Positions 1-64,000 of a stretch of DNA of 64,000 nt are shown piece by piece. Position numbers and translations under genes: made by a program. A model generated the notes under the pieces. The model saw nothing but the letters and a program-made list of their open reading frames with translations, was not told the DNA's origin and did no database searches. This DNA is from Bolinopsis microptera. Lineage: Eukaryota; Ctenophora; Tentaculata; Lobata; Bolinopsidae. Each line of letters starts with the position of its first letter. Within the stretch, counting starts at the first letter, position 1. The DNA lies in assembly GCF_026151205.1 (NCBI RefSeq), contig NC_087077.1, positions 13,552,983 to 13,616,982 on the forward strand, in the 5' to 3' direction.

Positions 1-1
1 T

Positions 2-3000
2 GGTGATAGTGGTCACCATGTGGTGTCACCTGGTGACAAAGGTAAAAACGTTCCGTCTCAAGGTAGCTCAATTGGTGATCTCATATCAGAGGCTTGGTCG
101 TTGAGCTGTGATATGACCAGAGCATGGCAGAAAGCTGACGACCACAAGGTTACATCTCCTCCATCAAATCAGTCAACCAATCGGCCAACCAATCAGCCAC
201 CAGTTAGTGTTGATAAAAAGCAAAACTCTGCTAATCTTTCAGCAAGTGATACTGAAGTGCAACCAAAAAATCCGGAAATTATTCCTGTTCAAAAGGTGGA
301 AATTCCTGTTAAAGACTGTGTCATAGTTGATATTGGAGAAGAAAACATCACTTCTGTTCCAAAAGTACAAGAAAAGCCGAGTTGTGGTAAGGAAAGTGAA
401 CCTCAAAAAGAATCTCAATCCATGCAGTTGAAAACAAGTGAATCCAAGCCAAAAGATTGTACAGATGAACTGTTGCATGATAGTGAGGATATTGAGGTGT
501 CTGGACAACAAGATGCTGTATCAGTGAGGAGTGCACCAGATATAGAGGTGGATAAAGATAATGTGATGCAGGTAACTTCCACAACTATCAAAACTAAAGA
601 TAGTGGCGATGGGGTTACAGTGCAGCAACAACTAAAACCTGCTCCATCCCCTGAGAAGGTTAATCAAGGCGATGAAAAGAAGTTAGAGCCTGGCAGTAAA
701 TTTGGTCTGCCCAAATCACCCGAGATAAAAACGCCCGAATCAAAACGTCAACGTGTCAAATCTGGTAATGACTCCTCAAACTCTACGACTCCTGCACGAT
801 TATCAGACAGTGCTGAACGACCGCAAAGAAAGCGCAAACTCCCAATAAAGCTTACTGATGATGCGATCATTAAAGATTCGCCAGAAACTAATTTTATCTT
901 GAAGCAGCATTCAAAATCTCTGACCGCCCCAACACCTTCATCAGCCGGACAAAAATCCGCTGAAGATGCTGAGGCAGAACGTTTGAAGCAGCAGAAATTA
1001 AAACAATTTCAACGATTGTATGTCATGAGTCAGCGTGGTCTCGTTCCTGATAAACCTACTGACAAGGTTGAGGAAATTCCACCAGGCTCTAGCTCTCCTC
1101 CCCCTCCTCTCTCAACAGAAACATCTCCCCCTAACAGAACCTTCTCTCTTATGGATATTGGCATATCTCTTAACGCCAAGGGCGAAGTCACCCTATCCAT
1201 GCCAGATAAGATCAAAAAATTGGCTAAATCTGGTGGTTCCATTAACATAAACTTTGATGTGGATTGTCTTGACAAGGACAATTGTTTGAAGTTTAAGGTA
1301 ACGGAAGATAAGGAAGCTATAACCACAGCCCTTGGGACCAGCGAGAGCCCCGATATACCCCACATAGAATCAGAAGCTTCCTCTGAACCTGATAGATCAG
1401 ACTCCCCTAAAATCAAGACCGAGACTATGGAGATGTGTGACCCAACTGCAGTTACTAATAGAATCATCAACAACAAGCCATCTCGTGATTCGTCTGTTCA
1501 AGTGGATCTGACTGTTACGAACAGTGAGGAGGATTATTTGAACGAGAAGCTGTTGAGAGCAAGTACAGCTACGGGCTTTGTGTCCTACCCTCGCTTCACT
1601 AACGTTTCTGGATCTTCTCTTGCTACTGTTCACAAGGTTACTCATTTTTTAATTCTATTGCCGTCTTTCCTGTGTTTTACCACTTTTCTTTGTTTGATCT
1701 AAATAGTTGAGCTAACTGGTAGCTTGTCCCTTTTTATTTGAGAGTACGTCAGTTAGTCAGTTACAGTGTACATGATACCAAAATATCCCTCTCTTTCTCA
1801 ATTAATGTCATCAATTTCTTTTTAAATTTTCTTTAACGTCATTCATTACGATCGAATAGTCCGTCTAGAGCACAATTTAGCTATTAAGTTACATTTCTGA
1901 GAAATTACCATAAAATGAGCATTTTTTTGTTTGGAATGAAAATTCATACAGCAAGAATTTTGCACCTTTTTTATTTATCAAATTTGCAGTATTTCAGTTC
2001 ACCCAGTTAAGCATCTAAATCGATTAACATAACATGCAGATTACAATTATTTTTATTTTCAGGTTTTAAAGAACGTTAAAAAAGGTCTCAGTATTGATAA
2101 GTTGACAAAGAAGCCGACTTGGTTCTGTTCATTGTGTTATCTGACCGGAGATTATGGAGACATGGGGCCACTATTTGGTCCTTTTGATATCTATGTACCA
2201 CCTAAGGTAGGCTTGGTGTTTTTCACCTCATGAGTATTCCAAATTTACCTGTTGCTTCGTCTAAACCGCTTCAGTTCGTGATATTACATTTTAAATGTTA
2301 CTATTTATAGAAAATCACTTTCTGCTTATTTTCAGAGTAGCTACAGAAACAAAAACATGTCCGATGGAGCGAAGAACCTGTTTGAAAAGTTGAGCAGTAC
2401 GTTCAATACGGATTTGGCTTTCAGCGACGAGAACGAAATTACCGTTGAGAGGTGATACTTCGGCGGATTGATTTGCCACTTTTTGAAAGGGTCTACTTAA
2501 AGGATTCTTTGGAATGCGCTAGATAAAGTCCATTGAGTGCAATGCGCACCTTACGCGCGCCGTTTGGCGCGCTAATTACTCTTCTATTTTATAAATTGCG
2601 TCTTCTGTACTGGCGGTAATATATAACAAAACATATTGCCATAATTACTGTCCATAATGGCCAATGGATCCGGGTGTAAGACTCTAACCCTAAGTCCTAA
2701 CCCTTACCCGCCGTAGAGTCTGGACCCCTCCATAATCTGATTACAAGTCCTCTACAGTCGTGCGGGACATTTCCTTTGTTTATCATCTTCCCTTCAATTA
2801 TTTTAACAATGGTCTATGGGTAGTCAAACCGATTGTAGAATTCGAAAACCTCCTCAAACTTCATCCAATTTTCTTTCAGGGAAGAAGTGTGGCTACACGA
2901 AGATTGCATCTGTTGGTCACCGGGTGTCTATATGATTGGCTTCGATATTTATGGCCTAGAAGAAATATTCAAAGTTGCTCGATTCACTGTAAGCATATAC

Positions 3001-6000
3001 ATAATCTAGTTTTATATAAAAACTCGTGTTAAGATTTTTGCACAAGACATACATGAGAATTTCTAAAATCACCTGACTGAATCAGCAATTAACAGTCTAA
3101 GCATCCAATTCTCATTCGTATTACAATAATGAACATTATTCAGGTATGCAGTGAATGTGGTGAGATTGGAGCCAGCTTAGGCTGCTTCAAAGAGGGATGC
3201 TCTAACCGGTATCATTACCGGTGTGCTATAAAGGCTAAATGTAAACTCATCAAAACCACGTTTACTGTCTTGTGTCCTACACATTCGGTGAGATTTTATC
3301 CCCTTTTTGGAGTAGCGATTAGCAATTTCTTATAAACATCTACTGTTGCACCTTTGCACGGGAATTTATGTTCTTACACCCGAAATAGATTGATTATTTG
3401 TTAATCTTGAGACTAAATTTTCATTTCAGCACGGGATTGTTGACAACTGTCTGGCTGTGAAACCTCTGATGAAAGTCAGGAACTGTACGTTGTTTCTAAA
3501 TTTTCCAATTATAACGAATTTCTTAAATAAAGTTTCCAAGATTCACGTTTTGCATATCCAGCTGATTTAATAATTGATTGTGATAAATTTACTTCTTTAG
3601 ATCTATCTCAAGAGGAAATAAACGAGTCTGAAGAGCTACTGAGTCGAAGGCCAGGAGACGATGCCCGAGAATTCGCAGTCAAGATCACAAAAACTCGGAT
3701 TATCCGGTCAAGGAAGAACAAGACGACTAAAGAGAAGAGAAAAAGTGCACCTGGGCCTGCAGCGGTTAGAAAAATAATGAAAGAGTCGAGAAGAAGTGCG
3801 CCAATTCCCACTAGAAGAGTTTTTGACGCTGATGGTCAAGGTAGGTACACTATCCTTACAATTATATCAGTTTTGGGGGTTGAATTGAATCTACTAATGA
3901 TCTTTAGAGCTTCTTGTATTTTCAAGGCATTTTATCATAAAAGATTTGGTATTGGTTTCTTTTCTTTCTCTTGCTGATGTCTTGCTTTAATGTCTCAGTT
4001 CTGTCCCGAAAGCGTGGTAGACCACGTAAACATCCTAAAGTAGTGTCTGATAATGATGAAGAGGAGGAGGCAGTGGAGAACGTTCCAGATCAAGGTAAAA
4101 TATGTTTTAAGTATTTTGGCAATATCATTTCATTTCTGAACTTTAAATCTTGTTTTGATAGGTATGATTACCCCATATTTGCATGACTTTTTTTCTTCTT
4201 TTTGTCTTTTTCCTGAGCTGTCCTTTCATAGCTCAGAATATTTCAGCCTTAAACCGGAAGCGTGGAAGATCTCCCAAACATCCAAAAGTGCCTTCAGTCC
4301 GTGAACACGACAGGCCTCGGAAAGATAGCCAAAAAGTTATTTCACCCCCACCAGATGGATCCTGTGAGGATTCAAAAGATGGTACCCAGCCGAGACCACC
4401 TCAGGAAATCACAGAACTGACCGTAAAGAATGATAATGAAGCATCTGGAGCTGCATCAAAAGAAAAGAAGATCAAGTGTCCAAACTGTTCATTTACATTG
4501 CACTCTCCGTACCCCCACAAGATGAGGTTGGACATGTTTTATCACATCAGAAAAGTGCACTGCGGTGACAAATGTTTCCGTAAAAGACAAGCTTGCGAGA
4601 AATGCAACTGTCTCCTTGAACAAGTCTACAGTCCCGTTCTTGAGCAAAACAAAAATCACATCCCGAAATTCGACTACCCTTGCTTCGGATGCAATAAAAA
4701 CTTCGCTCAGAGCTCAGCCCTTAGCGATCACTTAGCCTCTTTCCATTCCAACCAACACAGAAACACGCACATTCAACAACTTATTGAGCGTCTGGACGAG
4801 ATACCGCCGCTAGTGCAGCCCTGTTTTGGGTGCGGAGTTTTCTTCATAGAGAAGAAGTTCTGGATACATTTCAAAGTTCACAGTCCCATTTGTAGAGAGA
4901 AACACGAGCAAGTTCTGAGAGAGAATATGTCTTGAAAAAAGGAGGAGGAGATTAAGAAGGAGTACGATGAGGTAAAAGAGGAAGAAATCTACGAGAAAGC
5001 TGCTGAAACGGTTGATGGTGATCGTGTTGTGGTTGAACAGATTATGATCTTGAAATGTTAATTTTGGGATTGAGCTTTGCACACGTAGGATGCACATTGC
5101 ACAATTTTAATATGATGTTTTATTTGACATTGTTTTTACTTTTTAATATGCTTTTTAATTCTTTTTGGATTATACGTTCATGGTTTTATCCTAAGATGGG
5201 GGGGGGGGTGTCACGTCCGTCTATGTCCGCTTGTCCGCTTGTCTCATAGAATCCAAAAAGGACAGGACATAGGCGGACATAGACGGACATAGGCGGACAT
5301 AGGCGGACATAGACGGACATAGGCGGACATAGGCGGACATTAATGGACACCTAAATTGATGAATAAAATGTTCAATTTTTGCTGTTATAGGGGATCATGT
5401 TTTTGTCCGTTCGGTACCCTATATTTTCAAAACGGACAAAAAATAGAGCGGACAAAAACGGACAAAAATGGACAAAAACGGACAAAAATGGAAATAACAT
5501 TTAGATGCTTCCTCCTCCTACTCTTCCTCCTCCTCCCCCTGGGTCTTCCTGAACTTCCTCAGTCCTCTTCCTCCTCCCCTCCTCAGTCCTCCTCCTACTC
5601 CTCCTCCTCGTCCTCAGTCCTCCTCATCAGTCCTCAACAGTCCTCCTCCTCCCCAGTCCTCCTCCTCCTCTTGAGTCCTTCTCCTGGGTCCTCCTCCTGG
5701 GTCCTCCTCCTCTTCATCCTCCTCCTCTTCCTCCTCAGTCCTCAGTCCTCCTCAGTCCTCCCCCAGTCCCCCTCCTCCTCCTCCTATTCAGTCCTCCTCC
5801 TCCTCCTCCTTCTCAGTCCTCCTCAGTCCTCCTCCTCCTCCTCCTCCTCTTTCCTCTCAGTCATCCTCCTCAGCCATCCTCCTCAGTCCTCCTGGGTCCT
5901 CCTGGGTCATCCTCCTCAGTCCTCCTCCTCCTGGGTCCTCCTCCTCCTCTTTATCCTCCTCATCTTCCTCCTCGGTCCTCAGTCCTCCTCCTCCTGGGTC

Positions 6001-9000
6001 CTCCTCCTCATCCTTCTCATCAGTCCTCCTCCTCCCCAGTCCTCTCCCAGTCCCCCTCCTTCTCCTCCTCCTATTCAGTCCTCCTCCTCCTCCTCCTCCT
6101 CAGTTCTCCTCAGTCCTCCTTCTCATTTCTCCTAAGTCCTCCTGAGTCCTCCTCCTGAGTCCTCCTCCTCTTCCTTCTGAGTCCTCCTCCTGAGTCCTCC
6201 TCCTCCCTCTCAGTCATCCTCCTCAGTCATCCTCCTCAGCCATCCTCCCCAGCCATCCTCCTCAGCCATCCTCCTCAGTACTCCTCAGTCCTCCTCCTTC
6301 TCAGTCATCGTCAGTCCTCCTCCTCAGTCCTCCTCAGTCCTCCTCCTCCTCCTGGGTCCTCCTCCTCCTCCTCCTGGGTCCTCCTGGGTCTTCCTGATCC
6401 TCCCCAGTCCTCTTCCTCCTCCCCTCCCCAGTCCTCCTCCTACTCTTCCTCCTCGTCCTCAGTCCTCCTCCTCAGTTCTCCTCAGTCCTCCTTCTCATTT
6501 CTCCTAAGTCCTCCTCCTGAGTCCTCCTCCTGAGTCCTCCTCCTCTTCCTTCTGAGTCCTCCTCCTGAGTCCTCCTCCTCCTCCCTCTCAGTCATCCTCC
6601 TCAGTCATCCTCCTCAGCCATCCTCCCCAGCCATCCTCCTCAGCCATCCTCCTCAGTACTCCTCAGTCCTCCTCCTTCTCAGTCATCGTCAGTCCTCCTC
6701 CTCAGTCCTCCTCCTCCTCCTGGGTCCTCCTCCTCCTCCTCCTGGGTCCTCCTGGGTCTTCCTGATCCTCCCCAGTCCTCTTCCTCCTCCCCTCCCCAGT
6801 CCTCCTCCTACTCTTCCTCCTCGTCCTCAGTCCTCCTCATCAGTCCTCAACAGTTCTCCTCCTCCCCAGTCCTCCTCCTCCTCCTGGGGCCTTTTCCTGG
6901 GTCCTCCTCCTGGGTCCTCCTCCTCCTGGGTCCTCCTCCTCCTGGGTCCTCCTTCTCCTCCTCAGTCCTTCTCCTCCTCCTCCTCAGTCCTCTTCCTCCT
7001 CTTCCTCCTCCTCCTCCCTCTCAGTCATCCTCCTCAGCCATCCTCCTCAGCCATCCTCCTCAGTCCTCCTCCTTCTCAGTCCTCCTCCTGAGTCCTCCTC
7101 CTCCTGAGTCATCCTCCTCAGTTCTCCTCCTCCTCCTCCTAGGTCCTCTTTCTGGGTTCTCCTCCTCCTCCTCCTCCTGGGTCTTCCTGATCCTTCTCCT
7201 CCCTCTCAGTCATCCTCCTCAGTCATCCTCCTCAGTCATCCTCCTCAGCCATCCTCCTGAGTACTCTTCAGTACTCTTCAGTACTCTTCAGTACTCTTCA
7301 GTCCTCAAAATGTTTGTCCGCTAATGTCCACCAATGTCTGCTAATGTCCACCAATGTCCATCCAAGTCCACCAATGTCCGTCCGGGTCCGCCAATGTCCG
7401 TCCGAGTCCGCCAATGTCCGTCCGAGTCCGCCAATGTCCGTCCGAGTCCGCCAATGTCCGTCCGTGTCCGCCAATGTCCCAAAAAACACGTCCGTTGTCT
7501 CATAGAATCCAAAAAGGACAGGACATAGGCGGACATAGACGGACATGACACCCCCCCCCCCCCCCCCCCCCCTAAGATTCAAATGATCAATACTATTGTA
7601 TTCTACAAATAAATTTGGTACCATCATCAAATGCTTATCTATGAAATTTTCACATGATCTAGAAGTTGGGCTTTTGAATGACTTTTAAATTCAGAATTTT
7701 GTAATTGTAATTTAATAATGCAGCTTTATAATACTGATGACCCTACTGTACCAGTTTTACAGTCTGAGAAAAACGTCACCATTTGCAGGAGATGGAGAAG
7801 CAAATGAAACCGGTAGAAAAACATATGAGTGTTTCGGATGCGGCTACCTCTTCATCAGAAACACGTCCATCAGGAAGCACTTCAAATCACGGCCCGGTTG
7901 CCGGCAACCCCACATTCAGCGATGTATTGATAACGAAAATATATTGCCACCTGAAACTCTAATCTGCTTTAGTTGCGGGCATTTTGTGGAGGAAGGCAAG
8001 ATGATGGGCCACTTGAGTAATGTGCCCCAACAGTGCTGCAAGGACGAGCACATCCGTGTAGTTAGGGATGTTAAGGGTCTCGATGTTAAGGAGTACTTTA
8101 AGGAGGACAAACGAAAATTGCGTCCACGTCAGCGGGAAGGTAATTTGAATTTCAGTTTATTAATTTAGTGGCAGCATCTTAGACGGCAGCCTAATTGTTA
8201 TATGAATTCAAGATATTTCGGATGAAAATCGTCCGTTTAATTCCTTTCAAATTTACAATTTTAATATCCACCATTTTTCAGAAAAGGCACCCATTTCCGG
8301 GTACAAGTGCTTTGGTTGCTTCCACCCATTTAACACTCGAAGAACTCTGCGTGATCATCTCAAATCTCGCCCAGAGTGCCATCGAACGAATTTGGAACAT
8401 CTAATCGCCAATGACAACGACATCCCTTCTGAATTTAAATTGTGCTACGGTTGTGGAAGTCTCATTGTAAAGTCCACGGTTATGGAACTCCATTATAGAA
8501 AACAGGAGTTTTATGGAGACTGTAGACGAAGACACGAAGCAGTTATGAGAGAAAAACGTGACAAAATTCCTGACAATGATGAAGGCGAACCAAAGAATGA
8601 GGTTATGGCTGAAGAATGGGTAGACGATAGAAAGCACGAGAAACAAACAAAATACAAAAACATTCCAGCCGAAAACGATAATGAAGAAGAAATTGTAGGG
8701 GGGTTTAATCACGAGGTAAGCAACAATGAATTAAAGCTGTATTGCCCGCATAAAGACCACAAATTTGCCAGTCCCCAAAACATGAATCGGCACATCATGA
8801 ATACTAATAGTGAAGCTTGTTTAAGTCTTCATATTGAAGGTTTTCTTGAGTCCGGGGACCGAGTCCCGGCACCGTGGATGGTTTGCCTGAACTGTGGGTG
8901 CTTTGTTAAGAAAATCCATGACCACGTCGAAAAGAGTGATAGAGGCTGTACTGCTGAACACTTAACTGTTGGGGGAGGAGACCAAGATGAAGATGTTGAG

Positions 9001-10233
9001 ATGAATGGGGAGGGTCAAGAGAGTGACGTAGCTGAAGAGGGGGAGAGAGAAGAGAACACAGCTGTGTGGAAGTTATATTGTAGTCATAACGATAAAGAAT
9101 ATCGTCTCAAGTCAAGTTTACATAGACATCTCCGCCAGAATATAGATTGTGTTGAGACTCACATCAACGGCTTCTTTACCTCCGGGGACAGAGCCCCAGA
9201 GGGGTGTGTATTCTGTCTGAACTGTGGGTACTACGTCTTGGAAGACAATAGGGAAATGCATTTTAAAAGGTTAGACAACACTTGCAAATTCCAAGACTTT
9301 GTTGTTAGAGGATCAATTACTAGTTCAAAGAGAGATAGAGGAGGAAGTGACAATGCAAATGGGGAATCAGCTTCTGATCAGGAAGACGTAGAAATGGACG
9401 ATGTTGAGGTAGAAACTCCAAGTCAAGCCAGAGATGATGCGGAGGAGGATAAAACGAAGAATAAAGATGAAGCGGAAGAAGTAACGGAGGTGATTGTGAA
9501 GAACAAGGGAAAGAAAGTCAAGCCGGTAAAAGTTAAGGTTGAAATGATAGCGTCCGCTGAAGTAATGACTGAGAACGCCTTCTCCTCACCCTCCACCTCA
9601 GCACCGCTGGGCCCCACCGTAACAACTCCCTCAAAACCCCAGGGAGAAGGTTACTTCAAGTGCAGCCAGTGTGAAACTAAGACTAAAGACAGGGCCTACC
9701 TTAAGAAACACTACCGGGTCCATCATTGTCCAGTAGGGTGTGGGGACTATGATCTGATCTGCACAACCTGTGTTAAAGCTCTAAAACTAATCGTAACATT
9801 TCCTCGGGGGCTTGAAGGCTACGATTACAGTGCTAAAGCGAACAACTCCAAAATGGGATTAAAATGTCCAGAATGCCCGACGATATCGCAGAAACACAAC
9901 GCACACTACATCAGGAGCCACTACCGGGAACAGCACTGTAAGATCGGGTGTGCTCAGTACGATCAGCTCTGTTTGGGTTGTGTGGCGGTGTTGGAGAAAC
10001 TGACGGAGTGGCCCAAACCTCTGATAGGTCACGACTACTCCACTGGACCCCCTCCTGTGGGGTTCCAGTGTCCCAAGTGCAGGAAGGGTATTGATAGACA
10101 GTACTTCAAGCGACACTACAGACACTTGCACTGCAAGGTGCATTGTATTGAGAAGGATGTGGTTTGTAAGAAATGTTTTGCTGTGTTTAAGAGAATGAAC
10201 ATGCTGACCAAGGCTGATGGTCGAGGCGGGTGA
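2..10233 (+). CDS. RAI1/TCF20-like ePHD protein with AT-hooks and a C-terminal zinc-module array (5' partial)
   Basis: Reading frame 2-4 is open from the window edge, so the 5' end lies outside. Exons with consistent codon phase: 2-1636, 2063-2206, 2336-2451, 2880-2988, 3144-3287, 3430-3484, 3601-3840, 3999-4094, 4247-4935 (or to about 5017), 7789-8139, 8282-10233. The long first exon is rich in S, K, E and P and looks disordered, with a basic patch (RPQRKRKLPIK). The next four exons assemble an extended PHD finger of the RAI1/TCF20 type, a family of nuclear chromatin-associated regulators. Two AT-hook exons follow, then paired CCHC-like fingers and CPxC modules that I do not recognise from RAI1 or TCF20. 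Inference: a nuclear nucleosome/DNA-binding regulator. The ePHD assignment is strong. Whether one transcript includes every downstream exon is uncertain because exon 4247 has an in-frame TGA; skipping it (4094 to 7789) keeps phase 1 and would give a full-length product. Confidence 0.72.
2063..3287 (+). other. Exons encoding the extended PHD (ePHD) finger
   Basis: Four exons (2063-2206, 2336-2451, 2880-2988, 3144-3287) together encode the zinc ligands of an ePHD. WFCSLC and the LFGPF motif lie in the first, HEDC followed by WSPGVYMIGFDIYGLEE in the third, and CSEC, a CFKEGC knuckle, RYHYRCA and CPTH in the fourth. The order and the LFGP, GVY, YGLEE and YHY signatures match the ePHD of TCF20/RAI1 family proteins, whose finger is known to bind nucleosomes. 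All expected Cys/His ligands are present, so the finger should fold. Splice sites are canonical, and phases are 0, 0, 2 and 0 at the exon starts. Confidence 0.85.
3999..4318 (+). other. Duplicated AT-hook coding segments
   Basis: Exon 3999-4094 encodes SRKRGRPRKHPKV, a canonical AT-hook (core RGRP), followed by an acidic stretch. The next exon, from 4247, opens with NRKRGRSPKHPKV, the same sequence with a weakened core (RGRS). Both exons begin in phase 1 after a donor of the form CAAG/GT. This looks like exon duplication, with the second hook degenerating. AT-hooks bind the minor groove of AT-rich DNA. Confidence 0.7.
4247..5061 (+). other. Zinc-module exon with in-frame TGA and coding-like sequence after it
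   Basis: The acceptor at 4246/4247 continues the phase-1 frame. The exon encodes an AT-hook relic, a linker, one CPxC module (CPNC, HIRKVHC, CEKC) and a pair of CCHC-like fingers beginning CFGC. TGA at 4933-4935 ends the frame. The same frame then stays open for 41 codons (KKEEEIKKEYDEVKEEE and on) to TAA at 5059-5061. A phase-1 donor candidate (G/GTGATC) at 5017/5018 would join exactly to the phase-1 acceptor of the 7789 exon. Two readings are possible: a true terminal exon giving a short isoform, or an internal exon interrupted by a stop. Confidence 0.6.
5512..7257. repeat. Long polypyrimidine (CTCCTC / CAGTCCTCCTC) tract
   Basis: About 1.75 kb of almost pure C/T on the + strand, built from CCTCCT triplets interrupted by CAGTCCT, TGGGTCCT and CAGCCATCC words. 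Longer blocks within it are themselves duplicated (for example around 6120-6420 and 6480-6780). ORFs through it encode only S, L and P runs and are artefacts. Such tracts can form triplex (H-DNA) structures. Confidence 0.9.
7258..7300. repeat. Short tandem repeat CAGTACTCTT
   Basis: A 10-bp unit (CAGTACTCTT) is repeated about four times at the border between the pyrimidine core and the 10-bp subterminal array. Confidence 0.8.
7789..8139 (+). other. Symmetric phase 1-1 exon encoding one pair of CCHC-like fingers
   Basis: It starts after TTTGCAG and ends before GTAATT. Its 351 bp encode 117 residues, so it can be included or skipped without a frame change. It carries CFGCGYLF...HFKSRPGC..PH and CFSCGHF...HLSNVPQQC...EH, i.e. 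two units of the form Cx2C-x11/12-H-x6/7-C-x3/4-H. An acidic/basic tail leads into the next exon, which encodes the same kind of pair. The module resembles that in exons 4247 and 8282, which suggests exon duplication. Confidence 0.65.
8282..10233 (+). other. Terminal exon: three finger pairs plus three CPxC modules
   Basis: The acceptor TTTTTCAG at 8274-8281 joins in phase 1 to the preceding exon, and the stop is TGA 10231-10233. In order it encodes a CFGC/CYGC finger pair, an acidic linker, two further pairs (each opening KLYCPH or KLYCSH, then CLNCG), a long acidic/basic linker, and three tandem modules. Each of these three has Cx2C, a HYR-x2-HC core, then C and Cx2C (CSQC, CPEC and CPKC starts). 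The tandem modules match the single one in exon 4247. The last about 20 residues are basic. I recognise no named domain. The Cys/His spacing strongly implies zinc binding; the function is not inferable. Confidence 0.75.
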
Positions 10234-10841
10234 GGTGACAGTGGCAGTTTCAAAAAAGAAAGAGATACTATCATTTATCTAGTTAATGTTTGATGTCTTT
10301 AAATGCGATCACCAAAATTTTTCACACTGAACACTTTGATAAGAAATTGTGCGAACTACTTTCATCGAGCCCTTGAACAACTTTTCCATATTTTTCTTTA
10401 TTTATGCAATTATTTACGAGTCAAAACGGTTATAATGTTTTTACAGTTGTCAATCAGCTTTTGTGATGCAGGTCATATTTTAACATAATTTATTATAATA
10501 ATTTTATTATTCTTAATAATGTTCGTTAGATACACTCACTTTGTCTGCTCTTGCAAATAGTAAGTTTGAGGCAATACCTTACTAAATCTCACCCTTAACC
10601 TGAGTATTGATGTAAATTGTTAACATATCTATCTTTTCTTCCATCATTGAATTGATGTGCAGTTGCATTATTAAGATTAGAAAATCTACCCAACTCCTTT
10701 TATTAACAGTCTAACTAATCAATTGAACGTCAAAGCATGAAGTGTGTTGCTATGATACGAAAACTCGCGGACTAACTTACCATGGAGTACTGTGGCGTCA
10801 CCTTAGAAACGAGGTGACGTCACGTGGATAACACGTGACAT
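10234..10841. other. Intergenic spacer
   Basis: AT-rich sequence between the stop of the ePHD gene and the first GPATCH2-like exon. I see no canonical AATAAA just after 10233 and no coding exon. The last 40 bases hold CRE and E-box motifs, listed separately. Confidence 0.6.
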
Positions 10842-10853
10842 ATGATGACGTCA
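10815..10853. promoter_or_regulatory. Two palindromic CRE sites and two CACGTG E-boxes
   Basis: TGACGTCA occurs at 10815-10822 and again at 10846-10853, and CACGTG at 10821-10826 and 10832-10837, within 39 bp around the first ATG of the GPATCH2-like model. Full CREs are the classical CREB/ATF target and CACGTG is the bHLH E-box. The cluster suggests a core promoter or 5' UTR. It also overlaps the first codons (ATGATGACGTCA), so the true start could lie elsewhere. Confidence 0.5.
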
Positions 10854-13800
10854 GAGAGTCGGGGCAGGAGCCGGAAACACAAACTGTTTGGTGACACTCA
10901 GGATATCACCTCTGATGGTACCTGCTCCAATAGAGGTTTGTCAGATTTCAGTTCAAACATTTTGGTCACCTATGTGAACGACCCGACCCCTTATCTCATT
11001 GTATCTGAGAAGTTGCTTTTCACTTCCTTCTGATCTCCTGATCTCCCTCTAACCCGACCCATTTTCAGCCTGCAACTCTTGGGAGGAATCTGACGATATT
11101 AACTCCTACTTCTGCCACCAACTCTCAACCTTATCAATACCCAGTGAGTTTAGAAGTATTCAGCTGCGGTTTAAAACTCCGCTGACCACAAAACATTATG
11201 TCAGATGGACGATGGTTTCAGTACTGGATGTTTAAAACTAATTAATTTGATCGCGAATATTGGGCAAATGGGCAAGGCATCTGGGGACTTTTCGGTTTCA
11301 CCAACGTTTATCGCTGTTAATTGGAAATACTGGGGAGGGGTCAAAATTCAGTACACATACATTAGACTCGTTTCTCAGTCACTGAGTGCCTGATTAAAAT
11401 GATTAATTCGAGTATGCCTTGCTATTATCACTCATTCTAGGAATATGTTTTAAGACCCAACGTATGTGTACTGACATTTAACCCCCCCCCCCCCTCCCCT
11501 GTAGGTAGGTCACTGATTATTAAATACAGAATACTTTCATTTTATATACCATAATAGGTGTTAGTCATGAGGGTAACTTAACTATATAACATTTTTGCCG
11601 CCGTTTAGATAAACACCCCCTTGCAGTATTTCTGTATTGGACTGAATATTGAATAACTTGCTTCTTAATCTTGTCTTTTTGCACTATGTTCACGAACATG
11701 TTCACTGATCTATATGGTTCAATTAGTCGCCTGGTATTTAGTAATTTAGGTGAGTTCAGAGTTTTGAGTGTCTGGTAAAACCCCGATTTTTATCGGTGTT
11801 TGCGGTAAATCGGGGTGCAGTAAATCGTGGTTTTACTATATAAGGCTACTTTTAAGACAAATAAAGTGATTCAGCAATTTTCACAGTGAATCTTGCCGGG
11901 TTTATAAAAAAGTAAATGTGATAAGGTTCCGGTGTACCCGTTGATACGTAAATTTGTAAAACCTCGCCTGTTTTAATATTCATTTTTTTGAAAGCCAGCT
12001 GAAGAAGGTGACGTAAGTTATCTCCAAAAAATCGAGCGAGAGGTAGAGGCCGTATAGAGTTGACACTTCAAATTAGTGAAGAATAATCTCCAATATTCTT
12101 GACAACCTGACTTTTGTCTCAGAAAGTGCAGAACATCCGCCCAGAAAGAAGCTAAAACGGCGCAAGAACCGTAAAGTAAAGAGAACGCGAGTCAACAGAC
12201 CTACAGTCCACATATCAGAGAGTTCGGACGTAACGCCTACAAGCCCTGGCAGCTCTCAAGTGGTGAGTTCAATATGCGCATGCGCGCAGTCAGTTGCACG
12301 TGCAATAATTGCCAATTATTATAATTCGTTCCACGTGTAATTTTGGGTTGCACGTGGTTAGTTCAATTTGTATTTGGTGAGTAGAAATTGACGTTTTGAT
12401 AATTATTCAAATGGGCTGTTGCAATTGAATTTAGTCAGCTTGAGAAAAAATTACAGGTCACCTGAAATTATGTTGATTAAACTCGGGAACGCTTGTCCTT
12501 AATGACCTAAAATAAACGATATAACGTAGTAGCGGACTTGATTATATAATCGTTCGGCACACTGTTGAGAATGAGATCCCACTGCTGAATTTTAATCCGT
12601 TGTTAAATTGAATCAAGAAAACATTAACACGTGAACTCTCCAGATCAGTGTAGCAAGTGATGACACAGTCCAGGAGGCCATGTCAGTGGGTGACGCTAGT
12701 AGTGATAGCTCTCTCAGTCTCGGTCACATTACCGACCTTGGTAAGTTAATTCCAATATTTTATTGTTATCTTACTATTTCAATATTTCATAATGTTTTGC
12801 ATTTTCTGACAGAGCAAGTTCAACAGTTTTCAGCCAATCATTGCCATGTATGGAGATCAAAAATTTCATTATATATTTTTTGCAATAAGTTAGCTACAAT
12901 TATAGTATGGAATTATATATGGTAGTTCAAAGCTTAGATGGAAGCAGTGAATAACAGGTTAACGCTTTTTTACCTAATCGGTTTAGCAGGACTCACATCG
13001 ATTTTATCCCATCCCAAAACCCAAACACTTAATAACATTAATAAACATGATAAATCTTCTAACAACTATCACTGACAAAGCAATTGATAAAAACGGAGTA
13101 CTGAAGATAAACGATTAACGAATACTATTTTGAAGATAAAAAAGATAGTTGAAATCAAAATTGTTGCATCGATTGATTGGTTACAGGTCATATCATTGAA
13201 AGGCAATATTTGAATTAACCCTGAGTTGTACAGAGCTACTGTTAACCTAAGATGAGAAGTACGTACCGTATCCGGCTTAAAGTACGTACGGTACGAGGTT
13301 TTTTATTAGTACGTACCGTACAACCACTTTAAGGGGGCAGGGGGGGTCTTCATGGAAATTTTCTCAAAATCGACTTTTTAGTTGTTTCTGATAAAGGGGA
13401 GAAATATCTATCAGATGCTTTTGATCCCGTGGAAAAATATCGTTCCTAGCCGAAATTATTGCCGGTCAAAGGTCAGCGCGTGCAGGGTGTGTACTGTGTA
13501 ATTGGATTGCGCGAGCGATTTTTGATCGCGTGCCCTGATAAGCGAGTCTAAAAATCTTTCTTCTCCTACATTGTTTGAGCAATCGCCCTGAAACTTTCAG
13601 GATATGTTCTAGGGATCATTTAGAAGAGATGAGCTGGGCAGAATTTTGAGATAGGCCTTTAAACATTTTTTATTTGATTTTGAAAATCGTGGACCTCGTT
13701 TCTTGATGATTTTTCGAGGTCCACGATTTTCAAAATCGAATAAAATTTTTTTAAAGGCCTATCTCCTTATCTCAGACTTTTCATTCTACAAAAGTATAGA

Positions 13801-16800
13801 ACAGGATTGAGTGCTGCGTTCAACGCCGTGCAAAAAACATCCGAAATCACCCAACTGTAGAAAAACATGAATTTCTTCGTGTAGAAAGGCTCAGGATATT
13901 TAGACTCATAATTTAGTTCAGGCATGAACCACAAAATGTTGTTCAGGAAACAGACTAGAAAGAGAAATGTGAATAATGCCATGGTTACCGCTGCTTGGCG
14001 CTAACAATCCACAGAACTGGTGTTATCTGGTTCATTGCTCCGCAGATGTTAAATGTCCAAATTTGCAATTTTAACCAGTTCATCTCTTTCAGTTTACTAG
14101 GTAATATCGTTATCACGAATATAAAATTATGGCATAAAGTTCCAATCACGACATGATATCATTCAAATTCAGGGTCCTAGTGTTAAACTATTATTAACCT
14201 ATTAAAAGCTGTAGTAATTATTACTTGTAATTATGATATTCCATTTCCAACGGTTATAACGAGTTATTTTGGGCCACAACAAATTGATATTTCACCAGTA
14301 TACGATACTTTAAACAGAACTTTGCGTCATAAACTATGTTTATATTTCTAGTTTACCCCCACTATAATCCTGTTGTCAGTCAGCTGCTGGTGGAGCTGTT
14401 GTAGAGCGATTATCAATGACAGGATGATGGGATCCTACAGTTAATGGATTCTGACGAAATGGAGCTGTTAACGTCATAACATGACTCTGTGACTTATTAA
14501 TGATAATAATGTGGCTACACTAATGTATTCTTACATCAGTTCACATTACAAATCAATAATCAGGAAACCTTACCAAGAAAGAAAAGACCATAAAAAATAA
14601 TCACCCAATTTTTAAACATAATCGTGATGTCTGCTTATTACTAGTTGGACGTTTATTATCTCGTTGCGGTTTATAATTCGCCTTAACTTTATCTAACTTT
14701 CGTATTTCATGTACGTTACTACCTGCGTATTTAATTTCATCTTAAGCAATAAAATTGCCTAGAACCATTTGACCAGATATGATCCATGGATCTCGAATTT
14801 CAGCAATAGCCCATCGGCGTGTGTGGAAATTGCCATTAATATGCCGGGAGGAACGTATAAGACACGGCAACATTTGATAGCAGTATAAGGGTATAAGAGT
14901 ATTTATTAATTGGTTTTGTTTTGTTTTACAGGATCGGGTCCTCCACAAATTAATTCGCCTTCAATTTTGCTTGCTTGATACAAGAGAACGTACTTTAGGA
15001 TGCGAGCAAAATTACGACTTGATTACGACGTGTATGCCTTATTCATCGTCCTCAATAAATGTAATAGATTTATAGTTTTGTAATTAGTTTAAAACTAATT
15101 AAGAAAGCCATTAGAGGGGAGCACTTTTGTCCCGAATTGTACCTCTTTTTTTAACGAGAAATCGTCCGATTTGGCATCAAAATGTACCATATCCCGGCTA
15201 ATTGAACGTTCAGTCAACGCGGAAGAATATTTGGGATACAAAAACCTCCTGGGCGTGTGGGGCAAATTCTACTTTTGTTTTCTTCAAAATTTCAGCGGTG
15301 GTGTGCCGGTCCGGGGCGCCAAATGGTAACGTCAGTCGGTCAGTGGTTATAATGTGAAATTGGGCAGCTCACTCACGTCGCATGTATTGATATCATGATC
15401 CCAAAATATCTTGTTATATTTGTTGGGACTGGTAGTGGTGGTAGAAATTCGTTGCAGTTATTCGAATACAATTTTTATAATGTTAGAAAATTATTTCCCA
15501 AATAAGTGATGCAGGGACATGCAATGATTCTGCATATTGATAAAACGGAATTGAGTAGCTGACAAAAGGGAATATTCTAAATTTCTCACAATTGTAATTT
15601 CGTCACCTCACCACGTGATGTCACCAAGTCATCACCTGTGACGTTGGTGCCAGACAGAGTCAGGTTATATCCAGGTCCTCGGAAATTGGTTATTCCTGAT
15701 CATTTCTCTAACTTTACCCCGCTGTCATAGTGACCTATACGGATCAATATTGATCAATATTCAGTCCTTTAATTCGAATGTTTCACATTGTTTCGGTTTA
15801 TGAGGTTGAGAGCCTCATTAGCACGTACCGTCTTAATAATGTCTCGGTGTACCACAATCTCCCGCTGTATTTATTCTCGAAAATTCTAGCAACCATTTAT
15901 TAGCATCCTGACCTGTGATACAGTTCATACTATCTTCTGTTGTTTAAAAATAGAACCTAAGCAAGTCCCTGTCCCGTTTATTGTAAGAACCCTTTAAATT
16001 TCTGAACTCTTTTTCGCCGACGGTAAGATTTGGCATGGGGAGCTGGAATTTCCACCAAAAGATTTTCCATTCTTGAAGAAGATAATTTCACCGAAGTCAG
16101 CCAAAGTTTCATAGATAGTGCATATTGAGTTTGAATACTTATTTTATCTGAAGACTGAACAAGAGATTAGCATCACTATCGTTTTTAGAAATCATACAAA
16201 TAAAATCAACAAAAATCGGACAATATAAAATGAATATTTCTGTGGGTGGTCTTCCTAAATTGAATTAAGTCTAATCGTTTATCAGGACTGGTGCAGTCAC
16301 GAACCTGGGGGAATTGGACTTTGCTAACCTTATTGTATTTGTTTTAATTTTTTAAGAGTGCTAAGGAATTTATGGGGGAGATGATACTTTAAAATACGTT
16401 AGGAGACTGTTGACATAAATTAGTTCACGCCATTTTTTGAAGTTATGTTTCAGCAGTTTGAGTAAACATGTACACTTACTAGTTTTGTACCAAAGTATCC
16501 TGTCTTATTAATATGAGCTTTAAAAACTGGATGATCATCACCGTCCACCCTTTTAAACCCACGTGCACACTTGGACACGTGCCATTCCCATAATTTAAAG
16601 CGTGAGTCACAAATATAAGATACATTAAATTTTAAATTTGTGAGCCAACCCTCAACTCTGTGTCGTTAAGTGCACTCAAGGAATGTCTAGCCAACATGCA
16701 ATTTGGACGTTAAAACAAGTGGAACAACTTCTACTGAATTGAGGACTATTGCCAAATGTAATTATACTAATTGTCGTCAACGGAGTCAGTCATGGCTTGA

Positions 16801-19800
16801 GACCTACCATTCAGCTGTAAGTCGTTCAAGCCTAGCTGAGTGGAACGTTTTTACATTAATCGTTAGAATAGTTCAAAGTGTTAACAGTACCTGTTGGGGT
16901 TTCCATTTTGTAAAGTTTCCTCATACACAGCTCTAACAGTGTGTTATTGCTGGTCGAGATAATGGGCAATTGTTCAATAGTGGTGTTGTCGTTCTCGTTT
17001 TAGTAAGATTCTTACCGGTTTAAGCTTTAGGTTTTAGGAACTTCTCTGATATCTTTTGTCTCGATGTTATCTTTCGCGGTTTTGTATTTTAGATGTTATA
17101 TTTATGCTGTTGGAGCGGTTAACGAACGAATATCTATAGGTTTGAATTGAACTAAACAGATTATGTTTAATCATATAATGTTAGGTTGTTATTTTCATTT
17201 TTAATTATTTTACGAGTCTGACTTCTGTTTTAGCAATTTTGTGTTTGTCGGACTTTTATTTCACGACTCAGAGCTAAATACTTTTTCAAAATTAGGTAAA
17301 TTAACGGAACAACTTCAGACGAGCCTTCACGATGACACAGCTACCTCCCTCTACTCCTGATGTAGACGAGTTCTTGTCAGAAGAGCAGTTCAGAATATAC
17401 GACACCCTTCTAGCAGTCATTCTTACACTATGTACTCTAGTCGGTCTCCCAGGTAACATTGTCTCCCTGCTCTACTTCTACTCCGCAAAACAAGAAAACT
17501 TTTCCAATCTGATCTACTCGTTGGTGAGCAGTATTGATATCTGTATTTGTGTCGTACAAATACCAGTCATGATAGCTCTTTTTAACACCAGAAGACCAGG
17601 AGTCTTTGCCGAACCTACATTTTGTAAAGCCTGGAATGCTGCTTTCTTCTACCTTCAACAGATGTCAATGTTCCTGGTGCTGTTGATGAGTGTTTCACGG
17701 TCCATCAAAGTGATCTTTCTTCAATACCAGATCAGAAGAAGATACCTGGTCGTCTCTTTTCTTCTTTACAGTTGTATCATCGCTATTAGATTCACGATGG
17801 TGTGGATCTTTGGGAGAGAAGATCAAACCATGTTCGTGTATAGACATGAGGATGTTCAATGCTTCTATGATCTCAAAACGGAACCTTTTTCATACATTGA
17901 CCAACTGATCTTCGCCCTGTGTGTTGGCATCCCTCCAATAGTTACCACCATCAGTTTCATAATATTCATTGTTGTGTTATGCCAAAAGAGCAAAGTTTCA
18001 CAGATGAACAAAACGAGGCGACAAGCTGCAGTGACCATGGGAATGTTCACCATTCTCTTTCTGGCCTGCAACCTCCCCTGTCTTGTGAATAATACTTTGT
18101 GGTTCGTTACCAAACTATATCGTGGAAACTTCTATGGAAGCACCTTCATGTTTTACTACAGTTGGGTGATTTCTGAGGTGTTTTGTACGGTGTTGAACGC
18201 AGCACTCAACCCTGTTCTGTATTTTTGTAGAATGAAAAGTATGAGAGATTGGGTTCAATCTCAGATCATGAGGACTGCTCACGAGTATGGTATATTTTTA
18301 TCAGCACGAGTAGCTGCCATTGATACGTTAAACTAACTAGCAGGAACCCGTGATTCTCTAAAGTGGTGTCAAGAGACATTAAATATTATTTATTTAATTT
18401 GTGATTTTGACACCACCTGGGCCATTTTCGGGACCTAAATTATTTATTCCTTGGCCGATTTTTTATTTTTTATACTGACCAAAAAGCCATAAAAGCATTC
18501 TACCCAGCCAAAAAAGTTTCAAAATTATATTTCTCACGGTTTTCGCGGAAAGTCTTGTTAAAATGGAAGTCGTGGACCATTTATATATAATATATATTGT
18601 CGTGGACCATTTATATATAATATATATAAAATGGTATACATAAAATGGTATATATACAGTGAAAAAGAGGGAGTGTCACGCCACGCCCACTGTAATTGGG
18701 CGTGGCTTACGAAACTTTCAGGAAATCTAAGTTTGACCCATATCTATAATCTCTGAAATTTTGGTGCAATTTGGAGACGAATTACGTGAGTTATTAAGAG
18801 GTTGCGTGTGGGTAGTCACTTATGGGCCACCCTGTATATATAAGCAAGAGGCTTGCATATGAACATATTGAAATGGGTGCAGAGTTGAGCCTGTACGGAA
18901 CCTAATAGTTTCAGTTCCTTGTTTAACTTGCCTTACAGCAAGGACATTCACTACTTTAGCCCGGCGAGGCACATAGCTCACTCCACAACTCCGTGTCAAA
19001 TGTTTCATATATACTAGCCAAGAACACAAGATATATCCTTGTGTGTTTGGGAAGCGCTCATTACCGGTCATTACATCATTACTGATATATCTCTACTATA
19101 TAATTCAGAGAATTATTTCTGTAGAATGTATGTATGTACGACCGCCCACGTGCAAATCAGACGAGAAATAGGAAGTTGCGTAGTAACCATGGTAACGAGG
19201 GTTATTAAGTTGTTATACGCACGTGCACGTGCAAAGATTGTAAAAACGGCATTTTTTATCGGTTTTGGTGATATTACGTTGTGTTTAGTGCGAGAAAATT
19301 TTTAATCGGCTGTATCTTCGGTTGTGTAGGATATTTTTTGACGCGATTTAAATTTACTAAATAAATAGGTACTTATCAGTTACTACAAGATGTAAGTTAC
19401 ACTTACCCTTGACTTCGTTATCAATCGACTTTCATACTTTTTAGGTGCCCAGATTAACCGACTGCAATGCCGCGTAACTATGCAATAGTGGGGCGCGAGC
19501 GAACTGACTGACGCAATTGGCTACAATCTGCATCATTTTGTTTTTATTTCTAGTGTGGCAGAATATTAGTGGTTATATCAGCTAATCCCGATATAACCAC
19601 TGTGCTCAATTTTTCACTAAAGTCAGCGACAGATATCGTATATCATTCAGGTGTCCATTTGATTGCTAAGGCTGAACGGTGTTCATTTGATTGGTAAGAC
19701 TAAGGATGAACGGTGTTCATTTGATTGGTAAGGCTGAGCGATATAGACGATTGCACGGGGTGTTGCGATCCAATTATTTGTGCTCACCACTGCCCACATC

Positions 19801-22800
19801 GTAGGTGAGGTAATAAATGTTCCTTAGCTCACCTAATTAGCATCTCTTCTACAAACCACATTAGCCTTCTGGGACTGAGGATTAACTAAAGAATCGGCCG
19901 CTGATCAGTTATATATTGATATAAATTATCTCTATAATGAACTGTAACAATGACTGACAAAAGATAAAAATTATACCAGGTTAATAGAATGACGCAATGT
20001 TCTAACGGCTCTCCGCGCGGCTATTTTGCTCTCCTATCTTCAGTTCAGATCCATTATTTAATCTTATCAGCACTCCTATGGACTGCACTTCTCTGTGCAA
20101 TATGCCCTCTACTGCTCATAATAAGGGCATTTTGTAGTTTTAGCCTCTCACAATTTGGGCTGCTAATTAATTTTATGCTAGTTAATTTTAATTTTTGGAT
20201 CAAAATTTAAGTTTTAATGGTACTCAGGCTCCTTAAGTTCCATTTCATATATAACGGGATGGTAAGGAAAATAAATAGTAAAAATGTAAAATCTGAAAGG
20301 ATGATCAATTTATAGTTTATACTGCATGTATACTGTATAGCAGTTGGACTGTATAACCACAAACTGGTATATGAGGCAAAACAACTCGTTAGTGACTAGA
20401 ATTTAATATAACTGGAACAACACCACATCCAGTGAGTCAATTGCAATCTTCCGCAACGGACTACTCAGTACTCGTAAGTCGTGGACTACGGACTACTCAG
20501 TCCTCGTGAAATAACTTCGATTACTGGGTAGTTAACAGACACACTCGTTAGTTGTTACGGTAGCGGTTCTCGTATTATGTAACCAAGATGTGGACCCTTT
20601 TTATAAACCTCCGCCATCTGTGAGCCTATTGTGTCGAAGTTAACGCCATTGAGAAGTAATTATACACCAACTTAATTATAGTTTATACACTAGCCTATTC
20701 CAAACCCACTCCCTCTAGGTTAGCTTTCATAATATGTTAACGGTGCCTTATTCAATAGCCGGTTGTTAATTTATTTTTGGCTAATCTGACACTCATTTAT
20801 TGCTTTTTAAGGTCTTTAATTCTAATAGTAATGCTCATCACAAACATGGCGTGTTGCTTATATTTTCCGCGTTTATCAGTGTAAAGTTGTAGACTGTAGA
20901 GGTAGAGTATTTCCTAGTTCGTTTAATCGCAATAGATAGCAGTTTGTTGGACTTAATGGTAAACAAAAAAAATGTAAATTGCTGCAGATTACCCTTTTAC
21001 TAGGATCATCATCACCACTTAAACTTCTATTAAAGTATTAACTATACCCTTATTTGTTCCAAAAATAGAATTTAGTTCGCTTTAATCTCGCCTACAAACA
21101 TTTAGCCAAAGCATCTCAGAAGCGCTTTGTTTCCAGCTTGAATCTCTTCATAGGCGGAGATAACCAGACCCCAGATGAACAACATCACTACAGTTGCTAT
21201 GACTACAGTCGCTCCTAACACGTCGCCTGACTTGAAAGAGTTCTTGTCGAGTGAACTATCCAACATATGTGACACCCTTCTAGCACTCCTTCTCACTCTT
21301 TGTACTCTAGTCGGTCTCCCGGGTAACATTGTCTCCCTGCTCTACTTCTACTCCGTAAAACATAAGAACTTTTCAAATCTGATCTACACGATCGTGTGCA
21401 GCATTGATGTCTGTACTTGTGTTGTCCAAATACCAGTCATGGTAGCTCTTTTTAACACCAGAAGACCGGGAGTTTTCGGAGAAACTATATTCTGCAAAGG
21501 ATGGAGTGTGGCTTTCTATTACCTCCAACAGATGTCAATGTTTCTGGTGATGTTGCTGAGTGTTTCACGGTCCATCAAGCTGATCTTCCTCCAATACCAG
21601 ATCAGAAGAAGATATCTGATATTTTCATTCCTTCTCTACTCCGGATTATTCGCTATTCGATTTATAATAGTGTTAATCTTTGAGGAAGACGATAATACTT
21701 TTATGTACAGATTCACGGATATCTACTGCTTATACGATGTTGTAGAAGAGCCTCTTCCGTACATCGACCAGCTGATTCATTCCATCGGTGTGGGTTGTCC
21801 CCCGATTATCACGACCATCAGCTTCACTGCCTTCCTTTTCATGCTGTTCCGGAACGGACAAATCTCAAAAACAAACAAGAAAAAACACCAAGCAGCAGTA
21901 ACCATGGGAATATTCACAATCCTTCATTTGGCCTGCAACCTCCCCTGTTTTCTGAACAACATTCTGTGGTTCATAACTGAACTAGAGTATCCAGAAGACT
22001 ATCCAGAACCTTTCTATGGAAGCAAGTTCATGTTTTACTACAGTTGGCTGATATCAGATGTTGCGAGCATGGTTATAAACGCAACACTCAATCCAGTTCT
22101 GTATTTTTGTAGAATGAAAAGTTTAAGAGACTGGATCAACGCTGTGGTTCATGGCAACAGGCCAACTGAAAGCATAGATTTGTCACCTCAAGTTGTAATC
22201 GCCAATAGTACAGCAAATTAGAGACTGTCACACTTGGAGCAATTTCTCCCCTTATTTCGGCTCGAATGACCAATATAACTGACTACTGACTAGCAGAGAG
22301 CGAGGTACATATCTAGCTTCCATGCTAGATAACGAGGGTGCAGGTACTTAACATCACCAATACCATCGCTGCCTTTATTTCCCGAACGTTAAAATGGAGT
22401 ACACGAGATGTTTCCAGATGATAATACAATTACAAACAAGCATGTCCTTAGCAACAATTTATACAGTAGCTTCAAAATTGATTGATAGTTATCCTATTAT
22501 CTGAAATGTTCAGGTATGTAAACTGTAAAGCTATTCTTGGAATCTCACGATCTTAATCATTTTGAAACACCTTGTACTCCTTTTCTGATTATCTTATTTG
22601 TTTTATTCAATAGATAGCAGCGCTGTATCATACACTAGTTTACATGATTTGTAGAATTTTATTACTGGATAAGTTTCTTGCTGGATTTTATAAAAGTCAA
22701 TTTACTGCTTACTATCTCTCATTGAAACTATAAATTCTCAAAACAATTTCAAAATATCATTTCATGAAAAAATCAATGTTGTCACAATCAAAATTGGGAC

Positions 22801-25800
22801 ATTCTGTAGTATCATTATAAAATAGAGTAAACAAATTCATTTTTAATACAAAACGGTATCCTCAATAGCTGATAGGTTTATTATCTACATTTTTTTTAAC
22901 AATTTGTCCAATATATGGCAATAAATCACTACAAAAACAGAAATGGTTAACAGCTATACCAACAAAAGATAAACAACAGAAGAAATAGAGGCTGACATAA
23001 GGTGTGATAGCCAAGGTAACCGTACTACCAATACTCCAAACTATCATAGTATAAGCGAACAGAATATCTGGCTGGAACCCCTTCATAGTTTTTTTATCCG
23101 TGGAAACTTTGCCGGTTGCCACGGTGACCAGAACACCCAACCAAGTAAGACAACACCCAGTGAGGATCCCCAGAACGTACACCACCCAATCTCCCACCAG
23201 GAGCAGGGGCATTTCACCTGGTGTCAGCTCATGTAGGGAGTTATCCGGGAACACTAAAAACACCAACATCACCCATATCAGCGACACTATAGTCTGGAGG
23301 TATTGTAACATGGTGTAACTGGTCATCCTGGCCATCCAGTCGAACAGCCCAGTGGTTACCATCCTACTGATCCCTATAGCCCCTCCCAGGATGGGTATCA
23401 GGTGTCTGTCGTCGTATGTGTTACTGATACACATGGGCACTATTACCATCAGAGTGGAAACTGCCCCAAGGTGCATGCTACTGATTGTAAGTGCCCGGAT
23501 GCTTGGTTCCGAATGTAGGCTAGAGAACGCTGGTAAAGGGTCTGGGGAAAGTGCTCCTCTGAGTTGTATTCGATAGTTTTCTCGGTGTCAGAATCTGGTA
23601 GGAGTTTTGTTGTGTCTGGCTCAATATCTGATATTAACCTGAGAGTTTGTTAAAGATTATGGCTTCTATCTTGATTCTTAGCAGATAATCTATCAAAATT
23701 GGCTTTTTAAAGCTTCGGCTTTTGAAAATAAGTAATGTAGCGGTGATTCAAGAAATAACATACCTTAAATCAGAGTCCTCGTTCAAAGACGAAAACTGGT
23801 CAGAGCTACTGGGAGAACAGACTGCGACACCACCGAGCAGTGATGCGAGCAAAGTGAACACAGTGCAAACTGTGAAGTAGCGGATTCTGGAGCTGTCTGT
23901 TATCGCAGTGGATTCGTCGAGACAGAGGTAGTTTAGAATGTTACCTAGGGGGAACATCGAGTTTATTAATATTATCTAGATTAATATCATTTAGACCATT
24001 ATATCATCTAGAATTGGCTTGAACAACAGAATCGTGAACAAATGCGAAGTATGACTCTTACGGAGAATCACGACTCTTACCAGCGATTCCGTTGAAGTTA
24101 TATATAAACATGTGGTAGCTCAAGTTTCTTTCAATGTTCCTGTGTTCCGAAGTGATCGTCACAAAGTTTGGGATAACAACCCAAATTATTCCTTCGCCCA
24201 AACCTGGAGTGAAATCATTTAAGGTCAACTGTTGTTTATCGTACTGTTAGGCATTTTTTATGAACTATGAGCGGGAAGTTATCAAACTTTAGTAAAGGAA
24301 GTATTCGAAATTTCGAATATAACTAATATCGAATGTTTCCCATACCTGTTACAATAGAACCGATAAGAACGGCCCACTCAGTGAGAATTATCATACCAAT
24401 GTAAACTGCCATATGGAGAAGTGCAGAGAAAACCATGATTGATCTGTAACCCATGACTGTCCGTAGGGGAGGGGCTATTATACCCCCTACTATCGATACC
24501 AGCGACATTAGACCTGCGTGATGGGAATCTGTCATGCTTTTTTCTTTTCTTAACGAATTTCCCGAAATCGTGTTCAGAATTTATGTTGTTTTCTTCATCG
24601 ATTTAAGCTTTAACAGTTACACTTTTACAAAATGAACATATTGTTATTAACTCACTCATACTAATGTATCCTAGTTTAGAAGTGAGCTGAGTATCGCTGT
24701 CCTGAAGGGCAGTGTTAATGACAGAGCAGGCAGGATTCAGGGCCGCGTAGAGCAACATTAACAACATGCTCACCACGAATATGTTCCATATTTCTACGTT
24801 TATCCTCATCCTGGTATTGGAATGTTACTGTTAGTTATAATATGGTCCGATTATACACCGTGCTTTTAGCTTCGTGACTCTCGATTAAAAACAAACTGTT
24901 TATTATTAATATCTCAATGTGATAACCGCCATTAGTTTATTATAAGAAATTAAGATGAAAACTTCAATTACTCCAACTGAGGCATGCAACGTTTACGACA
25001 ACATGGCATCGAATTAATAGAATGGAAAGGTTGAATAAGTCAACTATCATTATCAATTATCATGACACCTTTTAAAAATTATTAGTTTTTCAATTTTAAC
25101 ACCAGCTCGCTAAATGATGAGCCATATTATCATGAATAGAAGGTAAAAACTGTTGCTTTATTCACCTCGGCGACTTGCTAATTTTATAATGTATAACAAT
25201 TCATACTGGAAAAAAGTAAAGATTGCAACACAACGATTCAGCATACTGAGCGACTCATTAATGATAGTAGCAGTGTATGATTGCATAATTGCATTATATA
25301 AGATCGTAATATCAATTACGTGAGGTCTATTTGACCATGTTCGCTGTTTTTTGTAGCTGATGGAATCTGGAGTCAAAGACCATCCGAGTTCTTTGAGGTA
25401 CTGAGACTTTAACACAATCACACAGCTTTGAGGTGATGTCTTGGAAGTGGTTTATGGTTTCTCGGAGCTTTGGAAGTGGTAATTAAATGTTAAACTGTGC
25501 CCTCGTCACGTGAAAAAAGGAGAGAGGTCACTCAAGCAGTTAACATAGCCCTCTAATTGAAAGGTGGTTCATTAACGTTCTTACTACGTAACTACGGGGC
25601 AAGCTATTGAAGTGGTTATGAAATGTTTGTTTTAAGTTACATTGTTACAGGGTACCTGTTTAAAATACGTCTATCTCTTACAATTAAAGTTGACCAATGA
25701 AGAAGCTCACAATCAGTGCTTTACCAATTTATGGTCGACTACAAAATGATTTTGACGACGATTAACGAGTTAAGAATTCCTCGTTCCGACCTCTTTAGCA

Positions 25801-28800
25801 CCCGGCCTCTACTTACCGGAATCTTTATGCAGAACCATGTCTACTATGATTACTTTAATACTAAATTACCTCGCAATATCAGCTTCAGACCTGGTTGGCA
25901 TGGACCAATTCTGCATTCTGGAAATTTTATCCATGTTCCCATTTATTTATTCACAAAGAAATCTTAGATATCAAGACTCACGTATTTTTAGTGGTAGCTT
26001 GATAGTTCCTATGAAAATTCAGGTTAAGTTATCGGCGCGAAGCAACATTAATAGGCCTTTTTCATAAAATGGAAAACAGAAAAGTTTTAAAGTGCTTTAT
26101 GATTATAGCAAGGTCTGATAGACTCCTACAATACAATGGGATATTATTTCTTCATCACTACAATCTACTCTAAATTTAAAGGACACCTTAGCTATTGCCT
26201 ATTACATATTAGCTTTCACAGTTCGCAGCTTGAAAACATAATTATTAATTCTCCTGTATAGTATTTTAGAATATTATGAATAACTCTGCACTCTACCCGT
26301 ATAAAATGTACAGCATTGAAAACATTATCAAGAAAAACTAAAGCTAACTGATGCTCACGAGGAGGTTGATCTATTGAATGCTATTGTTCTTAAAGTTGGA
26401 AACTGTTGGAATCTTAGGAATTTTTTAAACATTGTGTCAGACTGCTGTCCCTCAATTCCTCAACTCTTCTCTGATCTTCAACAAAGCTATTACAACCCTG
26501 TTGAACATTTGAAATAGACCAACAAACTAAAACAAAAAAGAAAGGACACACATTTAAATATTAAAAATATCAGCTGTTCTACCTCTCCAATGAATGTTGA
26601 GGTAGCGAATTTGTAGATACAATTATATTCAATGTGTGAGCATTCATTGTTAATGCTATTCATACATTCAAATGTATCAAATACAATTTAAGTTCCAGAT
26701 GAACCACGCAAAAGAGCTACTCTGACTCACGCAGTGTAGTTCGCCAAGGATCTGTCGAACTTCCGTACTAATTTCTGTCGAACTTCAGGGCTTTTTGAAC
26801 TTAAGTACGTGTCGAGCTACACAATTACCATCACTGAATACTCATTTGACAATTCAAATTGGATTATGTCAAAAATTTGCGTCATGAATTCCTCCAGCCG
26901 TAAATTCGCAAAAACTCAAGTTCGCTAAACTGCAAAGATGTGATAAAATACATAAACCTCAAACCTGCAACTGATCCAACTGTTTATAATTTACACAGCT
27001 GTTTATATCTACCACTGGACCAATCACCAAACATGGCGTAAGACTAATTACTGTTACTATACTGAGCGCTTGAAATAGGCAGGAACCAACTTTAGCGCAC
27101 CATTCTCAGATATTGTAAATCAGTGTTTTACGATCAATACATATATCAGTGACTGATATTATGGAAAATATTCTTACTCCTTTACAGAAATGTGGCAAAC
27201 CTTTAGGACCCGCAAAGAACCTCAGACCTCTGAACCTGCTTAACGGTATGTGACGCCTCACATTTGGAGGGGATCTGTAGATATACACACAAAAGTTAAC
27301 AACATTTAAATATACACCATGTCTTGATTGTCAATTATGACACTGATTTCCTGAAAGTTAAACGGTACCGATGAATAAACGTCTATTTACGATGACGGCT
27401 AGCTCAGCATATCTTAATTGCCAATAATTCAGACATGAACGTCAGGGACAAAAGGATTTCGCGGCGATTTTGGCCAAAAATCGCGATACCGCGAATTTCA
27501 CTTCGCGGTATATTAAACTATACATCAAATTTGTCGCAAATAATGGGAAAAATCGCGATTCCGTACATGCCGCGATTTCCTTTTGTCCCTGATGAACGTT
27601 GACTGAATATGCGAATCTGTCAATTATAAATCGGCGATGGTTTCGTGATTAAGTTGGAGCTTATGATATCGTAATCAGTGTCGACAAAGGTACTCTGCAC
27701 TGTGTACAGGGTCAACAAATGTACAGTGTACAGGTCAACAAATGTACAGTGTACAGGTCAACAAATGTACAGTGTACAGGTCAACAAATGTACAGTGTAC
27801 AGGTCAACAAATGTACAGTGTACAGGTCAACAAATGGACAGTGTACAGGTCAACAAATGTACAGTGTACAGGTCAACAAATGTACAGTGTAGTACATGTT
27901 AACAAATGTACAGTGTACATATTAACAAGGAGATAACCTCACCATACTCTGAACAATTGAATTGAGTAATGCACAACACAACTCCTGTCAGCTGAATAGC
28001 TTGCAGGTGGACACGACAGTTTAAGCCAGGAGTTGTGGTGTTGTCCTTTACTCTGATAATATGATGTGATATTCTGGGGATTGACCAACGACCGGTAGAG
28101 TTATATTATGAACCAAGGTGACCTAAGTGAGTTAACATCTTCGAACTGAAATTAAAAGTGGCTATATTAATTTTCATAAGCTGTGCATAAGAATAATACG
28201 ATTTGTACAATAATCACAAGCTGTTTTTCTTTCACGCGCACGACGCATATGATACTTAATATTCAAATATATTCAGACTAAGATATTAATATCTTATTAT
28301 ATCAATGATGAATGAACAAATTAAATTGCATTCAGAACAAGATATATAATACCTAGTGGCTAGTATCAGCAAGCAACACCACGGTTAAGACTATGCTTGA
28401 GAGCTTAGCTTACCGGCTCTGACCACATAGACTGTCATGGTAACATAAGTAAAATTAAAGTAAAATATACTACAAAATAGTTGACAACTTTTTTCACATA
28501 AAATCATCTGTATAGTGAAAGATTTGATTTGAAACTTTTACAAATAGTACATAATAAACAATACAGCAATGAGAATATAAAAGAATCGACATCATGACAC
28601 ATTACGTTGGGTGAAAGTTATAGACCATGTTATTAGTGTATAATTAATACTAAAAGCATGGGTAAGTGGTAAAAGTTCTGGAGATATACGTAATACAAGT
28701 AATAGTTCTACGGGCCCAGACTCGTTAATAGAAGGGGTATTCCTCACAATGGATCCATTTGAATCTAATCAAATACCAATTTACAATTAAACCTTAAAGC

Positions 28801-31800
28801 TTTAAAATTATTCACACTTTAGTATTCGCAAACTTACATTTAATTCTATACATTCCTATCGGCTTTAAAGTTTACCCATATTTTAATGTTCAGGAGGCAC
28901 AGACGCTGACGATGAACTGTCGTGTTGGGAGGGACCTTGTTTCCATCGCTCCAGTGAAGACGATATGGAGATGGCTGATACTTCAGGTCATTGTTTTTAT
29001 GTTTTATTCGTAGTGATTATAATTGTCCTGGTGATTATTGTCATGGTGATTATTGTCCTGGTGACTTTTCATTGTTTCCCTGATTTACAGCCCCTTCTTC
29101 AACTTGTACAAAACCAACAATAACGAATCAAATTTCTTCTGAAGGAATATAATTTTGAATTTCGTAATTAAAGAGGACATTCAAAATTAACACAACAACA
29201 TAACAAAAAACAGCGTGAACTATTTAGCTGTGTAATATTTACAGAGTACATTGAGCTACCACACAGAAAAGCGCAGCTACATGATATACTAGAATAGACT
29301 TGTACATGGTGTATAGTGTGTACTGTGTAATAATGTTTTTCTGAAACTATGAAAGTATAAACACCATAACACTGCTCAACTGTAGTATAGTACGGAAATA
29401 TCAGATTTGGCCCACAATCGATCAAATCATACTTCTAAAATGTGGGCCAACTTCTGCAAAACAGGACAGCTTCATTCTGTAAACAAACGTTTGTTTACAA
29501 GGCATCGACTATGCAGGGCCAGCAAAATACAAATTATAATGAGGTCTGATCGTCATCTACTTACAGCGTTCGATGTCTGTGTGAAGGTAAAATGGTGATA
29601 TCCTCTGGATCAGGCAGAGGTTGAGTGTTATCGGGATTATTTCTTTAGTAGTGGAACAGCAATACTAAGGTAATGGGACTACTGCGGACCCTCTACCGGC
29701 CAAACCTTGTTAACAAAGCCGCAGTCAAGGTTCGGTGAACGGTAGTTAAAAGCGCTTAAGGGACATAAGTCAAAATTGGTAGAGCAACATCATGTAGTGG
29801 ACATCTTAAGAAATGAGGAGTGGGTAGAATGTTAGGTTGCTCCTTTATAAATCGTCTTTTTCTCCGATAATAAGTTGACATCAAGTCTTGAAAATTATTC
29901 GAGAAGAATCTCGAATAATTTAGTTGCAGCGTGCCACATGGCTATCTAAACTGCAAACCCTACCCATTGCTGAGCAAGGCCTTTATCTTCTCCGACGAGC
30001 GGGATCATCAATAATGAGGTCTGATCGTCATCTACTTACAGCGTTCGATGTCTGTGTGAAGGTAAAATGGTGATATCCTCTGGATCAGGCAGAGGTTGAG
30101 TGTTATCGGGATTATTTCTTTAGTAGTGGAACAGCAATACTAAGGTAATGGGACTACTGCGGACCCTCTACCGGCCAAACCTTGTTAACAAAGCCGCAGT
30201 CAAGGTTCGGTGAACGGTAGTTAAAAGCGCTTAAGGGACCCACTCCTCATTTCTTAAGATGTCCACTACATGATGTTGCTCTACCAATTTTGACTTATGT
30301 CCCTTAAGCGCTTTTAACTACCGTTCACCGAACCTTGACTGCGGCTTTGTTAACAAGGTTTGGCCGGTAGAGGGTCCGCAGTAGTCCCATTACCTTAGTA
30401 TTGCTGTTCCACTACTAAAGAAATAATCCCGATAACACTCAACCTCTGCCTGATCCAGAGGATATCACCATTTTACCTTCACACAGACATCGAACGCTGT
30501 AAGTAGATGACGATCAGACCTCATTATTGATGATCCCGCTCGTCGGAGAAGATAAAGGCCTTGCTCAGCAATGGGTAGGGTTTGCAGTTTAGATAGCCAT
30601 GTGGCACGCTGCAACTAAATTATTCGAGATTCTTCTCGAATAATTTTCAAGACTTGATGTCAACTTATTATCGGAGAAAAAGACGATTTATAAAGGAGCA
30701 ACCTAACATTCTACCCACTCCTCATTTCTTAAGATGTCCACTACATGATGTTGCTCTACCAATTTTGACTTATGTCCCTTAAGCGCTTTTAACTACCGTT
30801 CACCGAACCTTGACTGCGGCTTTGTTAACAAGGTTTGGCCGGTAGAGGGTCCGCAGTAGTCCCATTACCTTAGTATTGCTGTTCCACTACTAAAGAAATA
30901 ATCCCGATAACACTCAACCTCTGCCTGATCCAGAGGATATCACCATTTTACCTTCACACAGACATCGAACGCTGTAAGTAGATGACGATCAGACCTCATT
31001 ATTGATGATCCCGCTCGTCGGAGAAGATAAAGGCCTTGCTCAGCAATGGGTAGGGTTTGCAGTTTAGATAGCCATGTGGCACGCTGCAACTAAATTATTC
31101 GAGATTCTTCTCGAATAATTTTCAAGACTTGATGTCAACTTATTATCGGAGAAAAAGACGATTTATAAAGGAGCAACCTAACATTCTACCCACTCCTCAT
31201 TTCTTAAGATGTCCACTACATGATGTTGCTCTACCAATTTTGACTTATGTCCCTTAAGCGCTTTTAACTACCGTTCACCGAACCTTGACTGCGGCTTTGT
31301 TAACAAGGTTTGGCCGGTAGAGGGTCCGCAGTAGTCCCATTACCTTAGTATTGCTGTTCCACTACTAAAGAAATAATCCCGATAACACTCAACCTCTGCC
31401 TGATCCAGAGGATATCACCATTTTACCTTCACACAGACATCGAACGCTGTAAGTAGATGACGATCAGACCTCATTATTGATGATCCCGCTCGTCGGAGAA
31501 GATAAAGTAGGGTTTGCAGTTTAGATAGCCATGTGGCACGCTGCAACTAAATTATTCGAGATTCTTCTCGAATAATTTTCAAGACTTGATGTCAACTTAT
31601 TATCGGAGAAAAAGACGATTTATAAAGGAGCAACCTAACATTCTACCCACTCCTCATTTCTTAAGATGTCCACTACATGATGTTGCTCTACCAATTTTGA
31701 CTTATGTCCCTTAAGCGCTTTTAACTACCGTTCACCGAACCTTGACTGCGGCTTTGTTAACAAGGTTTGGCCGGTAGAGGGTCCGCAGTAGTCCCATTAC

Positions 31801-34800
31801 CTTAGTATTGCTGTTCCACTACTAAAGAAATAATCCCGATAACACTCAACCTCTGCCTGATCCAGAGGATATCACCATTTTACCTTCACACAGACATCGA
31901 ACGCTGTAAGTAGATGACGATCAGACCTCATTATTGATGATCCCGCTCGTCGGAGAAGATAAAGGCCTTGCTCAGCAATGGGTAGGGTTTGCAGTTTAGA
32001 TAGCCATGTGGCACGCTGCAACTAAATTATTCGAGATTCTTCTCGAATAATTTTCAAGACTTGATGTCAACTTATTATCGGAGAAAAAGACGATTTATAA
32101 AGGAGCAACCTAACATTCTACCCACTCCTCATTTCTTAAGATGTCCACTACATGATGTTGCTCTACCAATTTTGACTTATGTCCCTTAAGCGCTTTTAAC
32201 TACCGTTCACCGAACCTTGACTGCGGCTTTGTTAACAAGGTTTGGCCGGTAGAGGGTCCGCAGTAGTCCCATTACCTTAGTATTGCTGTTCCACTACTAA
32301 AAAAATACAAATTACTCTGAACCAAAAAGACAAATACGGGATATAAAGCTCCTTCATAATACGTGACCTATTGAATTGTGGAGTTTGAATACGATCCACT
32401 GCACTAGTACTACTGACGTCACCTAGTTAAACCATGTATCGACCACCGTTTAAGCCCGAGCTTGCTAAATTATGGTCTTGTTTAACATTCGCGACTGAAC
32501 CGGTACAAAATGGGAAATCTTCGCAGACAGCTCATTGATCAAAAAGTTACGTGAAATTTGGCTGGAAATCTTCACTGTACTGTGAGAAAATAGTGAGGTT
32601 TTTAACGTTTACTGCGGATGCTACTCATGGGAAACTATCTTAGACGTTGAGCATGAGAAGAGATTACCAGAATTTTGCTAGATCTTCTAAAATAACTCGT
32701 TAAATGGACTTTTTGAAGGTCATTCCAACCCACGATGTAATCCTCATAACCTTCCTGCTATAGCTATGTGGTATTTGTATATAGCTATATACAAAATGAA
32801 ACAACGGGTCACGTCAAAAAAAATGTTTCGATCAATAACAAAACATGATCTCTTTAGTAACAACTAAAATATAAACTAAGATGTGAGGATACCGAGTGTA
32901 AAACTAAAAATTCACATGATAAAAATCTCGTGAAACATTATAATAGAATTATTTAAAGGGTTCAAATATTAGCGCCTCCAAGAGTATAGAGCTATATACT
33001 TAGGAAATATAGGTTACCTCACTCATTTTCGTCACAGACTAAATCATTATAGTGCATCAATGCTTTTGTGGACAGTATTTGGTTTATACTTTTTTCCGTA
33101 GAATTATTCTTCTACTAAACTCATAATGTTAACCCATTGTGGGTTTGTCGTCACAGTAAATCTTATTAATTAAAACGCGTTTCCAGCAGGTCTCCAAGCT
33201 CGAAACAAGAAGCGAGTGGTTCGGATTGACACAGATCTCCAAACTGGAACAGTACCTGAGATGAAGGGACCTCAATCTCCTCTAAAAACACGACGAGGTG
33301 AGGAGAAAACAATATGTAGTTCAGTAAATAATACCAGTAGCACTGTGCTGACGAGGTGAGGAGAAAACAATATGTAGACAGGTTCAGTTAATAATACCAG
33401 TAACGACGAGGTGAGGAGAAAACAATATGTAGTTCAGTAAATAATACCAGTAGCACTGTGCTGACGAGGTGAGGAGAAAAGAATATGTAGACAGGTTCAG
33501 TAAATAATACCAGTAGCACTGTGCTGAAACAATTTCAACATTTTCATGTGGTTACCCCCACATGTGGATACCCCCACAGAAAGACGGTGGATGTTTTATT
33601 GAACTTATTGAACAAATTAAGTGCCCTAGTGTAGAGCATTACAGACCCTAGCTCTCTCAGTTCCTCTGTTATACCTGCCGTACAACAAGGACATCTATTG
33701 CTTTATCCCGTCCAATTTCTGGGGTTGCCTTTAAAAATGAAAGTTTTTTCATGGGTTGTTTCATAGCCATGGTTTTATGATGCCGTTGTGGTGAAGTTGG
33801 CATTTACGTTAGAAGAATCATGAGTTAGAATTCTCTATTATTTTCGTTTTTATTGGTGTCCATAGGTAACTTGTGGACATTAAGTAAGTTTAAATTCCCC
33901 CCTCAGAGAAGCTCAAGACACGACACAAAACCCAAGCGGCCCGAGAACACGGTGGTAGTTCCACATCAAGTGAGTACTGAGTAGTTAATGAAAACAGTTG
34001 ACAGCTTATTCTATCAATAAAGAAACTAATCGCTCCTTTTTTAATAGCATTGAACTATGCAAGGAGATCTGTCATCACTGAACTCAAATTACATATGACA
34101 TTTATGGATAAAGAGAATAATGACAATTTAATGAAGTCGAATGAACATACAAAAGCTTAGATACGCGGTGATTGGTGAACAATGGCAGCAAAAATAAGAA
34201 AGTTGGTCACGTGACTAATGTTTATTAAATTGCACAATCTGTACGGATGATGGGAGTGGAACTGTAGCTGAGGTGTAGCTGAGGTGTAGCTAAGGTGTAG
34301 CTGAGGTGTACTATTCGGGGATTTGTCTGCTGACAACGCCGGAGATAAGTCAATGACTAATCTCCGTAAAACTGCACGAACCCATTACCCATCATGAACC
34401 CATCACCCATATTAAAGTTAAATTTAATTTATATTCCAACTCAAAACGTTAACATTACAACTGTGCATTGATAGAACGTACCTTAGATTTAGTGTTGGTC
34501 ACCCTCAGATAATTCAATTATACGTTAGAAACACGTGATGCCCGAGGATATAATCTGACTGACTAGTGAATCATAGAGCTGTGGTCACTGCTTGTGCAAG
34601 GGAATTTAAAAACAATACAATTATCCCCCATGAGGTGTAGCTTGTAACTGAAGCTCTTGTTGTCATGCCATTATTTTGCCAATTTAGTATGCGGTTCAGA
34701 ACAAATTGATGCACAAAAGATGGGATTAATTCAACAAAAAGTTCAATTTGGCTAGCGATCAGAGTAGAGAACACAGAGTAGAGAACACAATGAAATTAAA

Positions 34801-36707
34801 AAGCATAGACTGAAACAGTTTAAAGACAAGTTTGACTAGCCCGGACGATCAACTTCTTTCATAGGATACAACTGGAAAAAGTAAGTAGCAAACTGCAGTG
34901 TTCTAAAAAATGCTCGTAAATTATGTAACCTAAGTCCTACAGATTTAATCTCTGCTTGACATCCCCCAGATATTGAGCTATTTATTGATCTGTTTCTCTG
35001 CGATTATAAATACCAGCGATATGCCTGTCCCTCGGACTTTTGGTCCTGCTTTGAAAATACAAGTCAGTTTGAGTCAATAAAACAAATTCAAACCACCCAG
35101 CTGGGCCTGGGGCTTGAATACATTTCGCGCCATAAAGTTGAATGAACCCTCCATTTCGCTTTCTTCGTAAAAAAGCGGATATAGCCACATCTTACTATAT
35201 ATAAAGCGAGACGATATATATATATATATTTATTTATCCGTGCCATTTTACTGACACCACGGCATCAACTTTAACACGACTTTCCGCAAAAACCGTAAAA
35301 GATATACAACTGAAACTTTTTTGACTGGGTCAAATGCTTTAATGGCCTTCAAATTGGCCAATAAATAGGAGTTTTAGAGCCCAAAATTTGGACCCCAAAG
35401 TGGTGTAAAAAACGCCAATTAAATAGGTAATAATTATTTTAGTCTCTTGAGTCTTGACACCACTTGCTTTAGGGTTAGACGGGTTCCTGCTAGTATATAT
35501 AATACATACATACAGCGGCTTCACGGTGCATTATAAAAAGTAAGATATTCCACCGACATGACTCCTATAACACTCTGTTTCTTGTGTAAATAGGGTAATA
35601 TCTGGACGTTATTCTGGTTCATATCAATTGCTCATTGACTACGTAATGTCCAATATTTAATGCCCATTTAATATTTTAAATCACAATCTGAAGAAAGCAC
35701 GACACTCAGTTTCTTATGTTTAACAAACTCAGTTCAACAGATCTGTTTACTTTAAATTATTGCAGAGTAATTAAAACAGACGCAGCACAATATATACTAC
35801 TATATATAGCCTATTATTTCAGTTTACAACTACTTGAGAGACTCGTGTAGTTGGATGGGGGCCAGGGGGGTCGTCGTCATTTGCCATTTATTATTGTAGT
35901 TTTGGCAAAATGGCAGCGACCCCCCCTATATCATTCTATATTGCAGACTATAACATTACCTTACATAACGATGGTAATGAGAAAAACACCGAACAATGGC
36001 TCCGACCAACAATGGAATTTTGTAATTAGGGTAGTTTTATTGTTTAATTTAGTTAGTTCAATTGAAATTAATATAATATAACTGACTCCAGAAGATTGTT
36101 CTTTGGTAATTTGTTGGGATAGCTGCCGTAAATCAAATTTAAATCTGATATGATCGTACTATTTGGAAAATAAAACCAATCAAAACGCAGATTATAGTTT
36201 CGAACATATCGTCCCTCTCTACTCGCTAGGAGTGTCTAAATTGTATAAACGATCATGTTTTTAACGACTGTGGCAATAGATAATGAATAATGATGAATTG
36301 ATAATACTATCGTTCAAACTTCAACGATTAATGAAAATAAAAAATCGTTCTGTGAGGATAAATCACGATGTCGGCTGGATATCTAGACCTTCATCAGCAT
36401 ACAAATATCAAAGTCATGATATAATTATGAACATGAGCTAGATCCATTATTTATCATAATGAAACCCGCATATTCAATAAATATTCATATTTACCATACA
36501 AACAACCTCTGATTAAAACTGACCGATGAACTGAGCTCCTCATATCACGTGACTGATTCTGTGTTTCTCTCCGACTGTAACACCCCTTCTCCTGCAGGTC
36601 CCTCCATGACGGGTATAGACAGTGCAATGAAACGCAGATATATTGGGATGGAGTTTTCAATAGGTGACGGTGCAGGTCCTAGCTCTGCCATGCACATAGG
36701 AGATTGA
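10842..36707 (+). CDS. GPATCH2/GPATCH2L-like nuclear protein, eight exons over 26 kb
   Basis: Exons: 10842-10935, 11069-11143, 12123-12262, 12644-12740, 28894-28986, 33190-33297, 33907-33969, 36598-36707 (TGA 36705-36707). Every junction is phase-consistent, giving about 260 residues. Recognisable family features, in order: an N-terminal basic SRGRSRKHK block followed by acidic/serine residues, a KKLKRRKNRKVKRTRV cluster (compare RRRRKVKR in the vertebrate proteins), an SSDSSLSLG stretch, then an acidic DADDELSCW segment resembling the conserved GDDEQSDW. A late MKRRYIG block sits where the family has DIKRRRK. No G-patch glycines follow, so it is closer to GPATCH2L in architecture. An upstream exon carrying the family's usual N-terminal EELVHDL segment was not found. 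Intron 4 (12741-28893) contains other genes. Function unknown; GPATCH2 proteins are nuclear. Confidence 0.6.
11144..12122. other. Intron 2 of the GPATCH2-like gene, with a C-tract and a small palindrome
   Basis: No coding signal. A run of about 14 C lies at 11481-11495. At 11775-11838 an imperfect inverted repeat (GTAAAACCCCGATTT ... AAATCGTGGTTTTAC) could be a short MITE end-to-end. Confidence 0.5.
13255..13325. repeat. GTACGTAC-rich palindromic repeats
   Basis: AGTACGTACCGTA, AGTACGTACGGTAC and AGTACGTACCGTAC occur within about 70 bp in both orientations. Nothing else is identifiable in 12741-13640, which is intronic. Confidence 0.5.
13648..13765. repeat. Near-perfect hairpin repeat
   Basis: GAGATAGGCCTTT at 13648 is matched by AAAGGCCTATCTC ending at 13765. 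The arms share ATTTTGAAAATCGTGGACCT around a short loop near 13706. It abuts the truncated end of a GPCR fragment, so it may mark the breakpoint of an insertion. Confidence 0.7.
13767..14002 (-). pseudogene. GPCR fragment: TM6-TM7 remnant
   Basis: On the minus strand the frame reads RQAAVTMALFTFLFLVCFLN through to NPVLYFCRMKSLR. It is nearly identical to TM6-TM7 of the two intact GPCRs at 17.3 and 21.2 kb, but it lacks TM1-TM5. The upstream side loses homology at about 14002, and a stop follows MKSLR at the edge of the hairpin repeat. It is a truncated duplicate in inverse orientation to its relatives. Confidence 0.75.
14003..17331. other. Intronic/intergenic stretch without recognisable genes
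   Basis: AT-rich DNA inside intron 4 of the GPATCH2-like gene. I see no exon-like sequence with conserved motifs, no tRNA and no clear repeat ends. It presumably includes the promoter of the GPCR at 17332. Confidence 0.4.
17332..18336 (+). CDS. Rhodopsin-like (class A) GPCR, orphan
   Basis: Single-exon ORF of 334 residues with seven hydrophobic segments. TM1 carries the conserved Asn in GLPGNIVSL (residue about 43), TM2 has Asp in SSIDICICV, and TM7 has NPVLYF. The DRY position at the end of TM3 reads VSRSI, so Arg is kept but the Asp is Ser. The TM6 CWxP motif is CNLP. An amphipathic basic tail (CRMKSMRDW) follows TM7. Ligand unknown. It shares long identical blocks with the gene at 21175, so the two are recent tandem duplicates. 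It lies in intron 4 of the GPATCH2-like gene, same strand. The repeat unit beginning at 18337 directly follows its stop codon. Confidence 0.88.
   Translation: MTQLPPSTPDVDEFLSEEQFRIYDTLLAVILTLCTLVGLPGNIVSLLYFYSAKQENFSNLIYSLVSSIDICICVVQIPVMIALFNTRRPGVFAEPTFCKAWNAAFFYLQQMSMFLVLLMSVSRSIKVIFLQYQIRRRYLVVSFLLYSCIIAIRFTMVWIFGREDQTMFVYRHEDVQCFYDLKTEPFSYIDQLIFALCVGIPPIVTTISFIIFIVVLCQKSKVSQMNKTRRQAAVTMGMFTILFLACNLPCLVNNTLWFVTKLYRGNFYGSTFMFYYSWVISEVFCTVLNAALNPVLYFCRMKSMRDWVQSQIMRTAHEYGIFLSARVAAIDTLN
18337..18578 (+). repeat. Interspersed repeat copy 1 (starts CTAGCAGGAACCCGT)
   Basis: It begins immediately after the GPCR stop codon and shares CTAGCAGGAACCCGT, AGTGGTGTCAAGA, the AAAAAAGTTTCA word and TTTTCGCGGAAAGTC-like words, in the same order, with the inverted copy at about 35213-35501. 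It ends in TA-rich sequence. It is moderately diverged, with no protein coding. An old MITE-like or retroposed repeat is likely. Confidence 0.6.
18579..18655. repeat. Tandem duplication of an AT-rich 30-mer
   Basis: GTCGTGGACCATTTATATAT is repeated twice in about 60 bp, followed by ATGGTATA repeats. Confidence 0.7.
18657..18834. mobile_element. Possible Tc1/mariner-like remnant flanked by TA
   Basis: The segment runs between TA dinucleotides from CAGTGAAAAAG to GGGCCACCCTG. The right end resembles the end of the better preserved element at 60196-60965 (GGCCCACCCTG-TA). The left end matches only in its first bases, so this call is weak. Confidence 0.3.
18837..21174. other. Intergenic DNA between the two GPCRs
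   Basis: No coding sequence recognised. It contains a small hairpin (GTGGTTATATC/GATATAACCAC) at about 19569-19603 and the tandem repeat listed at 19652. It presumably includes the promoter of the 21175 gene. Confidence 0.4.
19652..19740. repeat. Three imperfect tandem copies of about 31 bp
   Basis: The word GTGTTCATTTGATTGGTAAG (first copy GTGTCCATTTGATTGCTAAG) recurs three times, separated by GCTGAACG-like spacers. Confidence 0.7.
21175..22221 (+). CDS. Rhodopsin-like (class A) GPCR, orphan, paralogue of 17332
   Basis: Single-exon ORF, 348 residues. The N-terminus has two N-glycosylation sequons (NIT, NTS) and precedes TM1. Conserved features are GLPGNIVSL in TM1, SIDVCTCV in TM2, SVSRSI replacing DRY, CNLP in TM6 and NPVLYF in TM7, with a basic CRMKSLRDW helix 8. 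Several 20-residue blocks are identical to the paralogue at 17332, including the TM1 region and QIPVM-ALFNTRRPGVF. A CAG immediately precedes the ATG, so a 5' UTR intron is possible. The second extracellular loop and C-tail are the most diverged parts, the usual pattern for a ligand-diversifying receptor family; ligand unknown. Confidence 0.88.
   Translation: MNNITTVAMTTVAPNTSPDLKEFLSSELSNICDTLLALLLTLCTLVGLPGNIVSLLYFYSVKHKNFSNLIYTIVCSIDVCTCVVQIPVMVALFNTRRPGVFGETIFCKGWSVAFYYLQQMSMFLVMLLSVSRSIKLIFLQYQIRRRYLIFSFLLYSGLFAIRFIIVLIFEEDDNTFMYRFTDIYCLYDVVEEPLPYIDQLIHSIGVGCPPIITTISFTAFLFMLFRNGQISKTNKKKHQAAVTMGIFTILHLACNLPCFLNNILWFITELEYPEDYPEPFYGSKFMFYYSWLISDVASMVINATLNPVLYFCRMKSLRDWINAVVHGNRPTESIDLSPQVVIANSTAN
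22862..24809 (-). CDS. UNC93-like major facilitator superfamily membrane protein
   Basis: Exons on the minus strand in transcription order: 24811-24656 (ATG at 24809), 24513-24346, 24203-24081, 23944-23764, 23558-22862 (stop TGA at 22864-22862). All junctions are phase-consistent, giving about 440 residues, close to the roughly 457 of vertebrate UNC93A. The start fits the family: a short polar N-terminus followed at once by a hydrophobic helix (WNIFVVSMLLMLLYAALNPA). The second exon has SLVSIVGGIIAPPLRTVMGY, matching the conserved TM2 and loop. The third has GLGEGIIWVVIPNFVTITSE and a conserved ERN, the family's GxGxxxLW..Q.xYLT...RN region. UNC93 proteins are MFS-fold membrane proteins without demonstrated transport in most cases. 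The last acceptor (CTCAG/AGG at 23558) has a poor pyrimidine tract and is the least certain junction. It lies antisense within intron 4 of the GPATCH2-like gene. Confidence 0.72.
24812..27442. other. Intronic/intergenic DNA upstream of the UNC93-like gene
   Basis: AT-rich, with only short ORFs that lack recognisable domains. It should contain the promoter of the minus-strand UNC93-like gene just above 24811. No repeat structure stands out by eye. Confidence 0.4.
27443..27591. mobile_element. hAT-type MITE with 8-bp target-site duplication
   Basis: A 149-bp element with terminal inverted repeats CAGGGACAAAAGGATTTCGC and the matching end (GCGATTTCCTTTTGTCCCTG). It is flanked on both sides by ATGAACGT (27435-27442 and 27592-27599). 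An 8-bp duplication with CAGGG termini is the hAT superfamily signature. It has no coding capacity, so it would be mobilised in trans. Confidence 0.85.
27711..27926. repeat. 23-bp minisatellite, about nine copies
   Basis: The unit is GTCAACAAATG + TACAGTGTACAG, with one copy changed (GGACAG) and the last two diverged. TGTACAGTGTACA is itself a dyad. Confidence 0.95.
29524..32314. repeat. 475-bp satellite array with an internal orientation switch
   Basis: From about 29535 to 30238 roughly 1.5 units run forward. At 30238/30239 the orientation flips, and about 4.3 units run in reverse to about 32300. The word CCCACTCCTCATTTC recurs at 30239, 30714, 31189, 31646 and 32121, giving periods of 475, 475, 457 and 475; the third unit lacks 18 bp. 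Units are almost identical. Each contains a hairpin (AAATTATTCGAGA/TCTCGAATAATTT). The array is bracketed by 13-bp direct repeats AAAATACAAATTA (29524-29536 and 32302-32314). It is non-coding and lies in intron 5 of the GPATCH2-like gene. Confidence 0.92.
32315..33189. other. Remainder of intron 5, GPATCH2-like gene
   Basis: AT-rich intronic DNA between the satellite and exon 6. No gene or repeat is recognised. Confidence 0.4.
33292..33530. repeat. Tandem repeat that copies the exon 6 splice donor
   Basis: The boundary GACGAG/GTGAGGAG (donor at 33298) is repeated with following intron sequence, so identical donors also occur at 33356, 33411 and 33469 (spacing 55-58 bp). Each copy continues GTGAGGAGAAAA(C/G)AATATGTAG and AATAATACCAGTA. 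Use of a downstream donor would either shift the frame (second and third copies) or run into an in-frame TGA (fourth). Confidence 0.88.
34264..34312. repeat. 11-bp tandem repeat GTAGCTGAGGT
   Basis: Four copies, the third with A for G. Confidence 0.9.
35213..35501 (-). repeat. Interspersed repeat copy 2 (inverted relative to 18337)
   Basis: On the minus strand it starts CTAGCAGGAACCCGTCTAAC and carries the same ordered words as the copy after the 17332 GPCR, including AAAAAAGTTTCA and GCGGAAAGTC, then TA-rich sequence. Divergence and small indels show that neither copy is recent. Confidence 0.6.
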
Positions 36708-37061
36708 TTCGTGCTGCACGTGCACGTAACTCTGCACGTGCTGTTATTTGCGCGCAGATCACTGAGAGCTTGCCCAAACCAAAGATGATGCAGAAAACCG
36801 AAGTTTCTAAATATTATTTAGAGGTCAGATAAGAGCGATCTAGTGTAGGAACGTAATAGCTTAATAGATAATTAACTAATGTCACTAATAGCGTATCAGT
36901 ATAAAGCGCACAACAATTGAGAGTAATATAACAAATGGTACAGCTACACGGACTATACTGCTGCTGTAGTTAATACACTCTTTACTTAGAGTTTACTTTG
37001 TACAATGTACACTGTTTTGTTATAGTCCCCCCGTTATATTGTTTTATTGCATTGTTCTATC

Positions 37062-37067
37062 AATAAA
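37062..37067 (+). terminator. AATAAA polyadenylation signal, GPATCH2-like gene
   Basis: Canonical hexamer about 355 nt after the stop at 36707, in an otherwise non-coding tail. It supports 36598-36707 as the terminal exon. Confidence 0.55.
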
Positions 37068-38299
37068 GCTTCAAAGGATAAGATTTGGTTGGAATTTCAT
37101 GATTTTCGATTTCATTCTGTCAAATGTCAGCTGTGAGAGTGATGGACCTTAGCCCTCAAACGAAAAGATTGTATCTCAACTGAAACGTTGTGACCACAGA
37201 ACAGTCAGAAAAGATGCTCAAATAAATCTCAAAGATAAGATTTATAGAGGAATATGGACAATAAACTACAATCAAATCTGGCACACTTTAAACTGTAGAC
37301 CTCAAAGTGCGTACAGTATTACTATTAACCAGGAACAGTTTTGAAACAAGCCGCTTGAATCAAGAGATTGAGGAGAATACACCGGTTATATTTGCTCCTT
37401 CAACTCTCCAGCCCTTTGATCGTGCATTGACGCATTGTTCAAATCAACAAAGGGTTTCTTCTTCTTCAAGCCCTTGTTCACTATACTAGGGTTTCATGTC
37501 TGCGAGATCAACTGAATTCAAGCGAATTTAAATGAATGCTGGATTCTGGAGAGTAAAGCTGAAATTTACCGCCTTTTTCTGAAAGATTGGCTAATACTTA
37601 ATGAAAGAACGTCAGCTGCAATAATATTTTTATTTTTTATGTACCAATTCCATTATCGGCAGCAATTTAGATGGATTAGTGTGGCTATGAAATACACAGC
37701 TACGGTATTATGAGGAAAATGTATGATTTTTTTTGTTGAAAAGTGTGACGTCACTCTATGATAAATTTCTGCTGATAACGGATAAGGTAGTAAGTTATTA
37801 TGAGAAATTATGATTATTGCCGTTTCAGAATTTGACGACACATAAATTTAATTCAAAATCAGATACCTGGAACGCAAGCCCGCCAGTATTATTGATTTCA
37901 TCATTGGTTTAATGCTTTTATGTAACTTTAAAGGAAGTCAGAAGGCGTGGTCAAAATATTTGAAATATTAGCACTGGGTTTTGCTTTTGCGTCCAACTTT
38001 TGAAATTTAGATGACAGTCAGTTGAGACTTTTAGAGTGCAGCACTTTGGTTTAGCTATCAATTTATTGCTATTTTAGACAAATAACTTGCACTGCCACAA
38101 TTTTTTTTCACATTTAGATAGATAAATCAACATGATTCAAAACCTCAGGTCTAAACCCTTACCATCGAAAGCAATCATAAAATAAATTTCATTGCACAGA
38201 ATCATTAAAGCCTTTCCAAAAGCTTTATTATCTAGTTATCTATGTTCTTCTGTATTAAATGTAGGATTAAATGCGAAATTTCGTTTTTGGTCAACGGTA
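37068..38299. other. Intergenic DNA
   Basis: No gene, RNA or repeat recognised. Short ORFs here show no domain or compositional support. Confidence 0.4.
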
Positions 38300-38303
38300 T
38301 TAA

Positions 38304-39655
38304 GGGGGCATACACCAAAACAGTGGTTTGTGCCGTCCAGACCAAATGACCTCATAGGCAGTTCAGTGACCTTCTAGCGCACCGTTTCCACACCAAAAAA
38401 AATTATTTTGAGAATTCCCATTTTTGTAATCGAGCATTTCCTGGTTGAGAGTGCAATTTTCGGAAAACATTATTTTGTGGTTGAGACGGTATAAGTAAAT
38501 AATTTCTTGCGGTATCGAGTTGAAATTTTGCTCGCCCTTTATTCACATCTATTTCAAGGTGTGTGTAAAATCTTGATATTGTATCTAAAAAGGCTGGTGT
38601 GTTATGAATTTTTAAAGTCAAAAAGCTAAAATTGTCCTTTTCAGGCTTATTTTAACAAAAAGACAGTCAGGGAAGATCGGATTGATTTGATGCTTGACAT
38701 CAAATTGTTCTCTGAATTCTGGCGCAGTTTTTGATGCCCTCAAAAATGTTTTTACTCATTCAGCTTCAGATCTATTGGACCTCAAAGCCAAACAACAAAT
38801 TTAGGCACATTTTTCGGTTTTAATATTTACTGATTTTTCTAAAATTTTGATAGGAATGTGCTAGTGACTTTTTGAAGGGTGCAAAATAACCGCAACTAGC
38901 ACATTTATATATGAGTTATGAACAACAAAACACCCTAAAATGCTTCCCTTTGAAGTTATGGGAGAAAATGTGATTTTTTATCTGCAAAGCCAAAAAATCA
39001 CATTTTCTCCCATAACTTCAAAGGGAAGCATTTTAGGGTGTTTTGTTGTTCATAACTCATATATAAATGTGCTAGTTGCGGTTATTTTGCACCCTTCAAA
39101 AAGTCACTAGCACATTCCTATCAAAATTTTAGAAAAATCAGTAAATATTAAAACCGAAAAATGTGCCTAAATTTGTTGTTTGGCTTTGAGGTCCAATAGA
39201 TCTGAAGCTGAATGAGTAAAAACATTTTTGAGGGCATCAAAAACTGCGCCAAAATTCAGAGAACAATTTGATGTCAAGCATCAAATCAATCCGATCTTCC
39301 CTGACTGTCTTTTTGTTAAAATAAGCCTGAAAAGGACAATTTTAGCTTTTTGACTTTAAAAATTCATAACACACCAGCCTTTTTAGATACGATATCAAGA
39401 TTTTACACACACCTTGACATAGATGTGAATAAACGGCGAGCAAAATTTCAACTCGATACCGCAAGAAATTATTTACTTATACCGTCTCAACCACAAAATA
39501 ATTTTGTCCGAAAATTGCACTGTCAACCAGAAAATGCTCGATAACAAAAATGGGAATTCTCAAAATAATTTTTTTTGGTGTGGAAACGGTGCGCTAGAAG
39601 GTCACTGAACTGCCTATGAGGTCATTTGGTCTGGACAGATTTGGTGTATGCCCCC
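38304..39655. mobile_element. 1.35-kb foldback element with TTAA target duplication
   Basis: The termini are GGGGGCATACACCAAA and its reverse complement, flanked by TTAA on each side (38300-38303, 39656-39659). The two arms, about 670 bp each, are near-perfect inverted copies around a loop of about 12 bases at 38980-38991. A TTAA duplication is typical of piggyBac and Kolobok elements. No transposase is encoded; the mirrored short ORFs in both arms follow from the symmetry. Confidence 0.85.
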
Positions 39656-39659
39656 TTAA

Positions 39660-40587
39660 TAAGCACTAAGTTTGAATATTCATCTTGTCCGTTCATGAAT
39701 ATCTTATTTTACCTATTTTTACCTTTAATTTCATCTTTAAAGTGCCTTTTTCGGGTTATTGACAACAATCTCGGGAAATGTTAATTGGATGTTTTACAAA
39801 TATTATATTTCAAAGTCTTCTCAGATTATAGTCTCGTTATATTACTATTAGTTCTGTAAATATATTTGTTTATTATTAATAACTGATTACCTTGTTACGT
39901 TATTTGTAAATTGCCGATCTTCGTGTGCCGTAAAACATCGATTAAACAAACCATTTTAACACAAAAATCCTTGCTGATTCGCCTAGTTTTGAAAAGGGAT
40001 CTTGAGAAGTTCCATCAAATCACAAAACATCCCATATAATAGATACGCCAGAAATGAGAGTTGTCATGAATTTAAAATTTACTATTCGATGTTTTACCGT
40101 AGCGTTCACAGGCAACTGTATTGTTGTGTTTACGAAATAGTGAACTAAGTTTCACTTTTTCTTATGTTCAAGAAATATCTATATACTTGGTTAACCTAAT
40201 TGTACATTCCTGTACATTGTCTGTGTCTAGAGTTTACTTCGCCCTCAATTAAAACAAACTCATTTGACTGTAAGCGATCCCTGAATTTCGAATGATACAT
40301 GAATTTAATGCATACATTTTCAATTCCATACCCTTTAAATTTAAAATCTAATACCCTTGCTTTATTTGCAGGATGTTGAAAATGACGGTCATGGCAGTCA
40401 AATGAAAAAGGAAACCACACAAGACACCTTTCACGGTCGTCCGGCTCAGTAAATCCGGGGAGGAGACATTACAAGGACTCCGCCAGTTCGTAGAACTTAC
40501 CGGGACTCGGGAACCAGGACTCAGTTAACTTAGGAACCAACCAATTTAAGTCAACTCAGTCTCCGTGTACACTTCCGACAGTATAAG
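39660..40587. other. Upstream region of membralin
   Basis: Non-coding AT-rich DNA. A good acceptor (TTTATTTGCAG) ends at about 40370, followed by a short open stretch that stops at about 40452. This is most simply a 5' UTR exon of the membralin gene starting at 40588. Confidence 0.4.
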
Positions 40588-42210
40588 ATGGACATCCTCC
40601 ACGCCAACGACTACATGATGGCTCAAACCCACATCCGCCTCTTCCACCGCCTCTTCTACAAAGTGAGTCTGTTCTATGCAACCAACGTCCCACGTGCACT
40701 TCGCCGGGTCATAGACCGGATCATGATGGTACAGACGGGAGTTTGTATATTCCTCCTGCTCTACGTCCACCAGGCCTTCCTCAGTCGGAGTGGTACATGT
40801 CTTGACTCTCTGGTGGACACCTGGCCTAAAGACGGGATTGTCAGGGTTCAGGTAAACACCACCAAGACATTCTATTCGCTACCGCTGGAACAAGAAATCC
40901 TGTACGAAGAAGAGAGATACATCATGGAGTACTCCCTCCACTACTCCTTCCTGAGGATGGATGACGCTCTGAGGACTAACCTCAGCATCCCCGTCACCAA
41001 CTTCACCGTGGAGAAACACGATCCCTGCTTTGGCAACCTCTTTAGCCGGTTTCTGCTGGAGAATCTGTTTGGGTATGATGATGTGTTGATGAGCAGTTTT
41101 AAAAAGGTAGCGTCCAATGTGTCCAACAAGGGTTTTCTGAGGAACGTGATCACAGGTGAACACTACCGTTTTATCGACATGTGGATCAATAAACTAAATT
41201 ATATCCTCTCCTTCGTTCTGATGATTGTGTTGACGTCTGTCATCGCCATGCTGATGAGGCTGTGTCATCACCAACTCTTCAAGTTCTTCTGTAAACTGCT
41301 CTTCGCTCTCCAACAGAACCAAGTGCTCTACCCTGTTTGGATGCCGTTTCCCATCGCTTCCTTACTAACCATGTTCCTGGGACTGTGGGGTCTGGAAACC
41401 ATCATGACGGAGCTGCTAGACGACCCTATGGTCAGCTTTCACCTCATAGCCTTCGTCTGGATGGCAGACAACTACTACACTATCTGCTGTCACAGCTACC
41501 TCTCCCGGAAATACTTCCCTAGATTCTTCTACCTGTCGAGCTACCTCTTTTACGGCTTCCACAGTCAGTTCAACGGCCAGTTCTCAGGCCTTGCTCTGGT
41601 GACCACCTTCATGACCACCCAGCTCTGTATGGTATATTTCTACCACAAGTATGAAATACCCATCATAGAGCTGTTCATCACCAGGACGAGGAGGGAGCAG
41701 CAACACGCCAACCCTCTCACCGTTGAGGCAATGGTTACAAGTCTGGTTCAGCTGCAACAGAACGGATACGTGTCTCTGGAGCCGTACATCCCGACTTTAG
41801 AGCGGCGAGTGTTCGACCTGTCCCACTACCAGCACATGTTGAGGAGCAGGTGGATGATAATGTGGAGGCACATCTCCAGGTACCACCAGGTCTCCAGGTA
41901 TCTCCAGCTGGTCGGGATTGATCCCGTCCCCCCTCATGAGGAGGGTAACCAGTATATGATGCCAGAAGTTGTTGAGGACCCGGACAGGTCCCAAGATACC
42001 ACCAGCGAGGGCACGGAGGACCAGGATACCACCACTTCATCAGATCCGTATCTAGATATCAGTCCGATTCACCGTCAGAGTAGTAGTTCAAGTCTTCTCG
42101 GCGGTCTGAGGAGAAGGGAGACCACCCTTAGTGAGGAACTTGCAAACTCTCAATCAGTGTCTGAGCCGGATTTAAATGTAGATAATGATAATGCTGAGTA
42201 TTATTTGTAG
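40588..42210 (+). CDS. TMEM259: Membralin (TMEM259 family), intronless
   Basis: An uninterrupted ORF of 540 residues. The N-terminal FHRLFYKVSLFYATNVPRAL segment followed by a hydrophobic helix (about 50-65, FLLLYVHQAFLSRSGTCLD) is the membralin signature. A lumenal/extracellular domain with an FTVEKHDPCFG segment and Asn-x-Ser/Thr sites follows. Further membrane segments lie at about 205-228, 255-275 and 285-350 (including FHLIAFVWMADNYYTICCHS and YGFHSQFNGQFSGLAL). The C-terminal 170 residues are cytosolic-type, acidic and Ser-rich. In vertebrates membralin is an ER protein of the ERAD machinery and is encoded by many exons. The start matches the family's RLF-HRLFY beginning, and a polyadenylation signal follows at 42519. 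Confidence 0.88.
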   Translation: MDILHANDYMMAQTHIRLFHRLFYKVSLFYATNVPRALRRVIDRIMMVQTGVCIFLLLYVHQAFLSRSGTCLDSLVDTWPKDGIVRVQVNTTKTFYSLPLEQEILYEEERYIMEYSLHYSFLRMDDALRTNLSIPVTNFTVEKHDPCFGNLFSRFLLENLFGYDDVLMSSFKKVASNVSNKGFLRNVITGEHYRFIDMWINKLNYILSFVLMIVLTSVIAMLMRLCHHQLFKFFCKLLFALQQNQVLYPVWMPFPIASLLTMFLGLWGLETIMTELLDDPMVSFHLIAFVWMADNYYTICCHSYLSRKYFPRFFYLSSYLFYGFHSQFNGQFSGLALVTTFMTTQLCMVYFYHKYEIPIIELFITRTRREQQHANPLTVEAMVTSLVQLQQNGYVSLEPYIPTLERRVFDLSHYQHMLRSRWMIMWRHISRYHQVSRYLQLVGIDPVPPHEEGNQYMMPEVVEDPDRSQDTTSEGTEDQDTTTSSDPYLDISPIHRQSSSSSLLGGLRRRETTLSEELANSQSVSEPDLNVDNDNAEYYL

Positions 42211-42518
42211 TGAAGATTGATTTGTTGCAGTTTGAAACGAAGATATTTAAAGTTTAATGTAGGGTTAGATACGCGCACAGCTTGGTCGCACAAAGTCACG
42301 GACGGTATTGCTTTTGATATATGTTGAAATATTCAAGATATAATACTATGAAATTGTCCAGTGTAATTTGTTTTGTATATTTGGAACGAATTCCCCGAGC
42401 AATTATTTGAACTTCTTTGAATGAACTTCCGACATTTTATTGTGAAAGAACAGACAGATTTGTAATTTATATCAAATTACTGTTTTTTATGTATCAGCTG
42501 TGAATGCCGAATGCCTCA

Positions 42519-42524
42519 AATAAA
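42519..42524 (+). terminator. AATAAA polyadenylation signal, membralin
   Basis: Canonical hexamer 309 nt downstream of the TAG stop at 42208-42210. Confidence 0.6.
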
Positions 42525-43239
42525 TTTATTTCATCTATTTGGTCGTCAGATTATTTGCATCGCATTTTGATTTAAAATCAAGTTATAAAACTTTGTTGTA
42601 TTATATTTAAATAAAAATTGCAATTTCTTTTAAACTGGACCAAAGATGTTTCTCGACCAAATTGTTGGAAAGTTAAGTAAGTTGCAAGGGTAAGTATGAT
42701 AAATGAGAGGTATGAAATAATAAATATTGTGTTATTCCCCTGTGTATGACTGATATCACCACGTCTGGATTCTGGTTTTGTCAACACTCGCTTATTTTCA
42801 CTCGTTTCAGTAAAACAAGCACGGAAATACAAGTATTAAAGTGAAGGTATGAACGTTGGTACTGACAGAGGGTGCAACAAGTTTGCTTTCGCACGTGACA
42901 GAGATTCTTGAATTTTTGGCCGATACCACAAGCTGGTCGGTTAATTTTTGTCACGTGTCAAAGCAAGGTTGACCAATCTCCCTGTCCCAACCGACGTCTA
43001 TCATATTAAGAAATTAGTTATGTTGGTAGAATTGGCAGCTGAATTGTTAAAGGTTAACAATTAATGTTGCTTAAGACTAACTGATTTTGTTGATAATTGA
43101 AGAGGACGAACTTATCATATTACGATATCTCGTTCTACTATTCATTAAATTCAACCAAGGAAGTGCCACTCCTAGCAACTAATTTGTTCTCCAGGCTTAT
43201 TTTGTAACGTCAATATTTCATAATTAACTTCCCTCAGCA
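42525..43239. other. Spacer between membralin and the cyclophilin gene
   Basis: No exon recognised. It ends in an acceptor-like TTCCCTCAG at 43237, two bases before the cyclophilin ATG, which implies a 5' UTR intron here. Confidence 0.4.
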
Positions 43240-44221
43240 ATGTCCGTCTCCAGTGGTATTCACGCATATTTCCAGTTGGTAGTAAAGAAGATAATCCACT
43301 GCCAGCTGGCTCACAAGCCTCCCACATCTACTAAATATATTCTAGATCTGGACTTTATCAAGATACGACTCTTTGACAAGGTTGTACCGAAGACTTGTCA
43401 TAACTTCAGGGAGCTGTGCACTCATAATCAAGGATTTGGATACGCAGGGTCTTCGATAGATCACGTGGTCAGAGGATTTGGTCTTTATGGAGGTGAGCAA
43501 CCAAGCGTAAAAAGTGTCAGTTTTAGAATAATTTAGGTACAACTTTCTTCATTGGCTATCAAGACGTCTAAAATATAATGTGCTGTCGTACCTTTTTTCA
43601 TTGTTTGAAGGTATTATATTCAGAATTATGTAGCGTGTCCAGCTTGATTATCTTTTTAATTGAACTCATTTTGTAGGAGATGTGGTAGAGAGAGTACAAG
43701 CAGACCAGCCCCACGATGAACCATACAAGGGTCTAGCCTGGAACGGCAAAGTGGAATCCTTCAAGAAGCCCCAGTACCTTCAAATGCCTAAACCTCGACT
43801 TGGAGAATGTGGCAGATCCGTCTATGGAGCCAGCATGCGGGAAATGGTATACGAGGATGAAACATACTTCCCTGACGAGAATCACACGATTATACACGAC
43901 CGTCCTGGTATCATAACGATGGCAGGGCACGGTCCTGACACCAACTCGTCTAGATTCCTCATCTTAACGGCCCCGGCCCGATGGCTGGACGGTAAACAAG
44001 TAGCGTTTGGTGAGGTGGTGGAGGGACTGGAAACTGTTCAGGAGATAGACCAGATTTGTGGCAGTCAGTGTGGGTACCCCAGACATTTAGTAGAGATTGT
44101 TCAGAGTGGGGTTGTGGAGGGGGAGGAGTCACTGCCACAATCCCGGACTTTGGAAGAGTTAAATTATAGGCAACCGATCGATCCTCTGGCGTATACAAAA
44201 CAGCCTGTTTATATCGAATGA
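43240..44221 (+). CDS. Divergent cyclophilin-type PPIase domain protein
   Basis: Two exons, 43240-43492 and 43677-44221 (donor GAG/GTGAGC, acceptor TTTTGTAG, phase 1), give 265 residues. Cyclophilin landmarks in order: IRLFDKVVPKTCHNFRELCT (residues about 46-66), SSIDHVVRGFGLYGGD, SVYGASMREM, HDRPGIITMAGHGPDTNSSR, then ARWLDGKQVAFGEVVEGLE. Compared with cyclophilin A, the catalytic Arg of FHR is replaced (IDH), the active-site Gln before GGD is Tyr, the Phe of SQFF is Leu and the His of DGKH is Gln; the Trp before LDGK is kept. About 45 extra residues (Pro- and Lys-rich) are inserted between GGD and the SVYG segment. Likely a binding or scaffold cyclophilin with weak or no isomerase activity. 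Confidence 0.8.
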
Positions 44222-44908
44222 TGAGTTATGGCTTTTTGAGATCATTTTGATAAATTGTATATCGATAATGTCGACGTTTCTGTTTCCGGGAAATATTTGA
44301 AAACTGTTTTTATGAGCCCTGTCTGGATGATAATGGTGATAGACTTAGAAGTTTTTAAGAGTTAAGTTATTTTTGTTAATTTATTCATGCATAACACAGT
44401 TTTACAAGAGAAGCTATTTTAATTCCATAATACGGTTTTTCTAACTGCGAAGTGTGCAGAAAGTTTGATTTTTTCAATTGACTATGAAATTAAAATTATG
44501 ACCAATATTGGAGATACCGAGAGATTTTCCGTGCTTGAGATAAAGGATCTCTTGAGGTAGAGCTTAAAGTCTGGTTTCTATCTTCTCCTTACAAATGTTA
44601 CAACGAGTATTTGACAGATTGTAGGTGATTGGAAAAGAAGGAGGAAAAGTAACCAGCTATGTTGGGAAACCTGGTCCGGAATATTGGGATCAGGAGCAGA
44701 GTCGGATGCATTTCTTTCTATAGGTCAGTTTATTTTTATAGGTCAGTTTCTTCATAATCTCACTTCATCGATAGATAGATGATATTTCTAATCATATAAG
44801 GAATGTTTTTTTCCATTTTATTCAACTCAGACCACTGGTAAACTCAACTGCTATCGAATGTGCACTGGAAATTTACATTTTTTCACCCACGAACAATTGT
44901 TATTTCAG
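44222..44908. other. Spacer expected to contain the 5' exons of ATPAF1
   Basis: The mitochondrial targeting sequence and N-terminal part of ATPAF1 should lie here or further upstream. An acceptor-like GTAG at 44624 precedes an open stretch to about 44723, but it does not join in phase to the 44909 exon, so I left it out. Confidence 0.35.
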
Positions 44909-46270
44909 GAATTTCAGTGGTACGATCGGGTTAGGTAGTCAGATTCCAGGACACACTCTGGATGACATCATGAAAACAGAGCTCTTGAAGGATGCCACTC
45001 CTAAAGAGGTTGGTGACTTTCATCGTCGAAGAAATCCCGCTTGATTTTAGACTTTAGACTTTCCAGAAATGATTAATGAATGTTTCATTGGAATTAGTTT
45101 TAGGATCAGTGCTTGGTAAACATATTTCTTTCCTTTGCTCATATCTTCATCACTATACCCATTTACCGCAGATTTCAAAGATTTGGGCTGATTATCATCA
45201 GACGAAAGATGGTTTCGTATCAGGTGTTATTCCATCCATGCACTACGCTGAGATACAAGCAAAAGGAAAAATCTGTCCAAGGGTTCGAACTTTAAATTTG
45301 ATTCTTGAATTTTTGAAACAATATTTGGAGCTCTTAAATATCTTTGTAGAATGTAGATGCAAATTCGTCGAACTATTTCTCTTACCCCCCAGTTTGTGTA
45401 TGCAATTCCCAAAGATAGTGGTGGTTTCGAGATGATGTACTCTGAAATTCACCAGCACAGAATATCATTCACTAGTCTGGAAGCATTCAAGGTATTAACT
45501 ATGATCTACTTTTCATTATAAATGAAACTCTTAAAACTTCTCAAAATACCTCTGTCAGTGTCATATTATTATAAGAATTTCTCTGAGTTCCAATCTGTTA
45601 CATTCCCGACGAGCCCCTCCCCGCAGGCACTTCAATCCTCAGCTCCTCCTCTCCTCGAACTGTTCCACTACATTGACTTCCAGCAGACCAAGGAGCTGGT
45701 GCTGATGAGAGGAGCCTACAAGGATCCCCTCACTCCAAATGTTAGTTTACCTGGAACACTAGTTTAGGGGGCTTGAAAATTTAGAGTTCACGTTTGTCAC
45801 AATTACATATGGCTGAAAAAGCGGACCCTAGATATGTTTATTCTTAAGTCCTATTCTAGCCTGTGTAAGCTTTGTCAGCAATGAAGCAAAAGTTAAGTTT
45901 CTGTTGGTACGCCTGGTATGGTCCAGAAATTCCACTGCTACTCAACAACAGATTAACCGCTGCTCAATCTACTAAAATGTTCATAATTGTACCAGAAACA
46001 CACAAATTCATAAAAACATACTAGTTCTATAAATAGTATTACTGTCCACGACGGTACCTGATTCCACTGTTTCACAACAGATATTTTCAGGAGGCAGTAT
46101 TTCTGGTAAACCAACTACAGATGTACTACAGATTAGATCCTGAACGATTTAAGCTGGTCCATACTTTCAACCATAATCCCATGTTCTTCGATTTCAACGA
46201 ACTTCTCAAAAACGTAGAGTATCCAGACCTTTTACCATCCAACCAAACAAACGAAAAGTCTAAAAGTTAA
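44909..46270 (+). CDS. ATPAF1: ATP synthase F1 assembly factor 1 (ATP11/ATPAF1), 5' end not found
   Basis: Exons 44909-45008, 45172-45282, 45393-45491, 45627-45740 and 46091-46270 (TAA 46268-46270), with phase 0 at all internal joins. The encoded segments follow human ATPAF1 in order: TLDDIMKTELLKDATPKE, IWADYHQTKDGFVSGVIP, CPRFVYAIPKDSGGFEM, the ISFTSLEAFK segment, LELFHYIDFQQTKELVLMRG, and the terminal EAVFLVNQLQMYYRLDPERF with HTFNHNPMFFDFNELL. The family are mitochondrial-matrix chaperones that hold F1 beta subunits during ATP synthase assembly. The N-terminal presequence and about 100 residues are unassigned. Donors at 45009 (GTTGGT) and 45283 (GTTCGA) are non-consensus but required by the alignment. 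AATAAA at 46537-46542 may be the polyadenylation signal. Confidence 0.85.
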
Positions 46271-46594
46271 TATGAACTGTGTTTATACAGATTATTTATA
46301 TAACGCGAGGGACAGTTTCTTTTTGTAACAAACAAAGCGGCCTGATCATGTCTGTTTTTGGGTCAAGTATTGAGCAACAAGGTAAATAATCAAAGACCAC
46401 GATTTGAATTTAGATTTTTACGTATTTTATTAACTTATTCATTTTTTAAAGTACATAAAATGTAGTTTACTGTTGCATTTACAATTTACCGGCTGCGATT
46501 AAATGTGATGTCCTATAAAATACGGTCTTAACGGTTAATAAAATATTTGTTCCAAAGACCGTCGATGAGTCTTACCTAGCTTTGTCTTGGCAGA

Positions 46595-47610
46595 TTGCTA
46601 GTCTATTGCTCGGCACTCTCAAGTATAGTGAGAAGCTCGAAAAGAGCGCCGCGCATTGGGATTGGCGTGCCATGTAACGATGAGTCTAAGTCCAAATTCC
46701 AACTCGAGCGCGTCTTTGTTTGTAGGTTTATAACCTACCACAGGCCGGACGCGCGCCGAGTTGGACAAATATTCGAACAAAATATTTTACGAGTATCACC
46801 CGTTAAGTCTTGGTAGGTTATTAACCTAAAAAATACGGTCCTATTTTAATTTAATCGCTCGCCAAGGATTTTTAATTTTAAAGACAGGCTCTGATATTGA
46901 TTGACGATGTCAATCCGTCGAGATCGTTGCTCTGCGAAGCAGAGCAACGATCGACGACGATGCGAAGCAAGAATGCTAGTTCGCGTCGAAGCGGCGAAGT
47001 CCTCCAAGCCCTGATAATGCTGATTCTGAAACATTGACGGATAATACTCGTCTATGGTCTAAATTTCTTCGAAGTAGCGCGTGCTGCCATGCCGCTTTCT
47101 TTTTCAAATATTGACTAATACTGCCACTGGGCGGCGCTCAGCCTGTTATTCCGCCGAATCTCTATGAAAATTATTTGTCATACGTTGTATGACCCGCTGC
47201 GCACAAGTGCGCGGCTCCCCCTGTATCGTAAAAACTTAGTGAAACGATAATGGGGGTCACGACGTGATATCAACGGGTGATACTCGTAAAATATCTGTTC
47301 CATATATTGGACCGTCGACGAGTCCAACTCGGCGCGCGTCCTGGTAGGTTGTAAACCTACAAATTGCAAATGATCCACAACCTTCCAAATGTAGATAATT
47401 TAATATACGCGTACAGATGACAGACTTCAGAAAATTAAACCGAACAAATATTTTCGGCTCATAAATCAGTTATTTTTTCATAAATCATGTCATTGTCTTG
47501 TATCACGTCGTGAACCCCACGGTCGTTTCACTAGTGAGTTTCTACGATTAGATGCAGGGGAGCCGCGCACTCGTGCGCGGCGGGTCATACAACTGACAAC
47601 GTATGCAGTA
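46595..47610. repeat. Inverted-repeat-rich, GC-patchy repeat region
   Basis: The segment at about 46720-46810 (GTAGGTTTATAACCTACCA, GGACGCGCGCCGAGTTGGAC, TATTTTACGAGTATCACCCG) recurs inverted at about 47255-47370. A perfect 13-bp-stem hairpin (GATCGTTGCTCTG/CAGAGCAACGATC) lies at 46922-46952. The GGAGCCGCGCAC...GTGCGCGGCGGGTCATACAAC segment near 47556-47592 repeats, inverted, the one near 47180-47220. These are overlapping copies of one or more MITE-like repeats; exact ends are not resolved. Confidence 0.55.
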
Positions 47611-47809
47611 TGACAATCCACAATCATTGTCCGCGAATACGACAATGGACATTGGACAAATAACTGACAATGGTATACGTTTTACAACTTTGTCGTCATT
47701 GTCAAATAAAATCCATACTTTCTACAATACCGAGCTAGACGGTTTCACTAAAGGGTCGTTCACATATTCAATATTACGTAATCAGCAGAGTGCAGAGGGG
47801 GGTTTTCAA

Positions 47810-48160
47810 ATGCTTACGGTTGATTACGGGGGGTGGGGGGGTTTGGTCGTTGATTACGTAATTGGTAATCAAAATTTTAATTTTTTACCGATTTTCGAAA
47901 TACCAATTGGACAATTTTCGTTAATTATGTAATCAACATTTTTTCAAGTCTCAGACAGCAATGAATAATGTGTATTTCTTGGATCTCTACATCAAAATTT
48001 AACTCAAAAATGGGGGGCCGGGGGTGTCTAATCTTGATTACGTAATATAGGAGGGGGGTCAAACCTTGATTACGTAATATAGGTAATATAGGTAATATAG
48101 GTAATATAGGTAAGGGAGGGGGTTCGGTCTTGATTACGGAGGGGGGGGGGGGGTAAAAAT
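47810..48160. repeat. GATTACGTAAT repeats, (GTAATATAG)n and G-tracts
   Basis: TTGATTACG(TAAT) recurs in both orientations. GTAATATAG is tandemly repeated about five times near 48070-48115, and runs of G interrupt it (47829-47848, and about 14 G near 48140-48154). No gene. Confidence 0.7.
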
Positions 48161-48366
48161 TCCAAAATATTGATTATTTAATATGTGAACGACCCCTAAA
48201 TATAAATATAATTCAATCGAGCTAGATAATGAATAGCAAATAAAAGACAAATTAGAACATAACTCATTTTTTTAAATTTCCTCGAACAAAGCTTTCGACT
48301 TGCGGGTTTTTAATATATGATAATATAACAGTAGATTAACGTAAATCAGTTTCCAAAAATAAAAGT

Positions 48367-48449
48367 TGTCAGAAGTGGGATTTGAATCCACGCCCACATT
48401 CATGGACCAGAGTTTGAATCTGGCGCCTTAACCACTCGGCCATCCTGAC
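48367..48449 (-). tRNA. tRNA-Leu(CAA) or tRNA-derived copy
   Basis: The minus strand folds as a class II tRNA. The acceptor stem GTCAGGA pairs with TTCTGAC. The D-arm is GCCGAGTGGTTAAGGC, the anticodon stem-loop is CCAGA-TTCAAAC-TCTGG (anticodon CAA), and a long variable arm is typical of Leu. It has no intron. A TTTT run follows the 3' end, as for Pol III termination. The T-arm reads GTGGATTCAAATCCCAC: the normally invariant G53 is A, leaving an A-C mismatch and an imperfect B box, so it may be poorly transcribed or a pseudogene. Confidence 0.8.
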
Positions 48450-48660
48450 ATAATTCAAGGAGAACTTTGCTAGTTTCATACCGCTGACTAGAGCCTGCGT
48501 CACTTTATTTGTTATCATTGTTTCCATACATGAATTGTGAGTAGCTGCAGATATTTAATGTCATTACCTCATTTACCTGGGGACCTCAGGCTATCATGTT
48601 CATAAACACCGAATAGAGATTTCGATTAGGCGGAATGACAGGCTGAGCGCGGCCCAGTAA

Positions 48661-49082
48661 TCACAATGCTGGCAAGCATTACCGTCGCCCTTATATTCAC
48701 AATACTATTTACCCCCTATACTATTATATCCCCTTTATTGATTTCCAGGCATTAAGACTCATCGAAAGTAGATCAGCAGGTACATTTAAGTTCAAAACAT
48801 TCTAATTCAATGTTAAAGATGACAGGGATAAAAAATAGTTATATGGAGGTTTTTAAGAAATTTGCGCAAAATACGCGCCAGCATGTTATACGAAATTAGG
48901 TAAAAAACCCAAAATCGCCATATTCAGGTGCCTTAAAAACCATGTTAAAATTGAGTTAGAGATCTGAAACTTTGCAGGGCGTCTAGACCTTGTCCAAGTC
49001 GACAGTAAAAAAAATTTCATGTTTCAGGAGTATCGGGAAGTGGGTTTCCTGGAACCCCTGTTTTACAACAGATTGTCGTGAA
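48661..49082 (+). repeat. Repeat A: inverted copy of the palindrome-centre element
   Basis: It begins TCACAATGCTGGCAAGCATT and ends ACAGATTGTCGTGAAG followed by a (TA)n run. The whole 422 bp recurs in reverse complement at 50461-50883 with only a few differences. Confidence 0.85.
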
Positions 49083-49114
49083 GATATATATATATATATA
49101 TATGTATAGATGTA

Positions 49115-49441
49115 TTTGACCAAAACCCATAATCATGGGTAGAGTGTACCGCTGCCAGTGTCTCTCTTTTCCAAACAAAAGGAAATGATATTAATTTGAG
49201 GAACCGTCCGCTAATGCAAATTGATACCGAGAATGAAATCGGTCGCTCGCTTTTCCCATTCATTCACGGCTTACGAATTGTAATAAAGCTTATTAAATGG
49301 GAAAAGCGAGCGACCGATTTCATTCTCGGTATCAATTTGCATTAGCGGACGGTTCCTCAAATTAATATCATTTCCTTTTGTTTGGAAAAGAGAGACACTG
49401 GCAGCGGTACACTCTACCCATGATTATGGGTTTTGGTCAAA
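49115..49441. mobile_element. Hairpin MITE H1 flanked by TA
   Basis: A 327-bp near-perfect palindrome from TTTGACCAAAACCCATAATC to its reverse complement, with a loop of about 35-40 bp near 49262-49300. TA on each side (49113-49114, 49442-49443) indicates Tc1/mariner-type insertion. Its twin is H2 at 51890-52217. Confidence 0.85.
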
Positions 49442-49443
49442 TA

Positions 49444-51887
49444 TCATCTCTTTTTGATTATAATGTCAGGATAATTTACACAATCGAAACTTCATTAACA
49501 AGGAGGTAATTCCGACGATTTCGAAATTCTGCCTTTGAAAACGTTTCCTTGTGTTTAGTTAGGTATATCTGTCGATAACCGACTGAATATGGCACTTTTT
49601 ACTCATTCAAGTTGGCATTAAATTCATATATAATGCCATTTAAATATCGTGGAAAGCAGAATATATTCGAAATCACGAATGAGCAAAATTCTCACCTTTC
49701 GCACGTGCAAACTTTGAGCGGACGTTGCGTGCGCATACAATATTGAATCACCGTAAATTTTTGCATAGTTGTATTTAATATATAGTTTGATAAGCATGCA
49801 AAGTTTCAGAAGATTTCAAAAAGAACTTGGATCACAACGGGACTCCAAAGTTGATAAAAATCGTGAAAATCAAAATTTTTAGTGATTTTAGCTATTTTAA
49901 ATAAATTTGGGCGTGTCCCCACGTGTGCAACTTTTCGATTTTTAACTTTAAAACTAGCCTATAACACAATTTACACCTTTAAAAAGCAAAATTGAGCTCC
50001 ACAACCCAAGGGATAACCCAACACCAGAGAATACTAATTCACAACTTTTGTGTTTTTATAAAATTATTCTTCAAAAAAGCACTAACTTCAATAGCAAATA
50101 TCTTTATGAAGGAGCAAGGTAGGAAACTATTCCGGTAGATTTTCGGAATGCTTGAACAATTATTTAAGATGAAAATGTCCTCAGATTTTGAATAAAATTA
50201 CTCCTTAATAGCGTAAAATCGATTTGAAAAGTTGTTACTTTGTCAAAAATCAAGTTTTTAAAACACTTAATTTGATGACGTCATCAAGTGATGATGATGA
50301 CGTTAAATTATTTTTCAATACAATGTAAACTAAAGCTTAAACGATTATCTTTAAAACCTGTGGTTCGAGATGACTGTATCGCTTATACTTTCGAATCTAC
50401 GGACACTTAAATGTAGGCTACAATTGACTGCAAAAAGCGTCTATATTATATATTATATATCTTCACGACAATCTGTTGTAAAACAGGGGTTCCAGAAAAC
50501 CCACTTCACGATACTCCTGAAACATGAAATTTTTTTTACAGTCGATTTGGACAAGGTCTAGACGCCCTGCAAAGTTTCAGATCTCTAACTCAATTTTAAC
50601 ATGGTTTTTAAGGCACCTGAATATGGCGATTTTGGGTTTTTTACCTAATTTCGTATAACATGCTGGCGCGTATTTTGCGCAAATTTCTTAAAAACCTCCA
50701 TATAACTATTTTTTATCCCTGTCATCTTTAACATTGAATTAGAATGTTTTGAACTTAAATGTACCTGCTGATCTACTTTCGATGAGTCTTAATGCCTGGA
50801 AATCAATAAAGGGGATATAATAGTATAGGGGGTAAATAGTATTGTGAATATAAGGGCGACGGTAATGCTTGCCAGCATTGTGATAGACGCTTTTTGCAGT
50901 CAATTGTAGCCTACATTTAAGTGTCCGTAGATTCAAAAGTATAAAAGATGCAGTCATTTTGAACCACAGGTTTTAAAGATAATCGTTTATACCTCAGTTT
51001 ACTTTATATTGAAAAATAATTTATCATCATCATCATCACTTGATGACGTCATCAATTTAAGTGTTTTTAAAACTTGATTTTTGACAAAACAACAACTTTT
51101 CAAATCGATTTTACACCATTAAAGAGTAATTTTATTCAAAATCTGAGGACATTTTTATCTTAGATAATTGTTCAAGCATTCTAAAAATCTACCGGAAAAG
51201 TTTCCTACCTTACTCCTTCATAAAGATATTTGCTATTGAAGTTAGTGCTTTTTTGAAGAATAATTTTATAAAAACACAAAAGTTGTGAATTAGTATTCTC
51301 TGGTGTTGGGTTATCCCTTGGGTTGTGGAGCTCAATTTTGCTTTTTAAAGGTGTAAATTGTGTTATAGGCTAGTTTTAAAGTTAAAAATCGAAAAGTTGC
51401 ACACGTGGGGACACGCCCAAATTTATTTAAAATAGCTAAAATCACTAAAAATTTTGATTTTCACGATTTTTATCAACTTTGGAGTCCCGTTGTGATCCAA
51501 GTTCTTTTTGAAATCTTCTGAAACTTTGCATGCTTATCAAACTATATATTAAATACAACTATGCAAAAATTTACGGTGATTCAATATTGTATGCGCACGC
51601 AACGTCCGCTCAAAGTTTGCACGTGCGAAAGGTGAGAATTTTGCTCATTCGTGATTTCGAATATATTCTGCTTTCCACGATATTTAAATGGCATTATATA
51701 TGAATTTAATGCCAACTTGAATGAGTAAAAAGTGCCATATTCAGTCGGTTATCGACAGATATACCTAACTAAACACAAAGAAACGTTTTCAAAGGCAGAA
51801 TTTCGAAATCGTCGAAATTACCTCCTTGTTAATGAAGTTTCGACTAGCTGTGTAAATTATCCTGACATTATAATCAAAAAGAGATGA
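49444..51887. repeat. Large palindrome (about 1.0-kb arms) with repeat A' at its centre
   Basis: The left arm 49444-50443 and right arm 50884-51887 are inverted copies (for example CTGCAAAAAGCGTCTA against TAGACGCTTTTTGCAG at the inner ends, CATCTCTTTTTGATTATAAT at the outer ends). The centre, about 50444-50883, is occupied by A', the inverted copy of repeat A. Small differences between arms show some age. Short ORFs mirrored in both arms are not genes. Confidence 0.88.
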
Positions 51888-51889
51888 TA

Positions 51890-52217
51890 TTTGACCAAAA
51901 CCCATAATCATGGGTAGAGTGTACCGCTGCCAGTGTCTCTCTTTTCCAAACAAAAGGAAATGATATTAATTCGAGGAACAGTCCGCTAATGCAAATTGAT
52001 ACCGAGAATGAAATCGGTCGCTCGCTTTTTCCATTCGATCACGGCTCACGAATTGTAATAAAGCTTATTGATTTGAAAAAGCGAGCGACCGATTTCATTC
52101 TCGGTATCAATTTGCATTAGCGGACTGTTCCTCGAATTAATATCATTTCCTTTTGTTTGGAAAAGAGAGACACTGGCAGCGGTACACTCTACCCATGATT
52201 ATGGGTTTTGGTCAAAT
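51890..52217. mobile_element. Hairpin MITE H2 flanked by TA
   Basis: A 328-bp palindrome almost identical to H1, with the same TTTGACCAAAACCC termini, TA at 51888-51889 and 52218-52219, and a central loop near 52034-52075. Placed symmetrically to H1 outside the right palindrome arm. Confidence 0.85.
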
Positions 52218-52219
52218 AC

Positions 52220-53103
52220 CTCATACGTTATGTTATGCTTCTTATCGTCTTACCAGGGGTGCAAAAGGTTTATGTTGATGTTACTCGTCTAAAATTCTTC
52301 GGATTAGCGCGCGCCGCTTTCTTCTCGAAATGTTGCTCGAGGCAAGTGCTATACTATTTCACACTTGCCATTTTTAAGTTTAACATAAACCTTTTTATTT
52401 GCAAGAAGTAGCGCGCGCCGGGCTTGTCCATTAAATTAACAATGGACAAGAGTATTACCCGTTAATTTTTGTGTAGTTGAGATATACTTAAAATAGTGCG
52501 GGTCTTCCTCTTAGTCTTACCTTCCTCTTACCTGGGTGAGGGTCCCCAGGTAAACATGCGCTTGAATTGTATCTATAAACTAGAAATTAATCTACACGGT
52601 AAAATTAATAAGCCTTTTGCATTTTTACCTGAGTGCTGAGTAAAGCTGAAAGTGAAAGCGCAGAACCTCACAATTGGACGCTTCCCAGCCCTCGGTGGGA
52701 CGGGTTAGTGAAATTGTAGAGGTCTTGGCCAACAATCATGCATAAACATTAAACACTATCCGGTGGATGGATATTGAATATAAACAATTCACGATCTGGA
52801 TGTGAAACTATACTGTATACTTAAAGTTAAACATAAAGATAGGTGTGGCTACTTCAGTGTTCAGTGTTCAGTTTACCTGGGCTATTATGTTCCAATTTTT
52901 ATCAACATGAAATACAAATGAAAACACTAATCTCACAAGCGTAAAATTATCAAAATTAATCATGAAGTAATATCATCGGCGGCATTGCCTGTTGCCATTA
53001 CCATTTACAGATTAACCAACTTAAAAACCATGAATTTTCGGCCATCCAAAAGAACTCGTGTTCGCAAGAGTCATTTGAATTTAAATTTACAGGGGATAAG
53101 GGT
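52220..53103. other. Intergenic DNA with a repeat fragment
   Basis: Sequence at about 52235-52440 (TTACTCGTCTAAAATTCTTCG, TTAGCGCGCGCCGCTTTCTT) resembles 47041-47110, so it may be the displaced other half of that repeat, separated by the palindrome. No gene recognised in the rest. Confidence 0.4.
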
Positions 53104-53650
53104 GGGGGGGGGGCTTACCATATTAAAGTATATGAAAGTCTATGTATTTTGCTGATTTGACCCCGGGGATATAGTTATACTTTAATATACTTTTTAATGT
53201 ACCTTTATCCCGATTTTTGGGAGGCCTAAAAATTGCCGCCCACAACAAGGTTGAAATGCGATTCTAAATGAATTAGAAAATTTCGTGCGAAAATATTGAA
53301 AACTGATATGTGATAGTTATGTCGATTTCGCCTTAGTATCCACTATCCACTTTTCAACAGATCTAGAAATTGAGCTATAAATTACAGAGAATATGTCATT
53401 TATGATCACCTGCAATTGTAATTGTTTCATATAAAGTTAGTCTCATTCAAAAATATTGAAATCTGATCAATTTATGGGCCAAAAACTATAAATTTTGGCT
53501 CATAACTCGACCATTTTTGTCAAAACTGGATGAAAGTTCGTGAAAGAGTTCAGGAGAAAACAGGCTCATCTTGCTAAACTAAACGAAGAATATGGCATTT
53601 TGGGCATATTAAAGCATATTAGCGTAGTATTTGACCCCCCCCCCCCCCCC
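53104..53650. mobile_element. Small poly-G/poly-C-capped element
   Basis: It opens with a 10-base G-tract (53104-53113) then CTTACCATATTAAAGTATAT, and closes with GGGCATATTAAAGCATATTA, a GTAGTATTTGA tail and a C-tract of about 16 (53635-53650). CATATTAAAG-like words lie at 10-bp spacing at both ends and, inverted, near 53170-53210. There is no coding sequence. I do not see a flanking duplication. It is assigned to the same structural class as 5198-7571 and 55122-58822. Confidence 0.55.
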
Positions 53651-54597
53651 ATCATCCAGAGTTACCCAAGGCAAACATTCTGAAAATGTTCACTGCCATT
53701 GAGCGGTGCTCATCCCTACCTTCAGATAATGGATGCTCCGAATTTCTTGGCCGAAGGTTATTGATTTTCAAGTTCAAACTAAAATAATTTCAACCAGTGG
53801 TATAACTTTAAACTGACATAATATAAAGTCAACCCAACCCAGATTCAAACCATAATATCCATGTTAAAGTTCAACATAACAACATTGTCCTTAACCCAGA
53901 CTATCAATATTCGAGAAGTGACAAAATCCATTAACAATTAAACTGGGGGAGCGAAACAATTCAAAACTGGTGGCAATATTATATGAGTTTTGCCACAAAT
54001 AGGAAACAGTGTGTAAAAGTGAAATCATAGTCAAACCCAAAAACACCGTCAAGATTTAAAATCTAAAGTTAAGATTTAAATTCAATATACATATTATTAT
54101 TTAGTACGTACGCATTATTTAGGTAAAGTCTTCAGAATCGTCAACTTTGATTTGAAGACTGAGAAATTTGCACTAACACTCAAAACGTGCGAAAACCATC
54201 AAATCGGGTCAAAGTAGGCCCCCGATCTCTAACGAAACAAATCGTTGCTAGGGTCTGACTATTGGTTTATTCTACGACCTACATCCCATCAATAAATCTG
54301 TTGTAGCTAGTATCTATAAATCGTGTCTTCAGAATTCATTTCGTTCATCAATGACTTCAAGAATTTATTAGTAGTTTGGGATGAAAGATATTGACCCGAT
54401 TTGATGCGGACAGATTTTCAGTGTTTCTGTACTCAGTCTACATTAGGAATCAACTCAATCTAAGAAACTGGCTGCACATCAATATATCAACAATCAAACT
54501 GACAGAAATCAAGTCCACTCCTGAAACGGACTAACGGGTGTAACAAACTCTGGGACACAACAGTTGCGGAACTGCGTTTGTGCGGTGACAGCTCCTG
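53651..54597. other. Intergenic DNA downstream of the zinc-finger gene
   Basis: Non-coding AT-rich sequence after the stop of the minus-strand zinc-finger gene. It presumably includes its 3' UTR just below 54598. No repeat identified. Confidence 0.4.
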
Positions 54598-57500
54598 CTA
54601 AATCTTCTCTGAGTTCCCTATTTTGATTTTCTTCTCCTCCAGATCTGTACTAGACCCGGAGCGTTTGAAGGGAACAACTTTCAGACCGAAGTTTCTAGCT
54701 TCCTCGCACTCTGAAATATAAACACATGCTAGTCTTTGAAACCTTTACTAATATAAGGATTAATATTAACGTTAATACAAAAATTGTATAAGAGTGAGGC
54801 ATTATTGTGTATGAATTAACATATGGTGGCAGGTGCCTGGCAACGGATGTGTTTTTCGATCTTAAGCGGTAATGAACGTTCATGATATCAGGGCACACGG
54901 ATCTAAGTCAACATCCGTGTTTCACACTTAACCGTCACAAGAAACGTCCGCTGGATATGATAATAAATGAGGTGTCTCGGTAAATGAGCGGAGAGTCTGC
55001 GACATAGACTTCTCATATTATGACCTACAAAGCATGGTATTCAGATGAGCAAGAAATTGACAGACCAAGAGTTAAACCCTGGCAAACGTTAGATAGGACG
55101 GTACAACCAGTCTGAGGAAACGGGGGGGGGGGGGGGGGGGGATCATGTTATTTTTTGTCCGTTTTTGTCCGTTTTTGTCCGTTAATTTTTGTCCGTTTTG
55201 AAAATATAGCTGCCAAACGGACAAAAACGGACAAAAACGGACAAAAACGGACAAAAATTGTAACTTTTGATTTAAATTTTCTCCACAATTTGTAACAGGC
55301 TATCTGCAGAAATGGGTAGCCCGGTTAATGACCATGGTCCTTTCTCAAACTTTTAATCTTCAATTAGGCACAAAGAATACCTAGTCAACACATTTTTAAT
55401 AACATAAAAAGGGATGAAAAGTTTTATTACTGGAGAGTAAAACTTTGTTAAACACAAAGATTCTTGAGCACATTTTGAGTCAGACTCAAATGCGCTTAAA
55501 AACATTTTAGTATATAACAATAAATTATGTTAACAATAACACCAACAATAATTATAAATTGAACAAATTATTGAGAGATGAAAGAGAGGAAAAGGAGGAG
55601 GGGGGACTGAGGAGGGGGACTGAGGAGGGAGAGGAGGGGGGCTGAGGAGGAGTGAGACTGAGAAGGAGAACTGAGGAGGAGGAATGAATAGGAGGAGGAG
55701 AAGAAGGACTCAAGAGGAGGAGGACCCAAGAGGAGGAGGACCCAGGAAAAGGCCCCATGAGGAGGACTGGGGAGGAGGAGGACCGATGAGGACTGATGAG
55801 GACTGATAAAGAGGACTAAGGACGAGGAGGAGGAGGAGGAGGAGAAGGACTGAGGAGTGAGGAGGAGGACTGATGAGGAGATGAGGTGTATGAGGAGGAT
55901 GAGGAGGAGAAAGGAGATAAAGGATGAGGATAAGGAGGACTGAAGAGGAGGACTGGTGAAGAGGACTGATGAGGAGGAGGACTGAGAAGGGGAGGACTTA
56001 GGAGGACTGAGGAGGGGAGGACTTAGGAGGAAGAGGAGGATTGAGCAGGAGGAGGACTGAGGAGTAGAAGGAGGAAGAAGACTGAGGAGGATCAGGAGGA
56101 CCCAGGAAGAGGAGGAAGAGGAGGAGGACTGAGGAGGAGAAGGAGGACCCAAGAGGAGGAACCAGGAAGAAGAGGAGGAGGAGGACTGAGAAGGAGGAGT
56201 GAGACTGAGAAGGAGAACTGAGGAGGAGGAATGAATAGGAGGAGGAGGAGAAGAAGGACTCAAGAGGAGGACTGAGGAGGAGGACTAAGGAGAAGGATGA
56301 GGAGGAGGACCCAAGAGGAGGAGGACCCAAGAGGAGGAGGACCCAGGAGGAGGACCCAGGAAAAGGCCCCAAAAGGAGGACTGGGGAGGAGGAGGACTGA
56401 TGAGGACTGATGAGGACTGATAAAGAGGACTAAGGACGAGGAGGAGGAGGAGTGAGGAGGAGGACTAATGAGGAGGAGGTGTACAAGTAGGATGAGGAGG
56501 AGAAAGGAGATGAAGGAAGGAGATGAAGGATGAGGATAAGGAGGACTGAGGAGGAGGACTGGTGAAGAGGACTGATGAGGAGGAGGACTGAGAATGGGAG
56601 GACTTAGGAGGACTGAGGAGGGGAGGACTTAGGAGGAAGAGGAGGATTGAGGAGGAGGAGGACTGAGGAGTAGAAGGAGAAAGAAGACTGAGGAGGATCA
56701 GGAGGACCCAGGAAGAGGAGGAGGACTGAGGAGGAGAAGGAGGACCCAGGAGGAGGAACCAGGAAGAAGAGGAGGAGGAGGACTGAGAAGGAGGACTGAG
56801 AAGGAGAAGGAGGACTGATGAGGAGGATGAGGATGAGGAGGAGGGTGACTGGGGAAAGGATTGAGGAGGAGGAAGACTGATGAGGAGGATGAGGATGAGG
56901 AGGAGGGTGACTGGGGAAAGGATTGAGGAGGAGGAAGACTGAGGAGGAGGAAGAGGAGAAGGACTGAGGAGGAGAAGGACTGAGTAGAAGGAAGAGGAGG
57001 AGGACTGAGGAGGAGGACCCAGGAGGAGGAGGACACAGGAAAAGGCCCCAGGAGGAGGAGGATGACTTGGGAGGAGGAGGACTGATGAGGACTGATGAGG
57101 AGGAGAAGTAAGTGGATGAAGAGGATGAGGAGGACTGAGGAGGAGGACTGGTGAGCAGAAGGAGGAGGACCCAGGAGGAGAAGGAGGAGGAGGAGGATAA
57201 CTGAGGAGGAGGAGAAGGACTGAGGAGGAGAAGAGGGATCCAGGAGGAGAACCCAGGAGGAGAAGGAGGACTGAGGAGGAGGACTAAGGAGAAGGAGGAC
57301 TGATGAGGAGGATGAGGAGGAGGGTGACTGGGGAAAGGACTGAGAAGGACTGAGGAGGAGAATGCGGACTGAGGAGGAGGAACCAGGAAAAGGAGGAGGA
57401 GGACTGAAGAGGAGGACTGAGAAGGCGAAGGAGGACTGATGAGGAGGATGAGGATGAGGAGGAGGGTGACTGGGGGAAGACTGAGGAGGAGGGTGACTGG

Positions 57501-58651
57501 GGGAGGACTGAGGAATATGAGGAAGACTGAGGAGGCGGAGGAAGAGGAGAAGGACTGAGGAGGAGAAGGACTGAGGAGGATGACTGAGGAGGAGGAGGAC
57601 TGAGGAGGAGGAGGAGGACTGAGAAGGAGGAGGACTGAGGAGGAGGAGGACTGAGGAGGAGGAGGAGGAGGAGGAGGAGGAGGAGGAGGAGGAGTGAATA
57701 GGAGGAGGAGGGGGACTGGGCAGGACTGAGGAGGAGGACTGAGGAAAAGGATGAGGAGGAGGACTGAGAAGGAGGACTGAGCTGAGGAGGAGAACTGAGG
57801 ACTGAGGAGGAAGAGGAGGAGGATGAAGAGGAGGTGGACCCAAGAGGAGGAGGTCCCAGGAGGAGGACCCAGGAGGAGGACTCAGGAGGAGGAGGAGGAG
57901 GATGACTGAGGAAGACTGAGGAGGAGGAGGAAGCATCTAAATATTATTTCCATTTTTGTTATTTTTTGTCCGTTTTTGTCCGCTCTATTTTTTGTCCGTT
58001 TTGATAATATAGGGTTCCGAACGGAAAAAACGGATAAAAAACAGGATCCCCCCTGGAGGAGGAGGAGGAGGAGGAGGAGAAGGATGACTGAGGAGGACTG
58101 AGAAGGAGGAGGACTGAGGAGTACTGAGGAGGATCGCTGAAGAGGATGGCTGAGGAGGATGGCTGAGGAGGATGACTGAGGAGGATGACTGAGAGGGAGG
58201 AGGAGGAGGACTGAGAAGGAGGAGGAGAAAGAGGCCCAGGAGGAGGACTCAGGAGAAAGAGGAGGAGGAGGACTCAGAAGGAGGAATGAGGAGGACTCAG
58301 AAGGAGGAATGAGAAGGAGGAGAACTGAGGAGGAGGAGGAGGACTGAATAGGAGGAGGAGGGGGGACTGGGGGAGGACTGAGGAGGAGGAGTACTGACGA
58401 AAAGGATGAGGAGGAGGACTGAGGAGAAGGACTGAGGACTGAGGAGGAAGAGGAGGAGGATGAAGAGGAGGAGGAGGACCCAGGAGGAGGAGGACTGAGG
58501 AGGATGATGAGGACTGCAGAGGAGGAGGACTGAGGAGGACTGAGGAGGATGGCTGAGGAGGATGGCTGAGGAGGAGGAGGAGGAGAAGGTGGAAGAGGAG
58601 GAGGAGGAGGAGGAGGAGGAGGAGGAGGAGGAGGAGGAGGAGGAGGAGGAG

Positions 58652-58683
<32 letters not shown>

Positions 58684-58792
58684 TAAATGTTATTTCAATT
58701 TTTGTTATTTTTTGTCCGTTTTTGTCCGTTTTATTTTTGTCCGTTTTGAAAATACAGCTGCCAAACGGACAAAAACGGACAAAAAAACATGA

Positions 58793-58823
<31 letters not shown>

Positions 58824-61570
58824 GGAAACCCAATAATATACACATTCCAACTTGATGCGGTATGCGAGTTGAGTGTTCGATGTATGAAGTGCACTTGCCC
58901 GCTCGTTTCCGTTTTGTCAAAATAAAGAAAACGTAACAATTAAAACGTTTGCGCGCGCATTCCAAAGTACTGTCAATAAAAGACTCTCTTCAAATTTGAG
59001 GGTGCGAAACGCGCGATCGTTAGCATTTGAGCAAATGGTTATCACGTGCGGCGCGCGCTAATAACCACGTATCGTACACGCGTTGCCGATGCTCCGTAAG
59101 GCTAAGTTCCTCCGAATCTGTACTTAAACCAAAGATAGAACAAACATAAACCGCCGAAACGGTCAATTTGTTCAAGCCTGCATTCATAAATTACTTGTTA
59201 CAGAAAGAAACAGGTAACGCCCAGACAACCGTCGCACTGCTAAGCAATTCTTTTAAAAGGAAGTGCAGTATACATTGTATGCTATACCATGTATTCATGC
59301 TCTATTATGTATTTGTATAGGTTATCGCATTAGCGCGTGCCTTATAATTGCTCTTACTCGATGGCTTTTCCAACACTGATCAAATGTTGCCGACCACTTC
59401 ATTGGTAACTAAGGCCATTATTACCGGAATTGTGACATCGCTACACAGTCATGAGAGTGATATCATTCGAGAAAAAGCTAACATCGTTATTCGGTCGCGT
59501 ACACAACAAACTCAATAATTAGACTGTTATCTACCAATTATTGATGGATAATTAGAGAAGTAAGACTAACCTGCTTTAGTTCTGACTTTGTAAGCAGTGG
59601 CTCCAGCTCCAGGTCTTGCTTGTACTATTACCTGTCCTTGTCTGACTCGTGTCGTTGGTAGAATTCTCTGAAGATACCTTCGTTTAAAAAACTTACGTGC
59701 AAAAGATCGTCAACAGAAACACAGTCGCTCTGACGAACATCATTAAAATCATATTTACAAATAGCTTTAATTCAATGACGACTACTTAAATAATCATACG
59801 TCTATGATGAGTGGAGAAAGTAAAAGAACATCTTACACTTGAAATATATAATTTAGAGCATATCCCGAGGAAGGGAAATAGCCGCTCTTGAAAGAAGTAA
59901 TACCTGACTAGTAGATCTGGTACTGGCTCCACCGCTACTCTTGCTACTGCCCATAGCCACTGTCCCTTTACTTGGTGTGATAGTGATTGTGCTGTATTTC
60001 TTCTCGTTGGGTGTATCGTTTGGACTGCTCGCGCGCACGTGGAATATGTTTGTTATTGAGGTCCGGGGAGATTGGGTTCGTGTCCCTGAAAATAAAAACT
60101 TGGTTTAGAAGAACGATTGTGAGGGAGACCAAGTCAAATGTTAATTTGTTTGAATAATTTTAATTTACATAAAAACACAGATCTCCTGAATATTACAGGG
60201 TGGGCCAAAAGTCAGTACCCATACGTTGGCCTTAATAGCTCCGCTGTGTTTTATATTTGAGAGCTGTTGCTTTGCAGATGGCATACTGTACTTACTGGTT
60301 CGAGGATTCCGTCGTCAAAATTTGAAAATTCGAATATTTTAGACCACGCCCATTCAATATTAAAACACCTTTATTGTTTTCTCTGAACATGCTGAACGCC
60401 TAATTTTTTCAGAGACGGTAGATAATCAACTGTTGCATATGATCTGAAAACATGAGGCAAAACGGATTAGAAATGACGAAGTTATCAAGCATTTTCTGTA
60501 TCTCGTTAACAAAATTGACTGGGTGATTATGTGACACCGTGACACGACACCTTAATTGGGCACCCTTAACAATTCTCATATAATGTTTAACGGGGTAGTT
60601 AACGGGGGTCACCTTATCACGTGATTAGGTAAACCAATCACCTGATCACACGTAATGAATAAACTCGTTATGCTTCATATCTCGGTCATCTGAGAAGCTA
60701 CAGTTCTAATTCTTTCAGGACAAACGTAATTGGAATGGCCAAACACAATTCAATAACATTTAGCTTGATCTGACTATCCAAACTATCAAATAAATGTGAA
60801 AATGAACCTCTATTTGAAAAAAATGAACGCGAATATTTTTCGAGTTGACAAATTCCTCGAACCAGTGGTGGTACTAAGTCATACCAGAAAGAAGTATTTA
60901 AATTGGGCACTCAGTGACTGAGCTATAAAGGCCAACGCATGGGTACTGACTTTTGGCCCACCCTGTATATTGTGGCATGGAGGGTCAGAGGTTACTTACC
61001 AGCATTACCATTCTTCAAGGTACTCTGAGGATGGGTAGCGAAGCTAACTTGAGACTTCTTACCGAGTGAGGACTGAAAGGAAGAGGGCTTTAGATTTGGA
61101 CTCGTCGAATGTCTATTTTATCAAAAATGTATCATGGATAAAGGATATTTAACCTTTTCATAGATAAGATGACAATCTGTCAATATGCCATAATAAGCAG
61201 ATTAGTCCCTACAATCGCTTGAGGGAAGTAGCCTACAAATGTGTCTACCTGGCGATGGAAGGTAGAGATTCGGCCGTAATGACTCTCCTTATGTTGACTT
61301 AATATCCGCAACGTCATGAACGACCTGAAATAAACCAACATTTACAAATCAACGAAAAAAAAGTTAGAAACAAAGTTGCCAAAAAAACACCTTTAGCACG
61401 TACAGAAAACCAGGAGCAATAAACATTATAGAACGAACTACGAACCTGTGACAGAGGTCGCAGGGGTAGGGTTTCTTCTTAACAGGAACATGAATGTGTT
61501 CGTGCACCTTTAGTGATGATAGCATGTTGAAACTCTTCCCACAGATGTGACACGCAAACGGACGAGATCC
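54598..61570 (-). CDS. C2H2 zinc-finger protein, 3' part
   Basis: Minus-strand exons in order: 61570-61446, 61324-61249, 61072-61000, 60085-59904, 59667-59571, 54710-54598 (stop TAG). All joins keep phase. The first exon holds a complete C2H2 finger (CHICGKSFNMLSSLKVHEHIH). The second finger, CDLCHRSFMTLRILSQHKESH, is split across the next intron. The rest is Ser/Thr-rich, ending in GLKVVPFKRSGSSTDLEEKK. The frame is open at the first acceptor, so upstream exons, probably with more fingers, lie above 61570 or beyond the window. Likely a nuclear DNA-binding protein; no orthologue recognised. The last intron (54711-59570) carries a 3.7-kb poly-G/C-capped element, and the 60085-61000 intron carries a TA-flanked MITE. 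The terminal exon is assigned only on phase, a TTTCAG acceptor and a coding-like frame. Confidence 0.65.
55122..58822. mobile_element. 3.7-kb poly-G/poly-C-capped element with polypurine core (intronic)
   Basis: It opens with 20 G (55122-55141), ATCATGTTATTTTTTGTCCG and a GTCCGTTTTT array that folds back on GGACAAAAAC copies. It closes with GGACAAAAAAACATGAG and 29 C (58794-58822). AGGAAAC flanks both ends (55115-55121, 58823-58829). The core (about 55570-58680) is GGAGGA/GGACTGA polypurine. A second internal copy of the end unit lies at about 57934-58060. That unit (GCATCTAAATATTATTTCCA with GTCCG words) is also found inverted in the 5198 element near 5391-5515. There is no real ORF. Confidence 0.75.
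55570..58680. repeat. Long polypurine (GAGGAGGA / GGACTGAGGA) tract
   Basis: About 3 kb of nearly pure G/A on the + strand, with longer duplicated blocks inside (for example 55600-56100 against 56170-56700) and an uninterrupted (GGA)n run near 58590-58676. It is broken by a non-purine GTCCG unit at about 57934-58060. Ser/Leu/Pro ORFs on the other strand are artefacts of the repeat. Confidence 0.92.
58823..59570. other. Rest of the last intron of the zinc-finger gene
   Basis: Contains CG-rich patches (GCGCGCGC near 58951 and 59051). No exon identified. Confidence 0.4.
60196..60965. mobile_element. Tc1/mariner-type non-autonomous element
   Basis: A 770-bp element with inverted ends of about 45-50 bp: CAGGGTGGGCCAAAAGTCAG and CTGACTTTTGGCCCACCCTG, continuing into ACCCATACGTTGGCCTTAATAGCTC and its imperfect counterpart. 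TA flanks both ends (60194-60195, 60966-60967). The interior has short ORFs with no recognisable DDE motif. It lies in an intron of the zinc-finger gene. Confidence 0.8.
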
Positions 61571-63813
61571 CTGGAGACAAATATAAATTAAAGGGAATGT
61601 AATTTTAAAGATAATCTCACAATTATATGACTTATTCCCCTTATTGCATGTCATCTTCGTTCCAAAACTTTTTATGTCCTATGCATACACTCCTTGATAG
61701 TTATCTTGATCTAGTATCTTTGTTTCACACAATAGAGCATAAGTTTTGTGGTTTATCCACTGGGCGTAGAGTTTGTGTTTAAGCTACCAAATTTTATTAT
61801 TATTATTATTTATTGATATAACCAGGATTGACGCAGAGTCATTGATAGCACCGTAAAGTTGTCAGAAATTGAAGATTTTTGTACGTACAATGTTTTTAAA
61901 TGAGAACACTGCCATTTTAACTTTGCAGGGGAAAAAAACAGTTTAGAAATTATACCTCGTGATCCTGTAACACACTCGTAAAACTAATTGCGATATAATA
62001 CATACATAATTATTAATTACATATTATCTGGCTTCTAGTATTACGCTCTCCTCCCCCCCCCCCCCCTTCCCCCTTCCCCCTTTCCCAATATCAATAGGTT
62101 CCATGTTTGTTTTGATTTTACGATATTGTATACTTGCCAAGTTTTCATAATCGTATGAGGTACATGTAATTAGGCTTGCCTTGCTTTCGAGAGGTGCAAA
62201 ATAGTTAATTTCAGAAATTTATTGTCAACGAATATTTTTTCTGCATACTGAAACGTGATGATACCATAAATGATATGCTTCCAGTTCCTTGAAATTTTTG
62301 CTAAAAATTATAGTAATTTTCATTTTTCAATTCCACCGGCATGAAGGTAGCTGCTGACGCCCTGAAGGGACGAGTATATGAGTACAGTGTGCCCTCACTG
62401 ATTTGTACACGTGCAGGAAGTTCAAGCTGGTCTGCGAGGATGTCTAGGGCAAATAATGCTACACCAACAATCAACATCTACAGCATGGATCTCATCAGAG
62501 ACAAGCTCTGCTCTCCGAAAGTGGTAGACCCTCATCGAAGCTCATGTTGTTGGCAAGCCCACCGATCGATATTTTCTCCGTTGTTTCTGCGCATCATCAC
62601 ATCATGTGTAGAAAAAACCTTGGTAAGATTGTTGTCTGCAGCTAAGCTATCTGGAGTGCAGTCAGACTATCTGCAGCCAGGCATTTGTAATACAATTAGA
62701 CCCTCTGCAGCTAAGTTATCTGAAGCTGCTGGCAGGCCCTAGAATGCATTTAAAATCGTATTATTTGAATCGTTCTCTAAACTGCGTTTAAAAATGATCT
62801 CTATTGCCAAATTGCTTCTAGGCCTTTTGCACGAACAAAATCCTCGAAAATATTTTGCCATTGCTATCCTCAGCCACTCAAATTTTGACAGAATACTTTA
62901 ACTTTTTAACAGGAAAAAGTGACACTAAATGTTTTACCGCAACTTAAATCCTAACTGCACACAAAAATACCTGTTGCATCCTCATTAAACTTTTATCTTG
63001 AGGCATGGATTAGTTTCTTATTTTTTGTCGAAAATGTCATGCTAAAACTATCAAAATGCGCTTTGCAGTTATGGACAGGGTACTATGGTGACTAAATCCA
63101 TATAGTAGAACCCAGGAATACCTGGCACATAAGCGATACTGTAATAAACCATGAAATGTCAGGAAATGTCAGAGGCAAATATTTGAAGTTTGAACCACAT
63201 AAAACACGATTATATGGTAGATATTCGGGATTGTTCTTTGAGCTGTTGATAAAATCTTAAGATAACGAGAAGCTTATTGATTATAACATATATACGCACA
63301 CCTTATTCAATATTCATATATCATAAAATATGATAATGTAATAACAGGGGATCATTGCTGTGACGTGAGAAGAGGCACCTCAAGCTCACCTGACCTCCCC
63401 TGTACCCAATCACAGCGATTGTCAGCCCCACGTGACTACAGAGGCTAGGTGACCTAGTGGTATTACGCACATGATCGACAACTGAAACCAAGCAAGGAAG
63501 ACGCCTTGATCCGTGAGTCAAATACAGACAGTGACGGAGGATTTGTCTGGATAACTCTAGAGGAACTGTTCTTATACCGTGTGGTCATGTTTGTGTGTGT
63601 GTGCTTGTTGTGCTTAGAACGGCTACTAATGCTTGAATTGTCAGAGTTTTAATGCTACAATTTTCAGAACTTATTTTATATCAAACAGATCTTGTAGTTG
63701 TCCGTAATGAGTCGCATGATTAATAAAAAACGGATTTCTCATTATTTGTTCTATTTATTTGTTCTAATTCTATTTATTTCGAATCGGTTTATGTATTGGT
63801 TTGAAAGTGTAAT
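61571..63813. other. Upstream/intronic region of the zinc-finger gene
   Basis: I found no further zinc-finger exon. It contains a C-rich stretch (62050-62090), TTATTATTATT near 61795-61810, and a CTGCAGCTAAG(C/T)TATCTG-type direct repeat near 62636-62730. Short ORFs lack support. Confidence 0.4.
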
Positions 63814-64000
63814 GGGGGGGGGGGGGGGGGTCAACCTCATTTTACCTCATTTTACCTCATCCCAATTTTGCCTTTTTTGGCTGGCCTCATGAGGTAAAAT
63901 GAGGTAAATCTCGGCACAAATTTTTAACAGGTAAAATTCTCTAAATCGTCAATTTAGTCACGAAGGAGTATGGAAGGAGATCTAAATGTGTGCTCCTCTA
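63814..64000. mobile_element. Start of another poly-G-capped element (cut by the window edge)
   Basis: Seventeen G (63814-63830) are followed by TCAACCTCATTTTACCTCAT and a further ACCTCATTTT unit at 10-bp spacing. The inverted AGGTAAAATGAGGTAAATC follows near 63890-63910. The arrangement is the same as at 5198 and 55122, with a different 10-bp word. The right end is not visible. Confidence 0.5.

What the first reader, a model, noticed from the sequence alone, without database searches (positions are those of the whole stretch)
5198..63910. A class of poly-G/poly-C-capped elements with 10-bp-spaced subterminal repeats
Four loci (5198-7571, 53104-53650, 55122-58822, 63814 to the edge) share one plan with different sequences. 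A G-tract of 10-20 is followed by a 10-bp word repeated in register (GTCCGTCTAT/GGACATAGGC, CATATTAAAG, GTCCGTTTTT, ACCTCATTTT). The same word recurs inverted, and the three complete cases end in a long C-tract. No protein is encoded. Spacing of one helical turn suggests binding sites lined up on one face of DNA, as in transposase-recognised subterminal repeats. I know of no named transposon superfamily with G-tract ends of this kind.
Basis: partly seen in the sequence, partly recalled or inferred. Interest (0 to 1): 0.85.

Follow-up and report, generated by a model that had tools for sequence, protein, structure and literature searches.

The report
Poly-G-capped non-coding foldback DNA transposons
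These are non-coding jumping DNA segments, repeated many times in this animal genome, that begin with a run of G, end with a run of C and carry arrays of 10-base words folded into hairpins near the ends; they look real, but the enzyme that moves them has not been identified.

Summary
The observation largely holds, and the loci are insertions. Window elements 5198-7572, 55122-58822 and 63814 (closing 2.77 kb on, outside the window) are bounded by G and C tracts that abut target-site duplications (CCTAAGAT, AGGAAAC, TGTAAT). Of 35 G...C pairs scored, 26 share a flush word of 5 bp or more, mostly 6-7, against 4 of 1190 mismatched pairings. At one insertion site, seven full-length empty paralogues (98-99%) show a clean boundary with a 6-bp duplication. 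The copy at 53104-53650 is a diverged, poorly bounded member of another such family. Five families have clear, unrelated 10-bp words. No protein of their own was found. Best reading: non-autonomous, MITE/foldback-type cut-and-paste transposons. Mutator-like elements here share the general plan but have longer words (14-17 bp) and duplications (8-10 bp); among 26 of 88 such loci, none has caps with a matching duplication. Partial hAT, Merlin and P-element checks gave no partner. Long G/C tracts also occur in minisatellites here, and four internal end copies have only 4-6 G, so the caps may be expanded short G starts.

The parts
5190..5197 (.). left target-site duplication of element w1 (CCTAAGAT)
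   Evidence: flush 6, up to 8 if two C of the tract are counted
5198..5208 (+). w1 left cap, G11
5213..5345 (+). w1 left subterminal words (GTCCGTCTAT..., then GGACATAGGC/GGACATAGAC), hairpin
   Evidence: (TRF period 10, 7.6 copies at 5265-5340), (z -6.3)
5390..5500 (+). internal copy of a GTCCG-family end with only G4
5510..7306 (.). w1 interior, pyrimidine satellite (TCC/AGTCCTCC)
7313..7550 (-). w1 right subterminal words (20- and 10-bp periods)
7551..7572 (-). w1 right cap, C22
7571..7578 (.). right target-site duplication of w1 (CCTAAGAT; its first two C lie in the tract)
53104..53113 (+). w2 left cap, G10
53114..53634 (.). w2 body: diverged member (about 75% identity over parts) of a multi-copy family with words TATACTTTAA
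53635..53650 (-). w2 right C16; off the family's right end as seen in L131 and L132; no target-site duplication
55115..55121 (.). left target-site duplication of w3 (AGGAAAC)
55122..55141 (+). w3 left cap, G20
55142..55262 (+). w3 left end: spacer, GTCCGTTTTT words, loop, inverted words; hairpin
   Evidence: z -12.0
55593..58677 (.). w3 interior, purine satellite (AGGAGGACTGA)
57942..58053 (-). internal copy of a right end with only C6
58690..58793 (-). w3 right subterminal words
58794..58822 (-). w3 right cap, C29
58823..58829 (.). right target-site duplication of w3 (AGGAAAC)
63808..63813 (.). left target-site duplication of w4 (TGTAAT); right copy lies outside the window
63814..63830 (+). 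w4 left cap, G17; element runs to G000:C6:13619566, closed by C9
63831..63930 (+). w4 left end: ACCTCATTTT words, loop, inverted words; hairpin
   Evidence: z -6.6

Best explanation
The loci are non-autonomous DNA transposons (MITE/foldback type) inserted by cut-and-paste. Shown: G cap at one end and C cap at the other, flush target-site duplications mostly of 6-7 bp, a clean empty site, multi-copy families, 10-bp words in direct and inverted array at the ends, no protein of their own found. Inferred: a transposase encoded elsewhere binds the 10-bp word array, which lies on one face of the helix; cuts at the outer edge of the terminal G run; and joins the C-ending strands across a 6-7-bp stagger. 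Inferred too: the terminal run was short at first (about 4-6 G, as in the internal end copies) and lengthened by slippage in a genome rich in long G/C runs. The most likely source of the transposase is a Mutator-like (MULE) element (about 0.4); another known superfamily about 0.3; an unrecognised one about 0.25. The confidence given is for the class (non-autonomous terminal-inverted-repeat transposon), not for the MULE assignment.
For: 26 of 35 G...C pairs share a flush word of 5 bp or more, against 4 of 1190 mismatched pairings; by group: GTCCG 16 of 18, TCCAAC 6 of 8 (the two misses, L096 and L098, lie at one repeated insertion site), ACCTCA 2 of 2, GGGGACT 1 of 1, mini-element 1 of 1, w2 0 of 1, other convergent tract pairs 0 of 4. 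Empty site: of 22 matches to the joined 143-nt flanks, 7 are full length at 98-99% (one more at 82%, four partial ones also span the join), while filled copies break at query 64-69, i.e. a 6-bp duplication; at that site the copy L001/L102 has ACTTAA flush on both sides. In the 100 rows listed there are 77 distinct GTCCG ends, with 18 neighbouring pairs within 6 kb, all convergent; in the 100 rows, 31 distinct TCCAACTACA ends with 9 such pairs, all convergent (recount); reversed-pattern controls 0. Short members with both caps and a duplication: L101 (105 bp), L065 (68 bp), L061 (230 bp). Nested insertion with its own duplication: L058. Hairpin ends: six of six tested have z of -3.0 or lower; for L095, 2 of 200 shuffles folded as well. 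MULE resemblance: L009, L010 and L011 have direct and inverted short words just inside a start that is GG at five of their six ends and GA at one (read by eye); L009 and L011 words share TGTCCG with the GTCCG families.
Against: No coding G-capped element was found. Among 26 of 88 MULE loci fetched, 16 have no tract of 8 or more in range, and two have a G and a C tract in convergent order around the match: L016 (G11...C27), with no shared duplication and no inverted repeat found, and L078 (G8...C8), inside an inverted repeat next to TTAA. MULE duplications are 8-10 bp where ends could be set and their words 14-17 bp, against 6-7 and 10. Duplication length is not uniform: flush 5 (2), 6 (9), 7 (13), 8 (1), 12 (1, inside a TAGTAA microsatellite and therefore ambiguous). 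Two of 18 GTCCG pairs (L017, L021) and four of four 'other' pairs have none. Pairs fetched but left out of the 35: the second pair of L057 and those of L060, L064, L016 and L078 show none (by eye); L131 and L132 are imperfect; L001/L102 is a hit at the site already counted. Long G/C tracts are common outside such elements: 12,691 of 16 or more in the genome; in the first 0.82 Mb of C1, neighbouring tracts within 6 kb are 10 convergent, 5 divergent and 13 of one orientation, and several lie in minisatellites.
Confidence: 0.85

Rival explanations
1. A known superfamily other than MULE moves them: hAT, Merlin, P/Galileo, Dada or similar.
For: A 6-7-bp duplication is nearer to Galileo (7 bp, foldback-like repeats; PMC2775673, passages) and Dada (6-7 bp; PMC3706591, passages) than to the 8-10 bp of the MULEs here. 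hAT (150 matches) and Merlin-type (58 matches) transposase domains are present; three of four Merlin-type loci fetched have 11-bp arrays beside the gene.
Against: hAT: the 1 kb beyond the C-terminal domain was seen at 20 of 150 matches; 18 have no tract of 7 or more, those of L109 lie in another repeat, those of L111 are C tracts where G would be expected. Merlin-type: 4 of 58 loci, no cap apart from one C9 in a C-rich stretch of L126. P-element domains PF21787 and PF21789: 0 matches, but with no positive control. Dada-U6 and Dada-U1 insert into small RNA genes, and Dada-U1 is said to lack terminal inverted repeats (passages); Dada was not searched for here.
Confidence: 0.3
2. An unrecognised transposase lineage whose cleavage signal is a terminal G run, with words that diverge quickly from family to family.
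For: Five families with clear, unrelated 10-bp words (GTCCG, ACCTCA, TATACTTTAA, GGGGACT, TGTACA) share only the G/C caps, 10-bp spacing, plan and, where set, duplication size. Caps are 9-47 long in the pairs, but 4-6 in the four internal end copies found in eight stretches scanned.
Against: No protein has been found to go with it; homopolymer runs also expand at non-element loci here; other repeats in the window also have G-rich ends (47758-48197, 13330).
Confidence: 0.25
3. Assembly or library artefact: homopolymer noise, or G/C tailing.
For: Some stretches of the assembly are homopolymer noise (L060; start of L064).
Against: Flush duplications in 26 of 35 pairs and clean empty paralogues at one site; families with conserved ends.
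Confidence: 0.03

Closest known systems
Tm1, Mutator/Foldback family of root-knot nematodes (PMC3169594; passages including parts of the abstract)
   Same: Mostly non-autonomous; composite ends with tandem short words; variable unit number; MITE-like members.
   Different: Units most often 14 bp, 8-10-bp (mostly 9) duplications, asymmetric 7-bp end motifs; no G caps in the passages seen. Some MULEs of the present genome (L009, L010) resemble Tm1 more than the G-capped elements do.
Galileo, P superfamily, foldback-like (PMC2775673 passages; PMC3573991 start of abstract in a search listing)
   [quoted passage not shown] 7-bp duplications; copies without coding capacity.
   Different: Duplications with a consensus (GTAGTAC); no G caps in what I saw; no P-type transposase found in this genome (no positive control).
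Drosophila Foldback (recalled) and Tetris (PMC4079207, passages)
   Same: Foldback plan; Tetris is apparently non-autonomous with no known partner, and gave rise to satellite DNA.
   Different: Tetris duplications 8-10 bp and about 220-bp internal units. Recalled only: Foldback subrepeats of 10, 20 and 31 bp.
Merlin (PMC8101967, passages)
   Same: Termini with conserved 5'-GG; some families with internal tandem repeats; reported in ctenophores.
   Different: 8-9-bp duplications; no G caps at the four Merlin-type loci examined.

Membership tests
Non-autonomous TIR DNA transposon (MITE/foldback) | Inverted terminal repeats, target-site duplication, multi-copy, non-coding | tested here: met
   26 of 35 pairs have the duplication, the w2 copy does not
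Non-autonomous TIR DNA transposon (MITE/foldback) | Empty sites without element and with one copy of the duplicated target | tested here: met
   one insertion site only
Mutator-like elements (MULE) | 8-11-bp target-site duplication (PMC6446971, passage) | tested here: not met
   mostly 6-7 bp; MULEs of this genome 8-10 bp. Note that another paper gives 4-10 bp for IS256 and MuDR together (PMC10045372, passage), so length alone does not exclude a relative
Mutator-like elements (MULE) | Shares its terminal repeats with a MULE-transposase element | tested here: inconclusive
   26 of 88 matches fetched; two have convergent tracts around the match (L016, L078), neither with a 6-7-bp duplication; ends were set in only 6 loci
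Mutator/Foldback (Tm1-like) | Composite ends of tandem short words | tested here: met
   word length 10, not about 14
P superfamily / Galileo | P-type transposase in the genome | tested here: inconclusive
   0 matches to PF21787 and PF21789, no positive control
hAT | 8-bp duplication (recalled) and hAT transposase between the same ends | tested here: inconclusive
   duplication differs; 20 of 150 loci, one 1-kb flank each
Merlin | 8-9-bp duplication and IS1595-type transposase between the same ends | tested here: inconclusive
   duplication differs; 4 of 58 loci

The most novel reading that the evidence does not exclude
A lineage of cut-and-paste transposons, possibly moved by an unrecognised transposase, in which the cleavage signal is a terminal homopolymeric G run that lengthens at mobile ends, followed by a family-specific array of 10-bp binding words set one helical turn apart and folded into a subterminal hairpin.
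Probability: 0.25. Interest if true: 0.75.

Novelty: new variant of a known kind. Interest (0 to 1): 0.55.

Why it matters
If the caps and the 10-bp arrays are the recognition signals, the families with unrelated words are a natural series for following how a transposase and its binding word change together, and how homopolymer ends are cut precisely. In practice these elements carry long G runs and purine satellites into the genome, and they could easily be missed or collapsed by repeat annotation that masks low-complexity sequence.

Tried and rejected
Element-encoded reverse transcriptase: the 405-aa frame inside L017 is a nested retroelement fragment (it reads like a reverse transcriptase by eye; no Pfam or PDB match). 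The frame has 104 matches listed in the genome, many at 98-99%, commonly in open frames of 924 aa, and a second set at 54%. Apart from the query itself I did not check these against caps one by one. In L057 (a tract pair without a clear duplication) a 277-aa frame also reads like a retroelement by eye.

MULE, hAT and Merlin partner searches: see the full report; no partner found. P-element domains: no match and no positive control. Dada was not searched for.

G-tract repeats that turned out otherwise: window 47758-48197 and L109 have GGGTCGTTCAC inverted repeats and look like a TAA-flanked (PIF/Harbinger-like) repeat with inner G tracts (superfamily by recall); L078 and window 13330 have GGGGGC starts beside TTAA. 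L060 and the start of L064 are homopolymer noise. L059, L062 and L063 are convergent tract pairs without duplication; L057 is imperfect.

Literature: eight searches, of which I saw the listings of at most 15 papers each; none listed is on G-tract-ended transposons. The library holds only open-licence PubMed Central papers, so this is weak evidence that none is in print. Passages only were seen of PMC6446971, PMC12221973, PMC2775673, PMC3169594, PMC13359780, PMC8101967, PMC10045372, PMC3706591 and PMC4079207.

Host: 264.65 Mb, nearly all in 13 large contigs as far as the listed contig lengths show, suggests a ctenophore such as Bolinopsis microptera; this is recall and was not tested.

Full report
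What was checked. The window is G000:C6:13552983-13616982 of a 264.65-Mb genome in 232 contigs. Four loci were named; I call them w1 (5198-7572), w2 (53104-53650), w3 (55122-58822) and w4 (63814 to beyond the edge). The tracts are there: G11/C22, G10/C16, G20/C29 and G17. w4 closes 2.77 kb on, outside the window, with C9 at C6:13619558-13619566, and has no open frame over 100 aa. The long frames in w1 and w3 look mainly like translations of a purine/pyrimidine satellite.

Words and hairpins. At w1 left, w3 left and both ends of w4 the top lag is 10 bp and exceeds 100 shuffles. At w1 right a 20-bp lag leads, and at w3 right the satellite. In w2 itself the 10-bp lag only equals the shuffle maximum, but its relative L129 shows TATACTTTAA repeated (score 35 against 13). 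Other members with a clear top lag of 10 are L020, L058 outer, L061 and L098; L095 is marginal (12 against a shuffle maximum of 11), L096 left has lag 9, and L057, L059, L062 and L063 show no 10-bp lag. Direct words are followed by inverted words, and six of six ends tested fold better than shuffled sequence, z from -3.0 to -12.0; for L095, 2 of 200 shuffles folded as well.

They are multi-copy. The GTCCG-type end plus C10 gives 124 forward and 80 reverse raw matches with 0 in the reversed-pattern control; in the 100 rows listed, 77 are distinct ends, and the 18 neighbouring pairs closer than 6 kb are all convergent. A second family, TCCAACTACA, gives 38 and 170 raw matches, control 0; many rows repeat one end: the 100 listed hold 31 distinct ends and 9 neighbouring pairs, all convergent. 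The w2 body has 82 match rows, itself included, about 75% identical in parts. w4 has a 230-bp relative, L061. By contrast, among all 56 G/C tracts of 16 or more in the first 0.82 Mb of C1, neighbours within 6 kb are 10 convergent, 5 divergent and 13 of one orientation, so most such tracts are not simply paired caps.

Insertions. For 35 G...C pairs I compared the flanks next to the tracts. 26 share a flush word of 5 bp or more, 22 of them 6 or 7; among 1190 mismatched pairings 4 do. By group: GTCCG 16 of 18 (including w1 CCTAAGAT, w3 AGGAAAC, and one inside a TAGTAA microsatellite that is ambiguous); TCCAAC 6 of 8; ACCTCA 2 of 2 (w4 TGTAAT); GGGGACT 1 of 1; a 68-bp mini-element 1 of 1; w2 0 of 1; other convergent pairs 0 of 4. 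Left out of the 35: L001/L102 (flush ACTTAA, but at the site of L096), L131 and L132 (imperfect, 6 of 7 and 5 of 6 letters), and, all without a shared word by eye, the second pair of L057, the noise pairs L060 and L064, and the tracts of L016 and L078. L096 and L098, counted as misses, share one insertion site with L001. There the host sequence is itself repeated: of 22 matches to the joined flanks, 7 are full-length empty copies at 98-99%, one more is at 82%, four partial ones also span the join, and filled copies break at a 6-bp duplication. This shows directly that caps and interior came in as one unit. It is one site.

Caps. In the pairs caps are 9-47 long. Internal copies of GTCCG-type ends, buried in w1, w3, L018 and L001, have 4, 6, 6 and 5 G; the other four stretches scanned had no internal copy by that pattern. 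The genome has 12,691 G/C tracts of 16 or more, several of them in minisatellites. I therefore infer a short terminal G run that lengthened at mobile ends, not necessarily a functional long cap. Real tract lengths need long reads.

Which transposase. MULE domains: 88 matches. I fetched 26 loci. Where ends could be set (L009, L010, L011, L085, L087, L089) the shared flanking words are 8-10 bp, and the start reads GG at 11 of 12 ends by eye. Words of 14-17 bp are clear in L009, L010, L011, L082 and L090, not significant in L079. In L009 and L010 the ends outside the inverted repeat differ from each other, as in Tm1 of root-knot nematodes (PMC3169594). 16 of 26 loci have no tract of 8 or more. 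Two have convergent tracts around the MULE match: L016 (G11...C27, no shared duplication, no inverted repeat found) and L078 (G8...C8, inside an inverted repeat next to TTAA, which points to another type of element). L016 is the nearest thing to a capped MULE and deserves a second look. hAT: 150 matches, 20 loci seen on one side only, no fitting cap. Merlin-type: 58 matches, 4 loci, no cap. P: none, no positive control. So the partner is open. I give MULE about 0.4, another known superfamily 0.3, an unrecognised one 0.25, and not a transposon 0.05.

What it works like, and what it is. It works like a foldback or MITE-type element: non-coding, repetitive inverted ends, cut and paste by an enzyme supplied from elsewhere. 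Membership in MULE is not claimed, since the usual duplication length (8-11 bp, PMC6446971, passage) was tested and not met; a wider range of 4-10 bp for IS256 and MuDR is also in print (PMC10045372, passage). Novelty: in eight literature searches I saw no description of G-capped ends with 10-bp word arrays, but the library is partial and I saw listings and passages only. I rate it a new variant of a known kind.

Noticed in passing
47758-48197; also L109, and similar pieces in L011, L015, L091: Repeat with inverted ends GGGTCGTTCACATATT, inner TGATTACG words and G tracts, flanked by TAA on both sides; looks PIF/Harbinger-like (recalled).
   Followed up: partly
13300-13480; L078:344-3298: G-rich end GGGGGC(C/A)GGGGGGG TCTTCATC next to TTAA; in L078 both ends are present as an inverted repeat around a MULE match.
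   Followed up: partly
L016:1810-5908: A MULE match lies between a G11 and a C27 tract in convergent order, without shared duplication or inverted repeat; a repeated GGGGTCCCGCGGTATATTGCC unit follows the G tract.
   Followed up: partly
L123, L124, L126: IS1595/Merlin-type transposase genes with arrays of 11-bp words on the 3' side of the gene; no inverted repeat bounding the gene was seen within the 2.7 kb fetched.
   Followed up: no
L017:1014-2228 and 104 genome matches: A retroelement-like frame, commonly 924 aa, many copies at 98-99% protein identity and many truncated; no Pfam match for the 405-aa part.
   Followed up: partly
L060; L064:1-670: Assembly stretches made of homopolymer runs only, one of them next to N; likely assembly noise.
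   Followed up: no
30238-32307: Tandem array, 475-bp unit, 4.4 copies, 97% alike.
   Followed up: no
48365-48450: tRNA-Leu (caa) gene on the minus strand.
   Followed up: yes
interiors of w1, w3, L018, L058, L095, L096, L097, L098: Two different end families (GTCCG and TCCAAC) carry the same kind of purine satellite (AGGAGGACTGA) inside; why is not explained.
   Followed up: no
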